A stretch of DNA of 64,000 nt from Ignavibacteria bacterium (GTDB taxonomy: Bacteria > Bacteroidota > Ignavibacteria > Kapaibacteriales > Kapaibacteriaceae): positions 733,262 through 797,261 of the forward strand of contig CP054181.1 in assembly GCA_015709655.1 (NCBI GenBank), in the 5' to 3' direction. Positions within the stretch are counted from its first letter, which is position 1; every line of letters starts with the position of its first letter. Below, piece after piece: positions 1 to 64,000 of the stretch. A program made the position numbers and the translations under genes. The notes under the pieces were generated by a model. The model searched no databases. It was not told where the DNA came from and was given only the letters and a program-made list of their open reading frames with translations.

Positions 1-704
1 AGCATGTAGGGGTGCATGATGGCACCGTAGCGGTTGATAATTCCCGAAATCCGGGGGAACGGCGCAAATAGACCGGTGTCATCGAACGGACCGTCAACAC
101 CTCCAAGTGCCGGACGCTCCCATTTCTCGAACAGATAATCAACAATGCCGATGGAGTCAACTTCCTTGGGAATGCTGTCGTGTACGTCTGCAATTACCGC
201 CTGTATCGCAAGAATGGCTCCGGCACTTTCGCCGGCAAGGATTACGCAGCTCGTATCCACGGGCACCGGGAACAATGAGCCCTGGACTGCTGCCCGCACT
301 CCCGCGCGTATATCCTGCATCCCCCGCCAGCATGCCCGCACAATCTCGGCTGGATCAAAGGCATACGGCATAGAAAGCAGGGGCGGACTATGATAGCCAA
401 GCCGGTACTGCAGAGACACGGCAAGGTAGCCGCGCTGTGCCCACCTCTCGCATTCGGCAGCCATCGCCTGGGGGGCGCCTGCTGCAAACGCACCGCCATG
501 GATCCACACGATAAGTGGTAGGGGGCTCTGACTCTGCATATCCGGTTTCCACCACAATGCGTGCAACGTGTCAGCAGCACCCTTGTAGTCTGGTGCAATT
601 CGGTAAACAACATCAAACGGTCCGGACACCTGGGCACGGATGAGTGCACTGCCGCAGACAGTTGTTATAAACAACGCAACTATTAGTTGATATCGTTGAA
701 TCAT
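1..704 (-). CDS. Secreted carboxylesterase-type alpha/beta hydrolase (3' end outside window)
   Basis: Alpha/beta hydrolase of the carboxylesterase/lipase class; about 234 codons are visible and the gene runs off the left edge without a stop. Residues 1-25 look like a signal peptide (hydrophobic LIVALFITTV, then ALIRAQ), so the enzyme is probably periplasmic or secreted. The oxyanion-hole motif HGG is at residues 69-71 after the strand LIVWI. The nucleophile elbow GESAG is at 159-163, with Ser160 as the likely catalytic serine. The Asp and His of the triad should lie beyond the edge. The start ATG is the first in the frame and is followed directly by the signal sequence. It lies 116 bp downstream of the DMT permease on the same strand, with a small hairpin between them, so it may be a separate unit. 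The substrate cannot be told from sequence. Confidence 0.85.
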   Translation of the reverse strand, partial: MIQRYQLIVALFITTVCGSALIRAQVSGPFDVVYRIAPDYKGAADTLHALWWKPDMQSQSPLPLIVWIHGGAFAAGAPQAMAAECERWAQRGYLAVSLQYRLGYHSPPLLSMPYAFDPAEIVRACWRGMQDIRAGVRAAVQGSLFPVPVDTSCVILAGESAGAILAIQAVIADVHDSIPKEVDSIGIVDYLFEKWERPALGGVDGPFDDTGLFAPFPRISGIINRYGAIMHPYM

Positions 705-792
705 GATGTAAAAATACTATTGGAGTTTGTAAACATCCCGGTGCCACGGTGACTAAAGCTGCATGGTGCCGGCAAAACAAACAACAACAGGT

Positions 793-805
793 CCGGCAGA
801 GCCGG
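793..805 (-). terminator. Small GC hairpin with T-rich tail after the permease gene
   Basis: Read on the minus strand, a 5-bp GC stem (CCGGC/GCCGG, 3-nt loop) starts 16 nt after the permease stop and is followed by a T-rich stretch (TGTTGTTGTTTGTTTTG). This is compatible with a weak intrinsic terminator. The stem is short, so the call is tentative. Confidence 0.35.
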
Positions 806-820
806 CATACTCCGCATGCA

Positions 821-1705
821 TCACTGTTCGCGTGCCATTTGCGTTACCACAACACCCAGCAATGCCACGCAGCCTCCTATCACAAACATGAGTGTTGGCT
901 GCGTACCAAGGATAGCAAGTGCCAGCAGTGTGGTCAGGATGGGCTGAAGGTTGTTAAAGACGGCAACCCGGGCGGCATCGAAGCGGGAAAGGGCGTAGTA
1001 CCACAGACCATAGCCGACAGCCGATGTTATCACTCCAAGATAGAAGAGCTGCATCCAGACACCGGCTGCGGTTGACGCATCACCCAGCGGTTGAAAATCA
1101 CCGGGAATTGGGAGCACCAACCACACCAGAACGTAGAGTGGCAGACCAGTAAAGAAAGTTAGCGACGTAGCATACACTGCTCCGTAGCGAAGCACCATGC
1201 GGCGGCCAAGAACCGTGTACAATGCCCACGAAGCACTGGCCGCCAACACCATCAGGTTCCCAAGCAGATGTTCTTGCCGTACCTCAGCCCCTTCGTCAAC
1301 AAGCACAATAAACGCTCCAAGAAAGGCTACGGCAATACCGGCAATACGCTGCCAGCCCGGCCAGGTACGTTTCCAGAATGCAAGTGCAAGCACCACGAAA
1401 ACCGGCGTTAGTGCATACGCCAGGGCTGCATTGGGTGCTGTTGTGTAGCGTACACCCCATACAAAACACAACTGGTTTACCGGCAGGTTGATAAAGCCAA
1501 GCAGCAGCAGCATCCAGATATCGCCACGCTGAACCTTGGGAAGCGTCCGTCGCTTAACCAGATACCATCCGCCAAGGGCAACAACGGTAAAGGTGCCCCT
1601 GAACAACACAACGGTTGTGGGATGCAGTACCGACGTGATGTTTTTGGCAACGATGTGCGTAGAGCTTGCAATAAGCTGCTGAAGGAGCAAAAGCAGATAC
1701 ATCAT
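821..1705 (-). CDS. EamA/DMT-family permease (10 TM drug/metabolite transporter)
   Basis: Inner-membrane transporter of the drug/metabolite transporter superfamily, 294 aa, with the two-fold EamA architecture of about 5+5 hydrophobic helices. Each half carries the typical proline/glycine-rich pattern (for example NAALAYALTPVFVVL in the first repeat and VFNNLQPILTTLLAL in the second). The frame is open further upstream, but the ATG at 1705 is chosen because it forms an ATGA overlap with the glycosyltransferase stop (1702-1704), which implies translational coupling. The ATG at 1702 is an alternative. Substrate is unknown; members export amino acids, nucleosides or other metabolites. It is the third gene of the unit transferase - glycosyltransferase - permease, so a role beside surface-glycan synthesis is possible but is only inferred from position. 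Confidence 0.88.
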   Translation of the reverse strand: MMYLLLLLQQLIASSTHIVAKNITSVLHPTTVVLFRGTFTVVALGGWYLVKRRTLPKVQRGDIWMLLLLGFINLPVNQLCFVWGVRYTTAPNAALAYALTPVFVVLALAFWKRTWPGWQRIAGIAVAFLGAFIVLVDEGAEVRQEHLLGNLMVLAASASWALYTVLGRRMVLRYGAVYATSLTFFTGLPLYVLVWLVLPIPGDFQPLGDASTAAGVWMQLFYLGVITSAVGYGLWYYALSRFDAARVAVFNNLQPILTTLLALAILGTQPTLMFVIGGCVALLGVVVTQMAREQ

Positions 1706-2802
1706 AGCGGCATCTGCTGAATGACATCGGCGGACTGACGTTCGTAGGACACAGACGCCACACGCCTGCATGCCTCCTGCATTGCTGAGTAGGTTGCCGG
1801 CACAAGCAGTCGGTTTAACACGTCCAGAATTGCCACCGGTGTAAGTGTCTCCTGAACAAGCATGCCTGCCGGAATGCGCCGGAGCTGCTCGCGAAGTGCC
1901 GGCAGGTCAGTTGCCAAGACCGGTACACGGGCCATCATATATTCAAAAAGTTTATTGGGTAATGCATACCGGTAGCTTTCGCTCACCGGTTCAACCAGAC
2001 ACAGGCCAACGTCGGCACTGCAGGTTATTGCATGCAGCTCATCGTAATCTACGGCAGGGTGCCAGTGAATGCGGTGACTAAGGCCATGCTCGTGCGAACA
2101 CGCCTGCAGATCGGAAATGGCAGGGCCGCTTCCAACAATACACAGGTGAATATTCTCCTGCAGGGCCATCGCCTTCATCATGGGTTCGATGCCGCGTCCG
2201 TGGTGCACTACCCCCTGGTAGAGGATACAGATTCCGCTTTCCGGAATGTTGAATGTATCCCGCAGGTAGGTGCCCGAAACAACGGAACGAAGCGGTGGAG
2301 TGTTTAACAGCACGGGTGGACGGTACCGAAGCCGGAACCGCTCCTGAACGATGGAGGCATCCAGGTAACCGCTGACCATAACGGTTTGAACGTGCCTAAG
2401 CAGCCACCGCTCGTGACGTGCTATTAGTTTTTGCTTTAAGCCACGTCCACGTAAGGGTCCCAGCGAAAAGTAAAACTCGCGCATATCATACCAGAGCGGA
2501 GCACGTGACCGTCGTGCAAGCCCCCATGCAGCCTGAAGAGCAAACAGGTCCATGCCAAGTACCAGACGCGCCGTTACGGGTATCGTGCGTACAAATGCAT
2601 TCAGCGAGCGCCACCGACCAAAGGCCGATGTCCCGGGATCTGCCCATGTAAACATGGTTATCTCTTCGCCGTTCAGATCACCTGCAGCAATCACGGCCAC
2701 CGTGTATCCACGGTCACGGAGGGCACGGGCAAGGTTCAGCGTTCGGGCATCCTGCCGGATGTTGGCAAGGGCTACAAGGACAACGTCAACGTGCGATGCC
2801 AT
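1702..2802 (-). CDS. GT4-type glycosyltransferase
   Basis: Glycosyltransferase of the group 1 (GT4, GT-B fold) type, 366 aa, probably cytoplasmic/peripheral and adding a sugar to a surface glycan or lipid carrier. The N-terminal Rossmann half starts at about residue 4 (VDVVLVALANIRQDARTLN). The C-terminal half has the usual donor-binding layout, with ILYQGVVHHGRGIEPMM near residue 210 and the EPVSESYRYALPNKLFEYM segment holding the conserved Glu residues near 285-305. The start at 2802 is preferred over an upstream ATG at 2874: it has a strong AAGGGGG ribosome site and lies 7 bp after the previous stop, whereas the longer form would overlap that gene by 65 bp. Donor and acceptor are unknown. 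Confidence 0.85.
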   Translation of the reverse strand: MASHVDVVLVALANIRQDARTLNLARALRDRGYTVAVIAAGDLNGEEITMFTWADPGTSAFGRWRSLNAFVRTIPVTARLVLGMDLFALQAAWGLARRSRAPLWYDMREFYFSLGPLRGRGLKQKLIARHERWLLRHVQTVMVSGYLDASIVQERFRLRYRPPVLLNTPPLRSVVSGTYLRDTFNIPESGICILYQGVVHHGRGIEPMMKAMALQENIHLCIVGSGPAISDLQACSHEHGLSHRIHWHPAVDYDELHAITCSADVGLCLVEPVSESYRYALPNKLFEYMMARVPVLATDLPALREQLRRIPAGMLVQETLTPVAILDVLNRLLVPATYSAMQEACRRVASVSYERQSADVIQQMPL

Positions 2803-2809
2803 AGCCCCC

Positions 2810-3784
2810 TTACAAAGAATGGTGGTAGGTGCTGCGCAGAATTCCGCGTGCGTCGAAGCGTTCCTTAAACTCAATCAGACCGAGCGACGGCGTCATCGGA
2901 TCCTTGGCAGACGTGTCCTGGCTGACGCCAATGTCAACCCACTCATATCCGTTTTCAACCGCCCACCGGCATGTTTCGTACATCACAAGATAAATGGGTT
3001 TCAGGTGTTCGTACTCGTACAGCAACATGTTGTAAAAACACAGAACAACTTTTCGATTTGTTAAAAAAAGCAACGATCCGGCAATTGGGGTTTCATTGTA
3101 GTACACCATCAGCAGTCGCAGCTTATCGGGCATCAGGGTGTGGAGTGTTTCAAGATCGGCAAGGGTGTGTGTGGGTGTTACGTTATGACGTTTCTTGTTT
3201 TCGGTAAGGATTCGATGAAAGGTGGCATAGTCTGTACTTTCCCTGATATCCAGCTTCTTCTCGCGCAGTATTTTTCTGATTGTTTTCCGTGCCGTTGCAT
3301 CAAAGTAGTCCAGAAAACGGTCTTTATGCTTCAGGTTGATCGCATGCGAGATGTAGTGCAGTTCAAAATCTGCTTTCCGGTACAGGTGGGCATACTCGGT
3401 ATGCTGACTGTAGTTGTGTGAGTAAATCAGGGGCGGAGGGATGAAGTACGCATGAGCAATTCCCTGCTTAGCCAGGTGTTGCAGGCATGCATCAACAATC
3501 CGCAGCGAGCGTTCGAACGATGCGTCCATGGTAACGATGCCACCATAGCTTGCGCCCACGGGACTCCAGAAATCACCTGACGGACTGATGCCTCCGGGAA
3601 GTACAGCAACAAGTTTGTCGTGTTCACGAACCATGAGGTGAGAAAAACCCCACTTCCCCTGCGGATGATAATCAAGAAAGCGCTGCAGGTGAAACATCGT
3701 TCCGTTATTGGAGCGCTCAACAAAGCTGTCCCACTCGGTACTCAAGTCGGACGTGTAGGGGTGAACGGTAATTGAACCTTTCAT
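2810..3784 (-). CDS. FemAB/GNAT-like N-acyltransferase
   Basis: 324-aa protein with the double-GNAT layout of FemAB-like proteins (acetyltransferase_6 type), which transfer an aminoacyl or acyl group to cell-wall or exopolysaccharide precursors. The N-terminal part (FVERSNNGTMFHLQRFLDY at about 22-40) matches the opening of this group. The C-terminal half has the acyl-transfer core: LMVYYNETPIAGSLLFL (about 225-240) and then YLVMYETCRWAVENGYEW (about 265-282) followed by DIGVSQDTS. No signal peptide or membrane segment is visible, so it should act in the cytoplasm. It is first in the unit, 7 bp before the glycosyltransferase, which supports a role in surface-polymer assembly. The exact acceptor is unknown. 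Confidence 0.8.
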   Translation of the reverse strand: MKGSITVHPYTSDLSTEWDSFVERSNNGTMFHLQRFLDYHPQGKWGFSHLMVREHDKLVAVLPGGISPSGDFWSPVGASYGGIVTMDASFERSLRIVDACLQHLAKQGIAHAYFIPPPLIYSHNYSQHTEYAHLYRKADFELHYISHAINLKHKDRFLDYFDATARKTIRKILREKKLDIRESTDYATFHRILTENKKRHNVTPTHTLADLETLHTLMPDKLRLLMVYYNETPIAGSLLFLTNRKVVLCFYNMLLYEYEHLKPIYLVMYETCRWAVENGYEWVDIGVSQDTSAKDPMTPSLGLIEFKERFDARGILRSTYHHSL

Positions 3785-3858
3785 GCTGCTGCAATAGAAC
3801 TGTAAAGCTAAGGAAGTATTTCGAAAATCATTTTTTTACAATCATACCGGAGTTATTC

Positions 3859-3866
3859 TATATTTG
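3859..3866 (+). promoter_or_regulatory. Bacteroidota-type -7 promoter box (TATATTTG)
   Basis: A perfect TAnnTTTG box 49 nt before the ATG at 3916, in the divergent 131-bp spacer, oriented toward the small outer-membrane-type gene. A T-rich stretch lies around 3831-3837 where the -33 element would be expected, but no clean TTTG is seen there. Confidence 0.5.
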
Positions 3867-3915
3867 CTACGTCAAAATAAATCATTGTTTCATTTTGTTG
3901 AGGGGAAGTTTGCTT

Positions 3916-4371
3916 ATGAAGATTTTTGCAGCACTTGCAGCGGTTGTTTGCATGGCATTTTTTGCAGCGCCGACTGCGCAGGCACAAGCAAATCAACAAA
4001 TTGGCTATGGCATACATTCGGCCGACGGACTCGGCGCTCATGTATTCTATGCTGTTTCATCCACACTCCATGTGGGTTCGGGTATTGGGCTGTCAATCCA
4101 GGAAGGCGCTAACCGATTCATGCTGGAACCGTATGCCAAGTTGTTCCTTGGTTCCGGTGGAACCGTCAGTCCGTTTATCTTTGGCCAGTTTAACATCATG
4201 TTTGGTGACTAGGAAGGATCGGGACTTGAATTCGGTGCCGGGTTACAGTCATGGGTATCCAGCAATGTAGGCATTTTTGGCTCGCTTACCGTTCTGGATC
4301 TTGGTCTTGACCCCAGCTACACCAGGTTTGGTACTCTGTACCCGTGTGTTGGTGTTGAGTTTGTGCCCTAA
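3916..4371 (+). pseudogene. Small outer-membrane beta-strand protein interrupted by an in-frame TAG
   Basis: Begins with a clear signal peptide (MKIFAALAAVVCMAFFAAPTA, cleavage near AQA) after a GAGGGGAAG ribosome site. The mature part alternates hydrophobic and polar residues and is glycine-rich, as in small outer-membrane barrels. A TAG at 4210-4212 ends translation after 98 aa. The same frame then stays open for 52 more codons, with matching beta-strand character (LEFGAGLQSWVSSNVGIFG), up to a TAA at 4369-4371 that abuts the convergent kdsB. One base change in a Tyr codon (after FGD) would explain the stop, so an intact product would be about 151 aa. It could be a real nonsense mutation, suppressed readthrough, or a base-call error. 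No specific function can be assigned. Confidence 0.65.
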
Positions 4372-5078
4372 CAACCAAGTGCAGTCCGTACACGCTCTGC
4401 ATCGGCAGACGTGTCAACGGCAATCAGCCGGCTGGTGCTTAAGCAGCATGTAAAAACGGCACCCGCCTCAAACAATCGCAATTGTTCCAATTTTTCAGCC
4501 CTCTCCGATTCGGAGGGGGCTTTTTGTGTGTGCCAAAGCAGGCTTCTCCAGCGATAGGCATACAACCCAAGGTGCTTCCAGGGAGTTTGTACGGGCTGAC
4601 GCGAGAATCCGGTTGCGATGCCATTCTCGCTAATAACAATTTTTACAACTGAGTTGTCTGCCCGCTCTTCTTCGGCCAGCGGGTAGTATGCGGTGGCTAC
4701 ATCGGCGGTGCTCTGCTCCAGACTCTTAACCAGGGCGTCAACAAGGGTGGGTTGCAACAGGGGTTCATCACCCTGGATGTTTACCACAATGTCAGGCTGC
4801 AATCCGCGCTGTATTACCGCTGCATAACATCGGTCGGTTCCGCTTTCCAGTGCGGGTGAGGTAAGCTCAACATCCGCACCAAAGCCCCGGGCTACTGTTT
4901 CAATCCGCTCATCGTCGGTAGCAATAATCACTGCGTCAAGATTTTGTGACCGCACTGCTGCCAGCCACACCCGTTCCAGCATGGTTTTCCCACAGAGGTC
5001 AATCAGTGGCTTACCGGGAAGTCGTTGCGAGGCATATCGCGAGGGGATGACGCCAATGCGTAAAGGACTGTTGCTCAT
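4368..5078 (-). CDS. kdsB: 3-deoxy-manno-octulosonate cytidylyltransferase
   Basis: CMP-Kdo synthetase, 236 aa (family usually about 250). It activates Kdo with CTP for transfer to lipid A, a step needed for LPS core, and is cytoplasmic. The nucleotide-binding signature is at residues 8-25 (IGVIPSRYASQRLPGKPL). ATDDERI follows near 53-59, and the metal/CTP-binding NIQGDEPLL is near 98-106. The late motif with the strongly conserved HLGLYAYR is also present (about 168-175). It is translationally coupled to gatC by an ATGA overlap (5075-5078), and its 3' end overlaps the convergent small barrel gene by 4 bp. The gene shows that the organism makes a Kdo-containing LPS. Confidence 0.97.
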   Translation of the reverse strand: MSNSPLRIGVIPSRYASQRLPGKPLIDLCGKTMLERVWLAAVRSQNLDAVIIATDDERIETVARGFGADVELTSPALESGTDRCYAAVIQRGLQPDIVVNIQGDEPLLQPTLVDALVKSLEQSTADVATAYYPLAEEERADNSVVKIVISENGIATGFSRQPVQTPWKHLGLYAYRWRSLLWHTQKAPSESERAEKLEQLRLFEAGAVFTCCLSTSRLIAVDTSADAERVRTALGC

Positions 5079-5356
5079 CCCAAAACACGTGGTACCTTGA
5101 AGAATGCTTCATTCCTGGACGGTGCGTTGTGTAATGCTTCTCTGGCCGTTAGACACTCGCCGGCAACGTCGGCTCGTGTTTCACAGGCTTGCAGGTGTCC
5201 TGGTGGTGTGCCCAACGGAGCATTACCGTCGATTGCTGAAATCGTCCCCACATATTCCACGATGGATGAGAATTCCTCAGCCACGGTATCAAGTTCAGTA
5301 TCAGTAAAGTGAAGGCGGCACAGCCCGGCAAGGGCTTGAATATCGTCACGTGTCAT
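5075..5356 (-). CDS. gatC: Asp-tRNA(Asn)/Glu-tRNA(Gln) amidotransferase subunit C
   Basis: GatC, 93 aa, of normal length. It is the small linker subunit of the GatCAB complex, which converts Glu-tRNA(Gln) and/or Asp-tRNA(Asn) to the amidated form. The family pattern is clear: an N-terminal helix with the ALAGLCRLHFTDTEL type of sequence, the helix around SSIVEYVGTI, and the C-terminal LHNAPSRNEAFFKVPRVL stretch that threads between GatA and GatB. gatA and gatB are not in this window. The gene overlaps plsC upstream (5346-5356) and kdsB downstream (4 bp), so all three are one transcription unit. Confidence 0.95.
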   Translation of the reverse strand: MTRDDIQALAGLCRLHFTDTELDTVAEEFSSIVEYVGTISAIDGNAPLGTPPGHLQACETRADVAGECLTAREALHNAPSRNEAFFKVPRVLG

Positions 5357-6101
5357 GCTGCAAAGTTACGTGTGAGACAATTGCCGATCGAATGTGTTCC
5401 ACAAATTCGTTCTGCTGGTCACGTCCGGCCGTAGCATCCAGACTCAGAGCCGGCATAACAATCAGGTTAACGGTGCCTCCGCTTACACGGTAGGTCCGGG
5501 CCGGCATGATGGTAGCCGTACCAACAATGGCAACGGGCCGTACGGCAACAGAGCTGCGCATTGCAAGCGTTGCAACGCCACGCTTAAACGGGCCGGGCTG
5601 CCCGTCGGCACTCCGTGTGCCTTCAGGGAACACCAGTACCGAGGTACCGGATCTGATCGTTCCGGCAGTGGCGTCGATAGCACTGTTGGCGTCGCGCGCC
5701 TTGGTTCTGTTAATGGGAATAAACGGACTGTACTTTAAACACCATCCAAAAATCGGAATACGCTCCAGTTCCTGCTTGTACATGATTCGTACGTTGTCGG
5801 GCAGGTATGCCAGCACCACGGGAATGTCGAACAACGAACTGTGGTTTGCGGCATAAATGTATCGTTGTGCGGGATGATATTCGGTTTTGCCAGGTGTTGG
5901 ACCGGCGTGCAAATGTGAATTCGTACCGGGTTCAGTCAGGATAACTCTGACACCGGCTAAACGAAGCAGTACTCTGGACCACGAGCGGGCATACCGGTAA
6001 AACACATCCTTGTCCCGGAACAAGACCATGTGCACCAGCACGGTAACTGAATACACTATTGTTACCAGGGGTATGACGAAAAAAACTGAAAGCGTACGCA
6101 T
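5346..6101 (-). CDS. plsC: 1-acyl-sn-glycerol-3-phosphate acyltransferase
   Basis: PlsC-type acyltransferase, 251 aa, placing the second acyl chain on lysophosphatidic acid at the inner membrane. An N-terminal membrane segment covers about residues 5-27. The catalytic NHSSLFD (H87, D92) matches the NHxxxxD box, and the glycerol-phosphate-binding FPEGTRS is at 158-164. Motifs IPIFGW (115-120) and PINRTKARD (129-137) also fit the family. It is the first gene of plsC-gatC-kdsB and starts 44 bp from the divergent SUI1 gene, so that short spacer must carry both promoters. Assignment to phospholipid synthesis rather than acylation of another lipid is the default family reading. Confidence 0.93.
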   Translation of the reverse strand: MRTLSVFFVIPLVTIVYSVTVLVHMVLFRDKDVFYRYARSWSRVLLRLAGVRVILTEPGTNSHLHAGPTPGKTEYHPAQRYIYAANHSSLFDIPVVLAYLPDNVRIMYKQELERIPIFGWCLKYSPFIPINRTKARDANSAIDATAGTIRSGTSVLVFPEGTRSADGQPGPFKRGVATLAMRSSVAVRPVAIVGTATIMPARTYRVSGGTVNLIVMPALSLDATAGRDQQNEFVEHIRSAIVSHVTLQHDT

Positions 6102-6145
6102 ATTCGCAAACCTCGTATCAAACTCTTATCCAACCAAGAACAATT

Positions 6146-6460
6146 ATGCCCGGACTCGAAGATCTTTCAAAACTGCTTGGTTCTGACACTAAAAAGCAAC
6201 CCACACCCGAAAAAAAACGCGGCTACGATGGACAGATCATGGTCATCAAGGTGCGCACCGAAAAGCGACGCGGAAAGCCGGTGACGATCGCATGGGGCTT
6301 TCAGTCGAAACCGGCAGAGCTTGCCGAGCTGCTGGCGCTGTGTAAGCGCATGCTGGGCTCGGGCGGACATGTAACCGACAATGCGCTGGAATTCCAGGGT
6401 GACCACGTTCAGAGGGTAAAGGAGCTGATCAGATCTCAGGGCTATGCTGTTCAGAAGTAG
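6146..6460 (+). CDS. SUI1/YciH-family translation initiation factor-like protein
   Basis: 104-aa protein of the bacterial eIF1/SUI1 (YciH) family, which binds the small ribosomal subunit and is thought to affect initiation fidelity. The core runs from about residue 30: strands MVIKVRTEKRRGKPVT and AWGFQ, the helix AELAELLALCKRMLGSGG, then the conserved HVTDNALEFQGDHVQRV and the C-terminal LIRSQGYAV. The length matches the family. It is a monocistronic gene divergent from plsC and convergent (9-bp gap) with the propeller lipoprotein gene. Confidence 0.93.
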   Translation: MPGLEDLSKLLGSDTKKQPTPEKKRGYDGQIMVIKVRTEKRRGKPVTIAWGFQSKPAELAELLALCKRMLGSGGHVTDNALEFQGDHVQRVKELIRSQGYAVQK

Positions 6461-6468
6461 TGCGGGCT

Positions 6469-7557
6469 TCAGGGCAGGATGCATCCCGGGTTCAGTCCCA
6501 CGGTATAACGGTTCAGCTCCCTGCCGTCGGGACTAAACTCAATAACTTCACCGTCGGTTAAAAAGCCGCGGGCATTACCCACGAGGATGGTGTTGGACGC
6601 AGGGTTGTACGTCATTGAATACCAGCTATCACGCAATAAACCCGATGTATGAGATGCAACAGGCTGTGGTGCAGCATTCCCTGCGGTTAGTTTGTCAATA
6701 CCGTTACGATGCAAAACGTACACCTCGCCGGTTCCCTGGTTCAGGCTTAACGCATGAGCTGCAGGAAAACGCCATTGCTGTACGATGGTGTCGGCGCGGA
6801 CATCAATCAGCACAACGCCTCCCAGTGAGTCAGCAAGGCTAGGCAGGTTTCTGTAACTGCACCACACTCTGTTCCGTGCTTCATCGGCAACGAGCATAGC
6901 TGCATTGGGGAGTCCGGCAATCGTGTCTTGTACCAACATACTGGCGGTGTTTACTACTACAACCGATCCTGCACCCGGTTCAGTATACCGAAGGTCGCCC
7001 ATACCACTTAATGCCACGTACAGCTTCCCGCGCACAGCCGCCATTCCTTCGGGAGCAGGTCCAACATGGATTGCCGGCAGCGTAACCTTTCGCGTGTCCA
7101 AATCAAGCTCAGTTATCGAGTCATCATTCAGGTTACTGCACCACAGCTTACGTCCCCGAACGCACAACTTGAACGGCTTCTGCATTCCGGGCATATCAAC
7201 CATCCCCGTCAGCTCGCCGGTTTTTTTATGTACAAACAGAATCTTCCTTGTTGTGTTTACAGCGATAATCAGAGTGTCGGCATCGGCAACCATGTGGGTA
7301 GGATTGTCACCTATGCTAATATTGTTTACGTAGCGGAGGGCATCGCGAACCACGGTCCCGCTTAAGGCAATGTTGCTTAGTGAAGAATTATTCTGCATCC
7401 AGAGACCTTCGCACAGCACCCATATCCCGTCCGGCGAAACCGTGCCGTTCCCTGCTTCCGGGACGGTAGGTGTAGGAAAACATCCGGTGAGTAACACGCA
7501 GACAAGGAGTGCTATGGCCTTCCAGCGTAACCTCACGGCAAACAATACCTGACTCAC
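6469..7557 (-). CDS. Surface lipoprotein with YncE-like beta-propeller (BtuG-like candidate)
   Basis: 362-aa lipoprotein: signal sequence with lipobox LLTGC (lipidated Cys26) and then repeated propeller blades of the YncE/WD-like type (for example GDNPTHMVADADTLIIAVN, VGPAPEGMAAVRGKLYVAL). In Bacteroidota, lipoproteins of this build placed next to a TonB receptor include BtuG, the surface vitamin-B12 binder. Here the gene is the last of a unit with two TonB receptors and a T9SS-sorted surface protein, and it overlaps the preceding gene by 4 bp. A substrate-capture role at the outer face of the outer membrane is therefore likely. Cobalamin as the substrate is inference from layout, not from residues. 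Confidence 0.78.
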   Translation of the reverse strand: MSQVLFAVRLRWKAIALLVCVLLTGCFPTPTVPEAGNGTVSPDGIWVLCEGLWMQNNSSLSNIALSGTVVRDALRYVNNISIGDNPTHMVADADTLIIAVNTTRKILFVHKKTGELTGMVDMPGMQKPFKLCVRGRKLWCSNLNDDSITELDLDTRKVTLPAIHVGPAPEGMAAVRGKLYVALSGMGDLRYTEPGAGSVVVVNTASMLVQDTIAGLPNAAMLVADEARNRVWCSYRNLPSLADSLGGVVLIDVRADTIVQQWRFPAAHALSLNQGTGEVYVLHRNGIDKLTAGNAAPQPVASHTSGLLRDSWYSMTYNPASNTILVGNARGFLTDGEVIEFSPDGRELNRYTVGLNPGCILP

Positions 7558-8411
7558 CGCAGCACCTTTAGCGTCTGAACGGTATTATCAGCGTCGAGGG
7601 TCACGAGCAAACACTCTGCGGGCAGGTGATACATGGGTATGTTGGTAATCCCCCCGGGAACCGGCATCTGCTGCAACAAACGTCCAGCCGTATCATGAAT
7701 GTACAGTGTGCCGCCGGTCCGAACAGTAGTCTGCACGATTGCCGTACGTGTAATGCAAGCCAGTGCTGTAGCGGTTGGTGCCGGTGCAGTGTGGTAGCAC
7801 AGCACTGCATCAAGATCAAAACCGCTGATGGTTGGGTCGTAGTATGGGTGGCGTTTGTTGGCAAGGATCATCGCACACAGATCGCGGATGCGGATCCAAC
7901 GAACAGAATCGGCACCGATCGATGCCAGGTCGAACACATCGCCACCGCCGCTGCCGGGTGTTGTGTGGTTTGAATGGTTCGTAGGCGTTCGTCCGGCACA
8001 TCCCTCCAGCGTGAGTGAATCAAACGGGAATACATGCCAGTCCGTACCGTTGGTGCTGACGCTGATTTCGGCCGGTTCGGCAAAGACCTTCCCCAGCGGA
8101 CCCACAAAGACGTTTTCGAAGATGGTAAAGTCGGGTCCGGGTCCGTCAACAAGAACGTAATTTTTAATACCAACGATGATTTCGCCGTCCAAACCCAGAG
8201 CACAGATTTCACGTGGGTCCAATGTTGGTACGGTATCGTTTGCACCGGCATCCGGCCCCCTGAAAATGTTCATCGGGAAGAAGGCAGGCCCTCTGCCAAC
8301 GGCCTCGCCCCTACCGGGGGTAAATCGCAACACAGTATCAATCTGCTGCTGAGCCTTTGCCGTAACTGATACAAGCAGCGCTATCACAACAATCAGTATT
8401 TTTATCATCAT
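7554..8411 (-). CDS. T9SS-sorted cell-surface protein of the cobalamin-locus type
   Basis: 285-aa secreted protein with signal peptide (IKILIVVIALLVSVTAKAQ). Its central domain carries the signature GPGPDFTIFENVF (about 96-108), followed by the AEISVSTNGTDWHVFP and DLASIGADSVRWIRIRD segments typical of the 'cell surface protein' family found beside btuB-like receptors in Bacteroidota. The last 70 residues (LYIHDTAGRLLQQMPVPGG, then LPAECLLVTLDAD and a final TLKVLR) have the shape of a T9SS type-A C-terminal sorting domain, so export across the outer membrane is expected. It overlaps the receptor upstream and the lipoprotein downstream by 4 bp each. A ligand-binding role in the same uptake system is inferred. 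Confidence 0.75.
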   Translation of the reverse strand: MMIKILIVVIALLVSVTAKAQQQIDTVLRFTPGRGEAVGRGPAFFPMNIFRGPDAGANDTVPTLDPREICALGLDGEIIVGIKNYVLVDGPGPDFTIFENVFVGPLGKVFAEPAEISVSTNGTDWHVFPFDSLTLEGCAGRTPTNHSNHTTPGSGGGDVFDLASIGADSVRWIRIRDLCAMILANKRHPYYDPTISGFDLDAVLCYHTAPAPTATALACITRTAIVQTTVRTGGTLYIHDTAGRLLQQMPVPGGITNIPMYHLPAECLLVTLDADNTVQTLKVLR

Positions 8412-10348
8412 GGCAGAACCTCAAGGACAATTCTGGCTGACCGCCCCGGCATTGGATAGCCCCGTACCACCTGATAACGGGTATCAAGAATATTATCGCA
8501 GCGAAGTTGTACCGACCCTTTGAGCGAATCTCCGGAATAGCGTGTTCCCACAACAACGGTGGCAAGGTGATATGATGGCAGTACGTTTAGTACATCGCCT
8601 CCGGCCTGAGCGTAGCGATACCCGGTGTAGCTCCATTCGCCCCGGGCAAATACGTCAGCACCGTCCCAGCTTACAACACCGTGGACGGCTTCCACGGGAA
8701 CATACGGGATCGGCGTACCGTCAACCCCCGGGCGCCCGGTATGGTCACGCATGTCCTGGACATTGTAGTTACACTGCAGCGACAGACCGGTACCCGGGAT
8801 GGTGCAACCAATGCTGTACTCGGCGCCAACACCTGTTGCCCTGCCAACGTTAAAGGCGCTGGTCAGGACAGGGCTTAGTGGTATGCTAACAATCAGGTCT
8901 GAAAATAGTGTCCCATACGCCGATGCATCAGCCCACAGCCACCAAACGGGCTGCCAGCGAACTCCCGTTGTTACTGCAGTGCTGCGTTCCGGCAGTAGTT
9001 CTCGATTACCGTAATTAAATAAGTATAATTCGTTAAATGACGGTGGCCTGTACCCGCTTCCAACATGCAGGCGCACAGCCAGATTTGTGTCGGGCAGCCA
9101 GGCAAGCCCCGCACCGGCGGCAACCGCACCGGGAACATCGGAATACCACTCACCCCGAAGTGATGCTTCGACTTCCATGTGTGGCAGCGAAGCCGAAAAC
9201 CGATACGCAGCAGCTCCCTGGTGTCGGGATGCCATACCCCCCAGCTCCGGTTGCAGCTGGGTATCGGTTAACAGTGCCGTACCGGCACTGACGCGTGCTT
9301 CGTGAATGATATCGTTTTTTATCAGTAGCGCCTGTACGTCGGCAACTGTTTCTACGGACGTGTAGTGGGCCTTGATACCCTGCGGACCCACGAATGTTGC
9401 CAAAGCATCAGTATAGCGGGCATTCAGGTAGCGCAGGGCAACTCCGGTGTTCACCTGCCATCCTCCATTCTTAAACAACTGGAGCTTTGCCTGGCCCAGA
9501 ATATCGGAATTAATCAACGAGGCTACTGACTCAACTGCAACATCCGGCACCACGGCACCGGGAACACCCCGCTTGGTGGTTTGTGCAACCAGTGTGACAG
9601 CCAGGTTGCGTGGACCCTCGATGCGGACAATACCCGAAAGCGTTCTCACCCGCGCATTGTCGCGGGTGAGATACATCTGTTCGTTATGCAGGAAGAACGG
9701 ATAGTTGTAGCTGCCGGCCGACGAGTATGCCTCAAGCCCGGCTCCCGCTTTCCACTCGGTACCGCGCACGGCACCCTGCAGTAACGTTCGCCACGTTTCG
9801 AACGAACCTGCGCCTGCCTCAAGGCGCACCGGATTGTCCGGAATGGCAACCGTTAGCTCTACCGTTCCCGTCATCGCATTCGCCCCTGCGGTTGAACCTA
9901 AAGCCCCTTTCCGAACATCAACACTGCGAATAAACGATATTGGTATGGTGCTGATATCCACGCCACCATTCTGCACGGTATTCAGGCGCATCCCGTCGAA
10001 CAGCACCAGCGCCTGTGCAGCACTCCCGCCCCGTACCGAAATGGTGCTCATGCTTCCGGGTCCGCCGTACTGCTTTACAAACAAACCACCAACATCCGAC
10101 AGAATGTCCTGAAGCTGGTAAGGGGCTTTGGCACGAATGGCCGCATAATTCACATGGTAAACATCGGTAATAGTCCGAAGATAATCGGATGAGTCTCTGC
10201 TTCGGGTAATCAGTACCTTCTGCGCCGTAACCGACCGCAGCACAGAATCAGCGTGGGCTCGGGCAGCAACGGGCATGCTATGAAGGTACAGTACAACAAG
10301 AAGCAGCAACGGCAGTACCGATTGTTTACTGCAACAGCGGATGGACAT
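8408..10348 (-). CDS. TonB-dependent outer-membrane receptor (BtuB-like size)
   Basis: 646-aa TonB-dependent receptor. After a signal peptide (SVLPLLLLVVLYLHSMPVAARA) comes the plug domain with QDILSDVGGLFVKQYGGPGS, the ISVRGG motif and DVRKGALGSTAGANAMTG. The rest is a 22-strand-type barrel ending in ARIVLEVLP. The start at 10348 (ATG) is chosen because the longer frame would run 55 bp into the upstream gene; the spacer is then 32 bp. Its size and simple build (no carboxypeptidase-like N-terminal domain) fit BtuB/vitamin- or siderophore-type receptors rather than SusC. No cobalamin riboswitch fits in the short spacer, so control must come from the operon promoter. Confidence 0.9.
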   Translation of the reverse strand: MSIRCCSKQSVLPLLLLVVLYLHSMPVAARAHADSVLRSVTAQKVLITRSRDSSDYLRTITDVYHVNYAAIRAKAPYQLQDILSDVGGLFVKQYGGPGSMSTISVRGGSAAQALVLFDGMRLNTVQNGGVDISTIPISFIRSVDVRKGALGSTAGANAMTGTVELTVAIPDNPVRLEAGAGSFETWRTLLQGAVRGTEWKAGAGLEAYSSAGSYNYPFFLHNEQMYLTRDNARVRTLSGIVRIEGPRNLAVTLVAQTTKRGVPGAVVPDVAVESVASLINSDILGQAKLQLFKNGGWQVNTGVALRYLNARYTDALATFVGPQGIKAHYTSVETVADVQALLIKNDIIHEARVSAGTALLTDTQLQPELGGMASRHQGAAAYRFSASLPHMEVEASLRGEWYSDVPGAVAAGAGLAWLPDTNLAVRLHVGSGYRPPSFNELYLFNYGNRELLPERSTAVTTGVRWQPVWWLWADASAYGTLFSDLIVSIPLSPVLTSAFNVGRATGVGAEYSIGCTIPGTGLSLQCNYNVQDMRDHTGRPGVDGTPIPYVPVEAVHGVVSWDGADVFARGEWSYTGYRYAQAGGDVLNVLPSYHLATVVVGTRYSGDSLKGSVQLRCDNILDTRYQVVRGYPMPGRSARIVLEVLP

Positions 10349-10380
10349 ACCACAAAAATATGTGATGCGGAACGGGGACC

Positions 10381-12405
10381 TTACGGCGTCCACCGCAGGC
10401 CTACATAGCCCATACGCGGTGACGTGGGACCCCATGCCAGCGAAGCATCGAAAAACTCCGAATAGGGTGCATCTGCGGCAATAACAGGATCATCCTGAAT
10501 AAAGTTAGTAAGGTTTTCGGCACCGGCATAGAGTTCGAATCCGGGTAGCCCACGCCAGGTAACCTGTGTATTGATACGCCAGAAACCAGGGTACTCGGTG
10601 CTACGCTGATATGCGGCGGGATTCCCAGCCGTTGTGGGAAGCCTGCCGGAACCGTTATAGTTACCGGAAGCATCCAGCGTCCAATCATTTTCCGGGCTGT
10701 CCCACGTTGCCGTAAATAGCCAGCGATTTCTGCTTACCATTGGTGCCATTTGCTGTGTGCCACCCGTGGGAACCTGAACGTTAACGCCGCGCCATGCTAC
10801 AAGCACATCAAATCGCTGCACCGGCGAAATCAGCGCCTGCAACATAACGTGTTGCGAATAGCTGCTGCCTGACAGATTGGTAACCCACAATTCATGAACG
10901 TCCCTGTCAAAGTCAACCACTACACGGTTGTTGAACCGGGTGTAGAACACCTCGCCGTCCAGCGTAACCGGACGTCCGAACACTTCCATGGCATGGGTAA
11001 CCGAGAAACCTGCATTCCAGCTTTTTTCGGGCCGAAATGCAGTGTCAAGATGAAGTGTCCGCGAGTTGATGTACGCGCTCAGATTCTCAGTCACGACGGT
11101 GGGCACGCGCCAGCCGGTACCAATGTTTGCCCTAAGGGTGGTAAGGGTTGCCACCTGCCACTTGGCATGAAATCGTGGAGTAACCTGGGTACCGTACAGG
11201 TTGTGAGCATCGGCTCGCAGGCCACCAACAAAGGTCAGCGCACGTACCGGTTGATATGTGGCCTCGGCATAGGCGCCGGGAACATGTTCGGTACGACTGT
11301 TATCGTAACGGAAGTTACGGGTTGCGGTGGTGTCGGTAAGCAGTTCCGTCACGTTGTCGTACAAGTAGGATAAGCCGGCATTGATTTTTAATTCCCGGCT
11401 AAATCCCAGAACAAACAGAGTACGGAAGTTAAACGTATTCTGGGTGCTTTCAAGGTTGCGCGGACCAAACACAGACTCCTGCCGGTGCGTCGAGCCATTC
11501 AGCGTAAAGGCCAGACCACTCTCATCATAGCCGTCAAACAAATCAATAAAGCCAAACTTGGCAAAGCCGTCAACCCGGCGGACATTGGTTTCGATGGCGT
11601 ACCGCGGAAGTCCGCCGGCCGGCGCAAGCTGTCCGCTCGTGTACGTATCGGCCAGTCCTCTGATAAAGAACTGTCCCTCGGTTTCATCGTTGTTAAACTG
11701 CCAGCGATGAATCAGGTTAATACGCTGAATCTCGGGCGAATCCTGAAAATTATCATGATTGTTATCAATATCGCCCTGCTGAATACCGGCGTGAAGCATC
11801 GTCATGGTGGACAGTTCATCCGTTATGGCCTGGGTTCCGTATCCGTTAAACTCAAACCGGTTCATACTGCTTCCGTACAGATTAAAAAACCAGGGCCGGG
11901 CAGTAAGGGGCTCATGCAAGGCCACATTGATCTGTCCGGTTTGCCCTTCGTATCCAGCAGCCACTGACGATGCACCCTTTGAAATGCTGATGTTATCCAT
12001 AAAAGGACCAGGGATGTGATCGAACCCGTACGGCATTTCCAGCGATCGTATCAGGGGTACGGCTTCTACCATTACCTGGGTATATAAACCGCTCAGTCCA
12101 AGCATCTGTATCTGGCGCGCACCGCTCACGGCATCAGAAAAACTGACTTCCACGCTTGGGCTCCGCTCAAAGCTCTCGGCCAGCGAACAGCATGCAGCCC
12201 TGCGCAGCTCGCGCGATGAAACAACTTCAGTGCGGACCGGTGCCTGGCTGATACGAGCCTGTTCGGCCTCGATTTGAATGCGATCCTTGGTAACGGTGCG
12301 GATACTGTCCTGATCACCGTGATCATGTCCGTGATGATCCTGTGCCGCCACGTTCATGGCCAGCACTGTAAAAGCCAATAAGCTAACTCTTGCTACGACG
12401 TTCAT
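10381..12405 (-). CDS. TonB-dependent receptor with His-rich N-terminus (metal-type)
   Basis: 674-aa TonB-dependent receptor with signal peptide and a histidine-rich N-terminus right after it (residues 21-31, QDHHGHDHGDQ), suggestive of metal binding. The plug has AACCSLAESFERSPSVEVSF, the IQMLGLSGLYTQVMVE segment and ISKGASSVAAGYEGQTGQIN. The double-Cys CSLAESFE form is known from Bacteroidota receptors encoded next to small HYC_CC_PP proteins and heavy-metal genes. The barrel ends with MGYVGLRWTP. Upstream by 54 bp is just such a Cys-rich small gene. Metal (Cu/Zn/Co-type) or metal-chelate uptake is the family-based expectation; the specific ion is unknown. Confidence 0.9.
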   Translation of the reverse strand: MNVVARVSLLAFTVLAMNVAAQDHHGHDHGDQDSIRTVTKDRIQIEAEQARISQAPVRTEVVSSRELRRAACCSLAESFERSPSVEVSFSDAVSGARQIQMLGLSGLYTQVMVEAVPLIRSLEMPYGFDHIPGPFMDNISISKGASSVAAGYEGQTGQINVALHEPLTARPWFFNLYGSSMNRFEFNGYGTQAITDELSTMTMLHAGIQQGDIDNNHDNFQDSPEIQRINLIHRWQFNNDETEGQFFIRGLADTYTSGQLAPAGGLPRYAIETNVRRVDGFAKFGFIDLFDGYDESGLAFTLNGSTHRQESVFGPRNLESTQNTFNFRTLFVLGFSRELKINAGLSYLYDNVTELLTDTTATRNFRYDNSRTEHVPGAYAEATYQPVRALTFVGGLRADAHNLYGTQVTPRFHAKWQVATLTTLRANIGTGWRVPTVVTENLSAYINSRTLHLDTAFRPEKSWNAGFSVTHAMEVFGRPVTLDGEVFYTRFNNRVVVDFDRDVHELWVTNLSGSSYSQHVMLQALISPVQRFDVLVAWRGVNVQVPTGGTQQMAPMVSRNRWLFTATWDSPENDWTLDASGNYNGSGRLPTTAGNPAAYQRSTEYPGFWRINTQVTWRGLPGFELYAGAENLTNFIQDDPVIAADAPYSEFFDASLAWGPTSPRMGYVGLRWTP

Positions 12406-12459
12406 TTGTAAAACCTCCAGAACAGTTAATAAAATTATTTATCAAACAGTTTGAAGATT

Positions 12460-12918
12460 CTATATCCTGAGCGGCACCTCAAGCGGGACACTGATGCAAA
12501 GCCCCTTTTCATTGTCAGTACCGATACCTGCTGAACCTGATACTCCAAGGCAGAACTCCCATACGTTCGAGACCGGTGCCAGGACGGCTTCCAATGGAGC
12601 AGGTACGGCATCAGGGGCAGTATAAATTCTGTTCAGACTCTGTGCTTGATCCAGGGCGGTAAATCGGAGCATGTCATCGCAGCAATCATCCGTACTGTTA
12701 CCGGTATGGTGATCAGGCTTGTCGGCGCAGCAGTCATCGGCAACGTCTGCACCTTCATCGTTCGTGCAGCAGCCATCATCTGCCGGCTGTTGTTCAGCAG
12801 CACATTCGCTTGCGGTACAGCCACTGGTACACACATGAACCAGGTGCGGTATGCCGGCAATGCTGAGCACCAGGAACAGTGCCAGAAGCAGTGAGAATGA
12901 TTTGCGAACAAGTGACAT
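12460..12918 (-). CDS. Cys-rich HYC_CC_PP-like exported protein
   Basis: 152-aa small exported or membrane-attached protein. An N-terminal hydrophobic segment (SLLLALFLVLSIAGIPHLVHVC) is followed by repeated Cys pairs: VCTSGC, GCCTND, DCCADK and DCCDD, with acidic and His residues between them. This resembles the small HYC_CC_PP family encoded immediately before TonB receptors of the CSLAESFE type in Bacteroidota. A metal-handling role is inferred from the Cys pairs and the His-rich receptor that follows 54 bp downstream. It is the first gene of the five-gene uptake unit and has a perfect TATCTTTG box directly before its ATG. Confidence 0.72.
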   Translation of the reverse strand: MSLVRKSFSLLLALFLVLSIAGIPHLVHVCTSGCTASECAAEQQPADDGCCTNDEGADVADDCCADKPDHHTGNSTDDCCDDMLRFTALDQAQSLNRIYTAPDAVPAPLEAVLAPVSNVWEFCLGVSGSAGIGTDNEKGLCISVPLEVPLRI

Positions 12919-12922
12919 TGCG

Positions 12923-12930
12923 CAAAGATA
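12923..12930 (-). promoter_or_regulatory. Perfect -7 box TATCTTTG directly before the uptake operon ATG
   Basis: On the minus strand TATCTTTG matches the Bacteroidota TAnnTTTG box. It ends 4 nt before the start codon at 12918. If transcription starts the usual few bases downstream, the mRNA would have almost no leader. No convincing -33 element is visible at the standard spacing. Confidence 0.6.
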
Positions 12931-13081
12931 AAGGTCAGACCAGGTTTTGGATGGTCAACCGATGTATCGTACAAAGGGGTGGTTTACAACGTAACAGACC
13001 GTACACAGTGCTTGCACGGCAGGCACACCTGACGCACAGGTTGTTCCAAAATTGGAAACGGGCGGTCCAGTGCCGGACGAT

Positions 13082-13330
13082 CTAAAAGTCAAACAGGTCG
13101 CCCAGCAGTCCTTTGCGCTTCTTGTGGTGGTACTCATCGTGATGACGGTGCTGCGGTTTACTGTAGTGCTCATCAGAGTATGACTGACGCTGTGGCTGAA
13201 CCGAGCGCTCGATAATCTTATCCAGTTCGCCACGGTCCAGCCATACTCCGCGGCATTCCGGACAATAGTCGATTTCGACGCCTGAGCGGTCAGTCATGAC
13301 AAGGTTTACGTTACAGTTCGGACACTTCAT
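13082..13330 (-). CDS. Zinc-ribbon (zf-TFIIB) domain protein
   Basis: 82-aa protein with an N-terminal zf-TFIIB zinc ribbon: C3/C6 (KCPNC) and C23/C26 (YCPEC), followed by the family hallmark RGVWLDRGELDKII. The C-terminal half is rich in His, Lys and Arg (YSKPQHRHHDEYHHKKRKG) and ends in LLGDLFDF, a common tail in this family. The ribbon probably binds one zinc. Family members are of unknown cellular role. It stands alone, 163 bp from the uptake operon promoter side and 186 bp from the cytochrome gene. Confidence 0.9.
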   Translation of the reverse strand: MKCPNCNVNLVMTDRSGVEIDYCPECRGVWLDRGELDKIIERSVQPQRQSYSDEHYSKPQHRHHDEYHHKKRKGLLGDLFDF

Positions 13331-13516
13331 GGGTACCTCTAAGTTGGTGATTGGTAACGGACGGCACTATGGTACCAAAAAGGTGCACACCGTATGCCGC
13401 CAATATACAACGGCGAACGGTTAATCACCGGGAGTGCCCGAACCGGGGCCTGGACCGTGAGTTCCAGTATTGCAAGGATCCAGCGAACCTCCCTACCTCC
13501 TACCTAACAGTCCGTA

Positions 13517-14497
13517 CTATTTCGAAGGCAGAGTAAATATTTTTACTGCATTCGAAACCGGTTTCAGGCTTTTCAGATACTGATAAATCGAAGCCAAATC
13601 CTGTTCCGTCATCCCCGCATACATCGTCCACGGCATTATGGTTTGCAAATCTGCCGGACCTACACGCGGCGGTATGTAGCCACTGTCGGCAAACGCCTTA
13701 AAGTGCAGAACAAACTGCTCCTGTGTCCACCCTCCGATACCGGTTATTACGTCGGGTGTAATATTCGCCGATCTCAGAACGGCCCCGTTGGGGAAACGCA
13801 TTTCGAAGCCTCCGGCAAAGGGCTCGCCCACAGGCTTACCTTGCTCCATCTTGGTATGGCAGTCATAACAGCCGGATGCCGTAACCAGATACTTGCCGTA
13901 CGCCACAGTGTTGGAGGGTGACGGACGGGTTGAGAACACCGGTTTTGCCGGAATGGTATTGATGATAAAGTTCATCGGGAAGTCAGACTCCGAAGGTTCG
14001 GTATCAAACTGTATTGGCTGCAGAGTACGGATGTAGGCAATCACGTCCTCGATATCACGCCTGTCCAACTGTCCAAAGTTGTGATGGGGCATAATTGAGA
14101 ACAATGCTCTTCCATCTTTTGAAACCCCTGCCGTAATTGCCCTGAAAATCTCACCGTCAGTCCAGCTTCCCAGGTGGTGTGGTGTAATGTTATTGGCCAC
14201 GTACTTGCCCGGGAAGCCCATGGTTTGGTCGAACCTCTCGCCGCCTTTGCCAATGGTGCCGGCAACCGGCGGGCCAGAGAATACACTCCAGTCCCTGGTA
14301 GAGTGGCAATCGGCACACACCATCACGTGGTTTGCCAGGTAGCGCCCGCGCTCCACGTTTTCCGGTGCCTTAGCCACCGTCAGCACAGGTGGTTCACCAA
14401 CGGACGGAAGCATGGTCTTTACATAGGTTAGCACTGCAATGATGGCCAGGGCAAGTGCACCAATAACATAGACTGTAATTTTCAATGCTTTCTTCAT
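13517..14497 (-). CDS. Diheme c-type cytochrome
   Basis: 326-aa membrane-anchored or periplasmic cytochrome c. Residues 5-27 are a hydrophobic anchor or signal. Two heme-binding motifs are present: CADCH (C61) and CYDCH (C210), each opening a cytochrome c domain. Candidate axial methionines lie in the IMPHHNFGQL (about 135) and IMPWTMYAG regions. The architecture resembles the cytochrome subunits of gluconate/aldehyde/alcohol dehydrogenases, but no dehydrogenase partner is in the window, so the electron donor is unknown. The start at 14497 has an AGGAGAAAG ribosome site; a longer frame to 14578 lacks one and lacks the signal at its N-terminus. Confidence 0.92.
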   Translation of the reverse strand: MKKALKITVYVIGALALAIIAVLTYVKTMLPSVGEPPVLTVAKAPENVERGRYLANHVMVCADCHSTRDWSVFSGPPVAGTIGKGGERFDQTMGFPGKYVANNITPHHLGSWTDGEIFRAITAGVSKDGRALFSIMPHHNFGQLDRRDIEDVIAYIRTLQPIQFDTEPSESDFPMNFIINTIPAKPVFSTRPSPSNTVAYGKYLVTASGCYDCHTKMEQGKPVGEPFAGGFEMRFPNGAVLRSANITPDVITGIGGWTQEQFVLHFKAFADSGYIPPRVGPADLQTIMPWTMYAGMTEQDLASIYQYLKSLKPVSNAVKIFTLPSK

Positions 14498-14620
14498 AAT
14501 GCTTTCTCCTAACAACAGCAATCTGTCCAGCCGATCACCATGGTTTGTACTCTGGCATGGGTCGGCACACGGCTGCAATATACATCTGACCGTATACTTT
14601 GTTATTGTATAAATCGGTCA

Positions 14621-15442
14621 TCAAAAAGCGGATGCCAGAATATGCCCGGGAATTCCATTTGCAGCTTTTTGATATCTACCTGGTGTAAATCCGGTAAACG
14701 TTTTAAACTCCCGGATAAAGTGAGCCTGGTCATAGTACCCGGATTCCAGGCCGATTTGCGAGAGAGAGCCGTGCTGCTGATGCAGTAGGTAGAGTGAAGT
14801 AAGGTACCGGTTATAGATAATCCAGGATTCGGTATTCATGCCCAGCCATTCGTCTGCAAGGCGCCGCAGATGTCTGTCGGAAACATGATGGACATCGCAC
14901 AGGCGTTGCACTGTTAAACCACAGAACTGCTGTGAGCAAAACAGTTCCTGCATCTCGCGGGTAGTGCTGCGCAGTGCTGAATGCGAAATCATATCGTGCA
15001 GCCACGTACGGATGAAGGTAACCTGTTCGGTAAAACACTGTGTATCCGCAATCTGTCTGCCCAGGGCGGATAGCGCCCTGCATACACTGTCACCTTCAAC
15101 AACGGAATTAGCAAACTGTTTTGGAGAAACGTTAAACAGACCCCTCATGCCGATGGCATTCATCTGGATTCCAACAAATTGCTGGGTTCCGCTTTTAATC
15201 AGGTTAAACGGTCTGGAATTTATGCCGTTGACAAAGCATGGCGGTAAAACCATCCTTGTTCTGCGAGCCGGGTTTACATAAACAACACTATCCGACGAAT
15301 TGAAAATTATTTCAACTGTCCCTTTGGGTAGAATAATCTCCCTTCGGGGTTCGGGTCCTGCCTCGGTTATCCGCCAGATGCTTATGATAAACTGTTTTTC
15401 AGTGTCATCGGCTGGTACGTAGATATTGGCAGTATTAGGCAT
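14621..15442 (-). CDS. AraC-family transcriptional regulator
   Basis: 273-aa regulator with an N-terminal sensing domain of the DUF6597 type (IISIWRITE, ILPKGTVEIIFNSSD, VGIQMNAIGMRGLF) and a C-terminal double helix-turn-helix. The second HTH is clear: QIGLESGYYDQAHFIREFKT and then the hallmark FTGFTPGRYQKA. The longer open frame to 15520 has no good start signals, so the ATG at 15442 is chosen. The gene is upstream of the diheme cytochrome on the same strand (123-bp gap), and one of its targets may be that gene; this is only positional inference. The effector is unknown. Confidence 0.9.
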   Translation of the reverse strand: MPNTANIYVPADDTEKQFIISIWRITEAGPEPRREIILPKGTVEIIFNSSDSVVYVNPARRTRMVLPPCFVNGINSRPFNLIKSGTQQFVGIQMNAIGMRGLFNVSPKQFANSVVEGDSVCRALSALGRQIADTQCFTEQVTFIRTWLHDMISHSALRSTTREMQELFCSQQFCGLTVQRLCDVHHVSDRHLRRLADEWLGMNTESWIIYNRYLTSLYLLHQQHGSLSQIGLESGYYDQAHFIREFKTFTGFTPGRYQKAANGIPGHILASAF

Positions 15443-15686
15443 GGATGTTGGATGCCAGAAATGATGATGTTTGTAGTAGAAGCCAGAACATGTGATCCAC
15501 CAGGACAATACCCAACTCAATTCTTGTATGCAGCCCGAAAATCATGGACCGTTTTTTCTTCGTCTCGCAGCCAAATAAAAATACAGTCTTCAACATATTC
15601 GTCGGCAGCATACCCGTAAATTTCCCGTAAAAACCCGTATGGCATTTCTTATCGGCATACAGGTTCACATATCGTAAAAAAAAACC

Positions 15687-15694
15687 TATCTTTG
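15687..15694 (+). promoter_or_regulatory. Perfect -7 box TATCTTTG 6 nt before an ATG
   Basis: TATCTTTG lies 6 nt before the ATG at 15701. A GTTC sequence about 20 nt upstream (around 15663) is a poor -33 match. As with the box at 12923, transcription starting just downstream would give a leaderless or nearly leaderless mRNA. The upstream AT-rich stretch also has no Shine-Dalgarno sequence. Confidence 0.6.
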
Positions 15695-15700
15695 CACCTG

Positions 15701-16117
15701 ATGAAGATCTTCGTGGCCCTCATAATGCTTTTTGTGGCTGGATCGGTTGCTTACGCAGCCGACGACGTGGTGGATTATCTGAAAGCCAGGTCCAGTGGTG
15801 ACAAGATTTATCTGGAATGGCGATCGGCCTCCGAGACCAACGTTGTCCGCTATGAAATCGAGCGTGCCGGCAAGGACGGGATATTCCGCTACGTTGCAGC
15901 CGTCAGTGCCAAGGGCTCGATGAGTACCTACGAGTACTCGGATGATGAAGCCTTTCGCAAGCCTGATGGTGCGCAGTTAGCGTCGCTCTACTTCACCTAT
16001 CGCCTACGGATCATTTACAAGGATAAGCCGGCCGATTACAGTGTTACAGCCGGTGTAAACCATAATGTTAGCAGTATCCGACGCACGTGGGGAATGATCA
16101 AGGAAATGTTCCGGTAA
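15701..16117 (+). CDS. Small secreted Fn3-like protein
   Basis: 138-aa secreted protein: signal peptide (MKIFVALIMLFVAGSVAYAA) and one fibronectin-III-like domain of the kind common before T9SS domains in this phylum (IYLEWRSASETNVVRYEIER, then YFTYRLRIIYKDKPADYSV). The C-terminus is a basic stretch (IRRTWGMIKEMFR) rather than a T9SS sorting domain. The ATG at 15701 is used: the frame is open a little further upstream only through a TTG that lies inside the promoter box. The protease gene starts 14 bp downstream, so the two are cotranscribed. No specific function is known. Confidence 0.75.
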   Translation: MKIFVALIMLFVAGSVAYAADDVVDYLKARSSGDKIYLEWRSASETNVVRYEIERAGKDGIFRYVAAVSAKGSMSTYEYSDDEAFRKPDGAQLASLYFTYRLRIIYKDKPADYSVTAGVNHNVSSIRRTWGMIKEMFR

Positions 16118-16131
16118 CCGGCTGTTGGCGC

Positions 16132-17733
16132 ATGGTGCCGATCATACTCCTGCTGGTCCTGATCATTCCGGTTGCAGCCACCGCCCATAATCACACCTCA
16201 CCGCGATGCGGGTTTGAGACTGCATTTGGCATACCCGGCGTTCACACCCTGCCATACGGTACCATTTTAAATACCCGTCCAACCACCTTGCCGGAGACAG
16301 CCGAATCGGCTGACGGCAGCTTTCGGGTACATTACATCCGCAGCGGACCCGATGCCGTACCCGCAGATGATATCAACCACAACGGGATACCGGATTTTGT
16401 TGATGAAGCCCTGGCAGCCCTCACCTACTCCCGGGAGCAGTACATTGCCATGGGATACCGCGTGCCACCCGGTGATGGCGGTGCAGGTGGCTCGGATGCC
16501 ATTGATGTGTACATGCGTGACCTGAGTACCGCAGGTCCTTCGGGTCAGGGTTTGTATGGTCTCACGTCGCCTGATACCCGGATTTCGCAGACAACGCCAC
16601 CACGGTTTACCTCGTTCATTGAGGTTGACAATAATTTCTCGGCTGATGACAGAAACAGCAGTGGCGGCATCGTGTACGGCACAACAGGCGTGAACGGCTT
16701 ACGGGTAACCTGCGCCCACGAACTGTACCATGTGTTTCAGTCCGGCTCATACGGCGTCTTCCAGGTTCAGCCAATGATCTACGAGTTTACTGCAACACTC
16801 ATGGAACAACTCCTGTATCCCACCATCCCTGACTGGGTTAGTTACACCTCGAAACTGTTCACCAGACCGGCGGAATGGCCGTTTGGAACATCATCCGGCA
16901 TCACCGGCTACGTGTGGGGTTTCTGGGGCCAGGTTGTGTACAACTCACCGGCGCGTAATGCCATCCTTGACATCTGGAATCAGATTTATAACGGCACGTA
17001 TCCGATGCAGGCATTTGTTAATGCTATCGACGCTAACGGCACATCGCTGCGGGACGTTTTTTGCAACTCACTCCCGTTGTTCTATGCTACCGGCTCGCGA
17101 TCTGTAGAGACTGACGGACTACTGTTCTCAGCAGATCTGCCGGAAATCCAGCTTGGCATTGACGCTCCGGCAGAGCCCCCTTCGACGATGGCCACGGGCA
17201 ATCTGCGAGCCTTTGAAGTACGTGCTTTCCGGTATAGTCTGCCCAATGCAGATGGCAACGGACGAGTGAGTGCTGCCATCGTTGTAACATGGCCAGATGC
17301 CGAGGCATTTGTTCGTTCAAATCCTAACGAACAAAATCCGTTTACAATTATCGTTACTAATTCACCCTTGCCATCGGATATTCCGATTGCCGGAACAACG
17401 TGGGGCGTGCGTATCACTCCATCCAACATCTGCGCATGGGTTCAGGGATCGGCAACGCACCACGTCGAAGCCCCCTACCCTAACCCGGTACGGCTATCGC
17501 AATCTACAATCATCAACATTCCCGTTAACGCACAGCCGGGCGAAAACGTCGAAGTAACCCTGCTGACATCCGATTTTATTGGCATTGCAACGTTTCGTAC
17601 CACTGTGATTTTAGACGATGTACGCCCCGTTGCCCGCATCGAACTTTCACCCACACTGCAGAACGGTCCGTACCTGTTGCGCATCCAGACCAACTCAGCT
17701 ACAACACTCACCAAATGTATGATACTGCGATGA
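16132..17733 (+). CDS. T9SS-sorted secreted zinc metalloprotease (MXAN_6640-like)
   Basis: 533-aa secreted protein with an N-terminal signal peptide (IILLLVLIIPVAATA). The protease domain carries a canonical zinc motif HELYH at residues 196-200 (CAHELYHVFQ) and resembles the MXAN_6640-family putative metalloproteases (DDINHNGIPDFVDEALAA is also typical). The C-terminal 85 residues start with APYPNPV and end with GPYLLRIQT and KCMILR, a T9SS type-A sorting domain, so the enzyme should be exported and attached to the cell surface. The start at 16132 is chosen because the signal peptide begins there and the preceding gene ends at 16117. The stop overlaps the ATG of the ABC ATPase gene (ATGA). 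Confidence 0.85.
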   Translation: MVPIILLLVLIIPVAATAHNHTSPRCGFETAFGIPGVHTLPYGTILNTRPTTLPETAESADGSFRVHYIRSGPDAVPADDINHNGIPDFVDEALAALTYSREQYIAMGYRVPPGDGGAGGSDAIDVYMRDLSTAGPSGQGLYGLTSPDTRISQTTPPRFTSFIEVDNNFSADDRNSSGGIVYGTTGVNGLRVTCAHELYHVFQSGSYGVFQVQPMIYEFTATLMEQLLYPTIPDWVSYTSKLFTRPAEWPFGTSSGITGYVWGFWGQVVYNSPARNAILDIWNQIYNGTYPMQAFVNAIDANGTSLRDVFCNSLPLFYATGSRSVETDGLLFSADLPEIQLGIDAPAEPPSTMATGNLRAFEVRAFRYSLPNADGNGRVSAAIVVTWPDAEAFVRSNPNEQNPFTIIVTNSPLPSDIPIAGTTWGVRITPSNICAWVQGSATHHVEAPYPNPVRLSQSTIINIPVNAQPGENVEVTLLTSDFIGIATFRTTVILDDVRPVARIELSPTLQNGPYLLRIQTNSATTLTKCMILR

Positions 17734-18362
17734 CGGAATTAACGGGCAAGGGGCTTAGCAAGGCGTTTGGGAAGCGGGTACTGTTCAGCGACCTCAGTCT
17801 TGATGTTGCAGGCGGTGACTGCCTTGGCCTGATTGGTCCCAACGGCTCGGGCAAGACAACGCTCCTGAAAGTTCTTGGCGGAATAATCAGTGCTGATACA
17901 GGAACACTACAACTGAGAATTGACAGCAAGCCGGCAGAGCCGGTGATTAGCCACGTTGGTGTGGTTGCTCCGTGGTTACGTATTTATGAAGAGTTTACGG
18001 TTGCCGAGCTCATGCAGCACGTTCTCCGGCTGCGTGGCCTGAATGTTAATAACAATACGATTCACGAAGTGCTTGAAACCATGGAATTACGGCTTCGTGC
18101 TGCCGATGAGATCAGGCTGCTCAGTAGCGGACTGCGCCAGCGACTCCTGCTGGCACTTGCTGTTTTGCCTAAACCGGCTCTGCTGCTGCTGGACGAGCCT
18201 TCGGTAACCCTTGATGCTGGCGGACGAGCGCTGGTGTCCCGCGTAATACAGCAACACCGCCACGAGGGCGGTGTTGTACTACTGGCTACAAATGATGATT
18301 TCGAAATTGCGCTGTGCAGCCGTACCTATTCGTTAAGCAGTACCGCTGCATCCAACATGTAA
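17730..18362 (+). CDS. CcmA-like ABC transporter ATPase without a permease neighbour
   Basis: 210-aa ABC ATPase. Walker A GPNGSGKTT (about 36-44), signature region LLSSGLRQRLLLALAVL (about 130-146) and Walker B LLLLDEPSVTLD (about 150-161) are intact. The LSSGLRQR form and short length match heme-exporter ATPases (CcmA) and related small exporters. No CcmB or other permease gene is next to it: the following gene is convergent with a 1-bp gap. It is coupled to the protease gene by an ATGA overlap, which is odd for a cytochrome-maturation subunit. It could energise a permease encoded elsewhere. The ccmA identity is possible but not proven. Confidence 0.85.
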   Translation: MTELTGKGLSKAFGKRVLFSDLSLDVAGGDCLGLIGPNGSGKTTLLKVLGGIISADTGTLQLRIDSKPAEPVISHVGVVAPWLRIYEEFTVAELMQHVLRLRGLNVNNNTIHEVLETMELRLRAADEIRLLSSGLRQRLLLALAVLPKPALLLLDEPSVTLDAGGRALVSRVIQQHRHEGGVVLLATNDDFEIALCSRTYSLSSTAASNM

Positions 18363-18363
18363 T

Positions 18364-19185
18364 TTACTGCTTGGATTGCTGGAATACCGGACTCTTGCTT
18401 TCCTTAACAAAACCATAGGCCCGGATATCAAGCGTGGGGTGCTCAGGATGGCTGGTTTTGCACTGAGCCAAGGCACTGAATTGTCCGGCCATCGACGGTA
18501 CAATCGTTGCGGTAAGATCAAACGACTCGTGTGGTTTCAGCTCGATTTTACTTTTTTGGCTAAGAACCATACCATTGTCGGACGTGAAATCAGAAAACGT
18601 GATCGGGATATCCGAGTTGTTGGTAATCTTTACCGTGTTGTTTGATTTCTGACCAATTTCCAGGTTCTGAAATGCAAAGTAAACGCTGGGTGTAAGCGAA
18701 ATCGCGCGCTGGATATCGGCCTTTAAAAAGAGATACGAAACATGAGCATTGGTGTCAGTCCCTGCAGGGATAGGGGTACCCTTTGTTCTGTACGCATCCA
18801 GAGCATCAAATGCATCCTGGTCCATCCATCTAACGGTGATTGACTTTGTAATAGCGCCTTGCTGTGCCGGGCTGATGTTCAGTTTTACGCCCATAGTGCT
18901 AACGTCGCCCGACGTTAGCTCCATTTTATCGGGATCGGTTTTTGTACAACCGCATCCGGGTTTAACTTCTACAATCTTGAGTGGCTTATTGCCAACATTC
19001 TTCATTTTGATTGTTGCTTCAAGGTGTCCGTCGGCCGGTGGCTTTGTTTTGCCCCAGTCATAGGTTTCACCACCAATTATTTCCAGCTTTGAATGTGGTG
19101 CTGCATCAGTAGCGGTTGTGCCTTGCGAAAAACCAAGTGTCGTAGTCAGTACAAACACCGCGCAGGCTGTTAAAAGTGAACGCAT
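18364..19185 (-). CDS. Secreted DUF1573-domain protein
   Basis: 273-aa exported protein: signal peptide (SLLTACAVFVLTTTLGFSQ) then a DUF1573 domain with the family core YDWGKTKPPADGHLEATI, FKNVGNKPLKIVEV-type strand (here MKNVGNKPLKIVEV) and the GCGCTKTDPDK motif. A second Ig-like domain follows (VKITNNSDIPITFSDF near 190-205). Such proteins are abundant in Bacteroidota and their role is not established. The start at 19185 has a strong GGAGGAACA ribosome site. It is monocistronic, convergent with the ABC ATPase gene and 101 bp downstream of the beta-barrel gene. Confidence 0.88.
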   Translation of the reverse strand: MRSLLTACAVFVLTTTLGFSQGTTATDAAPHSKLEIIGGETYDWGKTKPPADGHLEATIKMKNVGNKPLKIVEVKPGCGCTKTDPDKMELTSGDVSTMGVKLNISPAQQGAITKSITVRWMDQDAFDALDAYRTKGTPIPAGTDTNAHVSYLFLKADIQRAISLTPSVYFAFQNLEIGQKSNNTVKITNNSDIPITFSDFTSDNGMVLSQKSKIELKPHESFDLTATIVPSMAGQFSALAQCKTSHPEHPTLDIRAYGFVKESKSPVFQQSKQ

Positions 19186-19286
19186 TGTTCCTCCGGAAAT
19201 CACTAAAATGTGTCGGTTAGTTCAAAAAACCTGTGTTTTTAACGAACAACCAACGTAAAAATTACATTTTCAACGATACATAGGTG

Positions 19287-20057
19287 CTACAATCCCTTGG
19301 AAAGTTGCACACCGAATGAAAGTTCCAGAAAGCGCCAGGATTGTGACGCTGCCAGATTATTCAGAGGTAGTGAAATCTGTAAAAACGGCGAAATCACATA
19401 GCGGCCGGTTATCGGAACATCGTACATCAGCCGCACGGCAGGCTCGAATACCAGTGGTGCTACATTATCGAAAACTGCCGTCTCAATTGTCCGCTCCCTG
19501 CTGCCCGTACCGGTAAACGTAACGTCGGCTGGTGCCACGATTGCCTCTGTCAGTGTTGCCGGGGCCGCCACAGCCACGTGTGCCCGTAGTTCAAGGCCAA
19601 CGCTAAACGGCGTTTGAAACAAGCGGGTGCGTGCCTTTGCGGCAAGCGTCAGGTAGGTGATGGTGGACGTTAACCGGTATTCGGTCACCAACTCCTCCAC
19701 CGCATCGGCCGACGTCCGGAACGGCAGTGTATCACCTCCGGTTCGCAGTTCCGACATCAGCGTGAACAAACCCAAGCCCCCTCCCACTGCCAGTGAGGGC
19801 TGCAGCCACGACTCGGCAGTAATCATCAGGCGCACAGGGATGCCTGTGCCCGACGTAAACTCGCAGCATGGCAGCACCTGTTCAGAGTACACCATTGACG
19901 CTGTTTGACGGGCGTATCCTGCCGCCACCTCGGTTCCAATGTACACCGTTGGCATAATCTGCGGCGATCTGGCTGACCATTCCCACTGGTATCCCTGCGG
20001 ATAGGCATTCCCAGCGGCGGTGACCAGGAATACGGCCAGGATGACAGTGAATTTCAT
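19287..20057 (-). CDS. Outer-membrane beta-barrel-like protein
   Basis: 256-aa protein with signal peptide (FTVILAVFLVTAAGNAYPQ) and repeated alternating beta-strand segments (PTVYIGTEVAAGYA, SLAVGGGLGLFTLM, SPFLQISLPLNN, LELSFGVQLSKGL), ending in a strand as barrel proteins do. The start at 20057 gives an ATGA overlap with the preceding gene stop (20054-20056), which fixes it against the longer open frame. It is probably the outer-membrane partner of the large secreted protein encoded just before it. No known family was recognised. Confidence 0.72.
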   Translation of the reverse strand: MKFTVILAVFLVTAAGNAYPQGYQWEWSARSPQIMPTVYIGTEVAAGYARQTASMVYSEQVLPCCEFTSGTGIPVRLMITAESWLQPSLAVGGGLGLFTLMSELRTGGDTLPFRTSADAVEELVTEYRLTSTITYLTLAAKARTRLFQTPFSVGLELRAHVAVAAPATLTEAIVAPADVTFTGTGSRERTIETAVFDNVAPLVFEPAVRLMYDVPITGRYVISPFLQISLPLNNLAASQSWRFLELSFGVQLSKGL

Positions 20058-22324
20058 GGTCGCACCACCGTGACTGAGTTGCGGCGGACTCCCTGTGTTG
20101 CAACGAACAAATACAGTCCCGGCGGCAATAGTGCCATTGATGTGCTGATGACTGCTGACTCCGCCAACTCCGTGTGAAAAACCTGCGTACCCCACACATC
20201 ATAACCATAAACTTTTATAGGACCATCATACGCAGCCTGAACAGCAATCTGCACGTTGTCGAACACCGGGTTGGGCGAGGCCGCCATCCGCAGTGTTCCG
20301 CCCACACCGGCTTTGTATTGTAAACCACAGATACTATCGGTGCTGAACGTTCCGCTGTGGGTTTCAACCGTAAAAATATTGTCGCATCCGGCATTTCCGA
20401 ATTTTGTGGTACCTGCATCAAGTGTCAGTTCGGTTGACACGTTTTGTCCAAGGTATGTATCAAACAACAGCACCACAAACGTATCCCGCTCTTTAAACGA
20501 ACCATTAGCCGACTGTTTGATTGTTACCACACCGCGCGGCATCTCGGCATCCATTAAAAACTGCGATCCTTCCGACGCTGTTTTGTTGGTCACGGATCCG
20601 CGGTAGCGCAACTGACGCGGATCGAATGTCAGTACGATGGATGAATTCTGAGCCATTCTGATTTTGTTGCCATCCACCACCACAGGAAGCTGCAGCAGTG
20701 TTCCCGGGCGCAGTGATGAGCTGCCTACCTGCACCCGCAGGGTATCGGCAGGAACCGAACTCCCCGCTAACGGGATACGGACTGGCGACCCGATTGCTGA
20801 GCTGTGAACCACAAGGCTGGCCTCCAGCAGCTCTGGTTGCAATGGCGCATACCGTAGAACAAACTCCTGTGAAGCACCCACGGCAATTGCCGGTATCTGT
20901 GTAGAAGGACTGCACGTTACCGCCGCACCGAACGGCTCGACCGTTACGCTGTCGATCCGCAGAATGATATTGCCGGTATTGCTGATGGTAAGCCGTTGTT
21001 CCGAGATTGGGGTGCAGGCCGGCTGCTGAACCACCGCACCAAAATCCACCGTGCCGGGAACAACGTCGATCCGTGGTTTTCTGGCAAAGCCGCGCAGCAC
21101 AAACACAATCCTGTCGGCACCATCGGGCACACCTTTTATCGGACGGTGTGCCAGGTTGCTTGTTACAACGTAGCGTGCTTCGTGCACACCACCCTGTACC
21201 GGGTTAAACACAATCTGCAGCGTATCGGTATCGTTGGTTGCAATGCCAGAGCCCCCTTCCATCAGCTTTTGCTGAATGGTAAACGCCTGCACATCGGCGG
21301 GACTGCCTTCCAGTGACTCACTATCATAACCAATGTTAATATTGCCGGTATTGCGGACAACAATTCGTGCTGTTTTCCCACCCGACCCATCGGCATTTAC
21401 ATCGCCAAAGTCAATCGTATCGCCCCGTACCGTTACCGGTGGCGGCATTCCCGACGCATTGTCAACCTGCAGTTGCTGCACCACGCCGGTACCTGACAGT
21501 CGCACCTGCAAACTATCGGTATTGCTGGTAGGATTAGGCCGGTACACAATTGTAAACACCGCGCTGTCGGTACCGGCATTATGTGGTTTATAGCGAACCT
21601 CCCACCGGAGCATATCCTTGGGAGCCAGCACCGGAGCGGGCAGAGTAGGAACAACGAATTCCGGATCGCCCACCACGCTGGTCAGGAACTTCAGATCCTG
21701 TGCAACCACCGGAATCGTCAACATTGATGCGTTTGTAACCGGATACTGTTGTGAAGGGGGCTGAGGCGCCGGATTCACATACACGCTATCGAAATTAATT
21801 TCGGTTACGACCGAGGCTACGGCATACCGTGTTTTAAGCGCTTGCAGCAGAAACCGTTTAAACGCTGCCGGACCCAGAGAGTCGCGCACCAGTACCACCC
21901 GGAGTTCGAGCAGAGCTTTAGCGGTAACATCCGGTGGGAATGTGGGATTGTTTTTAAACGCACCGTACTCAACCTCGAATTCGCCTGTATCACCGGGCGG
22001 GATATGGTACGGAAGTCCACCGATACGGTAGAACTCTTCCTTGCGGGGGTGTTCGGGTGGAACATCGCGGGTATTCACAATCAGGTAGTACGGCTCGGCA
22101 AGAGAGTTGGTAGCCAGGATGGCAACCGGCTCCGTCTCGTGGTTAACCACGTAGAACGTCTTCCGTACCGGGAAGCCCTCAAGGGTAACGCCGAAATCCA
22201 TGACCGTATCACCACGGTTGTTGGGATTCCAGAAAACATCAACAGCGGGTTGAGCACCCAAGGGGCAGGACGTCAGCCACATCAACAGCAGGAGGCACAC
22301 AAGGGCCACACTGCGTTTTACCAT
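20054..22324 (-). CDS. T9SS-sorted choice-of-anchor/cohesin-like surface protein
   Basis: 756-aa secreted protein. After a signal peptide (LVCLLLLMWLTSCPLGAQ) come choice-of-anchor/ASPM-SPD2-Hydin-type Ig domains (DTIDFGDVNADGSGGKTARI and GTVDFGAVVQQPA, each followed by an NTGN strand). A cohesin-like domain follows (VGSSSLRPGTLLQLPVVV to TLDAGTTKFGNAGC, about 550-660). The end is a T9SS type-A sorting domain (MAASPNPVFDNVQI to GLYLFVATQG). The start at 22324 overlaps the nuoN stop by 7 bp and is chosen because the signal peptide begins there. Position behind nuoN is unusual; nothing in the protein suggests a respiratory role. Confidence 0.8.
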   Translation of the reverse strand: MVKRSVALVCLLLLMWLTSCPLGAQPAVDVFWNPNNRGDTVMDFGVTLEGFPVRKTFYVVNHETEPVAILATNSLAEPYYLIVNTRDVPPEHPRKEEFYRIGGLPYHIPPGDTGEFEVEYGAFKNNPTFPPDVTAKALLELRVVLVRDSLGPAAFKRFLLQALKTRYAVASVVTEINFDSVYVNPAPQPPSQQYPVTNASMLTIPVVAQDLKFLTSVVGDPEFVVPTLPAPVLAPKDMLRWEVRYKPHNAGTDSAVFTIVYRPNPTSNTDSLQVRLSGTGVVQQLQVDNASGMPPPVTVRGDTIDFGDVNADGSGGKTARIVVRNTGNINIGYDSESLEGSPADVQAFTIQQKLMEGGSGIATNDTDTLQIVFNPVQGGVHEARYVVTSNLAHRPIKGVPDGADRIVFVLRGFARKPRIDVVPGTVDFGAVVQQPACTPISEQRLTISNTGNIILRIDSVTVEPFGAAVTCSPSTQIPAIAVGASQEFVLRYAPLQPELLEASLVVHSSAIGSPVRIPLAGSSVPADTLRVQVGSSSLRPGTLLQLPVVVDGNKIRMAQNSSIVLTFDPRQLRYRGSVTNKTASEGSQFLMDAEMPRGVVTIKQSANGSFKERDTFVVLLFDTYLGQNVSTELTLDAGTTKFGNAGCDNIFTVETHSGTFSTDSICGLQYKAGVGGTLRMAASPNPVFDNVQIAVQAAYDGPIKVYGYDVWGTQVFHTELAESAVISTSMALLPPGLYLFVATQGVRRNSVTVVRP

Positions 22325-23754
22325 GATGCCAGCAGATTGGTGATAAGGGTTGGCAGAATACCAAGGACGACGGTTGCCGTGGTACACACTGCCACGGTAA
22401 CTGCCGAGGTGCCCGACGGTGGCTGTACCGCCGAATGTTCGGCATCCTGAAAATACATTTTTACAACCAATCCAAGGTAGAACCATACCGATATCACTGA
22501 CGATGCAACTGCAACAATGGTAAGCCACGTAAAACCGGCATCAATTGCTGCGATAAACAACAGGTACTTGCCAAAAAAGCCGGCAAGGGGCGGAATACCC
22601 GCCAGCGAAAACATAAAAATAGCCATCGCCGCGGCTAACGGTGGATTCCGTTTTGACAGACCGGCATACGCATCGAACGTGAGCGACGTTTCATCGTTGG
22701 TTTCCAGCATGCTAACAACAACAAAGGCACCCAGCTGCATAAACGTGTAGGCCGTCAGATAAAACATGATGGCGTCATGCCCATCGGCCGTACCGGCAAC
22801 AATACCCATCAGCAGGTAGCCCGCATGAGCAACTGACGAGAAGGCAAGCATCCGCTTAACACTTTTTTGTACCACTGCAGTGATATTGCCAACCAGCATC
22901 GTAACAGCCGAGACAATGGCCAGCGTAAGCTGAAGCTGAGGTGTTAGCACCGCCGTTTTCACCATCGGCATTAAGGCGGTAAATGCAGGCAAAATGGCGG
23001 AGAACGCTGCGGCCTTGCCTGCGGTACTCATAAACGACGTTACAATCGTCGGCGCCCCCTCATACACATCAGGCACCCACTGGTGGAACGGGAAAGCAGC
23101 AATTTTAAACGACAAGCCAACAATAAGAAGTACCGAGCCTATCGCAAGAAGCAGCGGATACTGGCTGGTACCGCCCAGGACGACCGTGAAAATATCTCCG
23201 TACTGAAGTGAACCGGTGGCTCCGTAGATCAGTGCAATACCATACACCAGAAACCCCGAAGCAAAGGCACCGAGCAGGAAGTACTTCAGCGATGCCTCCA
23301 CACTGCGGTTTGACGTGCGCATAAAGCCGGCCAGAACGTAGAAGCTTACCGACATCAGTTCAAGACCGATAAACATCACAAGCATGTTCTGGGCATGGGC
23401 CATCAGCATCATGCCGGCAATACTGCCCACCATGATGGTATAGAACTCATCAAAACCGGCCTTCATGCGCTGCATGTATGGTTTTGACGCCAGCATTGCC
23501 AGGATGCCCGCAATACAGAACAGAATGTCGAAAAATGCCGCCGACCCACCCAGCGTAATCATGTTGTTAAACGCAGTTCCCCGAGACCACAGCGTTGTTG
23601 CGGCAAGGATACCGGTAACGGCCAGTGTTGCCATGTAGTAGCCGTACACTACCGACGAATCGCGTTTAATAAAGGCTTGTATTACAATTCCAATGGCTCC
23701 GAGAGCCAGCCAAATCACCACAAGAGGCAGCGATCCAAGGATTTCGGTATTCAT
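22318..23754 (-). CDS. nuoN: NADH-quinone oxidoreductase subunit N
   Basis: NuoN, 478 aa, one of the three antiporter-like proton-pumping membrane subunits of complex I, with about 14 hydrophobic helices. Family landmarks include FIGLELMSVSFYVLAGF (about 120-136), with the key TM5 Glu in GLELMS, the lysine-bearing ASLKYFLLGAFASGF, the FKIAAFPFHQWVPDVYEGAP stretch and the VKRMLAFSSVAHAGY motif. The start at 23754 follows nuoM by one base. It is the usual last nuo gene; here the next gene is a secreted surface protein whose start overlaps it. Confidence 0.96.
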   Translation of the reverse strand: MNTEILGSLPLVVIWLALGAIGIVIQAFIKRDSSVVYGYYMATLAVTGILAATTLWSRGTAFNNMITLGGSAAFFDILFCIAGILAMLASKPYMQRMKAGFDEFYTIMVGSIAGMMLMAHAQNMLVMFIGLELMSVSFYVLAGFMRTSNRSVEASLKYFLLGAFASGFLVYGIALIYGATGSLQYGDIFTVVLGGTSQYPLLLAIGSVLLIVGLSFKIAAFPFHQWVPDVYEGAPTIVTSFMSTAGKAAAFSAILPAFTALMPMVKTAVLTPQLQLTLAIVSAVTMLVGNITAVVQKSVKRMLAFSSVAHAGYLLMGIVAGTADGHDAIMFYLTAYTFMQLGAFVVVSMLETNDETSLTFDAYAGLSKRNPPLAAAMAIFMFSLAGIPPLAGFFGKYLLFIAAIDAGFTWLTIVAVASSVISVWFYLGLVVKMYFQDAEHSAVQPPSGTSAVTVAVCTTATVVLGILPTLITNLLASW

Positions 23755-23755
23755 A

Positions 23756-25294
23756 TCAGGGCTGATTGTGTGCTGTTCTTGTAAAAGTAATGTTTTCGAT
23801 ATTCTGAACAACGTTGCGTACACTTTGTTCGGCATACGACATCACTGTCCGGGGTGCCATGCCAATCCATATCATCACAATGGTAAGCGGCACAAGCTGC
23901 CAGTATTCCAGACGCGTAAGGTCACGCAGATGATGGTTTGCCGGATTGTTGTTCTTCCCGTACATCAGTCGCTTGAACAACCACAGCAGATAGCAGGCGG
24001 CAAAAATCACGCCGCTGGTTGCAGCAATTGCATAGGCCCAGTTATTCAGGAACGGACTGCGGAACGAGCCAAGAAGTGTAAGATATTCGCCAACGAAGCC
24101 GTTCAGACCGGGTAAACCGATTGAACCAAACATGGCAATGGTGAACAATACCGCAAAACGGGGCATCACGCTGGTAACTCCGCCGTAGTCAGCAATTTCG
24201 CGGGTGTGACGTCGCTCGTACAGCACACCAATGCAGATAAAGAGTGCGCCGGTGGTAATACCATGGTTTACCATCTGAATCACAGCCCCCTGAACACCTT
24301 CAACAGTTAAGCTAAAGATTCCCAGAACAACAAAGCCCATGTGACTTACCGAGCTGTACGCAATCAGCCGCTTCATATCGGTCTGCACCATTGCAACAAG
24401 GGCTCCGTAGATAATGCCAACAACGGCCAAAACACTCAGGGCACTGGCAAGAGCCACCGAGGTTTGCGGGAACAGTTCCAGGTTAAACCGAATTAAACCA
24501 TAGGCACCAAGCTTGAGCAGCAGGCTGGCAAGCACAACAGAGCCGGCTGTTGGTGCCTGTGTATGGGCATCCGGCAGCCAGGTGTGCACCGGAAATAGTG
24601 GCACCTTGATAAAAAAGCTCAGCGCAAAAGCCAGGAAAAGCCAGAACTGAATGTTGGACGGGATGTTCGGTGCTACTGACCGGAGCTTTATCAGGTCAGC
24701 AGTAAACCCTATCCCCTGTGCTTCGGCGGCAAAGCCAAGCCAGATGATGGCGATAAGCATCAGCAGCGATCCAACCAGCGTATAGATAAAGAATTTCACC
24801 GAGGCGTAAATGCGCTCGTTGCCTCCCCAAATTCCAATGATGAGTGCCATCGGGATCAGGATCAGCTCCCAGAACACATAGAACAGGAAGGTGTCTAGAG
24901 CAACAAAAACACCGGTCATCGCAAACTGCAGCATGAGCATGAGGACGTTAAATTCCTTCACCCGCTGGGTTATTCCTTTCCAGCCGGCAAGCAATGCAAT
25001 GGGCATGATAAAGGTTGTTAGCAGAACCATCAAAAGATTCGTTCCGTCTAACCCGATTCGGAACCCGGTATCCAATGCGGCTATCCAGGGAACATCAACA
25101 ACAAACTGCATCTGGTGCGATGCTGAGTTAAACTCCGGAAGCAGAAGTGCAGATATGCCAAGCGTACATAACGAAATAAGCAGCGTTACTACACGGATGG
25201 CGCGCTCCTGGTTGCGCCCAATAAATAAAACTGCCGCCGCACCAATCAGCGGAGCAAAGAGAGTTAAAAGAAGTGCTGTTACACCCATACGCAT
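23756..25294 (-). CDS. nuoM: NADH-quinone oxidoreductase subunit M
   Basis: NuoM, 512 aa, antiporter-like proton-pumping subunit of complex I in the inner membrane. Landmarks: FYVFWELILIPMALIIG with the TM5 Glu (WELILIP), FKF/SFFIKVPLFPVHTWLPDAH with the conserved Lys and His residues, TDMKRLIAYSSVSHMGFV, and GLPGLNGFVGEYL. The first ATG (25294) is used; an alternative ATG at 25288 is equally possible and neither has a strong ribosome site. nuoL, usually just before nuoM, is absent: the 215 bp upstream lead to a divergent kinase gene. nuoM-nuoN therefore form a unit separate from the other nuo genes. Confidence 0.96.
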   Translation of the reverse strand: MRMGVTALLLTLFAPLIGAAAVLFIGRNQERAIRVVTLLISLCTLGISALLLPEFNSASHQMQFVVDVPWIAALDTGFRIGLDGTNLLMVLLTTFIMPIALLAGWKGITQRVKEFNVLMLMLQFAMTGVFVALDTFLFYVFWELILIPMALIIGIWGGNERIYASVKFFIYTLVGSLLMLIAIIWLGFAAEAQGIGFTADLIKLRSVAPNIPSNIQFWLFLAFALSFFIKVPLFPVHTWLPDAHTQAPTAGSVVLASLLLKLGAYGLIRFNLELFPQTSVALASALSVLAVVGIIYGALVAMVQTDMKRLIAYSSVSHMGFVVLGIFSLTVEGVQGAVIQMVNHGITTGALFICIGVLYERRHTREIADYGGVTSVMPRFAVLFTIAMFGSIGLPGLNGFVGEYLTLLGSFRSPFLNNWAYAIAATSGVIFAACYLLWLFKRLMYGKNNNPANHHLRDLTRLEYWQLVPLTIVMIWIGMAPRTVMSYAEQSVRNVVQNIENITFTRTAHNQP

Positions 25295-25509
25295 TCAGGC
25301 CCGGTAGTCCAAATTAGTGCTGAAAAAGCGGTGCAATATAGCACCCAGCAACCGGAACCTGACTTTTGTTGTGTGATATCGGCTGATGGACGGTGCAAAA
25401 GTATGCTGGCAGGCTGCAACAGTTTGGCTAACAAATGGCACAGGCAGCGCTGAGATCGTTTATTGGGTTGACATGTTTCCGTAATTTGGCAGACCAGAAA
25501 GGTTGGTTT

Positions 25510-27606
25510 ATGACGTCAATTCACACTCCTGAACAGTTAGACCATTTTAAATCCATACTTCGCTCAGCGCGGCGTGGCCTGGTATCAAGTCCGAACCCCG
25601 GTGAGTTTGCCGCCCTTCACACCGAAACCGTCGAGGCAGCCACGCTGTGTAAGGACAGTAAGGTAAAAACTGAGCTGTGTACCGTCATTGCCGAGTATTA
25701 CCATACGATAGCCGAGCATGATTTGGTGTTGCTGTGGCTGGACAAAGCCTCGATGGCGGCTGACGGCAATGCCAGCGCAGTAGCGTGGGTTGCCTATACG
25801 CGGGCAAGTATCCAGATGCGCAACGGACAGTATCAGGAAGCTCTGGAGACAGTGAACAGTTTTAACCGTGCGCACCTTGAAACCAACGTCCGCATGGCTG
25901 CCCGTTTTGTTATGCTGCATGCCGGACTTCTTGCTTCGCTGGGCCATCCCGACGAAGCCGAGGGAAAATACCTCAAGGCTATCGAGCTGTACGAGCAGTT
26001 AGAATCACCCAGCGGCATGGCAACCGCCTACTACAACTATGCAGAGCTTTGCCTGCAGCTGGACAACGAGCTCACGGCCCATGAAATGCTGGTAAAAGCC
26101 TACGAGATTGAATCCCGGATGAATAATTTTTCCGGACTGGCAACCACCACGGGTCACCTTGCCCTGTTGTTCGCCAAACGAGGTGAAACCGGAGAGTGTT
26201 TACAGAAATACGAAGAGTCTAAACTGTACGCTGCAATGGCAAACATTCCCATGGTGATTGCCGTTGTAAAGGTTAATGCCATCGAGATTTTTGAGACACT
26301 CCGAAACTTCCCTGCTGCCGACGCCTGCCTTGCCGATGCTCAGGCGTATTTGGAGCAACATCCGTTTCCGGTTTGTGAAGGGGCTTTGGCAAACGCCAAG
26401 GGCAAGATGTATGCACGCCACGGCGATTTTGCTGCAGCAGAAATGTACATGCATCAGGCGCTACGCATTTCAATGGAGCAAAAGAACAAACTCAACACGG
26501 GGCTAAGCCACCTGGAATTGGGCAGGTTGTATTCAGGTACCGGAAAACACGATACTGCAATTTCGCACCTGAACAAGGCCGTGAACATGCTTGCCGATGC
26601 GAAGGCATATATCCACACCTTTCTTGCCGTAAACGCTCTGAGCTCTGCTTACGCAGCAACCGGCGACTATAAAAATGCTTACGAAGCTGCATCACAGTGG
26701 CTGGTGTCGTTCGGTCGCGTTTTTGGCGAGCGCACCATTAAACGGCTGCGTCAGATGCATGCCCGGTTTACCCATCAGCGTGAGAACCAGGCCGATGAAA
26801 TTCACCGGCTCCGCAATATCGAACTCAACGAAATCAACAATAAGCTGATTGCGGCAAATAGCAAACTCACCGAGCTTGCGGCTGAAAAAGATGACCTGAT
26901 CGCAATTGCCGCTCATGACCTGCGTAATCCGCTGGCCGATATGAATGCGTTGCTAAAAACACTGATCGCCCGGTATGACTCGATTGATAAAGATGCGCTG
27001 GTTGATGAACTCAGCGAGCTGCAGCTTACCGTAAACCGGATGGGGACGATCGTACATTCGTTTATGGAACTGAAACCACAGGGACCGTACCCGGCAATTG
27101 GTGTTACTAAGATGGATCTGCAGATGGTTTCGAAAAATGCCGTACAACGGAGTCGAGGCCGCGCCGACAGAAAGGGAATAACGATTGAACACAGTGTACC
27201 GGCCGAAACGGTATGGGCGGTAGGCGATCCGTCGGTTACGGACGCAGTTCTGGACAATCTTATCTCGAACGCCATTAAGTATTCACCACCACACAGCACC
27301 ATATCCGTAGAAGTGATTGCACCGGTAACCGTAAAGGCCAGCACGTTTCCGGACAAGGGTGGTAAGCGACTGGCCTCGGTACGGGTAAAGGATCAGGGAC
27401 CGGGAATTAGCAAACAGGAGCAGCCGCTGTTGTTTACAAAGTACACCCAGCTCTCGGCCCGACCCACCGCTGGCGAACACAGTATGGGTGTTGGGCTGTA
27501 CCTTTCCAAACGAATGGCGGAACGCATGAATGCCACCATCATCTTCGAGCCGGAGTATTCCGATGGCGCTTCGTTCCTGTTCAGTCTGCCAGTTTCACTG
27601 GACTAA
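25510..27606 (+). CDS. Soluble TPR sensor histidine kinase, paralog 1 (intact H-box)
   Basis: 698-aa histidine kinase without signal peptide or membrane segments. Residues about 60-410 are TPR-like helical repeats (DEAEGKYLKAIELYEQL, ASAMATAYYNYAELCLQ-type). A coiled coil follows at about 425-462, then the HisKA H-box AAHDLRNPL with His469. The HATPase domain has the N-box DNLISNAIKYS, the G1 box DQGPGI and the G2 box GVGLYLSK near 650-665. The start at 25510 is preferred; an earlier ATG at 25435 has no homologous sequence in the paralogs. No receiver domain is fused and no response regulator gene is near. It is the first of four tandem paralogs and divergent from nuoM. Confidence 0.88.
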   Translation: MTSIHTPEQLDHFKSILRSARRGLVSSPNPGEFAALHTETVEAATLCKDSKVKTELCTVIAEYYHTIAEHDLVLLWLDKASMAADGNASAVAWVAYTRASIQMRNGQYQEALETVNSFNRAHLETNVRMAARFVMLHAGLLASLGHPDEAEGKYLKAIELYEQLESPSGMATAYYNYAELCLQLDNELTAHEMLVKAYEIESRMNNFSGLATTTGHLALLFAKRGETGECLQKYEESKLYAAMANIPMVIAVVKVNAIEIFETLRNFPAADACLADAQAYLEQHPFPVCEGALANAKGKMYARHGDFAAAEMYMHQALRISMEQKNKLNTGLSHLELGRLYSGTGKHDTAISHLNKAVNMLADAKAYIHTFLAVNALSSAYAATGDYKNAYEAASQWLVSFGRVFGERTIKRLRQMHARFTHQRENQADEIHRLRNIELNEINNKLIAANSKLTELAAEKDDLIAIAAHDLRNPLADMNALLKTLIARYDSIDKDALVDELSELQLTVNRMGTIVHSFMELKPQGPYPAIGVTKMDLQMVSKNAVQRSRGRADRKGITIEHSVPAETVWAVGDPSVTDAVLDNLISNAIKYSPPHSTISVEVIAPVTVKASTFPDKGGKRLASVRVKDQGPGISKQEQPLLFTKYTQLSARPTAGEHSMGVGLYLSKRMAERMNATIIFEPEYSDGASFLFSLPVSLD

Positions 27607-27669
27607 TACACTGTTTGATGCTCATTGTTGAACACCGCTCCACCCATTCTGCAGAAATCCCGACGACGG

Positions 27670-27700
27670 TTGGCATATTACAGCGCAGGTTGTATCTTGG
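27670..27700 (+). promoter_or_regulatory. Promoter-like TTGG-N19-TATCTTGG
   Basis: Between kinase paralogs 1 and 2, TTGG (27670-27673) and TATCTTGG (27693-27700) are separated by 19 nt, matching the Bacteroidota -33/-7 layout with one mismatch in the -7 box. It is 37 nt before the ATG at 27738, so the second kinase may have its own promoter. Confidence 0.4.
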
Positions 27701-27737
27701 TCGTATACGTAGGCTACCGTACAACATACTTTAGGTA

Positions 27738-29846
27738 ATGGACACCATTGAGTCAAGCTGGCTGACTGCAGAGCAGCGCACAATTATTAACAACGCCGAA
27801 ACCGAACTCTCGGTTTCAGGCTGCGGTGCCGGTCTCACCGAAGCCAGAGGTCGTGTTATTGCCTTGTTTGAGTCAACCACTGACCACTATGTTCAAACAT
27901 TCATTGCCATAGCCCTTACCCAGCACTACCAGCTGCACTCAATGATGGAAGCGTCAGAACAATGGCTGGAAAATGCGCGAAGGTCTGCCGCTGCTGATCG
28001 TTTTTTACATGCCTGGGTAGTGTGCACGCATGCAACCATGCTGATGAATTTGCATAAGCCCCTGGAAGCTCTCGACGTACTCGAATCGATTAACGCCAAA
28101 GAGTACGAAACTCATCGTAGTCTTTTCGTCCGCATCATCAATATCAAAGCTAAAATTCTGGACAATGCCGGGAGGTCGCTGGAAGCTGATGAAACATACC
28201 TTCTGGCCATCGGAGCTTCGGAAGAAATTGGCAGGAACAAGCTGAACTTTATGGTGTATCATGGCTATGCTGACTTCTGCTACCGCCATGAGGAGTATGG
28301 TACTGCACTGGAATACCTGATAAAAGCGTTTAATAGCGCCGTTGAGATTAATTTTAATATGGGGCAGTCGCAAACCATGGCACGGCAGGCGTTGGTGCAT
28401 GCCAGAATTGGTGAAGCAGATACCGCCATAAAAAAGTACAACCATGCACTGTCACTTGCCTGGGCTGGCAACGTACCCGGAGCTACATCGTTTGTACTGG
28501 CTACGGGTTTGGAAATGTATGATGTGCTGTGTAACATGGAGGAACTGAAACGAACCCTGCAGCAGGCCAACGAACACCTTCAAATCCATCCCTCTGAATC
28601 ATACCGTGGTGCAGTGCAGGGTTTCCAGGCAATCGTGCTGGCCGATTCAAAGGATTACACCGGCGCTGAAGCATATTTCCACAAAGCAATCATCGCTTAC
28701 AAGGAAAGCAAGTACATCGTTGGGTATGGTTCCTGGCTGAGCAAACTGGGTATCATGCTTGCTGAAAAGCATGATTATCAGCGTGCAATCAGCGTGCTCT
28801 ACGAAGCACGGGAATGCATGGCACCGTACTTTGTTACCAGTATCATGACCCAGACGATACAGATGCTTGCCAAATCCCTTGTGGCAAATCATGCACCACT
28901 GGCCGAAATCAAACAGCTCCTGATATGGTCAAACGCATATTCCCGACGGTACTCAGACTTTGTTAAAAATCATATCACGCTAATTACACAGCTCCGGCAT
29001 AACGAACAAAGAAAAAACCAGGAAGAAATTTTCCAGCTCCGGCATATCGAGTTGAAGGAAACCAACGAGAGGCTTACCGCTGTTGTAAATGACTTAACCC
29101 AGCTTACCGCCGAGAAGGATGAAATGCTGTCGATTGCAACCCACGACCTGCAAAACCCACTGGCAAGCCTGCGTTCAATGCTGAGCTTCATGACCACACG
29201 AACTGCCGGTATCCCAGGCAACACCGACGTGCTGGAAGATATTCAGGCAATGGGAAATATCGTGAACCGTATGGAAGGTATCGTACGAACATTCCTGGAC
29301 TTCGGACGGAAACTGGGGCAAACACCGGCACTACTGATCGACACAAATGATGTTGCCACGTTGGTTCGCAAGGCAACAGATCGGCACACCGCCCTCATCA
29401 AATCAAAAGAACATACGATTACGACCAATATTCACGGTGACACCTGGGCGATTGGCAACGTAACACTGTTTAATGCTATTGTTGACAACCTGATTTCGAA
29501 TGCAGTAAAACATAGTCCGCCAGGCGGGACAATTTCCATTTCGGTACAACACACACCAACGGAGTCTGTCCGGGATTCAGATAGCCCGGATGACCCCGGG
29601 TCACAGTGGATTGACGTGGTTATCGCTGATCAGGGACCGGGCATTCCAGCCAACGAAGCATCCATGCTTTTTACCAGGCAGAATAATACGCCGGGAACAC
29701 TGACCGCTGAACATTCAGGCTCCGGTCTGAGCTTGTACCTAAGCCAGCGCATGGCTGCACGGATGATGTCGAAACTTGAATACAAACCATCGATACCACA
29801 CGGTGCTACATTTACCCTGCGCATGAAACCTGCAATTCTGAGTTAA
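27738..29846 (+). CDS. Soluble TPR sensor histidine kinase, paralog 2 (intact H-box)
   Basis: 702-aa paralog with the same plan: TPR-like repeats (GRSLEADETYLLAIGASEE, YHGYADFCYRHEEYGTALEY), a coiled linker with FVKNHITLITQLRHNEQRK, then the H-box ATHDLQNPL with His469. The HATPase domain retains DNLISNAVKHS, DQGPGIP and GSGLSLYLSQ. The ATP-lid region has RQNNTPGTL where the others have a KY-type sequence, a local divergence. It lies 131 bp after paralog 1. Like the others it has no membrane segment, so it probably senses a cytoplasmic ligand or protein partner through its TPR domain. Confidence 0.88.
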   Translation: MDTIESSWLTAEQRTIINNAETELSVSGCGAGLTEARGRVIALFESTTDHYVQTFIAIALTQHYQLHSMMEASEQWLENARRSAAADRFLHAWVVCTHATMLMNLHKPLEALDVLESINAKEYETHRSLFVRIINIKAKILDNAGRSLEADETYLLAIGASEEIGRNKLNFMVYHGYADFCYRHEEYGTALEYLIKAFNSAVEINFNMGQSQTMARQALVHARIGEADTAIKKYNHALSLAWAGNVPGATSFVLATGLEMYDVLCNMEELKRTLQQANEHLQIHPSESYRGAVQGFQAIVLADSKDYTGAEAYFHKAIIAYKESKYIVGYGSWLSKLGIMLAEKHDYQRAISVLYEARECMAPYFVTSIMTQTIQMLAKSLVANHAPLAEIKQLLIWSNAYSRRYSDFVKNHITLITQLRHNEQRKNQEEIFQLRHIELKETNERLTAVVNDLTQLTAEKDEMLSIATHDLQNPLASLRSMLSFMTTRTAGIPGNTDVLEDIQAMGNIVNRMEGIVRTFLDFGRKLGQTPALLIDTNDVATLVRKATDRHTALIKSKEHTITTNIHGDTWAIGNVTLFNAIVDNLISNAVKHSPPGGTISISVQHTPTESVRDSDSPDDPGSQWIDVVIADQGPGIPANEASMLFTRQNNTPGTLTAEHSGSGLSLYLSQRMAARMMSKLEYKPSIPHGATFTLRMKPAILS

Positions 29847-29934
29847 TGGTATATAACCAACAACCGGACAGAGCATTCAATAACGCCATGAGAAAACGTA
29901 ACACCACCAACAATCATCGTTATCGGCCGGTACA

Positions 29935-32052
29935 ATGCTCCTGAACACGTTAACATGTCTTATCCCGGAGCAGAAGGGCATTGTGAAGGGTTTGCTCAAC
30001 GAGCTGCAGTCAACAAACAGTTTCGACGAATTGAAGCATACGCGATATCGGTTAACGGGAATTTTCGATCAGACGGATTCCCTGCCGTTAAAAACTGTCC
30101 TGGCTGCAGCCCTTGGCCACCACTATGGAATCTATGCGTTGTACACTGATGCTGATACCTGGCTGCATCGTGCCGGAGATCTTGCGGAAGGAAGCCCGGA
30201 ACTTGAGGGCTACGTTGGAATCCTGAAGGCTACCGCGCTGATGAACAGACGTCAGCCATACAAGGCAATGCAGATACTTGACGACTTCATTCGCACCCAC
30301 TTGCCTGCTGCCAAACAGTTTGAGTGTGCCGCACTTAGTGCCAAAGCCGGACTGCTGAGTCTGACGGGTAGTCCGGATGAAGCCAACGAAACCTACCTGA
30401 AGGCAATCGAGACATCAGAAGCACGAAACAACGAATACGAGTTACTCACTGCCTACCACGGCTATGCCCATTTTTGTTACCGTCACGAAGAATATCAAAC
30501 TGCTGTTGACTACCTGCAGAAAACATACGCATTGGCAGCCAAGCTGGAGATTACCGAAATTCAATGCCAGACGATGGTACGGTTAGCCGAAGTGTATGCA
30601 AAACAAGGCAAGGCCGATCTTGCCCGCATGAAATTTGGCATCGCCTACGCCGATACAAACACCAGGACCGCACCGATGAACAGGGCATTCGTTCTGATGA
30701 CGGGGCTGGAGGTGTTCCTGGAATTGGAAGACTATGGCATGATACAGCAGCTTGTCCTGGAAATGGAACAGCACCTAACTCTCTACCCGGCACCAGACCA
30801 GGAATGCAACCTTAAAGGATTTCAGGCAATCCTGCTGGCCCGTGCCAATAGTTTTCAGCGGGCTGAACAGCTTTTTCGAGATGCAATCGCGTACAATACC
30901 AATAACTTCTACCCCTCAGGGCTGGGATCATGGCTGTACCAGTTGGGTGTGATGTACCTGAAACAAAAACAATACAGTGATGCAGTCAAGGTTCTGGATC
31001 AGGCTAAGGAACACCTTGCAACAGCATACATTAACTCGCTGGTGATCAAGTCGGTCGAAGCTTTGGCCGATGCTCTGACAGGAGCTGGAGCCGCCCCGAA
31101 GCAAATGGAACAGTTGCTTGTGTGGACAAACAGCTATTCAACACAATATGCAAATTTTGTAAAAAAACATATTTCCAATATTAACCGGCTCCGACAGAAT
31201 GAACAAACCCGAAGTCGTGAAGAGATATTTCAGTTGCGCGAGGTTGACCTCAGAGATACCAACGAAAAACTCACGTTAGCGGTTAACGAACTCACTGCCC
31301 TTGCTACTGATAAAGACGAAATGCTTGCCATTGCGGCCAGTGACATACGCAGTCCGCTTACAAAGCTGAACACCATGCTGCATACGCTTGCCAACACCAT
31401 GGCTGATATTCCTGAGTATGCTGACCAGGTACAAGATGTTCACTCCATGCTGGACCTTGTCCACGGAATGGAGACAATCGCCGGCACCTTCCTGAATTAT
31501 AGTGCCACGCTTGCTACGTCACAAACCCTGGAAAACGATACAATCGACGTTGCGGCACTCATCGTCAAGGTTGTTGGCCGCAGCGCTTCGCTTCTGAAGC
31601 AGAAGAATCTGTCCATCACGAAAACGATTCCCAAAACCTGCAAAGCTTTTGGCAATGCCACACTCTTTACTGCCATTGCCGACAACCTGCTGTCCAACGC
31701 CATTAAACATAGTCCCCACTCCGGAACCATTACCGTGTCACTGGCTATTTCGGCTACCACAGACACCACGGAGGAAGCCTCTCCGCCGGCTGCCGGAACC
31801 CGGCATCAGCCGCCAACAGTTGTTCTGCTCACGATTACGGATCAGGGGACAGGAATCCCGGCAAGTGAAGTAAGCAATTTATTTACTAAGTATGGACGTG
31901 TTTCAACAACGCCAACGGGTGGTGAGTCAAGTACTGGCCTGGGGCTGTACCTGAGTCAGAAAATGGCAGCCAGAATGAAGGCTCACCTCTCCTACAAACC
32001 GGCTGAACCAACGGGATCGTCTTTTGTGCTGACAATGCTGGCTGCACAATAA
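29935..32052 (+). CDS. TPR histidine-kinase paralog 3 lacking the phospho-acceptor His
   Basis: 705-aa paralog with TPR-like repeats (GSPDEANETYLKAIETSEA, YHGYAHFCYRHEEYQTAVDY) and the shared linker FVKKHISNINRLRQNEQ. At the H-box the sequence reads AASDIRSPL: the acceptor His is replaced by Ser469 (AGT at 31339-31341), and the conserved Asn of the HDxxNPL motif is Ser. The ATP-binding part remains intact in its motifs: DNLLSNAIKHS, DQGTGIP, FTKYG and GLGLYLSQK. The gene is full length with no frameshift, so it is not an obvious pseudogene. It cannot autophosphorylate at the usual residue; it may bind ATP, phosphorylate a partner in a heterodimer, or act as a regulator. Confidence 0.85.
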   Translation: MLLNTLTCLIPEQKGIVKGLLNELQSTNSFDELKHTRYRLTGIFDQTDSLPLKTVLAAALGHHYGIYALYTDADTWLHRAGDLAEGSPELEGYVGILKATALMNRRQPYKAMQILDDFIRTHLPAAKQFECAALSAKAGLLSLTGSPDEANETYLKAIETSEARNNEYELLTAYHGYAHFCYRHEEYQTAVDYLQKTYALAAKLEITEIQCQTMVRLAEVYAKQGKADLARMKFGIAYADTNTRTAPMNRAFVLMTGLEVFLELEDYGMIQQLVLEMEQHLTLYPAPDQECNLKGFQAILLARANSFQRAEQLFRDAIAYNTNNFYPSGLGSWLYQLGVMYLKQKQYSDAVKVLDQAKEHLATAYINSLVIKSVEALADALTGAGAAPKQMEQLLVWTNSYSTQYANFVKKHISNINRLRQNEQTRSREEIFQLREVDLRDTNEKLTLAVNELTALATDKDEMLAIAASDIRSPLTKLNTMLHTLANTMADIPEYADQVQDVHSMLDLVHGMETIAGTFLNYSATLATSQTLENDTIDVAALIVKVVGRSASLLKQKNLSITKTIPKTCKAFGNATLFTAIADNLLSNAIKHSPHSGTITVSLAISATTDTTEEASPPAAGTRHQPPTVVLLTITDQGTGIPASEVSNLFTKYGRVSTTPTGGESSTGLGLYLSQKMAARMKAHLSYKPAEPTGSSFVLTMLAAQ

Positions 32053-32159
32053 AAAATGATATATTGGAACCGGATTGAAAAGGTTGGGGCTGACGTTTTA
32101 CGTATCATGTTTTAATATGCACCGTGCCGTTTATACCGTTACGACAATAGGTTTTTTCT

Positions 32160-34259
32160 ATGCAACAAAACCCAACGAATGAGTTTACCGCTGAGCAGTT
32201 GGAATTAACTGGCAGCCTGATCACAGAGCAAGATCCTGAGGCACTTGAGCAGATCCGGTGTAGGATCATCGCAATGGTTCAGCACAGCAGCAGCAAGTGG
32301 TTACAAACGAATCTTTCAATCAAGCTGGGACAGCATTTCCTGACTCATGCGTTATACAACGAGTCAGAGTTCTGGTATGCGCAATCCTGGACCTACGCTA
32401 CGGGGAATGAGGAACTTAGGGAAACCGTAGCACTTGCTGAGGCCGCCGCTCTCATGAACAGACGACTGCCCTTTCGGGCGCTTGAGATGCTGGATAACTA
32501 CCTGAGCACAGCCACCTCCGACTCGCATAATCAAAATCCTGAACTCCTGGTGATTAGGGCATCGCTCCTTGACAGTACTAACCAACTTCTGGAAGCCAAC
32601 GAAGCCTATCTGAAAGCAATCGAGGTGTGCGAGGCTGCCGGTGACACGTTGATGTTGTTCCAGACGTTTCATGCTTATGCTCACTTTTGCTACCAGAGCG
32701 ATGAATTACAGACCGCCAGGCACTACCTGGAAGAAATATGCAGACTGGCCACCGAACCAAATCTGGACTGGCTGGTTTGTCAGGCCAAGGCTCAGCTTGC
32801 CGAGATATATGCCAAGCTCGGGGATGCAGACCTGGCCCGTACAACGTTCAACGAAGCCCGGCAGCTCTCTTATTCTATTCCCCCGCTGCTACGGGGGTTC
32901 GTTCTGACAGTCGGCATGGAGATGAACGTGGTGCTTCGTGACTTTGATGCAGTCCAGCAACTGATTATTGAAACAGAACAGTACATTGCTCAATACCCGT
33001 CACCCAACCTTGAAGGGAACCTGAAAGGATTTAAAGCCTTCGTTCTTGCCCATCACAAAGATTACCGGCAAGCCGAGTCATATTTCACAATGGCAATTGC
33101 ATACAACAAGGAAAACTCCTATCATAATGTTGCGGGAATGTGGCAGCATCAACTTGGCCTAATGTACCTGGAAGCAGGGCTGTTTCAGGATGCTGCCGTC
33201 ATCCTTGATGAGGCACGTGAAAACCTGTCAACATCATTTACGTTCGATACCGTAGCGAATGTAGTTGAAGGCCTTGCAACGGCAATGGAGGGCGCACAAA
33301 CTCCTGGATGGCAAATGGAAAGGGTGCTGGGATGGATGTCAGAGTATTATGTTCGCTATACTGGTTTTATTAAAAAACATATTTCTCACATTAACCTGTT
33401 ACGACAACACGAGCAGATTCGAAGTGAGGAAGAAATTTTCCAGCTACGGCACGGTGAGATTAAAGATGCAAACAATAGACTCACGGCCGCAGTTAACGAA
33501 TTAACTGCTCTTGCTGCCGATAAGGACGAGATGCTTGCCATTGCAACACGTGATCTGCAGCATCCTCTGGCAAACCTTGAAACCATACTGCATACACTTG
33601 CCGATGCCATCCGCACAAAGCCGGAGTTTGCCGATCAGCTGGATGATGTTCATGTCATGATGGACGTGGTTCGCCGGATGGATAACATCGTGAGTACGTT
33701 CCTTGATTTTGGAAGAACACTGGAACAGTCACAAGCACTTGTTAACGATACGGTAGATATTTCACTGTTGATTTCCGAGACTATCAGCCGCAGTACCTCA
33801 CTGTTGCAGCAAAAAAAACTGTCAGTTATCCAACACGTTCCAAAACACTGTACGGTTTTGGGCAATGCCACACTCTTTAATGCCATAGCCGACAACCTGC
33901 TGTCCAACGCCGTTAAACATAGTCCGAACTCCGGAACCATTACCGTTTCTGTTGTGCATACCCATCCGGCGGGCATTCAGAACAAACCTCACAAACCACG
34001 TGGCCGTCAGTCACGGTCCGGACACGACGCCGTTGTACTTTCCATCACCGACCAGGGGACAGGTATTCCGCCAAACGAGGTAGTGAATTTGTTTACTAAA
34101 TATGGTCGGCTTTCAACTACGCCAACGGGTGGTGAGCCGAGTACGGGGCTGGGGTTGTATCTGAGTCAGAAAATGGCTGCACGAATGAAGGCCGTTATCT
34201 CGTATGCTCCGGCAGAACCTCATGGTGCTATGTTTCTGCTAACCATGCAGCCGGCCTAA
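32160..34259 (+). CDS. TPR histidine-kinase paralog 4 lacking the phospho-acceptor His
   Basis: 699-aa paralog most similar to paralog 3 (shared DNLLSNA.KHS, DQGTGIP, FTKYGR, STTPTGGE and GLGLYLSQKMAARM). The H-box reads ATRDLQHPL: the acceptor position is Arg464 (CGT at 33549-33551), and the motif Asn is His. TPR-like repeats (NQLLEANEAYLKAIEVCEA, HAYAHFCYQSDELQTARHY) and the KKHISHINLLRQHEQIR linker are kept. The reading frame is intact and codon use resembles its neighbours. It lies 107 bp after paralog 3 and 63 bp before a secreted propeller gene. Function is open: probable ATP-binding pseudokinase or trans-acting partner. Confidence 0.85.
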   Translation: MQQNPTNEFTAEQLELTGSLITEQDPEALEQIRCRIIAMVQHSSSKWLQTNLSIKLGQHFLTHALYNESEFWYAQSWTYATGNEELRETVALAEAAALMNRRLPFRALEMLDNYLSTATSDSHNQNPELLVIRASLLDSTNQLLEANEAYLKAIEVCEAAGDTLMLFQTFHAYAHFCYQSDELQTARHYLEEICRLATEPNLDWLVCQAKAQLAEIYAKLGDADLARTTFNEARQLSYSIPPLLRGFVLTVGMEMNVVLRDFDAVQQLIIETEQYIAQYPSPNLEGNLKGFKAFVLAHHKDYRQAESYFTMAIAYNKENSYHNVAGMWQHQLGLMYLEAGLFQDAAVILDEARENLSTSFTFDTVANVVEGLATAMEGAQTPGWQMERVLGWMSEYYVRYTGFIKKHISHINLLRQHEQIRSEEEIFQLRHGEIKDANNRLTAAVNELTALAADKDEMLAIATRDLQHPLANLETILHTLADAIRTKPEFADQLDDVHVMMDVVRRMDNIVSTFLDFGRTLEQSQALVNDTVDISLLISETISRSTSLLQQKKLSVIQHVPKHCTVLGNATLFNAIADNLLSNAVKHSPNSGTITVSVVHTHPAGIQNKPHKPRGRQSRSGHDAVVLSITDQGTGIPPNEVVNLFTKYGRLSTTPTGGEPSTGLGLYLSQKMAARMKAVISYAPAEPHGAMFLLTMQPA

Positions 34260-34322
34260 CCCAATATGTCATAGTTTTGTTTACTTCTGAACGTTATTTG
34301 TTCATCTACCCCTGAGTTCCGG

Positions 34323-36452
34323 ATGCGTTTTTTTCATTTCTCCGTTGCTGTTCTGGCTCTCTGCGCTGTTACTGGCACTACGTCGGCGCAAAAACTGGTT
34401 GCTGACTGGACGTGGCTGTCGCCCCGGCCAACCGGACTAACCCTTTCATCAGTTGCTGCAATATCCGGCACTGGCACTGGCACCGGCACTGGCTTCATCG
34501 TTGCAGGCCAGGGCAACCTGTTGGCTGTTGGCAGTAGTGAAAACAGTGACTGGACAGAGCTGCCGACCTCCGAAAACGTAGTTAGCTGCGCGTCTGCAAA
34601 CACCACTGTATGGTTTGTTACCGGCACCGGCTCAGTGCTAACGTCCACAAATGGCGTTGATTTTTCGGCTGTCAGCCTTCCCGAGTCGGCACAAGCTATC
34701 TGCGTGGCTGCCCGGGACAATGTGGTTGCCATTGGCTGCACGCTTGGCAGGGTTGCCATAAGCGATAACGGTGGAGCATCGTTTACGGTTCACAAGCTGT
34801 TAACCGACGGCAATTGTATCGACCTGGCAGTTGATGCTTACGGTAAAGTACTTGCGCTTACCCCCGCCGGCGACGTGTTTGCCCTGTACGGAGCGGCAGA
34901 GCCGGTTCGGTATGCGCCGGCGTTCACTGGTACCTTTACAAGTTTGTGCATAACTGCAAACGGAACGCTCTTGGTTGGTTCCGAACAAAAGGGTGTGTTC
35001 CGCCGCGCTCCCAACGATCAGTTCTGGGTATTCTCTACCCTTGATGTGCCGGGCACAGTTACTGATTTATGCGTTGATGCCAATGATACTGTTTACGCTG
35101 CATTAAAAAGCGGTGAGATACTGCACTCTGCCAACGATGGCGTCACCTTCACAACCAATACAACGGTTGCACCCCTTACCATTCTGCACATGACGCCGCT
35201 GTACAACGGCGGCATGGTTGCCGTTGGGACGGCTGGCTGCGTGATGGTTCGGAAAAATGCAAACTCAGGCTGGCAGCAGCATACCACACGGTCAGCCTTT
35301 CACGCCACTGCCTTCCTGCCCTCCTCCAACAGTAGTTTGCTGTTTGGCTGCACCGACGGCAGCCTGTTCAGAGCTGACCGGAACGGTACAACCACAAAAC
35401 TTCCCTTTCACGCAAACGGAGCTGTAAGGGGGCTCAGTACCGGCGGAGGTTCCGTTATCTGGATGCTAACCGATCACGTGTTCGATAACCTGTTTACGTC
35501 GTCCGATAGCGGTGCAACGTGGACGCAGCATCTGAGTACCGATGGACAAACCACGTCGTCCTTTCGGCTGTTCAAAGCCGTGAGCCCAACGTGCCTGTAC
35601 GCTGTCCGCCTGGGCACAATCCAAAAGTCTGCTGATTCGGGTAAAACCTGGACGGCCGTTCCGGTTGTCATCAATGGTGAAACCAGGAATATTGGAACAC
35701 CGGTGGAGTTTGTTTCAGAGAATGTTGTATGGGCGGTAGATTACAGTAGTAACGATCTATACTATACAAGCAATGGTGGAGTTACGTGGACGACGGTACC
35801 TCATTCGTCGATGGGAACACCACATTTTATTGCTGCAAACAGTGCCGGTGCTGTTGTTACCGGCACGTCGGTATCGTTTAACGTTTCAACCAATAACGGC
35901 CAAACCTGGACGCGCACTCCCGAAACGGCACGTCCGTTTGATATTGCCGTAGCCTCGGACAGTGGAGCCTTTGCCATTTTATCGGCTAACGTGCTGTACG
36001 TACGCTACCGTGATGATGCAACATGGACAGCATTTCCGCTGCCGGGCGGCACCGACTACGCTTCGTATGGCTCCGACAAGTGTCTGACATTCATTGACAA
36101 CCACACCATTGCGGTTTCGATTGGTCCGGGAACGGTTGCGGCTGTCCGCCTTCGCGTTGTTTCGGGCATCGCCGAAAACCAAAGCCCCCTTCCCCCAAAG
36201 GAGCGCATTGTTCGGTCTGACCAGATGAATATTTCCGGTGGTATTACAAACGGTGTCATCGGGGTTTACGACGTAAACATTTTTAACATAGGTGGTATGG
36301 TGGCCGGCACTGCAAGCCTTACCGTGTCACCTAATGCCGGAGTGCTTAGTGGCATCGGTGGTCTGGCTAAAGGCCTCTACGTTTTCAGATCTGCTAACGA
36401 CGGCAACACGCTGCAGCAACCGGCAGTTTCCGGCTACTTTATCGTTTGGTAA
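34323..36452 (+). CDS. Secreted beta-propeller (BNR/Ycf48-like) protein
   Basis: 709-aa exported protein: signal peptide (FHFSVAVLALCAVTGTTSAQ), then blades of the BNR/sialidase/Ycf48 type with repeated Asp-box-like SxDxGxTW motifs (SDSGATWTQH, SADSGKTWTAV, SNGGVTWTTV, STNNGQTWTRT). The last 80 residues (MNISGGITNGVIGVYDVNI, then GLAKGLYVFRSAND and GYFIVW) look like a T9SS type-A-like sorting domain. Near the N-terminus a Gly-Thr run (about residues 49-57) is encoded by a 6-bp repeat. It follows the kinase paralogs with 63 bp and may belong to their unit. Binding target unknown. Confidence 0.78.
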   Translation: MRFFHFSVAVLALCAVTGTTSAQKLVADWTWLSPRPTGLTLSSVAAISGTGTGTGTGFIVAGQGNLLAVGSSENSDWTELPTSENVVSCASANTTVWFVTGTGSVLTSTNGVDFSAVSLPESAQAICVAARDNVVAIGCTLGRVAISDNGGASFTVHKLLTDGNCIDLAVDAYGKVLALTPAGDVFALYGAAEPVRYAPAFTGTFTSLCITANGTLLVGSEQKGVFRRAPNDQFWVFSTLDVPGTVTDLCVDANDTVYAALKSGEILHSANDGVTFTTNTTVAPLTILHMTPLYNGGMVAVGTAGCVMVRKNANSGWQQHTTRSAFHATAFLPSSNSSLLFGCTDGSLFRADRNGTTTKLPFHANGAVRGLSTGGGSVIWMLTDHVFDNLFTSSDSGATWTQHLSTDGQTTSSFRLFKAVSPTCLYAVRLGTIQKSADSGKTWTAVPVVINGETRNIGTPVEFVSENVVWAVDYSSNDLYYTSNGGVTWTTVPHSSMGTPHFIAANSAGAVVTGTSVSFNVSTNNGQTWTRTPETARPFDIAVASDSGAFAILSANVLYVRYRDDATWTAFPLPGGTDYASYGSDKCLTFIDNHTIAVSIGPGTVAAVRLRVVSGIAENQSPLPPKERIVRSDQMNISGGITNGVIGVYDVNIFNIGGMVAGTASLTVSPNAGVLSGIGGLAKGLYVFRSANDGNTLQQPAVSGYFIVW
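34467..34493 (+). repeat. Hexanucleotide repeat (GGCACT-type) encoding Gly-Thr run
   Basis: Four and a half copies of GGCACT/GGCACC in tandem inside the propeller gene. Unit length is a multiple of 3, so copy-number change would lengthen or shorten the Gly-Thr run without a frameshift. Confidence 0.7.
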
Positions 36453-36497
36453 ACCGGGTAGTATCGTACCGTTCCACATACCTTGATAAAAACAGCA

Positions 36498-36517
36498 AAC
36501 CCTGCCTAAGCAGGGTT
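36498..36517. terminator. Perfect 8-bp hairpin between convergent genes
   Basis: AACCCTGC / GCAGGGTT with a 4-nt loop. Read on the minus strand it is followed by TGCTGTTTTTATC, giving an intrinsic terminator for the minus-strand surface-protein block; on the plus strand it lies 45 nt after the propeller gene stop and could also slow that transcript. Confidence 0.55.
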
Positions 36518-36606
36518 CACTGTGACCTCAGTTCGCACAACCACGAGTGCGTCGTACCGTGCCTGCTCTCCCTTGCGGGCTGGCCAAGGCAGCGGTTTGA
36601 CCTCAG

Positions 36607-36632
36607 ACACTCCTCATGGTTTTTGGGAGTGT
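36607..36632. terminator. 7-bp hairpin just after the beta-barrel gene
   Basis: ACACTCC / GGAGTGT with a 12-nt loop, 9 nt beyond the stop of the minus-strand barrel gene. It is followed on the plus strand by a short T-rich stretch (GCGATTTTC). With the hairpin at 36498 it fills the 188-bp convergent spacer and probably helps separate the two transcripts. Confidence 0.35.
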
Positions 36633-36640
36633 GCGATTTT

Positions 36641-37486
36641 CTACAAACCCGTGCGCCATACAGCGCCTAAACGGATTGAAATATTGTTCCATGCCGACGG
36701 TTCGCTAACGGTTGGAGTTGCACCCTGCAGTACAACGTATGGCGATAGCAATTGGTTCCTGTTACCAAACATACCAACCATAAAATCATGACCAAATCCA
36801 ACCTGTAAGCCAAGACGAGGCATATAGTTTACGTTTGTTTTCCACTTAATGCTGGTTTGCGGTGCACCGGGAAGATTACTTGGCAGTTCACCGTTCCACA
36901 ACTCATGCTGCCACAAGTACGAACTGGTCACCGCCACCGGTACATCCGCGGTCAGGCCTGCCATTGCAAACATTCCGGTAACACCTAACTGCGCTTTAAC
37001 CGATAGACCCAGACCGGCATACACAACCGTAGAGTGTGATTCATACACAGCATTGTAAGCAAAGTTATCGTAGGCAATCGGCACGGTTGTCTCTGCCGAC
37101 GCATGACGCCATTCTACCAACGCAGCCAACATGTAGCCAAGCTGCGAAAACCGAGGCCGATATTCCAGTGCAGGTCCAACGCCCATACCGTAACCAGTAC
37201 CGCCGGATGGCGTAACGCGGTACGTGGGACTCCCGGGTGAGGTTCCGCCCGCAAGATCAACTGTAAGCGTTCCAAAGTTTACTGCATAAAAAGCCGAACT
37301 TCCAAAACCCAGCCACCATTCGTGGTTGCGGATGAGCGTATCAAGCGGATACTCCAGGTTATCGTCGATACTGGTCTGAAATATCTGCGCGGAAACTCCG
37401 GCGGTACTCATAACCAGAACTGCAAGCAGCACAGCCATCCGATGACCGGCTCTTGTACAGGGCACTATGGTTGCAGCGTTTATCAT
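36641..37486 (-). CDS. Outer-membrane beta-barrel-like protein closing the surface block
   Basis: 281-aa protein with a signal peptide (MAVLLAVLVMSTAGVSAQ near residues 17-34) and many amphipathic beta-strands (LGFGSSAFYAVNFGTL, YGMGVGPALEYRPRF, YAGLGLSVKAQLGV, MPRLGLQVGFGHDFM), ending in the strand ISIRLGAVWRTGL. This is the look of an outer-membrane barrel of about 10-12 strands. It is the last gene of the 20-kb minus-strand block and is coupled to the preceding T9SS-sorted protein by a 4-bp overlap (37483-37486). It could be the membrane anchor or channel for the block, but no known PorP/SprF-type signature was recognised. Confidence 0.72.
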   Translation of the reverse strand: MINAATIVPCTRAGHRMAVLLAVLVMSTAGVSAQIFQTSIDDNLEYPLDTLIRNHEWWLGFGSSAFYAVNFGTLTVDLAGGTSPGSPTYRVTPSGGTGYGMGVGPALEYRPRFSQLGYMLAALVEWRHASAETTVPIAYDNFAYNAVYESHSTVVYAGLGLSVKAQLGVTGMFAMAGLTADVPVAVTSSYLWQHELWNGELPSNLPGAPQTSIKWKTNVNYMPRLGLQVGFGHDFMVGMFGNRNQLLSPYVVLQGATPTVSEPSAWNNISIRLGAVWRTGL

Positions 37487-38808
37487 CTCAGTAACTGCGC
37501 CTTGATAATTACCCTGCTGCTTTCTTCGTCAAACGAGGAATCGTTCACCGGCACAGCAACTAATAAAATATTATACAACCCCTGTGATGCTATGGAAGGG
37601 GCTTTAAACCGGAGCTCATAGCCAATGCCTATTGCGTATTCAACATTTTCAATCGGTACCCCCTGATCGTTTTCAAGGTAGCCAATCAGCCGTCCGCCCA
37701 GATCAAAAACCTTTGCGGTAAGCCTCAGCCTGTCGTCAACATTAAACCGGACAGTGGTTTGGTCCTGAAACGGATTCTCAAGGATCCGGGCATTTGATAT
37801 GATTGCGTTGGGAATGTATAAAAACAGAGTATCAATAATCTGTAGGGTATCGCCATAATACGGCAGGCGCTTGCCAATCAGTCGGTAGGCATAGGTTTCC
37901 CTGCGGTATTCCACCTGGTCATACAGGCTGTCGTGTACCTGCGGTTCCAGACAGTAGCAGCTTCGCAGACGCGGTTCATTCAGGTAGGTAAGCTGCGAAC
38001 GTCCCTGAAAATCCAGGACTTCGGGCTGCTGTCTGTTCACCAGAGCACGCTCGATGATGTAGCCTTCGTAACAGTGTTCGTCGCTGACGGTAAAGCCAAG
38101 CTGCACCTGCATATCGCCGATGTACGAGCCATAAAAATGAAAGATAGCGCCACAGGTGTCGGGAGGTGGAAGCCGTTCTTCGTACTCAACCACCATTGGC
38201 GGGTTGTCATGCCTGTTAAACCAGGTGTTACGTCCGCTGCCGTTTCCGGTTACACTGTCGTGATCAATTTTAAATGCCGCCGCCTGATAGTAATCTGAAG
38301 GCTGAACAATGGCAAGCTGCTCGGGTACGTACGATCCGTCGGTGCTGGTAATGATAAACCGTCCAAGCCGCAAGGAGTCTGTTGTAGAGGGAATTGAATA
38401 GGCATTCTGAACGCTGTCCGGACCCAGGATGTTCACCACCAGATCGCCATTTACGATGTTGTAGTCCAGCGTGTATGCATTCATAGACGCTGAATCGAAC
38501 GGCACCAGCTGCAGGTCACAGCTATCATAAACAAATTGAATTTTATGAACTGCCGGATTATAGCCCCCGGTTGGAGCAAGATCGGTGCTTTGCAGCCGGA
38601 TGGTGATGTTGGCAAAGTACTGCCACCGCTCGGTAAGGCGCCGGAGCACCAGGTCGAACGTAGCGCGGTCGTACTTGGGATCAAGTGCGGGCTTCACCAC
38701 CAGGCGGGCATCGGGTGTTTGCGCCTGTGCCACCACTGCCGTAACAAGAAGACAGAAAACGGCAGCAATGAGCATCACCGGTTTATGATGGTTAGCGTGG
38801 CGCAACAC
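37483..38808 (-). CDS. Secreted protein with T9SS type-A sorting domain
   Basis: 441-aa exported protein: basic N-terminus then a hydrophobic segment (VMLIAAVFCLLVTAVVAQAQ). The middle has several Cys residues (YDSCDLQLV, PDTCGAIFHF, SCYCLEP) and an Fn3-like part (CYEGYIIERALVNRQQP). The last 95 residues match a T9SS type-A sorting domain: RILENPFQDQTTVRFNV, AKVFDLGGRLIGYL, then QGLYNILLVAVP and IIKAQLLR. The first ATG overlaps the upstream gene by 17 bp; an internal ATG at 38775 is an alternative start. Specific function unknown. Confidence 0.78.
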   Translation of the reverse strand: MLRHANHHKPVMLIAAVFCLLVTAVVAQAQTPDARLVVKPALDPKYDRATFDLVLRRLTERWQYFANITIRLQSTDLAPTGGYNPAVHKIQFVYDSCDLQLVPFDSASMNAYTLDYNIVNGDLVVNILGPDSVQNAYSIPSTTDSLRLGRFIITSTDGSYVPEQLAIVQPSDYYQAAAFKIDHDSVTGNGSGRNTWFNRHDNPPMVVEYEERLPPPDTCGAIFHFYGSYIGDMQVQLGFTVSDEHCYEGYIIERALVNRQQPEVLDFQGRSQLTYLNEPRLRSCYCLEPQVHDSLYDQVEYRRETYAYRLIGKRLPYYGDTLQIIDTLFLYIPNAIISNARILENPFQDQTTVRFNVDDRLRLTAKVFDLGGRLIGYLENDQGVPIENVEYAIGIGYELRFKAPSIASQGLYNILLVAVPVNDSSFDEESSRVIIKAQLLR

Positions 38809-40894
38809 TCAGTCTGCCTCTGTTATTCCATGAAACGTTAGCGTCGCGTGTTGTGACGATACCGTTTAAGTCGGTATCGGTCAGCAGGTATCCCTCAAGG
38901 TTCCGTGTGCCCCAGATCAGGTTGTAATCAGAGCGTGCAATCTCATCAGCCCCTTCCACTTCGCCTGCAATGAGGGCAAAGAAACGCCGTCCGCTGCTGG
39001 TGCCCACCAGCTTCTCTGCGGCAGCACCTCCCAGCAGGCCGCTGCCGGTGGTAAGGTCAAGCACAAAGCCAAGGTTGGAGCGGTCCACAACAACTTTATC
39101 CTCGGTAACCACGGCAAGGTGGTTACGATGGCGGAACACAAGGTTATACAGGCCTGCATCAATGCCTTCAACAATGGGCGGACGCAGCGTACGCGGATCC
39201 AGCACCGCACCGGTGGTCGTGAGCAGCAGGTTCTGCACCAACTCGGCGGGCCCCGAGCCGGTTGGTGTTTTGCGGTACTCAACGGTAACCCAGTCAACAA
39301 TACTGTCGCCAATAACGATGGCCGTATCGGTTAGTCTTTTCGGATCAAGAGTGTACGGATACACAGCCGGTGCCATTGTCGGGATTCTGCCGGCGGCTGC
39401 AAGGTCGGCTGCCATAACGGGAGTGAAGTCTTCACCGTAGGTCCGAATGGGTCCTTCCAGCAGCAGCCGCGTGTTGAGTACCCAGATTGGGCCTGTGGAC
39501 AGTCCGATGGCAAAGTCGCCGCTGGCACGCACCATGCCTGCCGTACTAAAGCGCCATGCTTCCATGGGATTCGATGTTGCTGTGGTTGGCAACTGCGAGA
39601 AGCCGTAGGGGTTGTATGAAAGACCATTGTAACGCATGAGCACCAGCTGGGTTTCCTGTCCCACAAGCTGCGGTATTGTTTCTACAACCTGCGGTGTTTC
39701 AAGTCCGTCAATTTCTTTATTACGCCATGCGTAGCCAATGGTAAGCATGTAGGTGCTGTCGGCAACACGGTCGCCATTGGCGTCGCGTGCTTCGAGCTGC
39801 AGGTATCGGTCAACCTTGTAGGTAATGTCGGTAAGGGGCTCGGGCACGGTTTTGGGTTTACTTCGTATTGCGTACTGCACTACTGCACCGCGGCCGGCGG
39901 CATCATCAAATTTAATTGACGTAAACCTGTTATTCATGACCATGGTTTTCCCCTCAACCAGGGTAGTACGGACCATGGTTCCGTTCACTTCGGGCCACAT
40001 TCCCTTAAAATCGGGATCGTTGACCGATGCATATCGGAGTTCATAACGCTTGCCGGTATCGGGTTCGGTAAAGATGTGTCCGCGCAGAATAAGCGAGTCA
40101 TTCACGGTAATGCTGTACGGTAGTGAGAGTCCGGCAACGTCATCATTTACAAGGTGCCCAATAGCCGAGGAATTTCTGATCATCTCGGGTCCACCACGCA
40201 TGGCGCTGTCACCATAATACCTCAGGTGCATGCGGGTATCCCATGCGGGTTCCATAGCAATCGATCCGCTGTCATCACGCCACAGCCACGACTGATTGAG
40301 CATGGCAATGTTGTCAGTAGCCGAGTTATCAAGTCTGCCGTGTTGCAGGTCTAAGCGCTCAACCACCTGTAATCCGCCACCGTGCGTGATGCGCGCACCG
40401 GCGTTATTGTCAAGTTCCACAATTGGAATGCTGCCTGTGCCGCTAATATCCTGTAGTTCGGTGCCGCGAAGCACAAACCTTCCGTATCTGGCACCGGGGT
40501 TAATATGTCCGTCATGCACAACCGTCCGGTTTGCCTGTATCCAGGTGTCGGGAATCAGCGTAAAGGTCACGGAACTGTCAAGCGACCAGAAGAGGCTGTC
40601 TGCCACCAGAGGCCGAAGGGGGCTAAGGATCATCTTCCGGCTTTTGCCTTCAAAGTGCACGTTGGCGTAGGTTAGCTGGGCAACAAGCTGCGAGTCAGCG
40701 GCGTAGTTGCGTTCGTAGCGGACAATACCGCCAATACTGTCCTGCGTGAACTGCGCGTCACCCCTGATTTTAATGGTACCTGTATTGCGGATTTCGCCTT
40801 CGGAGAACAGCGAGCTGGGCTGCTGACTGACGGCAATGGTAACTGCCGATAGCAGCACGCACCAGATAATTGCATTGTTTAACTTTTGTGTCAT
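38792..40894 (-). CDS. Large secreted protein with dockerin-like C-terminal loop
   Basis: 700-aa secreted protein with signal peptide (AIIWCVLLSAVTIAVSQQ). The N-terminal third has parallel-beta-helix-like repeats (GEIRNTGTIKIRGDA, GGGLQVVERLDLQHGRLD). The C-terminus ends with one calcium-loop motif DTDLNGIVTTRDA (about residues 676-688), the 12-residue dockerin/EF-hand pattern, followed by NVSWNNRGR. Such tails occur on large surface proteins of Bacteroidota. It shares the N-terminal N-x-G-x-I style with the next gene upstream, to which it is coupled by a 4-bp overlap (40891-40894). No enzymatic signature was seen. Confidence 0.7.
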   Translation of the reverse strand: MTQKLNNAIIWCVLLSAVTIAVSQQPSSLFSEGEIRNTGTIKIRGDAQFTQDSIGGIVRYERNYAADSQLVAQLTYANVHFEGKSRKMILSPLRPLVADSLFWSLDSSVTFTLIPDTWIQANRTVVHDGHINPGARYGRFVLRGTELQDISGTGSIPIVELDNNAGARITHGGGLQVVERLDLQHGRLDNSATDNIAMLNQSWLWRDDSGSIAMEPAWDTRMHLRYYGDSAMRGGPEMIRNSSAIGHLVNDDVAGLSLPYSITVNDSLILRGHIFTEPDTGKRYELRYASVNDPDFKGMWPEVNGTMVRTTLVEGKTMVMNNRFTSIKFDDAAGRGAVVQYAIRSKPKTVPEPLTDITYKVDRYLQLEARDANGDRVADSTYMLTIGYAWRNKEIDGLETPQVVETIPQLVGQETQLVLMRYNGLSYNPYGFSQLPTTATSNPMEAWRFSTAGMVRASGDFAIGLSTGPIWVLNTRLLLEGPIRTYGEDFTPVMAADLAAAGRIPTMAPAVYPYTLDPKRLTDTAIVIGDSIVDWVTVEYRKTPTGSGPAELVQNLLLTTTGAVLDPRTLRPPIVEGIDAGLYNLVFRHRNHLAVVTEDKVVVDRSNLGFVLDLTTGSGLLGGAAAEKLVGTSSGRRFFALIAGEVEGADEIARSDYNLIWGTRNLEGYLLTDTDLNGIVTTRDANVSWNNRGRLSVAPR

Positions 40895-43011
40895 GGCACA
40901 CCCACAAGTACGGTACCTGCGTTATTAACGGCGGCACCGGGTGCCACAATCAGGTTGGGTGTTAAAAAGCTGCTACCACGATACACAATTAAACCGCCGT
41001 CGATATTGTCGGCACTTGTATCAAGAGCGTCGGCCTGCACAAACGAGGGAACAATACGCTGAGAGAGCAGGCTGACGGTGGAGTCGGGTACTAACGAAAA
41101 TGAGTTCCAGACGCCGGGGGCTTCGTAGCCAAACAACAGGGCGCTGTTGGGCGAGCTGCCAATGATAACCTGACGCGCCATACTGTCGGGATAGGCTTCC
41201 CGGATGGAATAGTAATCATTGGCGCGCACATAGCCGGTATGCACCGTAAAGCCGTCAATGATCACCCTGTCCTCCGGTTCCGGCTCCCGCGCTTCGTCCC
41301 ACGTAAACGGATTACTCCAGCGTCCGGAAGCAACTGCCTTGAGCACATCACGGCTTGCACGCAACAACAGGTCGTTGCCGTTGTCCAGACGCAGGTTGTC
41401 AGGTCCGGCACTGGCAATGCCGGTAAGCTCAACATACGCAATGCCGGTACTTTGGGAAAGCGGACGCCGGGTGTAGGTTGGCGGTACGGTAGGTGTGAGT
41501 TTAATGGAGTGTTCGTTTGGCGGCGCGAAGGCATTATACATTTTTACCAGTCGCTCCGATGTTGTGGGCACCCATGTTGACGGGATGTCGGTGACCTTGT
41601 ATCCTGCCCTGATTTTAGCCTGCCAACTGCCTTCGGCGGTGACGGTAATTTTTCTGAAGATATCGGTCTGGTCGTTATAGTCGTTCGGACGTGTTTGCGG
41701 CCGAACGTCCATGGTAAATTCCTGTGGCAGTACGCTAAACAGTGAGTGGGTTTCACTGTTGTTATACACATACGCCTTGTTAGTGTCGGCCCCCCTCAGC
41801 AAACGTCTGAAGGCGCCAATAACTTCAGCATTATTGGTGTAGGTAGCGTCGCCTACGGTTAGGCTCATGGTATGCGGTACCATCATCACATTGGTGTCGC
41901 GCACCATAAGTGCCGATGCCACGTACACGTTGCCGTTAGCGGTTTTCAGTGTGTTGGCGGTGGTAAGGTTCCCGTACGGATTCGATTCGGCTGTAGCCTG
42001 AATTACTTGCGGATCCTGTTGTCCTGCGTATTCCACCAGCGAGGTAGGATGGAAGGTGGCATTGGTGTAGTTGGGATAGGCATTCCGGTAGTCACCAAGA
42101 ACCAGAAGGTGGGTGTTCTCACCCATGGCAAGCTGAGCGGCGGCGTTATTCTGTAATCCAACCACAATATCGGGATAGATGATAACGGTGTCGGAATGAT
42201 CGGCAACAACAAACAAACCATTGGCAACATCTACATTGGCATGCAGGTGGGTTAGCCCCCAGCCGGTGGTCTGACGTCCGCCTGCCCAAATCGTTACCTG
42301 TGCGTTCACAAACGAGTGCGAGCCCCAGGTAAAGTCGCCTTCAACGTACAGCGGGCTTACCGTGTCATTCCAAAAGACTCCGTCCATACGCACTTCGTAG
42401 CCGGATGCCACGGTTTTTGGACCGTGCAGCAGGGTCATGTTGTTATACCGGTTTACTGTCCCGCTCAGCTCCTTCTCCTGCATGATGTACTGTGGTTCGG
42501 TACCGTCGTAAAAAAAGGTGCCATTGTAGGTGCGCGGACCCGAGAGGAAGATGGTGTACTGTTCCGACACGAAGACACTGTCGGGTATCAGTTTCCCAGC
42601 CTTGTCGGCCATTTCTAAATTTTTATAATACCGTTGCTGTACCAGTTGCTGTCCATCCGCCGGTTGTGCATACCGCACCATCCCGGGAACCCGCCACTGC
42701 GGGTTATGTCCCAGTGCCGTAGCCCCTTTCGTATCACCCGCACCGTCAGTAAACGTATTGCCGGTTCCTTCGAACTGAATGATGTTGTTGGAGATATTCG
42801 AGTAGGGCGCATCGTTCTTAAAGGTTCCGTTGTTATCACGGAATCTGATAACGCCGCTGTTGATAACGGTACCGGTGACGCTGTTTTCAAGGTTCTGAGC
42901 GTTACCGTGCACGGTTCCCCACCCAACAAAAAGACACAGGAGCAGAACCACACCGGCAGGTATTGGGTTCCGCGACTGCGAATGGGTTGTATGGTTATAG
43001 CTGTTCAGCAC
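40891..43011 (-). CDS. Large secreted beta-helix-type protein with G8-like segment
   Basis: 706-aa exported protein with a signal peptide (VVLLLCLFVGWGTVHGNAQ) after a 20-residue polar N-terminus. Beta-strand repeats (SGVIRFRDNNGTF, NNIIQFEGTGNTF) suggest a beta-helix or adhesin-like rod. Near residue 570 the segment SGRWSNPFTWDEAREPEPED followed by VIIDGFTVHTG resembles the start of a G8 domain. No T9SS sorting domain is seen at the C-terminus, which ends with strands (LTPNLIVAPGAAVNNAG). It lies 11 bp after the small secreted protein gene. Function unknown; structural or adhesive role inferred from the repeats. Confidence 0.7.
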   Translation of the reverse strand: MLNSYNHTTHSQSRNPIPAGVVLLLCLFVGWGTVHGNAQNLENSVTGTVINSGVIRFRDNNGTFKNDAPYSNISNNIIQFEGTGNTFTDGAGDTKGATALGHNPQWRVPGMVRYAQPADGQQLVQQRYYKNLEMADKAGKLIPDSVFVSEQYTIFLSGPRTYNGTFFYDGTEPQYIMQEKELSGTVNRYNNMTLLHGPKTVASGYEVRMDGVFWNDTVSPLYVEGDFTWGSHSFVNAQVTIWAGGRQTTGWGLTHLHANVDVANGLFVVADHSDTVIIYPDIVVGLQNNAAAQLAMGENTHLLVLGDYRNAYPNYTNATFHPTSLVEYAGQQDPQVIQATAESNPYGNLTTANTLKTANGNVYVASALMVRDTNVMMVPHTMSLTVGDATYTNNAEVIGAFRRLLRGADTNKAYVYNNSETHSLFSVLPQEFTMDVRPQTRPNDYNDQTDIFRKITVTAEGSWQAKIRAGYKVTDIPSTWVPTTSERLVKMYNAFAPPNEHSIKLTPTVPPTYTRRPLSQSTGIAYVELTGIASAGPDNLRLDNGNDLLLRASRDVLKAVASGRWSNPFTWDEAREPEPEDRVIIDGFTVHTGYVRANDYYSIREAYPDSMARQVIIGSSPNSALLFGYEAPGVWNSFSLVPDSTVSLLSQRIVPSFVQADALDTSADNIDGGLIVYRGSSFLTPNLIVAPGAAVNNAGTVLVGVP

Positions 43012-43022
43012 GATACGTTTGC

Positions 43023-43406
43023 CTATGGCTTCCCGATAACAATTTCGCCTTCGTTGTTCAGGGTTCCGCTGTTGCGGATTGTACCTTCAATCGTTAAAAC
43101 ACCGGGCTTGTACCGCCAGCATGTTGCCGTCTGCCTGATCTCCAGGTCACCGGTAATTAAACCGGAGGCGTCCATGTACAGGTACAGGCCGCCGGTTATC
43201 ACCGAAACCGAGCCGTGAAACTCCACGGTGGAGAGGTTCATTGCGTTAATTCGTCCGGCATCAATCCGGGTGTCGCCCGATACATACAACAGTCCCCCGC
43301 CGGTAACAGTAATGGTTTCACCACTGTTTACCAGTACCGTTTGCTGTGCTTGCACAGAGGCAAGTGACAGGAGGCCAAGGGCTGTTATGATAATGAACTT
43401 TATCAT
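43023..43406 (-). CDS. Small secreted beta-solenoid-like protein
   Basis: 127-aa exported protein: signal peptide (FIIITALGLLSLASVQAQ) followed by repeated short strands separated by Gly/Asn turns (GGGLLYVSGDTRIDAG, STVEFHGSVSVITGG, GVLTIEGTIRNSGTLNN). The NSGTL/EGEIVIG end resembles the N-terminal repeats of the two large proteins that follow, so this may be a stand-alone version of that fold. It sits 28 bp after the fibre gene and 11 bp before the next one. No family recognised. Confidence 0.65.
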   Translation of the reverse strand: MIKFIIITALGLLSLASVQAQQTVLVNSGETITVTGGGLLYVSGDTRIDAGRINAMNLSTVEFHGSVSVITGGLYLYMDASGLITGDLEIRQTATCWRYKPGVLTIEGTIRNSGTLNNEGEIVIGKP

Positions 43407-43434
43407 CCGGGTACCGAGTGCGACACCGTCGCGC

Positions 43435-45264
43435 TTAGTTATCGCTCCTGAACAGTTCTATCCATACCGACTGTGTGCTATCCCAGAGTAGCGTAATGGT
43501 ATCCTGATTTTGGAGTTGCACGTTGGCATTCATTGCCATGTTGCCGCCGTTAACGATTTCTACGCCATTGGTGCCTGTGGCAACGCATCTGATAATCAGA
43601 CGCAAGCCGTCGTACGCGCCGTTGGCAAGGGTTACCGTGCGGTTGGCCGGACCGTTATTGCTGCTTAACCGCAAAAAGGTAATGCCGTCAAGCTGTGCAG
43701 CGGTTATCGCCTGGTCATCGGCGGTAACATTAACGGTATTTACAACACTGTTCACAACAGTTGTCCATTCCAGGGTTGCACTGCTACTTGTAGCACCCGA
43801 GGCAATGGAGAGAACCTGGCCGGTTTTACCAATGGATGACGGCAGGGTGTAGGTGTTGTTAGCAGACATGCTGGATGGTGCCTGCAAGGCTACGTAGTTG
43901 GCAACTCCGGGAAACGAGCCGGTAGAACCGTACGATTCATAAAACCTGAGCTGACGCTGCGTACCGTCATTATTGGCAAGCCAGAGGTCGGCATTGGCAA
44001 TAACAAACGACGCTGCTGCCGAGACCGACATAGCACTGTTCTTGCCGTTAAAACCAAACGAGCCGTCGGCGCCGGAGGCAAGCGTCATGGCTTGTCCGCC
44101 CGGGATTGCTGCGTAGTCCGAGCCAATGGTGTTGTTTTGTCCGCCGCCAATAAAGCTGTAGCTGCCGGTAATGTTGTTGTTATTCCCACCGGTAATCGAG
44201 CTGTGGGTGCCGGTACTCATCACATTATCTTCACCACCGCCAATCACGCCGTAGTCCTGACCGTTATTGTTATCGCGTCCGCCGCCAATCACGGCATAGT
44301 CACCGCTGATTTCGTTATCGTCGCCGCCGCCAATGGCAGAGGCAACACCGCTGACGCTGTTACCGTCACCGGCACCAATAAACGAGTATTCGCCACTGAC
44401 GCTGTTGTTATTCCCTCCACCGATAGCGCTGCGCTTACCTGACGCGGTGTTATTTGATCCGCCACCCACAACGGCAGCCGTATCGGTGGCCTTGTTGTTA
44501 GCACCGCCGCCAATTACCGTGTACATTCCGCTGGCAAGGTTGCTTGCACCCCCGCCAATAAATGAGTTGCCACCGGAGATGGTGTTGTTTTGTCCGCCGC
44601 CAACAAAGCTGTTGGTGCCGGTAGAGGTGACGCTGTTGCCTTGGCCGCCACCAATACCTGAGTTCTGTCCACCGCTGGAATTGGAAAGCCCGCCCAATAC
44701 TGCCGAGCCGGTACCGCTGGCGGTGTTGTTTTCACCGCCAACAACCGAGGCTTTTGCACCCGAGGCGGTGTTGCCCATGCCGCCAAGAACAAGCGAGTAG
44801 TCGCCGCTGGCAGTGTTATTACGTCCGCCCGCAATGAGCGAATAATTGCCGCTGGCGGTTTGCGAGGGGTTGGTGCGCGATCCCTGAAAGTCGTTAGACC
44901 ATGCCCCGGGTGTACCGGTAATACCGCCTTCGTTCAGCGGACCCACCCTGCGGAGGTTGCCGTTGGTGCTCGACACAATTTCGAATGACATACCGGTGGG
45001 AACACCCCAGATAAGCTGGTACGGACCGGTGCCGGTAGCCATGAGAGCTAACCCGGACGTTGCCGGCGGCTCCGGCGGCCATACCATGGTGTACGGCGTG
45101 ATGGTAGCGTTGGGTGGTGTAAGCGAAATAAAGTCACCGGGCTGAACGGCACGCTCGATGCGGATTTCCTGGACGGTGATCTGACTGTTCTGTGCCGAAA
45201 GAACGGTGGCAGAGATGATGGCCAATGCCACCACAAGGGTGCGGGATAATACTGTAATTTTCAT
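43435..45264 (-). CDS. Secreted fibre-like protein with 15-residue YadA-head-type repeats (paralog A)
   Basis: 609-aa secreted protein. Signal peptide (LVVALAIISATVLSAQ), a 110-residue N-terminal domain shared with the neighbouring paralog (IRIERAVQPGDFISLTPP), and then about 17 tandem repeats of 15 residues of the form ASGxYSxIGGGxNNT (residues about 137-394). The spacing and the S/G/N positions resemble trimeric autotransporter head repeats that form left-handed beta-rolls. The C-terminal 200 residues end with DTITLLWDSTQSVWIEL and RSDN; no YadA anchor barrel and no T9SS domain are present. The start at 45264 shares one base with the upstream stop (TAATG). A trimeric surface fibre is the likely form. 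Confidence 0.8.
   Translation of the reverse strand: MKITVLSRTLVVALAIISATVLSAQNSQITVQEIRIERAVQPGDFISLTPPNATITPYTMVWPPEPPATSGLALMATGTGPYQLIWGVPTGMSFEIVSSTNGNLRRVGPLNEGGITGTPGAWSNDFQGSRTNPSQTASGNYSLIAGGRNNTASGDYSLVLGGMGNTASGAKASVVGGENNTASGTGSAVLGGLSNSSGGQNSGIGGGQGNSVTSTGTNSFVGGGQNNTISGGNSFIGGGASNLASGMYTVIGGGANNKATDTAAVVGGGSNNTASGKRSAIGGGNNNSVSGEYSFIGAGDGNSVSGVASAIGGGDDNEISGDYAVIGGGRDNNNGQDYGVIGGGEDNVMSTGTHSSITGGNNNNITGSYSFIGGGQNNTIGSDYAAIPGGQAMTLASGADGSFGFNGKNSAMSVSAAASFVIANADLWLANNDGTQRQLRFYESYGSTGSFPGVANYVALQAPSSMSANNTYTLPSSIGKTGQVLSIASGATSSSATLEWTTVVNSVVNTVNVTADDQAITAAQLDGITFLRLSSNNGPANRTVTLANGAYDGLRLIIRCVATGTNGVEIVNGGNMAMNANVQLQNQDTITLLWDSTQSVWIELFRSDN
44085..44856 (-). repeat. About 17 tandem 45-bp repeats (head-type beta-roll)
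   Basis: Region of paralog A coding the 15-residue units. At the DNA level the 45-bp units are diverged in the variable positions but keep the GGxGGxxxxAAC (Gly-Gly-x-Asn) core. Such arrays can gain or lose units in frame. Confidence 0.75.
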
Positions 45265-47144
45265 TAGTTTGCTGACCTCCCAATCTCGATCCATTTTGTG
45301 GATGTGTTGTCCCAAACAAGGGTAATACTGTCAAGTTGATTCAGGTCGGCATTGGCAGCGCCTGCCAGTGCCAGGTTTGCATCGGCGCCATACAACCGTA
45401 CACCGTTGCCTGCCGTTGCGTTGTAAACGTAGAGTGTAACCACCATCCCGTCGGTACTGCCGTTGGAAAGTGTAATTCGGCGGTTTGCGGGTGTGTTGTT
45501 CGGATTGATTTTTACAGGCTGGTCTGCATTAAGCGAGGCTGCGGCAATATTCGTTGTGGCAGCGGTGGCGGTTACGCCGGTTACCGTGTATGCCTTCAGG
45601 ACTGACCATTCGGTGGAGGCTGTGGTGGTAGTGGGTGCCGGTGAGGCCGAAATTACCAGACCCTTCCTGCCGGCGGTGGTAACAATTGATTCCGGCATGG
45701 TGTAGGTGTTGTCAGATGAACCTGCGGTTGACGAAGGGGCTGTAAACCCAACGTAGGCTGTTGCTGCTGCCGGGAAGGCTCCGGTACCACTCTGGGCTTC
45801 GTAAAATCGCACGGCCGTAGGTGTACCGTTGTTGTTGGCAATCCAGATATGGTTGTTATTGATTGCAAAAATGCCGGTAGTTGACACCGAGAATGCCCTG
45901 CTGCTACCGTTAAAGAGCAGTCCGTCCTGTCCGCTGTAGGTGGCGTTCTGTCCGCCCATAATCGTGCCGTACTGCGCCGAGATGGTATTGTTGTACCCAC
46001 CGTTCAGGGTGGCGTAGTTGGACGAGCTCTGGTTCTCGCGTCCACCGCCGATGGTAACGCGGCTGCCGCCGGCTGCGCGGTTTGCCTGCCCGCCCATGAT
46101 GGTGCCCTGCGAGCCGGAAATCTGGTTCTGGCGTCCGCCCAGCAGCGTGCTCTGGTTGCCGCTGGCGGTGTTATTCATGCCGCCAAAAACAGCTACCTGG
46201 TCACTGGAGACTGTGTTATTGTAGCCTGCACCAACAAAGGTATTGTTGCCACTGACGGCGTTATTCATGCCGCCAATAAGTGTGGCTTCGTTGGTTGATG
46301 AAACCGAGTTATGCCATCCGCCAAACAGGATGGCATGGGTGCCGCTGGTTGCGTTATCATAGCCCCCAAACAACGTTGCATTGTCACCCGAGTTGGCGTT
46401 ACTTGCACCACCACCCAGGAAGCCCTGGTTGGCGCTGACGGCATTGTCTGAGCCGCCAAGAACAACGCCGGCGTGACCGCTGACGGCGTTGTCGTCACCC
46501 GACAGTATCACACCTCTGGTAGCGCTGACGGCATTGCTGGTGCCACCCAAAATTCCCGCGGCATAGCCACTGACGGCGTTGGCCGAACCGCCCAAAATTG
46601 CGCTGCTGGTACCGGAAACGGCGTTACCCTGTCCGCCCCCAAGTGCACCAACTGAGGCACTGACGGCATTTGACGAGCCACCCATGATGATCGAGCGGTC
46701 ACCGGTGGCAGTCTGGCCTCCGGAGCGTGATCCCTGAAAATCGCTGGCTATATACCCGGGTGTTACCTGAGGTCCGCCCCCTTCCAGAATGATGGTCTTC
46801 CGCCGAATGTTCATTTGCCAGATGGACTGAACTTCGATCAGCTGGTCAGTAGATATTGCACCAGTCAGCAGCACGCTGTCAGGCGAGGCAAGCTGACTAA
46901 TAAACAACAGTCCGGATCCGGGGCCCGATGCCGGCCAGGTGATCGAGTACGGAGATATAGGCGTGCTCGGGGGTTCAAACGTGATGTACTTTCCCGGATC
47001 GGCATTACGCTCTATCCGAAAGGTTTGCCACGTGACTTCCGAATTCTGAGCCACTGCGTGCGATACATGCACTATCATGCCTGCCCCAAGCAGGATGATT
47101 GCTACCGTTGCGCGCCGTAAGGCTGAGGTCGTGTGCGACGGCAT
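45264..47144 (-). CDS. Secreted fibre-like protein with 15-residue YadA-head-type repeats (paralog B)
   Basis: 626-aa paralog of the gene downstream. Signal peptide (ATVAIILLGAGMIVHVSHAVAQ), N-terminal domain (FRIERNADPGKYITFEPP, then SPYSITWP), and about 18 units of 15 residues such as VSGTSSAILGGSANA (residues about 146-416). The C-terminal region carries IANNNGTPTAVRFYE, shared with paralog A (LANNDGTQRQLRFYE), and ends with SITLVWDNTSTKWIEIG and RSAN. Many VSG/NAV repeats differ from the ASG/NNT style of paralog A, so the two arrays have diverged. No membrane anchor is visible. A homotrimeric rod is inferred from repeat type. Confidence 0.8.
   Translation of the reverse strand: MPSHTTSALRRATVAIILLGAGMIVHVSHAVAQNSEVTWQTFRIERNADPGKYITFEPPSTPISPYSITWPASGPGSGLLFISQLASPDSVLLTGAISTDQLIEVQSIWQMNIRRKTIILEGGGPQVTPGYIASDFQGSRSGGQTATGDRSIIMGGSSNAVSASVGALGGGQGNAVSGTSSAILGGSANAVSGYAAGILGGTSNAVSATRGVILSGDDNAVSGHAGVVLGGSDNAVSANQGFLGGGASNANSGDNATLFGGYDNATSGTHAILFGGWHNSVSSTNEATLIGGMNNAVSGNNTFVGAGYNNTVSSDQVAVFGGMNNTASGNQSTLLGGRQNQISGSQGTIMGGQANRAAGGSRVTIGGGRENQSSSNYATLNGGYNNTISAQYGTIMGGQNATYSGQDGLLFNGSSRAFSVSTTGIFAINNNHIWIANNNGTPTAVRFYEAQSGTGAFPAAATAYVGFTAPSSTAGSSDNTYTMPESIVTTAGRKGLVISASPAPTTTTASTEWSVLKAYTVTGVTATAATTNIAAASLNADQPVKINPNNTPANRRITLSNGSTDGMVVTLYVYNATAGNGVRLYGADANLALAGAANADLNQLDSITLVWDNTSTKWIEIGRSAN
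45897..46709 (-). repeat. About 18 tandem 45-bp repeats (head-type beta-roll)
   Basis: Region of paralog B coding the 15-residue units; one unit is extended to 16 residues (VSSTNEATLIGGMNNA). Repeat identity is low to moderate at the DNA level. Confidence 0.75.
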
Positions 47145-47174
47145 TGTTTCGCTCCCAAATAGTTATAAAAAATG

Positions 47175-48527
47175 TTAGTTGTTGCTCCTGGATAATTCCA
47201 CCCAGAGTGCTCCGCTCCAAATTAAGGTTATCGTGTCATCGGCTCCTGCTACCCAGGCACCGGTTAAATTAACGTTTGCTGCCGGAACGTCGTTCATGGC
47301 AATAAAATTGGGTTGTCCGTTTAATACACGCAAAATCAGTATCTGCCCGGCTGCAAGGCCGGGTGTCAGCGTTAGCCCAAGCCGGTTTGCACCGGCCGGG
47401 TTCAGTACGATGTACGATCGGTTCCCAACGCCGACGGGAAAGTTGTTGGCGTTCACAACAATGTTGGCTCCTTCCCGAATGGTGATGCCACCGTCAACGT
47501 CCAGGGAGGTTGCCGGGCTGTTGATGTCGATTCCTACCTTGGTCCTGTCACCGTCGGATAGCGATGGCGAATGCATAAAGACGATGCTTTTGCTGTTGGA
47601 AACGTTGGCACCCTTGCCAAAGGCCATGCTTTCGGCTCCGGTGACAACGTTGTTCATACCTAAGGCGGCGCTGCCAATGCCTGTTACACGGTTGTTCATG
47701 CCCATGGCAATGGCGTTTTCACCGGAGACACGGTTACTGTCGCCAATGGCTATTCCGGCCTTGGCCGTTACGGTGTCTTTATTTCCGAGCGCTACCGCAA
47801 ATGATCCCGAAACGTAGCTGCGCTGCCCGGAAGCAAGGCTGAAGTCGCCGGTAATGCCGGATTCCAGGCCGGAGACGATGGATGAGTACTTTCCGGTTAC
47901 GCTGTTGGTGTTTCCGGTTCCAATAAACGAAAACAGGCCGGCAACACCAATGGAATTCTGCGAGCCACTGCCAATGAGTGAGTACTCACCGGCTATGGTG
48001 TTCTGGGCACCGGAAATGATGCCGGAAAATCCACCCGAAGCGGTTTGTGAGGCGGCACTCCGGAATCCCATCAGGTCAATGGAGTACTGTCCGGGGGTTC
48101 CTACGATACCGTTGGTGTAGGCAGATTTCCGACGGATGTTATACTGTCCGGCCGTGACTTCTTCCAGAATACCGCTGCCGGTAGAGGTAGTCCATGCCGG
48201 ATAGCCTGCTCCGTTAATCGTAAGAATTTGTCCGGGAGTGCCGGCAGAGAGCCACTTCATGTCGGTAAATGCCCCCATGTTGTCACCCAGGAAGAGCGAT
48301 CCCACTGAGGGGGCTCCGGCAAGGGGCATCTGCATGCGCCACGAGCCGGCAAGCAGGGTGGCCGTGTTTGCATGGATGGTTAGCCTGCCGTTTACGGTGT
48401 TGCGCAGTACCAGCGAGTCCGATAATGTGCCTTGTGCCCAAGCCCCTTGCCATGTAATACAAAGAGTTGCAATGACTACACCGAGCCATAGGGCATGGTT
48501 ACTGCGATATGGTGTGTGCTGCGTCAT
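47175..48527 (-). CDS. Secreted fibre-like protein with mixed 14/15-residue head repeats
   Basis: 450-aa secreted protein: signal peptide (ALWLGVVIATLCITWQGAWAQ), an N-terminal beta domain, and about 11 head repeats at residues 163-318. The first are 15-residue units (IAGEYSLIGSGSQNS); the later ones are classical 14-residue YadA-type units (VSGENAIAMGMNNR, VTGIGSAALGMNNV). After a VGIDINSPATSLDVDG segment typical of fibre proteins, the C-terminus ends with DTITLIWSGALWVEL and RSNN, the same module as the two paralogs downstream. It is coupled to the preceding gene by a 4-bp overlap (48524-48527). Confidence 0.8.
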   Translation of the reverse strand: MTQHTPYRSNHALWLGVVIATLCITWQGAWAQGTLSDSLVLRNTVNGRLTIHANTATLLAGSWRMQMPLAGAPSVGSLFLGDNMGAFTDMKWLSAGTPGQILTINGAGYPAWTTSTGSGILEEVTAGQYNIRRKSAYTNGIVGTPGQYSIDLMGFRSAASQTASGGFSGIISGAQNTIAGEYSLIGSGSQNSIGVAGLFSFIGTGNTNSVTGKYSSIVSGLESGITGDFSLASGQRSYVSGSFAVALGNKDTVTAKAGIAIGDSNRVSGENAIAMGMNNRVTGIGSAALGMNNVVTGAESMAFGKGANVSNSKSIVFMHSPSLSDGDRTKVGIDINSPATSLDVDGGITIREGANIVVNANNFPVGVGNRSYIVLNPAGANRLGLTLTPGLAAGQILILRVLNGQPNFIAMNDVPAANVNLTGAWVAGADDTITLIWSGALWVELSRSNN

Positions 48528-49429
48528 GGGTTCATTACTGTCCAGTGAATTGAGTAGCCTATTCCAATGGTGGCAGATGTTACAATGGTAAAGTTGTCGG
48601 CACCCGGGTTTACGGCGGTAATCATTGCGTGAACGGCGGGTGCGGCCGGTCCGCGGACGGTAACGTTGATTACAGCACCGGGAAGCAAGTCAAATGCTCC
48701 GGTGGAGACCACAAAGCTAGTGGCATCTACACCGATGGTGTATATGCCCTTGGCAATGCCGAGTGCGGCCAGGACGTCCGAGGCACTGCGCTTCCGGAGG
48801 TCACCGTTGTTGTCAGCCGTAACCACGCCTTCTCCGGGTGAGAGGGCTGTTACGGGAGCAGAGGCAAGGCTGGTCAGGCGCACGTTGGGCGTGCCGGCAA
48901 CGCCGCCTACATGCAGGTTGTAGCCGGCAGCGGCAGTGGTGCCAATGCCAAGTTCGCCGGTGGCGTTTACGCGCAGACGCTCGGTGTTGGTGGTGCGGAT
49001 AACCAATGGCTGGGCGTCGGTCGTGCCAACGAAGTTGGTTGCAGGGTTGGTGCCGGTGTTGCCAAGCAGCGTCCAGAACGACCCTGTAAGGTATGAAGCC
49101 GGGTCAACCCAGGCGGGAATGCCGGCGGTAATACCCAGGATATAGCCTGCCGCACCCGGTGCCAGCCATGAAAGTTGGGCATCGCTGCCCGACACCGTAC
49201 TGAGCTGCAGGCTGCCCGTGGTTCCTACTGTAGCAGGCTGGATAAGGCTCCAGTTCACGGTTTGTCCGTCGGCGCTCCGCAGTGCGGTATAGTTGGCATT
49301 GTTATTACTCAGGAGCTGCACGTGGCGGGTACGCACCGGCAACTGCGCATGAGCGCACACCACACCCGCCAGCAGTGCAAGAACTGTCAGCAGGTTTACC
49401 GGTGTTGTATGTAGCGTCCGAAGTATCAC
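48524..49429 (-). CDS. Secreted tail-fibre-like protein with INW/HW..NP end module
   Basis: 301-aa secreted protein: signal peptide (LLTVLALLAGVVCAHA), mature N-terminus QLPVRTRHVQL shared with the next gene upstream, and a fibre-like centre (FWTLLGNTGTNPATNFVGTT, then ERLRVNATGELGIGTT). The C-terminal module (GEGVVTADNNGDLRKR, VLAALGIAKGIYTI, ending YSIHWTVMNP) is homologous to the end of the giant repeat protein (DEGIVVADAAGKLTKR, ending INWLVKNP). It lies 111 bp after its upstream neighbour, with a spacer full of hairpins, and overlaps its downstream neighbour by 4 bp. Confidence 0.75.
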   Translation of the reverse strand: MILRTLHTTPVNLLTVLALLAGVVCAHAQLPVRTRHVQLLSNNNANYTALRSADGQTVNWSLIQPATVGTTGSLQLSTVSGSDAQLSWLAPGAAGYILGITAGIPAWVDPASYLTGSFWTLLGNTGTNPATNFVGTTDAQPLVIRTTNTERLRVNATGELGIGTTAAAGYNLHVGGVAGTPNVRLTSLASAPVTALSPGEGVVTADNNGDLRKRSASDVLAALGIAKGIYTIGVDATSFVVSTGAFDLLPGAVINVTVRGPAAPAVHAMITAVNPGADNFTIVTSATIGIGYSIHWTVMNP

Positions 49430-49450
49430 GTTATGTTACAATCTTTTTCT

Positions 49451-49524
49451 GCCGCACAACCATTGTGCTGCTTCTGCAGCACAGGAACACCTGCGCTGCA
49501 GAAGCCGGAGGCTGTGCCTCCGGC
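49451..49524. terminator. Three consecutive hairpins in an intergenic spacer
   Basis: Three adjacent inverted repeats: CACAA/TTGTG with flanking pairs (49451-49471), TTCTGCAGC/GCTGCAGAA (49472-49503) and GCCGGAGGC/GCCTCCGGC with a 3-nt loop (49504-49524). On the minus strand none is followed by a clear T-run, so they could act as transcript stabilisers, attenuators or processing sites between two co-oriented surface genes rather than as a strong terminator. Confidence 0.45.
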
Positions 49525-49540
49525 AATGGGATGATAAATC

Positions 49541-50362
49541 TTAAAAGTTTACCTGCCAGTTGATAAATCCTGTGATATCCAATGGTGCCGTGCTTTCGAC
49601 AGTAAAGGATGTTGCCGTTTGGCTAGTAACCTGAATGATGTTGGCACTTAAACCTGTCCATGTAACCAGAACCGTTGCGGTGGCGCTCATGCTTGTTGGA
49701 GTTATGGTCTGGGTATAGGTACCGTTACCGGCTGTCCGACCAAACTCAAGATTTGTTGTCGGGCTCGCAACCCAAGATCCCGTACCGTCACCGTTGCTAA
49801 CATAAATGTAGTTGGCTGTACCGGCACCAGCCTGGTTGGTGGATGGGGTGACGTAGTAGCTGCCTGCTGCTGTTGCATTATCAAACGTTAGAGTGTAGTC
49901 TGTAGTACCCGGGGTAAGCACTACACCGCCCATGTTAACCGTACCGTCTGATCCAATAACAACACCTGTTCCGCTTGTACCAACGGTCACATTGGTACCA
50001 TCGAACGTGAAGTCGGCATCGCCGGTAAGTGTGTTCGGGTCAGACCAGTAAGCAACCTGTCCGGCAGCACCGGCACCGTCAACGAGTGAAGTCGAAATCT
50101 CCACCCACTGCGAAGTGAAATTGCCACTTGATTCCGTAACGCGCAGGTAACCGGAGCTGCCTGCAGTTATTCCGGTTGAGGCAGGCCATTCCAACGAGTA
50201 TGTGGTTGTTGCAGCCGGAGCTGTTTGTTGGAAGTAGCCACTGGTAGCACCATTGAGCTGTAAAGACCGTGTGCGCACAGGCAGTTGTGCAAATGCCTGC
50301 GTACTAAAGATGAGCATGGCGCCAAGAACTGCGACGCCGGTCCAGAGTGAATGTAACTTCAT
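49541..50362 (-). CDS. Secreted tail-fibre-like protein
   Basis: 273-aa secreted protein: signal peptide (LWTGVAVLGAMLIFSTQAFA), mature start QLPVRTRSLQL as in the downstream paralog, then fibre-like domains rich in Thr, Ser and Gly (VAYWSDPNTLTGDADFTFD, VVIGSDGTVNMGGVVLTPG, SYYVTPSTNQAGAGTANYIY). It ends with FINWQVNF, a variant of the INWxVxNP end module. The start at 50362 is preferred because the signal peptide begins there; the frame is open to 50476. Gaps of 125 bp before it and 178 bp between its end and the next start's hairpin spacer suggest looser coupling than elsewhere in the block. Confidence 0.75.
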   Translation of the reverse strand: MKLHSLWTGVAVLGAMLIFSTQAFAQLPVRTRSLQLNGATSGYFQQTAPAATTTYSLEWPASTGITAGSSGYLRVTESSGNFTSQWVEISTSLVDGAGAAGQVAYWSDPNTLTGDADFTFDGTNVTVGTSGTGVVIGSDGTVNMGGVVLTPGTTDYTLTFDNATAAGSYYVTPSTNQAGAGTANYIYVSNGDGTGSWVASPTTNLEFGRTAGNGTYTQTITPTSMSATATVLVTWTGLSANIIQVTSQTATSFTVESTAPLDITGFINWQVNF

Positions 50363-50487
50363 GAGAGAACTCCATGAATTGTGAATTAAAAAATGTGAGT
50401 ACTGTGAACCAATTGTTTGTGTGTTCATCTCCCACACTCCCGTATTGTGATAAAAAACTGAGGTTTCCTGTTTCATTGTCTTCCTCG

Positions 50488-52478
50488 TTATGGATTTTTA
50501 ACAAGCCAGTTAATGGCTTCTCCCGGGTTTAAACCGCCCGGGAAACTGATGGAAAAGGTGCTCGCTGTGCGGCTCCCCGCAATCACGAACGGTGTTATTG
50601 ATACGCTCGACGTTGCTTCGGGCGTAATGCTGATTGATGCATTACCGTTGAGAACAAAACCGGTAGGCATCGTAATTACCACGGTAAACTGCGGAGCAGC
50701 AGTGGTGTTTTCGTAACGACCTGCGCTTATACCCAGTAGGCCCAAGAGGACGTCCTTATCACGCTTCGTTAATTTCCCGGCAGCATCAGCTACAACAATC
50801 CCTTCGTCTGTGTCCAGTGGCGCAGCAGAGGGTGGTCCGGCAAGGGACGCAACAGTCACGTTTCCATCGGTTCCTCCAATAGTTAGTCGAAGAACATTAT
50901 TCGTTGCAAAGTTTAAGTTTTCAGGGTTGGTGGTTCCCAGGAAGTTGGCAGAGCCTACGTTGTTGCCCGACAAGCTCCAGTAGTGAGCGCCCTGCGGAGC
51001 TACCCATGCAGGTTCTCCGTTCCGGATTTCAAGCATCGAGTTCTCGAGTCCGGGGTTCAGGACCGACGAGGTGTTGGTGGAGTCGCCCACTACCATCTGG
51101 CCGTGCAGCAATGGGAAGCGTGGCAACTGACTAAAGGATGCGGTATCCAGGAAGTTGCTTTCACCAATCACGGTGAGTGCAGCCAGGGTGAGCGAATCTG
51201 TCCACCGCGGTGGCGCAGCAGGTCCGCCGGATACCAGCAGGTCACCCGGGTCACCGGCAGAGCCGTCAATGTATAACCGGCTGCTGTCGCCGCGAATGTC
51301 CAGTGACTTATAGGTTGCCAGCCCCCTCAGCGCAAGCGAGTCGGTATAGGCGGGCGTCTGGTTAGCCCCCTTACTAATCAACACCCAGCCATTAGTGCCG
51401 GGGTCGCCATTGGCAAGCAGTGCGCTGCCTGTACCGCTCAGATTTAAAGGGGCTTTGATATGTGTGGGGGTTTCAACAAAGAATTCGCCGCCGGCGGTAA
51501 AGGTTGCCCGCAACTGCGAGTTGGTGGCTAACCGCAGGTCATTACCATCGGTGGTGCCCAGGAAGTTGGCTGCACCGGTGCCGGCATTACCGTCGAGCGA
51601 CCAGTAGTTGGCCTCGGCCGGTGACACCCAGGTGGGTACACCATTGTTTACCTGGAGCATCGAGCCTTCCAGACCGGGTGCCATGGGGACGGCGTGGTTG
51701 GTACTGTCGCCCACCAGCATGTACCCCTTGGTTAGCGGCATCACAGGCAACAAACCAAAGGTGGCAGTATCGGCAAAGAATGATTCACCGGTAACGGTCA
51801 GGGTTGAAAGCTGCAGTGAATCGGTATAGCGCGGGGTAAGGCCCGGACCCGACGATACCACAACCTGTCCGGCACTGCCCGCATTGCCGTTAAAGCTAAG
51901 CGGCAGGTTGGCACCGTTCAGGTTTACCGGTGTGTTTAGCGTGGTGGAGTAGGCAGTTCCGTTCAGAACAATCAGCGGACGGCCACCGGCGTAAAGCTCA
52001 AGGTCGCGGATGCCGGTGGTGTCACGATTTCCAAGAATTGGTGACTGTACCGCTGTATTGCCACCAACATTCCATGCGGTGTTCCGCAGCAGCAAACCAA
52101 GATTGAACCACTGCACCTGACCGTTGAAGATGGCCAAAAAGGTACTGTCACCCGCCGGTGCTAACGGTGCAGCAATGTTCTGTGCATTGCCCACCAACAG
52201 ATAGTTATTCTGCAGCGGCAGAACTGGCAGGTTGGTAAAGGTGGCAGTATCGGTAAAAAGGGCCGGGCCGCTTACCGTGAGTTCGGTTAGCGTAAGTTTC
52301 GAGGTATAGGCAGGCGTAGCTCCCGCACCCTGCGATACCAGCACCTCGCCGGCAACGCCGGCATTGCCGTTCAGGACCAGGGCAGAGGCCGTACCGTTCA
52401 GCGACAGTGTGCCGGTGATGGCCGTTGGTACGTCAACCAAGAAATCGCCGCCGGCAGTAAAGGTTGCCCGAAGCTGTG
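50488..52478 (-). pseudogene. 3' part of giant repeat surface protein (separated from its 5' part by an insert)
   Basis: About 663 codons open from the insert junction to a TAG/TAA stop at 50488. The frame contains fibre-type modules (ANYWSLDGNAGTGAANFLGT, LRLATNSQLRATFTAGG) and most of a 960-bp unit whose other copy lies in the 5' part. The C-terminus is the end module DEGIVVADAAGKLTKR to INWLVKNP. The frame continues a few codons into the insert (an ATG at 52497 inside insert sequence), but this is not a real N-terminus: there is no signal peptide. Joining CAGCTT here to the 5' part at TCACAG restores ATNSQLRATF exactly and in frame, so these are two parts of one gene of about 1,300 codons. 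Confidence 0.8.
51512..52471 (-). repeat. 960-bp tandem unit, copy in the 3' part
   Basis: 320-codon unit nearly identical to 54858-55817. Both begin and end at the same point of the module (around NSQLRA), so before the insert they were directly adjacent. Confidence 0.85.
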
Positions 52479-52775
52479 GGTCGCAAAATGGACACATTAG
52501 GGTAGGTGTTTTTGGTTACGAAAGTAGTTGGTTCAGGACGTCGCCGTGGCGTCAATCAGCGCGTCATACGGCGGGAGGTGGCGTGTAACGCCCCTGCCGG
52601 CGGATTTGCCGGGTGCGGCTAACGTGCTGAACCGTGCATTTCGTGTGTTGCCGTGGGCTGGGCATTATAAAGCTCGACTGCGCAAATCGTTGCGCTCGAC
52701 CGTGGACATCCGAGTGTGGCTGGCTGACGCCGGTGGCGTTGCTCAGCAGATCGTCAAGGCCGGCAACCGCTGATG

Positions 52776-54320
52776 CTGGTCACGTTGTGCGCAACGCCGC
52801 CTACTGCGGCTGGCGGCGCGGCGGTCTTGAAGTTCGCTGGTGGCGTTTCCGCAGACCGGTGTTGTGGTGCGGATACCAATGGCTGGCGTCGTCTGCAGTT
52901 TGCAGGTTTGCTTTGCACAGCGTCGAACGACGTAGTACAGGTCACAGGCGAATACTGGCGGTCAGGATATAGCCTGCCGCGCCGATTGGCATCGCTGCGA
53001 ACCGTACTGAGTCAGCTGGTGGATATACTGCTGCGGCTGGATACAGATTACGGTTTGTCCGTCGGCGCCGCAGTGCGTAGTTATCCGGCCGGTACGCGCA
53101 CTGCGCGCACACACCGCCAGCGTGCAGAAGCGCAGTGGTGTGTCCGATCGTGTCTCGCCGCTTCCACAAGGAACCTGCAGAGCGCGTGCCCCGGCAATGG
53201 TGTCTTAAGCCTGGTTGTAAATCGTATAATGCTGGTAGATTTGCCGTGCTTAACCTGAATGATGGCCCGTCCATAGAACTGGTGGCGCCTGCTTGGAGAT
53301 GATGCGACGCCCGAGTCGACCAAACTCAAGATTGTCCCAAATCTACCGTCACCGGCTAACATAAATGTGTGGCTTACAGCCAGCTGGTTGGTGGATGGGT
53401 GACGTAGCTGCGCGTGCTTATCAAACGTTAGGTGATCTGTCCGGCACTACCGCCCAGTAACGCCGTCATTAACTGTTCGCGGTCTTATCCGTGATCATCG
53501 CCGGTAATGTTCGTCGACCGTACATTCACGGTCGAGGTTCGAAATCTCACTGAGTGCCTGATTCCGTAACGCGCGGTCACCGGGCTGCGCGTTATTGTTG
53601 AGGCAGGCATTCGAGTAGTGGTGCGCTGTTTGTTGACCTGGTAACCATTGAGCTGAAGACCTGTGGGCGTGCAAGTCGCTAAGATGACACGCGAATGCGA
53701 CGCCGGTCGGGATGCTTCAACCCGCAATTAAAGACTCAGCCAAGTTGTGTGTTCATCCCACTCTTGTGATAAAACTGAGGTTCCTGTCCATTGTCTTCCT
53801 GGTTTTAACAAGGTTAAGCTAACGCCGAATATGTCTCGCCGCAATCGAACGTGTTGATACGCCGATTGCGCGTAATGCTGATTGATGCATTACCGTGAGA
53901 ACAACGGTGGCTGATCCACTGGGAACGTGGTTGGATCTACGAGGGGACGTCTATCACTTCTTAATTCGCATCAGCAATCTCGTCTCGTGGCGCAGCGTGG
54001 TCGGGACGCAACAGTCACGTTCCATCGTCTCAAGTCGTCGACATCGCAAGTTGTTTAGTTTCTGAAGTTGCAGGTCCGTTGTCGACAAGCTCCAGTGTAG
54101 GCGCTCGTTGTTGCATCAGTTCGGTCGGGTTCAGGACCGACTGGGTCCATCACCTCGGCCGCAGCAATGCGTGGCACTGCAGGATGCGGTATCCGAGCCC
54201 AATCTAGTGCACAGGTACGATCTCCCGCGGTGGCGCATGGTCCGCGATACCACAGTCACGTACGCGCCTCATAGCTGCTGTCGCCGCGAGATTCCAGACT
54301 TATGGTTCCAGCGCGAGCGG
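52776..54320 (-). repeat. Deletion-ridden copy of 48880-51345
   Basis: Short blocks such as ACGCCGCCTAC, ACCAAACTCAAGAT, TGGTTGGTGGATG, TGATTCCGTAACGCGC, GTAATGCTGATTGATGCATT and GGACGCAACAGTCACGTT appear in the same order as in 48.9-51.3 kb, separated by many small deletions and some substitutions. The hairpin spacer at 49451-49524 is also recognisable near 53150-53205. None of the three genes copied is open. The pattern (mostly deletions, matching blocks identical) is more like raw long-read error than old pseudogene decay. Confidence 0.75.
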
Positions 54321-54499
54321 CAACAGATCGACATCGCTTGTTAAAACTGGCCAGGGTTTCCCATTCTGCCGCGTTCCAAGCGACCGCTTACGCCAAGGCT
54401 GCACCGTACTTCGCGCAAGCCTCGTCAGGTGTCCATCTTCTGCCCGGCAGCTGGCGGCTCCAAGGCGTACGCTTGTCAGTGCGCATGATAGCGCCGACC

Positions 54500-54783
54500 G
54501 ATCGGCGATGCCAAGCTAACGGCCACTGGAGGTTAGCGTACGTCCGCAGCCACCGTCTCAGGTCGCGATCTTTTAATGCTTTTGCATCATGCAAACCAGT
54601 GTGCGACGTTGGATGTCTGTCACTGCTCCAGTTCTTAAAGATTTTGCTGGAAAAGTACGGGCCCTTCCTGTAGTTTGTGCATCCACTGCCGCTTTCAGGA
54701 CCATCAGTACGATAGTCGCACGTCGATGCCAAGCTCCGACCGGCGTCCCCAGCTACCATCTCAGGGCGCGACGTTTTGCTTCA
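54500..54783. repeat. Diverged direct repeat of about 70-100 bp at the right end of the insert
   Basis: GATGCCAAGCT occurs at 54507 and 54725, and TCTCAGGTCGCGA-type sequence at about 54556 and TCTCAGGGCGCGA at about 54760. The two copies differ by small indels, so they could be two noisy versions of the same transposase 5' region. Confidence 0.45.
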
Positions 54784-54857
54784 TCTAAATGCGAGGTGGA
54801 TGTTCATTGCTCTTTCCTAGATTTGAAATCACCCCGTGTGTCCACCAGGACCACTCC

Positions 54858-55817
54858 AGCTGTGAGTTGGTGGCTAACCGCAGGTCATTGGCATCGGTGG
54901 TGCCCAGGAAATTGGCTGTGCCGGTGCCGGCATTACCATCGAGCGACCAGTAGTTTGCCTGGGCAGGTGCTACCCAGGTGGGTACGCCGTTGTACACCTG
55001 TAGCATCGAGCCTTCCATACCGGGCGCCATGGGGACGGCGTGGTTGGTACTATCGCCCACCAGCATGTAACCGCTGGTTAGCGGCATCCTGGGCAGCAGA
55101 CCAAAGGTGGTAGTATCGGCAAAGAACGATTCACCGGTAACGGTCAGGGATGAAAGCTGCAGTGAATCGGTATAGCGCGGGGTAAGGCCCGGGCCCGACG
55201 ATACCACAACCTGTCCGGCACTGCCCGCATTGCCATTAAAGCTAAGCGGCAGGTTGGCACCGTTCAGGTTTACCGGCGTGTTCAGTTCGGTGGTGTAGGC
55301 AGTTCCGTTCAGAACAATCATCGGACGGCCGCCGGCGTAGAGCTCAAGGTTGCGGACACCGGTGGTGTCAAGATTTCCAAGAATTGGAGATTGTACTGCT
55401 GTGTTTCCGCCAACAATCCAGGCGGTGTTGCGCAGCAGCAAACCAAGGTTGAACCACTGCACCTGACCGTTAAAGATGGCCAGGAAGGTACTGTCACCCG
55501 CCGGTGCTAACGGAGCAGCAATATTCTGTGCATTGCCCACCAGCAGGTGGTTAGTCTGCAGCGGCAGAACTGGCAGGTTGGTAAAGGTGGCAGTATCGGT
55601 AAAAAGGGCTGGTCCGCTTACCGTGAGTTCGGTTAGCGTAAGTTTCGACGTGTAGGTTGGCGTAGCTCCCGTACCCTGCGATACCAGTACCTCGCCGGCA
55701 ACGCCGGCATTGCCGTTCAGGACAAGGGCAGAGGCCGTACCGTTCAGCGACAATGTGCCGGTGATGGCCGTTGGCACATCCACTACGAAGTCGCCGCCGG
55801 CAGTGAACCGCGCCCGA
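54858..55817 (-). repeat. 960-bp tandem unit, copy in the 5' part
   Basis: Partner of 51512-52471; encodes modules from NSQLRARFTAGGDFVVDV to GTTDANDLRLATNSQL. Differences between copies are scattered single substitutions (for example NTAWNVGG versus NTAWIVGG). Confidence 0.85.
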
Positions 55818-56788
55818 AGCTGTGAGTTGGTGGCAAACTGCAGGTCGGTAGCATCAAGCGTCCCCAGGAAGTTCGATGCGTCTAAACCTGTGTTGCCGGA
55901 AAGTGACCAGTAGTTGGCCTGATCCGGACGTACCCAGGTGGGTGTACCGTTAAACACCTGGAGCAGCGAACCTTCCATGCCCGGGCTAAGCGGACGTGCG
56001 ATGTTGGCGGTATCGCCAACCAGGATGTTGCCGTACTGCAGCGGGAATTCGGGAAGAAGCGAAAACCGTGCGGAATCGGTAAACGTGGCAGGACCGGTGA
56101 CCAGCAGACTGCTCAGTGACAGTGAGTCGGTGTACTTGGGGGTGGCACCCGGACCACGGGATACCAGAATGTGGCCCGCAACACCTGCATTGCCGTCAAG
56201 CAGCAGTGCCGAGGTTTGGCCGCCCAGATTTAACTCACCCGTAAGCAGAGTGTTCCCCGTGATCTCCACCTCGCCCGTTGGCGTGAAAACCATTCGGGTG
56301 GTGTTATCGGTTTTGATGATCAGCGGACGCTGATTGGTTGTTCCCAGGAAATGTTTTGACGGGTTCACGGAGTCGTTACCCATCAATGACCAGAACACGT
56401 TTGACCCCGACCCGCCATCAACATTAATATACAGCATCGAAACCCAGATCGGACTGAACTTGGTGCCGATGTTATACTGAAGGGTGTTGGTGGAGGTGTT
56501 GTAAATCACCAGGCCGGTGGCCGGCATTGCAATGTTGTCGCGCTCCTGCTGCGTTAACCGTGGAATCAGCAACCCTTTGTCTGTTGACTGCAATTCCAGA
56601 ACCGCCGACGGATCAGGCGTGGTAGTACCGATACCAACGTTGTTCGTGTACGGCTGTGACCAGGCTCCGGTACCGCAAAAAACAGCAAACAAATACACCA
56701 GAATTACAGTTTTCGTGTGCTTGTTACATGGAAGCCGTAGGTCAACACGGCAGAGCCATCTGGTCACTGAATCAACGAGGCGTAACAT
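54858..56788 (-). pseudogene. 5' part of giant repeat surface protein (split by insert)
   Basis: About 643 codons before the insert; the frame then reads on for 24 codons of insert sequence and stops at 54785. N-terminus: a 27-residue polar stretch and a signal segment (VILVYLFAVFCGTGAWSQ), then the Bacteroidota fibre-protein opening NNVGIGTTTPDPSAVLELQS and GLLIPRLTQQERDNI. Several modules of the form YWSLxGNxGxxxxNFLGTxDAxDL follow, and one whole 960-bp unit. Joined to 50488-52478 it would encode about 1,306 residues. A TAnnTTTG box lies 74 bp upstream. As it stands it would give a truncated secreted product. A long, rod-like adhesin or fibre is the most likely original function. Confidence 0.8.
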
Positions 56789-56861
56789 TTAGTTTTCTTT
56801 GTTCTCCCTTTGTTCTCCGCGCAACCCCATGGGTACAATCAGCCATACGGTGTCGCACACA

Positions 56862-56869
56862 CAAAGGTA
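56862..56869 (-). promoter_or_regulatory. -7 box TACCTTTG for the giant-protein gene and downstream block
   Basis: On the minus strand TACCTTTG matches TAnnTTTG and lies 74 bp before the ATG at 56788. The region upstream is A/T-rich, but a clean -33 TTTG is not evident. It sits in the 334-bp spacer 56789-57122, which otherwise contains only AT-rich sequence and the palindrome at 57062. Confidence 0.5.
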
Positions 56870-57061
56870 CTGACAAACCATAAAAAAAACATTCAGTATT
56901 TCTATGTAAAATTATGAGGTCCAACAACTTACACAGTTCTGCCTACGTAGATTTGCGTACGAACATTATACCAGCGACCCCTACTTTCCCCGCTATACCT
57001 GACCCCGTCATCAACGACGACAATTGCAAACTACACAAAAACCACACACAATGTACATAAA

Positions 57062-57075
57062 AATACGTACGTATT
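57062..57075. other. 14-bp perfect palindrome after pth
   Basis: AATACGTACGTATT, followed on the minus strand by T residues, 48 nt beyond the pth stop. It could be a small terminator for the suf-to-pth unit or a protein-binding site. The stem is AT-rich and has no loop, so termination would be weak. Confidence 0.35.
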
Positions 57076-57122
57076 AACACGTTTGTTCAACTTTCGTTTG
57101 TATCCCGTTTGGTTTATTTGTG

Positions 57123-57686
57123 TTATCTGCCCCGACCTGCGTCTGTCTGAAGCCCCTTTAGAATCTTCAGATCCTGCACTGACTCCAGCATGTTTGTCAC
57201 ATCACCGAGTTGGTTTGGTGGGAACGGACTCAGCACGTACTGTACCAGCTCGCCCGGTCCGAAGTCGCGGCTGATGCCAAGGCGCAGGCGCCAGAAGTCG
57301 CGGGTGCCCAGCCGGTCAATCACATCCTGCGTGCCGTTGTGTCCGCCCGAGCTTCCCCCAAAGCTTAGCCGCACGGTGCCTACCGGGAAGTTATACTCAT
57401 CAACCATGGTCACGATTTGTGTGGGGGCGATGCCAAGTTTACCGGCAACGTAGGCAACCGCGCTACCGGAGTTATTCATAAAGGTAAGGGGCTTTATCAC
57501 CGTGTAGCGGGTGCCGGCATGGGTAAGGGCAGCGCTCTCGAACAGGGGTTTGCCAAGCAGGCGTGACTGTTTGGAAAACGTAACATTGAAGTGGCGGGCA
57601 ATGGCATCGGCGGCCATGAAGCCGATATTATGTCGGGTCCCGGCATACTCAGCCCCCGGATTACCCAAACCGCACAGCAGGATCAT
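57123..57686 (-). CDS. pth: Peptidyl-tRNA hydrolase
   Basis: Pth, 187 aa, recycles peptidyl-tRNA released from stalled ribosomes by cleaving the ester bond; cytoplasmic. The family motifs are in order: LLCGLGNPGAEYAGTRHNIGF (N8-like Asn and catalytic His20), KPLTFMNNSGSAV (about 65-77), DEYNFPVGTVRL with the conserved Asp (about 95), and SGGHNGTQDVI (about 112-123). Length matches the family. It overlaps the LON-domain gene by 4 bp (57683-57686) and is the last gene of the minus-strand suf-sod-LON-pth run. Confidence 0.97.
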   Translation of the reverse strand: MILLCGLGNPGAEYAGTRHNIGFMAADAIARHFNVTFSKQSRLLGKPLFESAALTHAGTRYTVIKPLTFMNNSGSAVAYVAGKLGIAPTQIVTMVDEYNFPVGTVRLSFGGSSGGHNGTQDVIDRLGTRDFWRLRLGISRDFGPGELVQYVLSPFPPNQLGDVTNMLESVQDLKILKGLQTDAGRGR

Positions 57687-58351
57687 AATCGGAAGTCAAA
57701 CGGGTTGAACGGGTTGAACGGTGGGAACCGTTGGGGTGGCAGGTAGCCATCGTACCGCATCAGCCGATACCTGGTTTCGGCATTTTCAAGGGTGGGCAGG
57801 ATACGGCGCATGTGTTCGGTGAGGACTTCAAGGCGTGTGTTTTCGGTTTTCAGTTCCAGGATAATCTGCATCTGGTCAATATCCAGACCGGCCTTGGTAG
57901 CCATGATGTACGAGAGGTTGTCATCCGGAAGGTTGGTCAGGTCGATAACAAAATTGCCCTTGCCAAAAATCTTCTGAACAACTTCGTTATAGGTAGCAAT
58001 GCTGTCGGTAACAAGCTTAAGGTCGAACGGTTCTGCCTGCTCCGGTATCAGGAAAACCTTGGCCAGCGCATGGTGTCGGTTATGTTCCAGCACCTTACGG
58101 ATTTTAAAACGCTGTACACCTTCAATCACCAGCTCCATGTGTTCATCGGGGAAATTCCGGTTCATCATAACCACGCGTGCCGTGCATCCAACGGTGTTCA
58201 GCCTGTTCCCTTCTATCAGGGTTACGCCGAACACCGATTGGTTGCGCATGCTTTCCACAACAAACAGCCGCTGCTCCGGCTCATAGATGTGTACCGGCAA
58301 CTGAGTTCCCGGCAGGAGCACTTTTGGCAATGGCAGAATAGAGAGTATCAC
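57683..58351 (-). CDS. LON substrate-binding-domain protein
   Basis: 222-aa stand-alone LON N-terminal (substrate-binding) domain protein without the ATPase or protease parts. Family features: ILPLPKVLLPGTQLPVHIYE at 4-23, FGVTLIEGNRLNTVGCTARV, MELVIEGVQRFKI (about 72-84), and helices with LPDDNLSYIMA. The C-terminus has the short repeat FNPFNPFDF, encoded by a 9-bp direct repeat (57700-57718). Roles of such proteins are not established; a chaperone-like or adaptor role is assumed. It overlaps sod upstream and pth downstream by 4 bp each. Confidence 0.9.
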   Translation of the reverse strand: MILSILPLPKVLLPGTQLPVHIYEPEQRLFVVESMRNQSVFGVTLIEGNRLNTVGCTARVVMMNRNFPDEHMELVIEGVQRFKIRKVLEHNRHHALAKVFLIPEQAEPFDLKLVTDSIATYNEVVQKIFGKGNFVIDLTNLPDDNLSYIMATKAGLDIDQMQIILELKTENTRLEVLTEHMRRILPTLENAETRYRLMRYDGYLPPQRFPPFNPFNPFDFRL

Positions 58352-58968
58352 CTGAACTGTACGTAACGTTGGTTAATTCGTTCCCAGTGAAGGCAATTTA
58401 GGAAGTTTTCGATATATGTGGCCCTGCCCGGACCATCTTTGTGGTAGTAGGCGTGTTCGAACACGTCGCAGGAGATCAGCGGGATACCGCCCCAGATTGC
58501 TCCGTAGTGGTGTTCGTCCACCAGTACGTTCAATAAACGTCCGCTGTACAGTTTGTCAATACACAGCACGCCCCAGCCGCTGAGTTTGGCAGCCACGGCG
58601 GTGACTTTAAAGTCGGCCTTCCATGCATCAACCGAGCCGAACTCTGCTTCGATGGCAGCCTTGATATCGGGTCCGGCATTCACATCGCCGTTACCGCCCA
58701 ACACTTCCCAGTACACATCGTGCAGGAGTGCTCCGGCATGGTTCCAGGTTTGCCGGCGTTTCAGCTCACCAAAGTCGCTCCAGTTCCCGTTTGCCGCGCC
58801 TTTATCGGCATTGGGCAGGGCAGCCTCGATTTTATTTAAAAAGGTTACATATCCCTTGTGGTGGGTGTTGTAGTGCCAGTTGGCGGTGTCCGGCGATATC
58901 ACATCTTTAAGCAAATCCTTTGCTTCATCGTCGGAATACGGTCGGGGGTTAAATGCCCATTCTTTCAT
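58348..58968 (-). CDS. Fe/Mn superoxide dismutase
   Basis: 206-aa iron/manganese superoxide dismutase, removing superoxide. Metal-binding residues can be placed by motif: His in NTHHKGYV (about 33-40), His in WNHAGALLHD (about 75-84), and Asp and His in SCDVFEHAYYHKD (about 165-177). The spacing suits the family (about 190-210 aa). The start at 58968 has an AAGGAG ribosome site; the longer open frame to 59049 would overlap the Rrf2 gene. Metal preference (Fe or Mn) cannot be told safely. The gene follows an Rrf2 regulator and the suf genes, which suggests a shared oxidative/Fe-S stress response. Confidence 0.95.
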   Translation of the reverse strand: MKEWAFNPRPYSDDEAKDLLKDVISPDTANWHYNTHHKGYVTFLNKIEAALPNADKGAANGNWSDFGELKRRQTWNHAGALLHDVYWEVLGGNGDVNAGPDIKAAIEAEFGSVDAWKADFKVTAVAAKLSGWGVLCIDKLYSGRLLNVLVDEHHYGAIWGGIPLISCDVFEHAYYHKDGPGRATYIENFLNCLHWERINQRYVQFR

Positions 58969-59008
58969 GGTGGTTCTCCTTGAGATGGTAAAAAAACTGT
59001 TGTGCCGT

Positions 59009-59434
59009 TCACGCAGGTTCAGCGGTAACGGCTGCAGAGAGTTCGGCAACGGTCATCGATGCCAGTGTTGATTCTAAACGGTGATGGAGTACGGCCAGCG
59101 GCTGCTGGATGGTGCAGTGCGGCAGTACGGAGCAGGAGCCGTTTGGGGTTACCTGACAGTCCACGATGCCGGTATGCGGACCCTCGATGGCCTGCACCAC
59201 GTTCTGCACGCTGATGGTGTCAGCGCTGCGTGCAAGCTCGTAGCCGCCGTTCACTCCGTAGTACGACTGTACCAGGCCGGCCTTGGTTAAGGCCTGGAGC
59301 ACCTTTGCCACGAGTGCTGCCGAGATGTTAAACCGCACACTGATATCCTTGGCGCTCACCACATTGTGCGGGCGCGCCGCCATGAGCTGCATGGCAAGGA
59401 GTGCGTATTCAACTTTTTTAGATAAACGGAGCAT
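59009..59434 (-). CDS. Rrf2-family (IscR-like) Fe-S-sensing regulator
   Basis: 141-aa Rrf2-family DNA-binding regulator. The winged HTH spans about residues 1-65 (SKKVEYALLAMQLMA, SAKDISVRFNISAALVAKVL, GVNGGYELAR). Three Cys residues C93, C101 and C107 (VDCQVTPNGSCSVLPHC) match the cluster-ligand region of IscR-like sensors with slightly different spacing (7 then 5 residues between). It lies 40 bp before sod and 24 bp after the ferredoxin reductase gene, inside the suf block, so it most likely senses Fe-S status and controls this operon. Confidence 0.92.
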   Translation of the reverse strand: MLRLSKKVEYALLAMQLMAARPHNVVSAKDISVRFNISAALVAKVLQALTKAGLVQSYYGVNGGYELARSADTISVQNVVQAIEGPHTGIVDCQVTPNGSCSVLPHCTIQQPLAVLHHRLESTLASMTVAELSAAVTAEPA

Positions 59435-59458
59435 GGTGGTGTGGCGCTCCCGCGCCCG

Positions 59459-60559
59459 TTACTGGTCATAATCGGCAAAAACGTTATCGGTAAGCGGGTG
59501 GCTCTGACAGGTAAGGGCGTACCCTTCGGCAATCTCTTCGTCGCTGAGGGCTTCCCGTACATCCATAACCACCTTCCCGGTGATGATTTTGGCGCGGCAG
59601 GTACAGCAGGCACCAATCTGGCATGCGTACGGCGGATCCAGGTTTTCGCGCTGTGCTGCCGCAAGGATCGTTTCACCGGGTTCTACAACAAGGGTGTGCT
59701 CGGCGCCGTACAGACGGATGGTAACCGTGCGGGCTACCGGGTGGGCCGGCTCTGCGGCATCAGCAGGTCCGGCATCCGGTCCGCCGGCTACCGCCGGCTG
59801 AGCGTCGGCCGACACTGTAAAGTACTCGCGGTGAATCCGTTCGGCAGGCAATCCGGCCTGCTGGAAGGCGTTCACCACGTTCTGCATCAGGCCTTCGGGA
59901 CCGCAGACAAAGGCATCTACGGCACCCAGGGCGGGGGCAACGTGCGCAATAACGCGGGGTGTAAGCTCTTCGTCAAGCATGCCGGTGAATGCCGGTGGCA
60001 CCGGTCCGCCGGCGTCTTCCAGAACATGGAATACCCGAAGGTTTACCGGATAGGCTTTCCGCAGTTCCTCAATTTCGTTAGCAAAGATGATACTGTCGGC
60101 AGAGCGGTTTGCATACACCAGCGAAACCACGCTGTTGGATTCGATGTGCAGCGCTGATTTCAGCAGACTTAAAATGGGCGTAATGCCTGAGCCCCCTGCC
60201 ACCATCACGTAGTGACGGCTGTTGTGTGGGTTCAGCTCGCGGGTAAAATTGCCCATCGGCGGATACACATCCAGCGTCATCCCGGCTCGCAACTCGGTGT
60301 TTAGCCACTGGCTCACAATGCCCTGGCGGACCTGTTTAACAACGATCTGCATGGGCTCGTTCAGCGCAGGACTGCTGCTGAGAGAATAACTCCGGCGGTG
60401 TTCTTCGCCATTAATAAACAAACGTATGGTCAGGTATTGTCCGCTCTTGTACCGGAACATCTCCTGCACGTTGGGCGGTACAACAAACGTGATCGAAACC
60501 GCATTGGCGGTTTCGCGGTTAACAGAGGCAACCTCAAGTTGGTAAAAACGAACTGCCAT
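59459..60559 (-). CDS. Ferredoxin-NAD(P)H reductase with C-terminal [2Fe-2S] domain
   Basis: 366-aa flavoprotein of the PaaE/FNR type. FAD domain: RRSYSLSSSP (about 55-64) and MGNFT (about 101). NAD(P)H domain: VAGGSGITPILSLLKS (about 119-134) and CGPEGLMQNV (about 218-227). After an Ala/Pro-rich linker (about 255-275) a plant-type ferredoxin domain holds the [2Fe-2S] ligands ACQIGACCTCRAK and LTCQSHP (an additional Cys lies in GACC). The enzyme passes electrons from NAD(P)H to an acceptor. Being 3 bp after the SufE/SufT fusion gene, its partner may be the Fe-S assembly machinery rather than a phenylacetate oxygenase, whose genes are absent. Confidence 0.93.
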   Translation of the reverse strand: MAVRFYQLEVASVNRETANAVSITFVVPPNVQEMFRYKSGQYLTIRLFINGEEHRRSYSLSSSPALNEPMQIVVKQVRQGIVSQWLNTELRAGMTLDVYPPMGNFTRELNPHNSRHYVMVAGGSGITPILSLLKSALHIESNSVVSLVYANRSADSIIFANEIEELRKAYPVNLRVFHVLEDAGGPVPPAFTGMLDEELTPRVIAHVAPALGAVDAFVCGPEGLMQNVVNAFQQAGLPAERIHREYFTVSADAQPAVAGGPDAGPADAAEPAHPVARTVTIRLYGAEHTLVVEPGETILAAAQRENLDPPYACQIGACCTCRAKIITGKVVMDVREALSDEEIAEGYALTCQSHPLTDNVFADYDQ

Positions 60560-60562
60560 GGG

Positions 60563-61324
60563 TTAGAACAGTCCTATCGAGAACAGTGCGGCTTCCGACA
60601 TTTTGCTTTTGTCCCACGGGGGGTCGAAGGTGAGTTCCACTTCTACGTCCTTTACACCCGGGACGTTGCGGACGGCCTGGTCCACGTCCTGCGGGATAAT
60701 AGCGCCGCTGGGACAGTTCGGCGTGGTCAGCGTCATAAGAATATGTACTTTTTGCCCGGGCTGTATGGTAACACCATAAATCAGTCCCAGTTCGTACACG
60801 TCAACCGGGATTTCGGGGTCGAAGACGGTGTGAAGGGCATCAATCACGCCGTTGCGAAGTTCTTCGTCCTGATCGGAGCGTTGTTCCCGTGCCCGCTGCA
60901 TTTGTTCTTCCTTGCCATTGTAGGCAAGGGCATACAGCGAAATTTGTTTAATAAATGCAACCAGACCATTTGCGCGGCTGGGTGACAGGTGAGCTTCTAA
61001 TCCAAGGTCGCCAATAAACGTTGGTTGTATATCCAGAATTTCGCCGGGCGTACAGTTGCCATACACGCGAAGGACAAGGGCCATGAGCCCCTTCACGATA
61101 ATGGCATCACTATCGGCCGTAAACTGCAGCCGTTCACCGTCGAAGTGCGGGAACAGCCATGCCATGCTTGTACAGCCCTTGATTTTGTAGGCATCGGTTT
61201 TGTGTTCATTGGGATAGGGTTCCAGTTTCTTGCCCATGTCAATGATATGGGCATAGCGGTCTTCCCAGTCGGTCAGAGCATCAAACTCGGCCTGCAGTTC
61301 TGCGATGGCTTCTTTATAGCTCAT
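60563..61324 (-). CDS. SufE-SufT (MIP18/DUF59) fusion protein
   Basis: 253-aa fusion of two Fe-S assembly domains. Residues about 1-140 are SufE: sulfur-accepting Cys51 in KIKGCTSMAW, with DWEDRYAHIIDMGKKL before it and the GLEAHLSPSRANGLVAFI end. A short charged linker follows. Residues about 153-253 are a SufT/MIP18 domain: DPEIPVDVYELGLIYGV at 169-185, TTPNCPSGAIIP with Cys204, and the C-terminal FDPPWDKSKMSEAAL. SufE takes sulfur from SufS and passes it to SufBC2D; SufT helps cluster delivery. In most relatives these are separate genes. It overlaps sufS by 4 bp (61321-61324). Confidence 0.93.
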   Translation of the reverse strand: MSYKEAIAELQAEFDALTDWEDRYAHIIDMGKKLEPYPNEHKTDAYKIKGCTSMAWLFPHFDGERLQFTADSDAIIVKGLMALVLRVYGNCTPGEILDIQPTFIGDLGLEAHLSPSRANGLVAFIKQISLYALAYNGKEEQMQRAREQRSDQDEELRNGVIDALHTVFDPEIPVDVYELGLIYGVTIQPGQKVHILMTLTTPNCPSGAIIPQDVDQAVRNVPGVKDVEVELTFDPPWDKSKMSEAALFSIGLF

Positions 61325-62538
61325 TGTAACATCCTCAGAGAGCGGTGAACGGCTTCGATAAACAAATTGATTTCTTCAGGTGTGTTGTACAGGGCAACCG
61401 AGGCGCGCGCTACCGATTCAACACCGTAGTGCTGCAGCAGCGGCATGGTGCAGTGGTGTCCGGTGCGGATAGCAAACCCCTGTTCATCGAGCAGAATTCC
61501 CAGGTCGTAGGAATGCATACCCTGAATGGTAAACGATACCAGTGCGGTGTGGCTGGCGCCGGCGCCAAGAATGTTTATGCCGGGGACGGTTTCCAGCCCG
61601 TCAACCAGGCGTTTTACCAGCCGTTGTTCGTACTTGTGAATATCCCGCATCTTCATGGTGCCAAACCACTCCAGAGCGGCACGCAGGCCGGCAGCTCCTG
61701 CAATATTGGGGGTTCCTGCTTCAAACCGGAGAGGGGGCTTCTGGTAGGTGGTACCGTTGGCAAGGCTTACGCTTTCAATCATTGCGCCGCCACCCTGGTA
61801 CGGGGGCATTTCGTTTAACTGGTCGTACCGTCCGTACAGCACACCGATACCGGTAGGACCGTACAGTTTATGCGCCGAAAAAACGTAGAAGTCGCAGCCG
61901 ATGTCGCACACGTTCACCTTGGTGTGCAGGATTGCCTGCGCGCCGTCAACCAGCGTGGTAATGGCCCGGGATCGGGCGTACTGACAGATGTCGCGAACCG
62001 GGTTTACCACGCCAAGGGTATTACTCATCTGGGTAATTGCAATCATCTTGGTGCGTTCGGTAACGTATGGCTCCAGCACGTCCAGCGTGATAACATGCGA
62101 TTCGGGTATGGGCACGGACACCACTACGGCACCGGTGCGCTGTGCTATCAGTTGCCACGGGACGATGTTGGCGTGATGTTCCATTTCGGTAATCAGAATT
62201 TCATCACCGTGTTTAAGGTGTGTTCTGCCCCACGACTCAGCAACCAGGTTGATGCTTTCGGTGGTTCCCCGCGTAAACACAATTTCCTCGGGCAGGGCTG
62301 CGTGCAGCAGCATTGCGGCTCGAATACGGGCCTGCTCGTAAATCGTGGTTGCTTCGGCGGCAATCGCATGGGCACCACGGTGAACGTTACTGTTGTACAG
62401 CAGGTAGTACTTCTCGATAGCTTCGATCACAGCCCGGGGTTTCTGGGTTGTGGCAGCGTTGTCTAAATACACCAGCGGTCTGGTAGTATGCACCATTCTG
62501 GTTAGCAACGGGAACTGACTGCGGATTTCGTCTGTCAT
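61321..62538 (-). CDS. sufS: Cysteine desulfurase SufS
   Basis: SufS, 405 aa, group II PLP-dependent cysteine desulfurase that supplies sulfur for Fe-S clusters. Motifs: LDNAATTQKP (about 25-34), THHANIVPW-type MEHHANIVPW, the PLP-lysine segment FSAHKLYGPTGIGVLYG (about 224-240), and the active-site Cys363 in RTGHHCTMPLLQHYG. The one-residue-longer loop around the Cys and its partner SufE fit the SUF rather than ISC type. It overlaps sufD (62535-62538) and the SufE/SufT gene by 4 bp each. Confidence 0.97.
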   Translation of the reverse strand: MTDEIRSQFPLLTRMVHTTRPLVYLDNAATTQKPRAVIEAIEKYYLLYNSNVHRGAHAIAAEATTIYEQARIRAAMLLHAALPEEIVFTRGTTESINLVAESWGRTHLKHGDEILITEMEHHANIVPWQLIAQRTGAVVVSVPIPESHVITLDVLEPYVTERTKMIAITQMSNTLGVVNPVRDICQYARSRAITTLVDGAQAILHTKVNVCDIGCDFYVFSAHKLYGPTGIGVLYGRYDQLNEMPPYQGGGAMIESVSLANGTTYQKPPLRFEAGTPNIAGAAGLRAALEWFGTMKMRDIHKYEQRLVKRLVDGLETVPGINILGAGASHTALVSFTIQGMHSYDLGILLDEQGFAIRTGHHCTMPLLQHYGVESVARASVALYNTPEEINLFIEAVHRSLRMLQ

Positions 62539-63620
62539 TGCTCTGATGGTAAACGGTTATACATTTCTGCTGCAAAGGCGTCCAACAACAGTTCGGTAGC
62601 CTGCCGGAGTGACAGTCCCCGCGACCGGAGGTAGAACAGCGCCTCGGCGTCTAATTGTCCGGTGGTGGCTCCGTGGGAGCACTTCACGTCGTCGGCCCAA
62701 ATTTCAAGCTGGGGTTTGGAGTTCACCCTGGCACGGTCACCAATCAGCAGCGAGCGGTTGCTTTGGTAGGCGGTGGTTTTTTGGGCGTCGGGACGTACAA
62801 AGATGCGTCCGCTGAACACTCCGACGGATGCGTCGTGGTAAATTCCTTTATAAAGCTGGTCGCTGTGACAGTGTGGTGCCAGGTGGTCCACGGCGGTATG
62901 GTTGTCGGCATGGTCGTGTCCGCCAATCACACTCAGTCCGTTCAGGTAGGCTTCGGCGCCGGGTTCCTCAAGGCGCACGTACAGGTCATTGCGTACCAGG
63001 GGTCCGCCTGTACACAGGGTGTGCGTGGTTACCCGTGCGTTTGCCTTCACGCTTGCCAGGGTTATGCCAATATGCCGTGCATTGTCAGGCAGTTGAGTTT
63101 TCTTCACGTATTCAAGCATGCTACCGGCATGAGCCACCAGCTCGGTAACGGTAATGTTCAGCGTCTGTGCGGCTCCCCCGCCTTCGTGAACTTCGTGGAC
63201 TACGGCTTCGGCACCCGGCATGGTTACAATGCGCAGGCGGACGGCGTCAAACTGATTGGCGTTGGCACTGGTGCTCACGATTTTTACTGTCACATGTCGT
63301 GTCCGCCTGGTATTGGCGGGGATAACAACCTGGACGGTGTAAAGCGCTGCTGAAGCGTTCAGGGTATAGAACGGCGAGGCGGTGGCCGTACTGCGCACGG
63401 CGTCATGGCGGGTGATGGTGGGCTCTACGGTAGCACCGTCACACAGGCGGGTAACAACGCCGTTTTCAACCACAATCGTGTCGCCTGCCGCCGGCACCGA
63501 AGCCGGTTCAGCACGGGGTATTGCCGAGTAGGTGTTTTTTAGCAGGTGCAGGACGCTGGTGTACTTCCACTCTTCGTTGCGGACGGTGCCCTGAACCGCT
63601 TGTTCCAGAAGATTGGTCAT
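62535..63620 (-). CDS. sufD: Fe-S cluster assembly protein SufD
   Basis: SufD, 361 aa, scaffold subunit of SufBC2D. The beta-helix core and C-terminal signature are clear: [21 protein letters not shown] (family H..S.Q.YKGI), [21 protein letters not shown], and the final [20 protein letters not shown] (the His in SHGAT being strongly conserved). [11 protein letters not shown] at the N-terminus fits SufD. It is coupled to sufC upstream (63617-63620) and sufS downstream. sufB is not in view and would be expected beyond the right edge. Confidence 0.96.
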
Positions 63621-64000
63621 GCCTCCACGCCATCCTTTCGCAGCCAGTCGTAGCCTTTTTCTTCCAGCTCCATTGCCAGTTCCTTGCCGCCGGTACGCAC
63701 AATCCGTCCGTCCATCAGCACGTGGACAACATCGGGGACGATGTAGTTTAGCAGGCGTTGGTAGTGTGTAATCACCACGGTGGCTCTATCGGCCTGCCGC
63801 AGAGCGTTCACGCCACCGGCTACGATACGGAGTGCGTCGATATCCAAACCGCTGTCGGTTTCATCCAGGATGGACAGTACGGGTTCCAGCATAGCCATCT
63901 GGAACACTTCATTTCGTTTTTTTTCACCACCCGAGAAGCCCTCGTTCAGCGAGCGTTGCAGGAACGATGGGTCCATTTCCACCAGCTTCATCCGCTCCTT
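63617..64000 (-). CDS. sufC: Fe-S assembly ATPase SufC (5' end outside window)
   Basis: C-terminal about 127 residues of SufC, the ABC ATPase of SufBC2D; the gene enters from the right edge. Seen: the signature [21 protein letters not shown], Walker [15 protein letters not shown] and the H-loop [10 protein letters not shown]. The GFSGGEKKR and DETDSGLD forms are specific to SufC. The frame remains open through the last codon of the window (KERMKLVEM), so the ATG inside at 63991 is not the real start. The overlap with sufD (4 bp) indicates coupling. Confidence 0.96.

Follow-up and report, generated by a model that had tools for sequence, protein, structure and literature searches.

A conserved gene core in the Kapaibacteriales may form the base of a modular surface fibre

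What might a row of eleven genes on one strand, encoding repeat proteins, solenoid-like proteins and a terminal barrel, build at the surface of a bacterium? The window analysed here, 64,000 nucleotides at positions 733262-797261 of a single-contig genome of 2.84 Mb, holds such a block on its minus strand, running from 56788 to 36641. We propose, with a probability of about 0.6, that the block encodes a modular surface fibre, in which variable distal parts are carried on a conserved stalk that is docked to an adaptor exported by the type IX secretion system (T9SS) and to a barrel anchor. The genome contains 109 matches to PF18962, the T9SS sorting domain, which we take as a stand-in for the genes of the T9SS machinery.

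Layout of the block and its upstream genes

The ORF coordinates and spacings bear out the description in the initial annotation of eleven co-oriented genes joined mostly by 4-bp overlaps or short gaps, provided that the two halves of a giant repeat gene are counted as one. At nine of the ten junctions the genes overlap or lie at most 30 bp apart; the sole long gap, of 111 bp, separates FB2 from FB1. The remaining gaps measure 11 bp (giant/FB2), 30 bp (HD3/HD2), about 11 bp (HD2/HD1, counted from the likelier ATG of HD1), 28 bp (HD1/SOL) and 11 bp (SOL/BH2), and the overlaps 4 bp (FB1/HD3), 4 bp (BH2/BH1), 17 bp (BH1/T9L) and 4 bp (T9L/OMB). On the same strand, a terminator-like hairpin of 14 pairs with a T tail (36492..36523) lies 3′ of the last gene, OMB. 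Convergent to the block, two TPR-histidine kinases and a BNR/sortilin-like protein are encoded at 29935-36452, and kinase-like genes also lie 3′ of OMB in several loci of the family. Hydrophobic N-terminal segments, judged by eye, are present in the block proteins. Pfam gave no match for BH1, BH2, T9L, OMB, FB1 or either half of the giant, and its scan of the block genes yielded no catalytic domain above its cut-off.

The first gene of the block is interrupted. Its N-terminal half (54861..56788, minus strand) and C-terminal half (50488..52480, minus strand, upper edge approximate) are mutually in phase, and the 960 nt that end the former share 91% identity with the 960 nt that begin the latter; between the two halves lie some 2.4 kb (52480..54857, edges approximate) with 20-33 stops in every frame. 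This inserted stretch aligns to ~48580-51680 with a score of 702, against 116-157 for shuffled sequences, and its central 1440 nt differ from that region by 15 mismatches, 8 inserted bases and 892 deleted bases in 320 deletions. We know of no biological process that gives such a pattern. Because differences dominated by deletions are typical of a read that is prone to deletions and was left unpolished, we regard the stretch as a deletion-riddled copy of this region and almost certainly an assembly artefact, the split being the likely result of an unpolished read segment placed into the repeat. Hence the giant repeat protein described in the initial annotation survives as two in-phase repeat halves, but not as an open gene, and a probable assembly error is flagged within a single-contig genome. 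Tandem Repeats Finder reported no repeats between 47000 and 57000, the 960-nt repeat of the giant exceeding its longest period of 500.

The giant is followed, all on the minus strand, by two short fibre-like proteins, FB2 (49541..50476) and FB1 (48524..49429), and by three head-repeat proteins, HD3 (47175..48527), HD2 (45264..47144) and HD1 (43435..45315, annotated from a TTG, with a likelier ATG near 45252). Pfam agrees with the earlier assignment of the three head-repeat proteins, matching LbR_Ice_bind in HD1-3 and YadA_head in HD3. In these head repeats they resemble YadA-type trimeric autotransporter adhesins; however, none of the ten block proteins scanned with Pfam carries a YadA anchor domain, and the ends of HD1-3 are instead sandwich domains that are Phage_depo_C- or StcE-like in Pfam, with a Phage_depo_C-like C-terminus in HD2. 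The scan also returned neither an usher nor a chaperone of a chaperone-usher pilus, so that the absence of both this system and a YadA barrel, as first noted, holds. A search of PHROGs produced two matches, both weak, one of them between FB1 and the phage tail-fibre family phrog_9942. We also weighed a phage source for the fibre genes and set it aside, since the hydrophobic segments at the N-termini and the conservation of the operon in bacteria speak against it.

A conserved core and its solenoid-like proteins

The promoter-distal part of the block, BH2-BH1-T9L-OMB, recurs among relatives. BH2 was found in 74 of 99 of them and T9L in 75 (a count that includes a few copies cut by contig ends); 70 have both and 20 have neither. 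Where the two share a contig, T9L lies downstream of BH2, on its strand and no more than 6 kb away, in 61 of 61 pairs. The same core order is seen in the twenty fetched loci, apart from a few cases in which genes are fused or added or one member is unrecognised, and BH1 and OMB occupy their expected positions in most fetched loci. Within the phylum sample BH2 is confined to the order, save for three local matches of ~40 residues, and the matches listed for T9L outside the order span its FnIII and CTD parts only. The genes upstream of the core vary: the window's family has several that encode fibre and head-repeat proteins, and some other families have one protein of at least 3000 residues. The genes are thus not scattered, as the initial annotation had allowed that they might be: BH2 and T9L co-occur, and their order is kept across the order. 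Its self-contained eleven-gene unit nevertheless gives way to a fixed core joined to an upstream section that differs between families.

In some families (loci L086, L087, L111, L117 and L122) an extra gene of ~500-650 aa lies between T9L and OMB, with a sorting-domain match in two of the three scanned, one of them above the cut-off. Another locus, L091 (JAGFIZ010000052.1), is titled Bradyrhizobiaceae bacterium and carries the locus of an apparent same-genus relative; the title looks wrong.

Two of the three solenoid-like proteins have a similar end. The small SOL (127 aa; 43023..43406, minus strand) and the order-restricted BH2 (706 aa; 40891..43011, minus strand) both finish in an N.G.x.G coil, whose motif is present in 10/10 SOL, 16/21 BH2 and 4/5 last upstream giants, compared with 1/135 and 0/390 background ORFs; it was defined after these C-termini had been inspected, so that the counts describe a pattern and are no independent test of it. 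The motif was not found in BH1, T9L or OMB. Likewise, a SOL profile built without the giants matches the extreme C-terminus of upstream giants, with best E-values of 2.3e-7 to 1.2e-5. Neighbouring genes are also fused in several loci: SOL with BH2 in L116, BH2 with BH1 in L088 and L112, and BH2 with the C-terminal module of BH1 in L081, L113, L115 and L116. Together, the fusions of neighbours and the common C-terminal coil suggest that the solenoid proteins may stack end to end in gene order. The third protein, BH1 (700 aa; 38792..40894, minus strand), has a beta-rich, solenoid-like N-terminal part followed by the module at residues ~456-700. Its predicted structure has a mean pLDDT of 81, falling below 50 in the last ~57 residues; Foldseek gave no match to this model at E below 0.001, and a BH1 profile search of the PDB gave none at E up to 1. 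Its "beta-helix" label is based on strand pattern and weak resemblances to tailspikes.

The C-terminal module and its possible partner

Those relatives of BH1 that bear names have titles such as Candidatus Kapaibacterium, Kapabacteria and Ignavibacteria, and residues ~456-700, an Ig-like plus dockerin-like module (38792..39553, minus strand, the stretch used in alignment A5), match proteins of Saprospiraceae, Bacteroidales, Ignavibacteria, Cloacimonadota, Marinimicrobia and others. The module occurs in 26 of 198 phylum genomes and once in the genome of the window. Pfam Dockerin_1 is matched by 4/18 BH1 relatives and 5/45 module sequences, with no Pfam dockerin match in BH1 of the window; solved dockerins appear among the PDB profile matches of the module at E 0.011 and weaker, the two best matches being cyanovirins. 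A dockerin search of the window's own genome gave no match, and NCBIfam has no model for the module, with a single unrelated match among 45 members.

Outside the order the module is C-terminal in 78 of 84 module ORFs, and in none of the 84 does a T9SS CTD occur within the same protein. A CTD gene, typically short, lies directly downstream of 12 of 32 testable module genes as against 3 of 120 other non-CTD genes (p=3e-7), in a comparison that used loci fetched for holding the module (L118-L164 minus L122, several sharing a genome), a CTD profile trained partly on module-adjacent CTD genes, some of which were counted, and a 400-bp limit and score cut-offs chosen by the analyst; the other 20 of the 32 have no CTD gene in that position. 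On contig C14 of genome G169 (226-2508), cohesin matches and the module seemingly share one scaffold-like open frame of 787 aa.

In the block the corresponding neighbour is T9L (441 aa; 37483..38808, minus strand), which consists of an N-terminal beta-sandwich, an FnIII-like domain and a C-terminal CTD-like domain whose predicted structure is of high confidence. PF18962 is matched by 7 of 20 members of the T9L family (best E 2.8e-4), and the earlier identification of a T9SS-sorted protein is therefore sustained for the family, but T9L of the window itself has no sorting-domain match in Pfam or NCBIfam. A T9L profile search of the PDB gave no match at E up to 1. As to its N-terminal domain, there was no PF00963 match at E up to 10, hhalign against cohesin gave P=0.015 and a probability of 3%, and the top Foldseek matches were generic Ig-like proteins. 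The N-terminal domains of the module's partners outside the order come closer to cohesin in hhalign (P=1.1e-4, probability 56%), this being the third comparison made, after weak first ones of which one had mixed domains; Pfam Cohesin weakly matches 2 of 10 of these domains. Judging from predicted strands, the N-terminal domain of T9L appears to have a layout similar to theirs. Cohesin matches were found in 69 of the 198 phylum genomes, and a cohesin search of the window's own genome gave weak matches elsewhere and none at T9L. One weak match (E 0.025) lies in the window itself at 20390-20734 on the minus strand, within an open frame of 828 aa.

The last gene encodes the outer-membrane barrel OMB (281 aa; 36641..37486, minus strand). 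A C-terminal OmpA domain is present in 9 of 19 members of the OMB family, all from families other than that of the window, whose members are without it. Together with the CTD matches of the T9L family, this domain on relatives of the barrel lends support to the initial suggestion that T9L and the barrel are candidates for anchoring.

A candidate fibre, its alternatives and known systems

In the arrangement that we favour, the giant, the short fibre proteins and the head-repeat proteins would be the variable distal parts, and SOL, BH2 and BH1 the conserved stalk, with solenoid ends stacking in gene order. The dockerin-like module at the C-terminus of BH1 would bind a cohesin-like N-terminal domain of T9L, T9L would be exported by the T9SS, and OMB would help to hold the complex at the outer membrane. 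The surface location, the stacking, the binding of the module to T9L and the anchoring by OMB are what we infer from these features. As a search of the genome yielded no secretin, the T9SS is the outer-membrane route that is visible here. If this arrangement is right, the conserved base of a surface fibre can be named in an order that is little known and mostly uncultured, and attention is drawn to an uncurated C-terminal module, present in several phyla, that pairs with T9SS-exported partners. It would then become a testable question by what means surface proteins that lack a sorting domain attach to, or leave, bacteria with a T9SS.

A further idea, which we consider rather doubtful, is that the Ig-like plus dockerin-like tail acts as a type IX export signal in trans. 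Proteins that have the tail and no sorting domain of their own would bind the cohesin-like N-terminal domain of a CTD-bearing partner in the periplasm and pass the T9SS together with it; in the block, stalk and fibre proteins might thereby travel on T9L. This would explain the C-terminal position of the module, the lack of any protein with both signals, the adjacency of CTD genes and the absence of a secretin.

Other accounts of the block can be weighed against the fibre. The pairing of a giant repetitive protein with an outer-membrane barrel in a single run of genes recalls SprB and SprF, and the OmpA domain of the OMB relatives recalls the PorP-PorE complexes (PMC9143113); the giant might accordingly be an adhesin that is exported by the T9SS and retained by a barrel dedicated to it, the remaining genes being accessory. 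We think this improbable, since PorP/SprF was matched neither in a Pfam scan of 19 OMB members nor in an NCBIfam scan of four OMB proteins, Pfam detects no type B sorting domain on either half of the giant (a gene interrupted by the artefact), and it is the stalk genes that are conserved, whereas the giant differs between families. A cellulosome-like or enzyme scaffold, in which secreted proteins with dockerin-like tails assemble on CTD-anchored partners that bear cohesin, so as to degrade polymers and not to form a fibre, would fit the adjacency of module and CTD partner genes outside the order and the frequency of cohesin matches in the phylum, and cohesin-dockerin pairing with CTD anchoring has been proposed earlier for Ca. 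Stygibacter (PMC8542988). The lack of a recognised catalytic domain in the block, the single copy of the module in the genome and the head-repeat and fibre-like nature of the upstream proteins all make it an unlikely description of this locus.

It is also worth considering that the operon might be shared for expression only, its products being separate surface proteins with no common structure. The free exchange of upstream genes between families is compatible with this, as is evidence for the fibre that consists of gene order and its conservation, domain and motif matches, fusions and neighbour statistics. Nonetheless, the fusions of neighbours, the common terminal coil and the strict order of the core throughout the order speak against independence, and we give this account a low probability. 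The modular fibre is the reading that we retain.

The fibre that we propose has parallels in characterized and proposed systems. In the T9SS type B modules SprB-SprF and PG1035-PorP-PorE, anchoring may run through a single chain composed of a surface protein, an outer-membrane barrel and an OmpA-like element that binds peptidoglycan (PMC9143113). The block likewise combines putative surface proteins and a barrel with, among the OMB relatives, an OmpA-like element; it differs in having neither a PorP/SprF match nor a type B sorting domain, and in that OmpA is fused to the barrel in those relatives and missing from the OMB family of the window. In Ca. Stygibacter, for which CTD-anchored cohesin-dockerin pairs have been proposed (PMC8542988), the dockerin-type C-terminus and the T9SS sorting domain belong to two different secreted proteins. 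As in this case and in non-cellulosomal modules, the dockerin-like tail and the CTD-like domain of the block reside on separate proteins; however, its dockerin-like BH1 is a stalk component of a fibre operon in which no enzyme is recognised, and the N-terminal domain of T9L is not detectably cohesin. Given these earlier descriptions, from the open-access literature, of CTD-anchored cohesin-dockerin pairs and of PorP-anchored type B proteins, the block is best seen as a variation on known themes.
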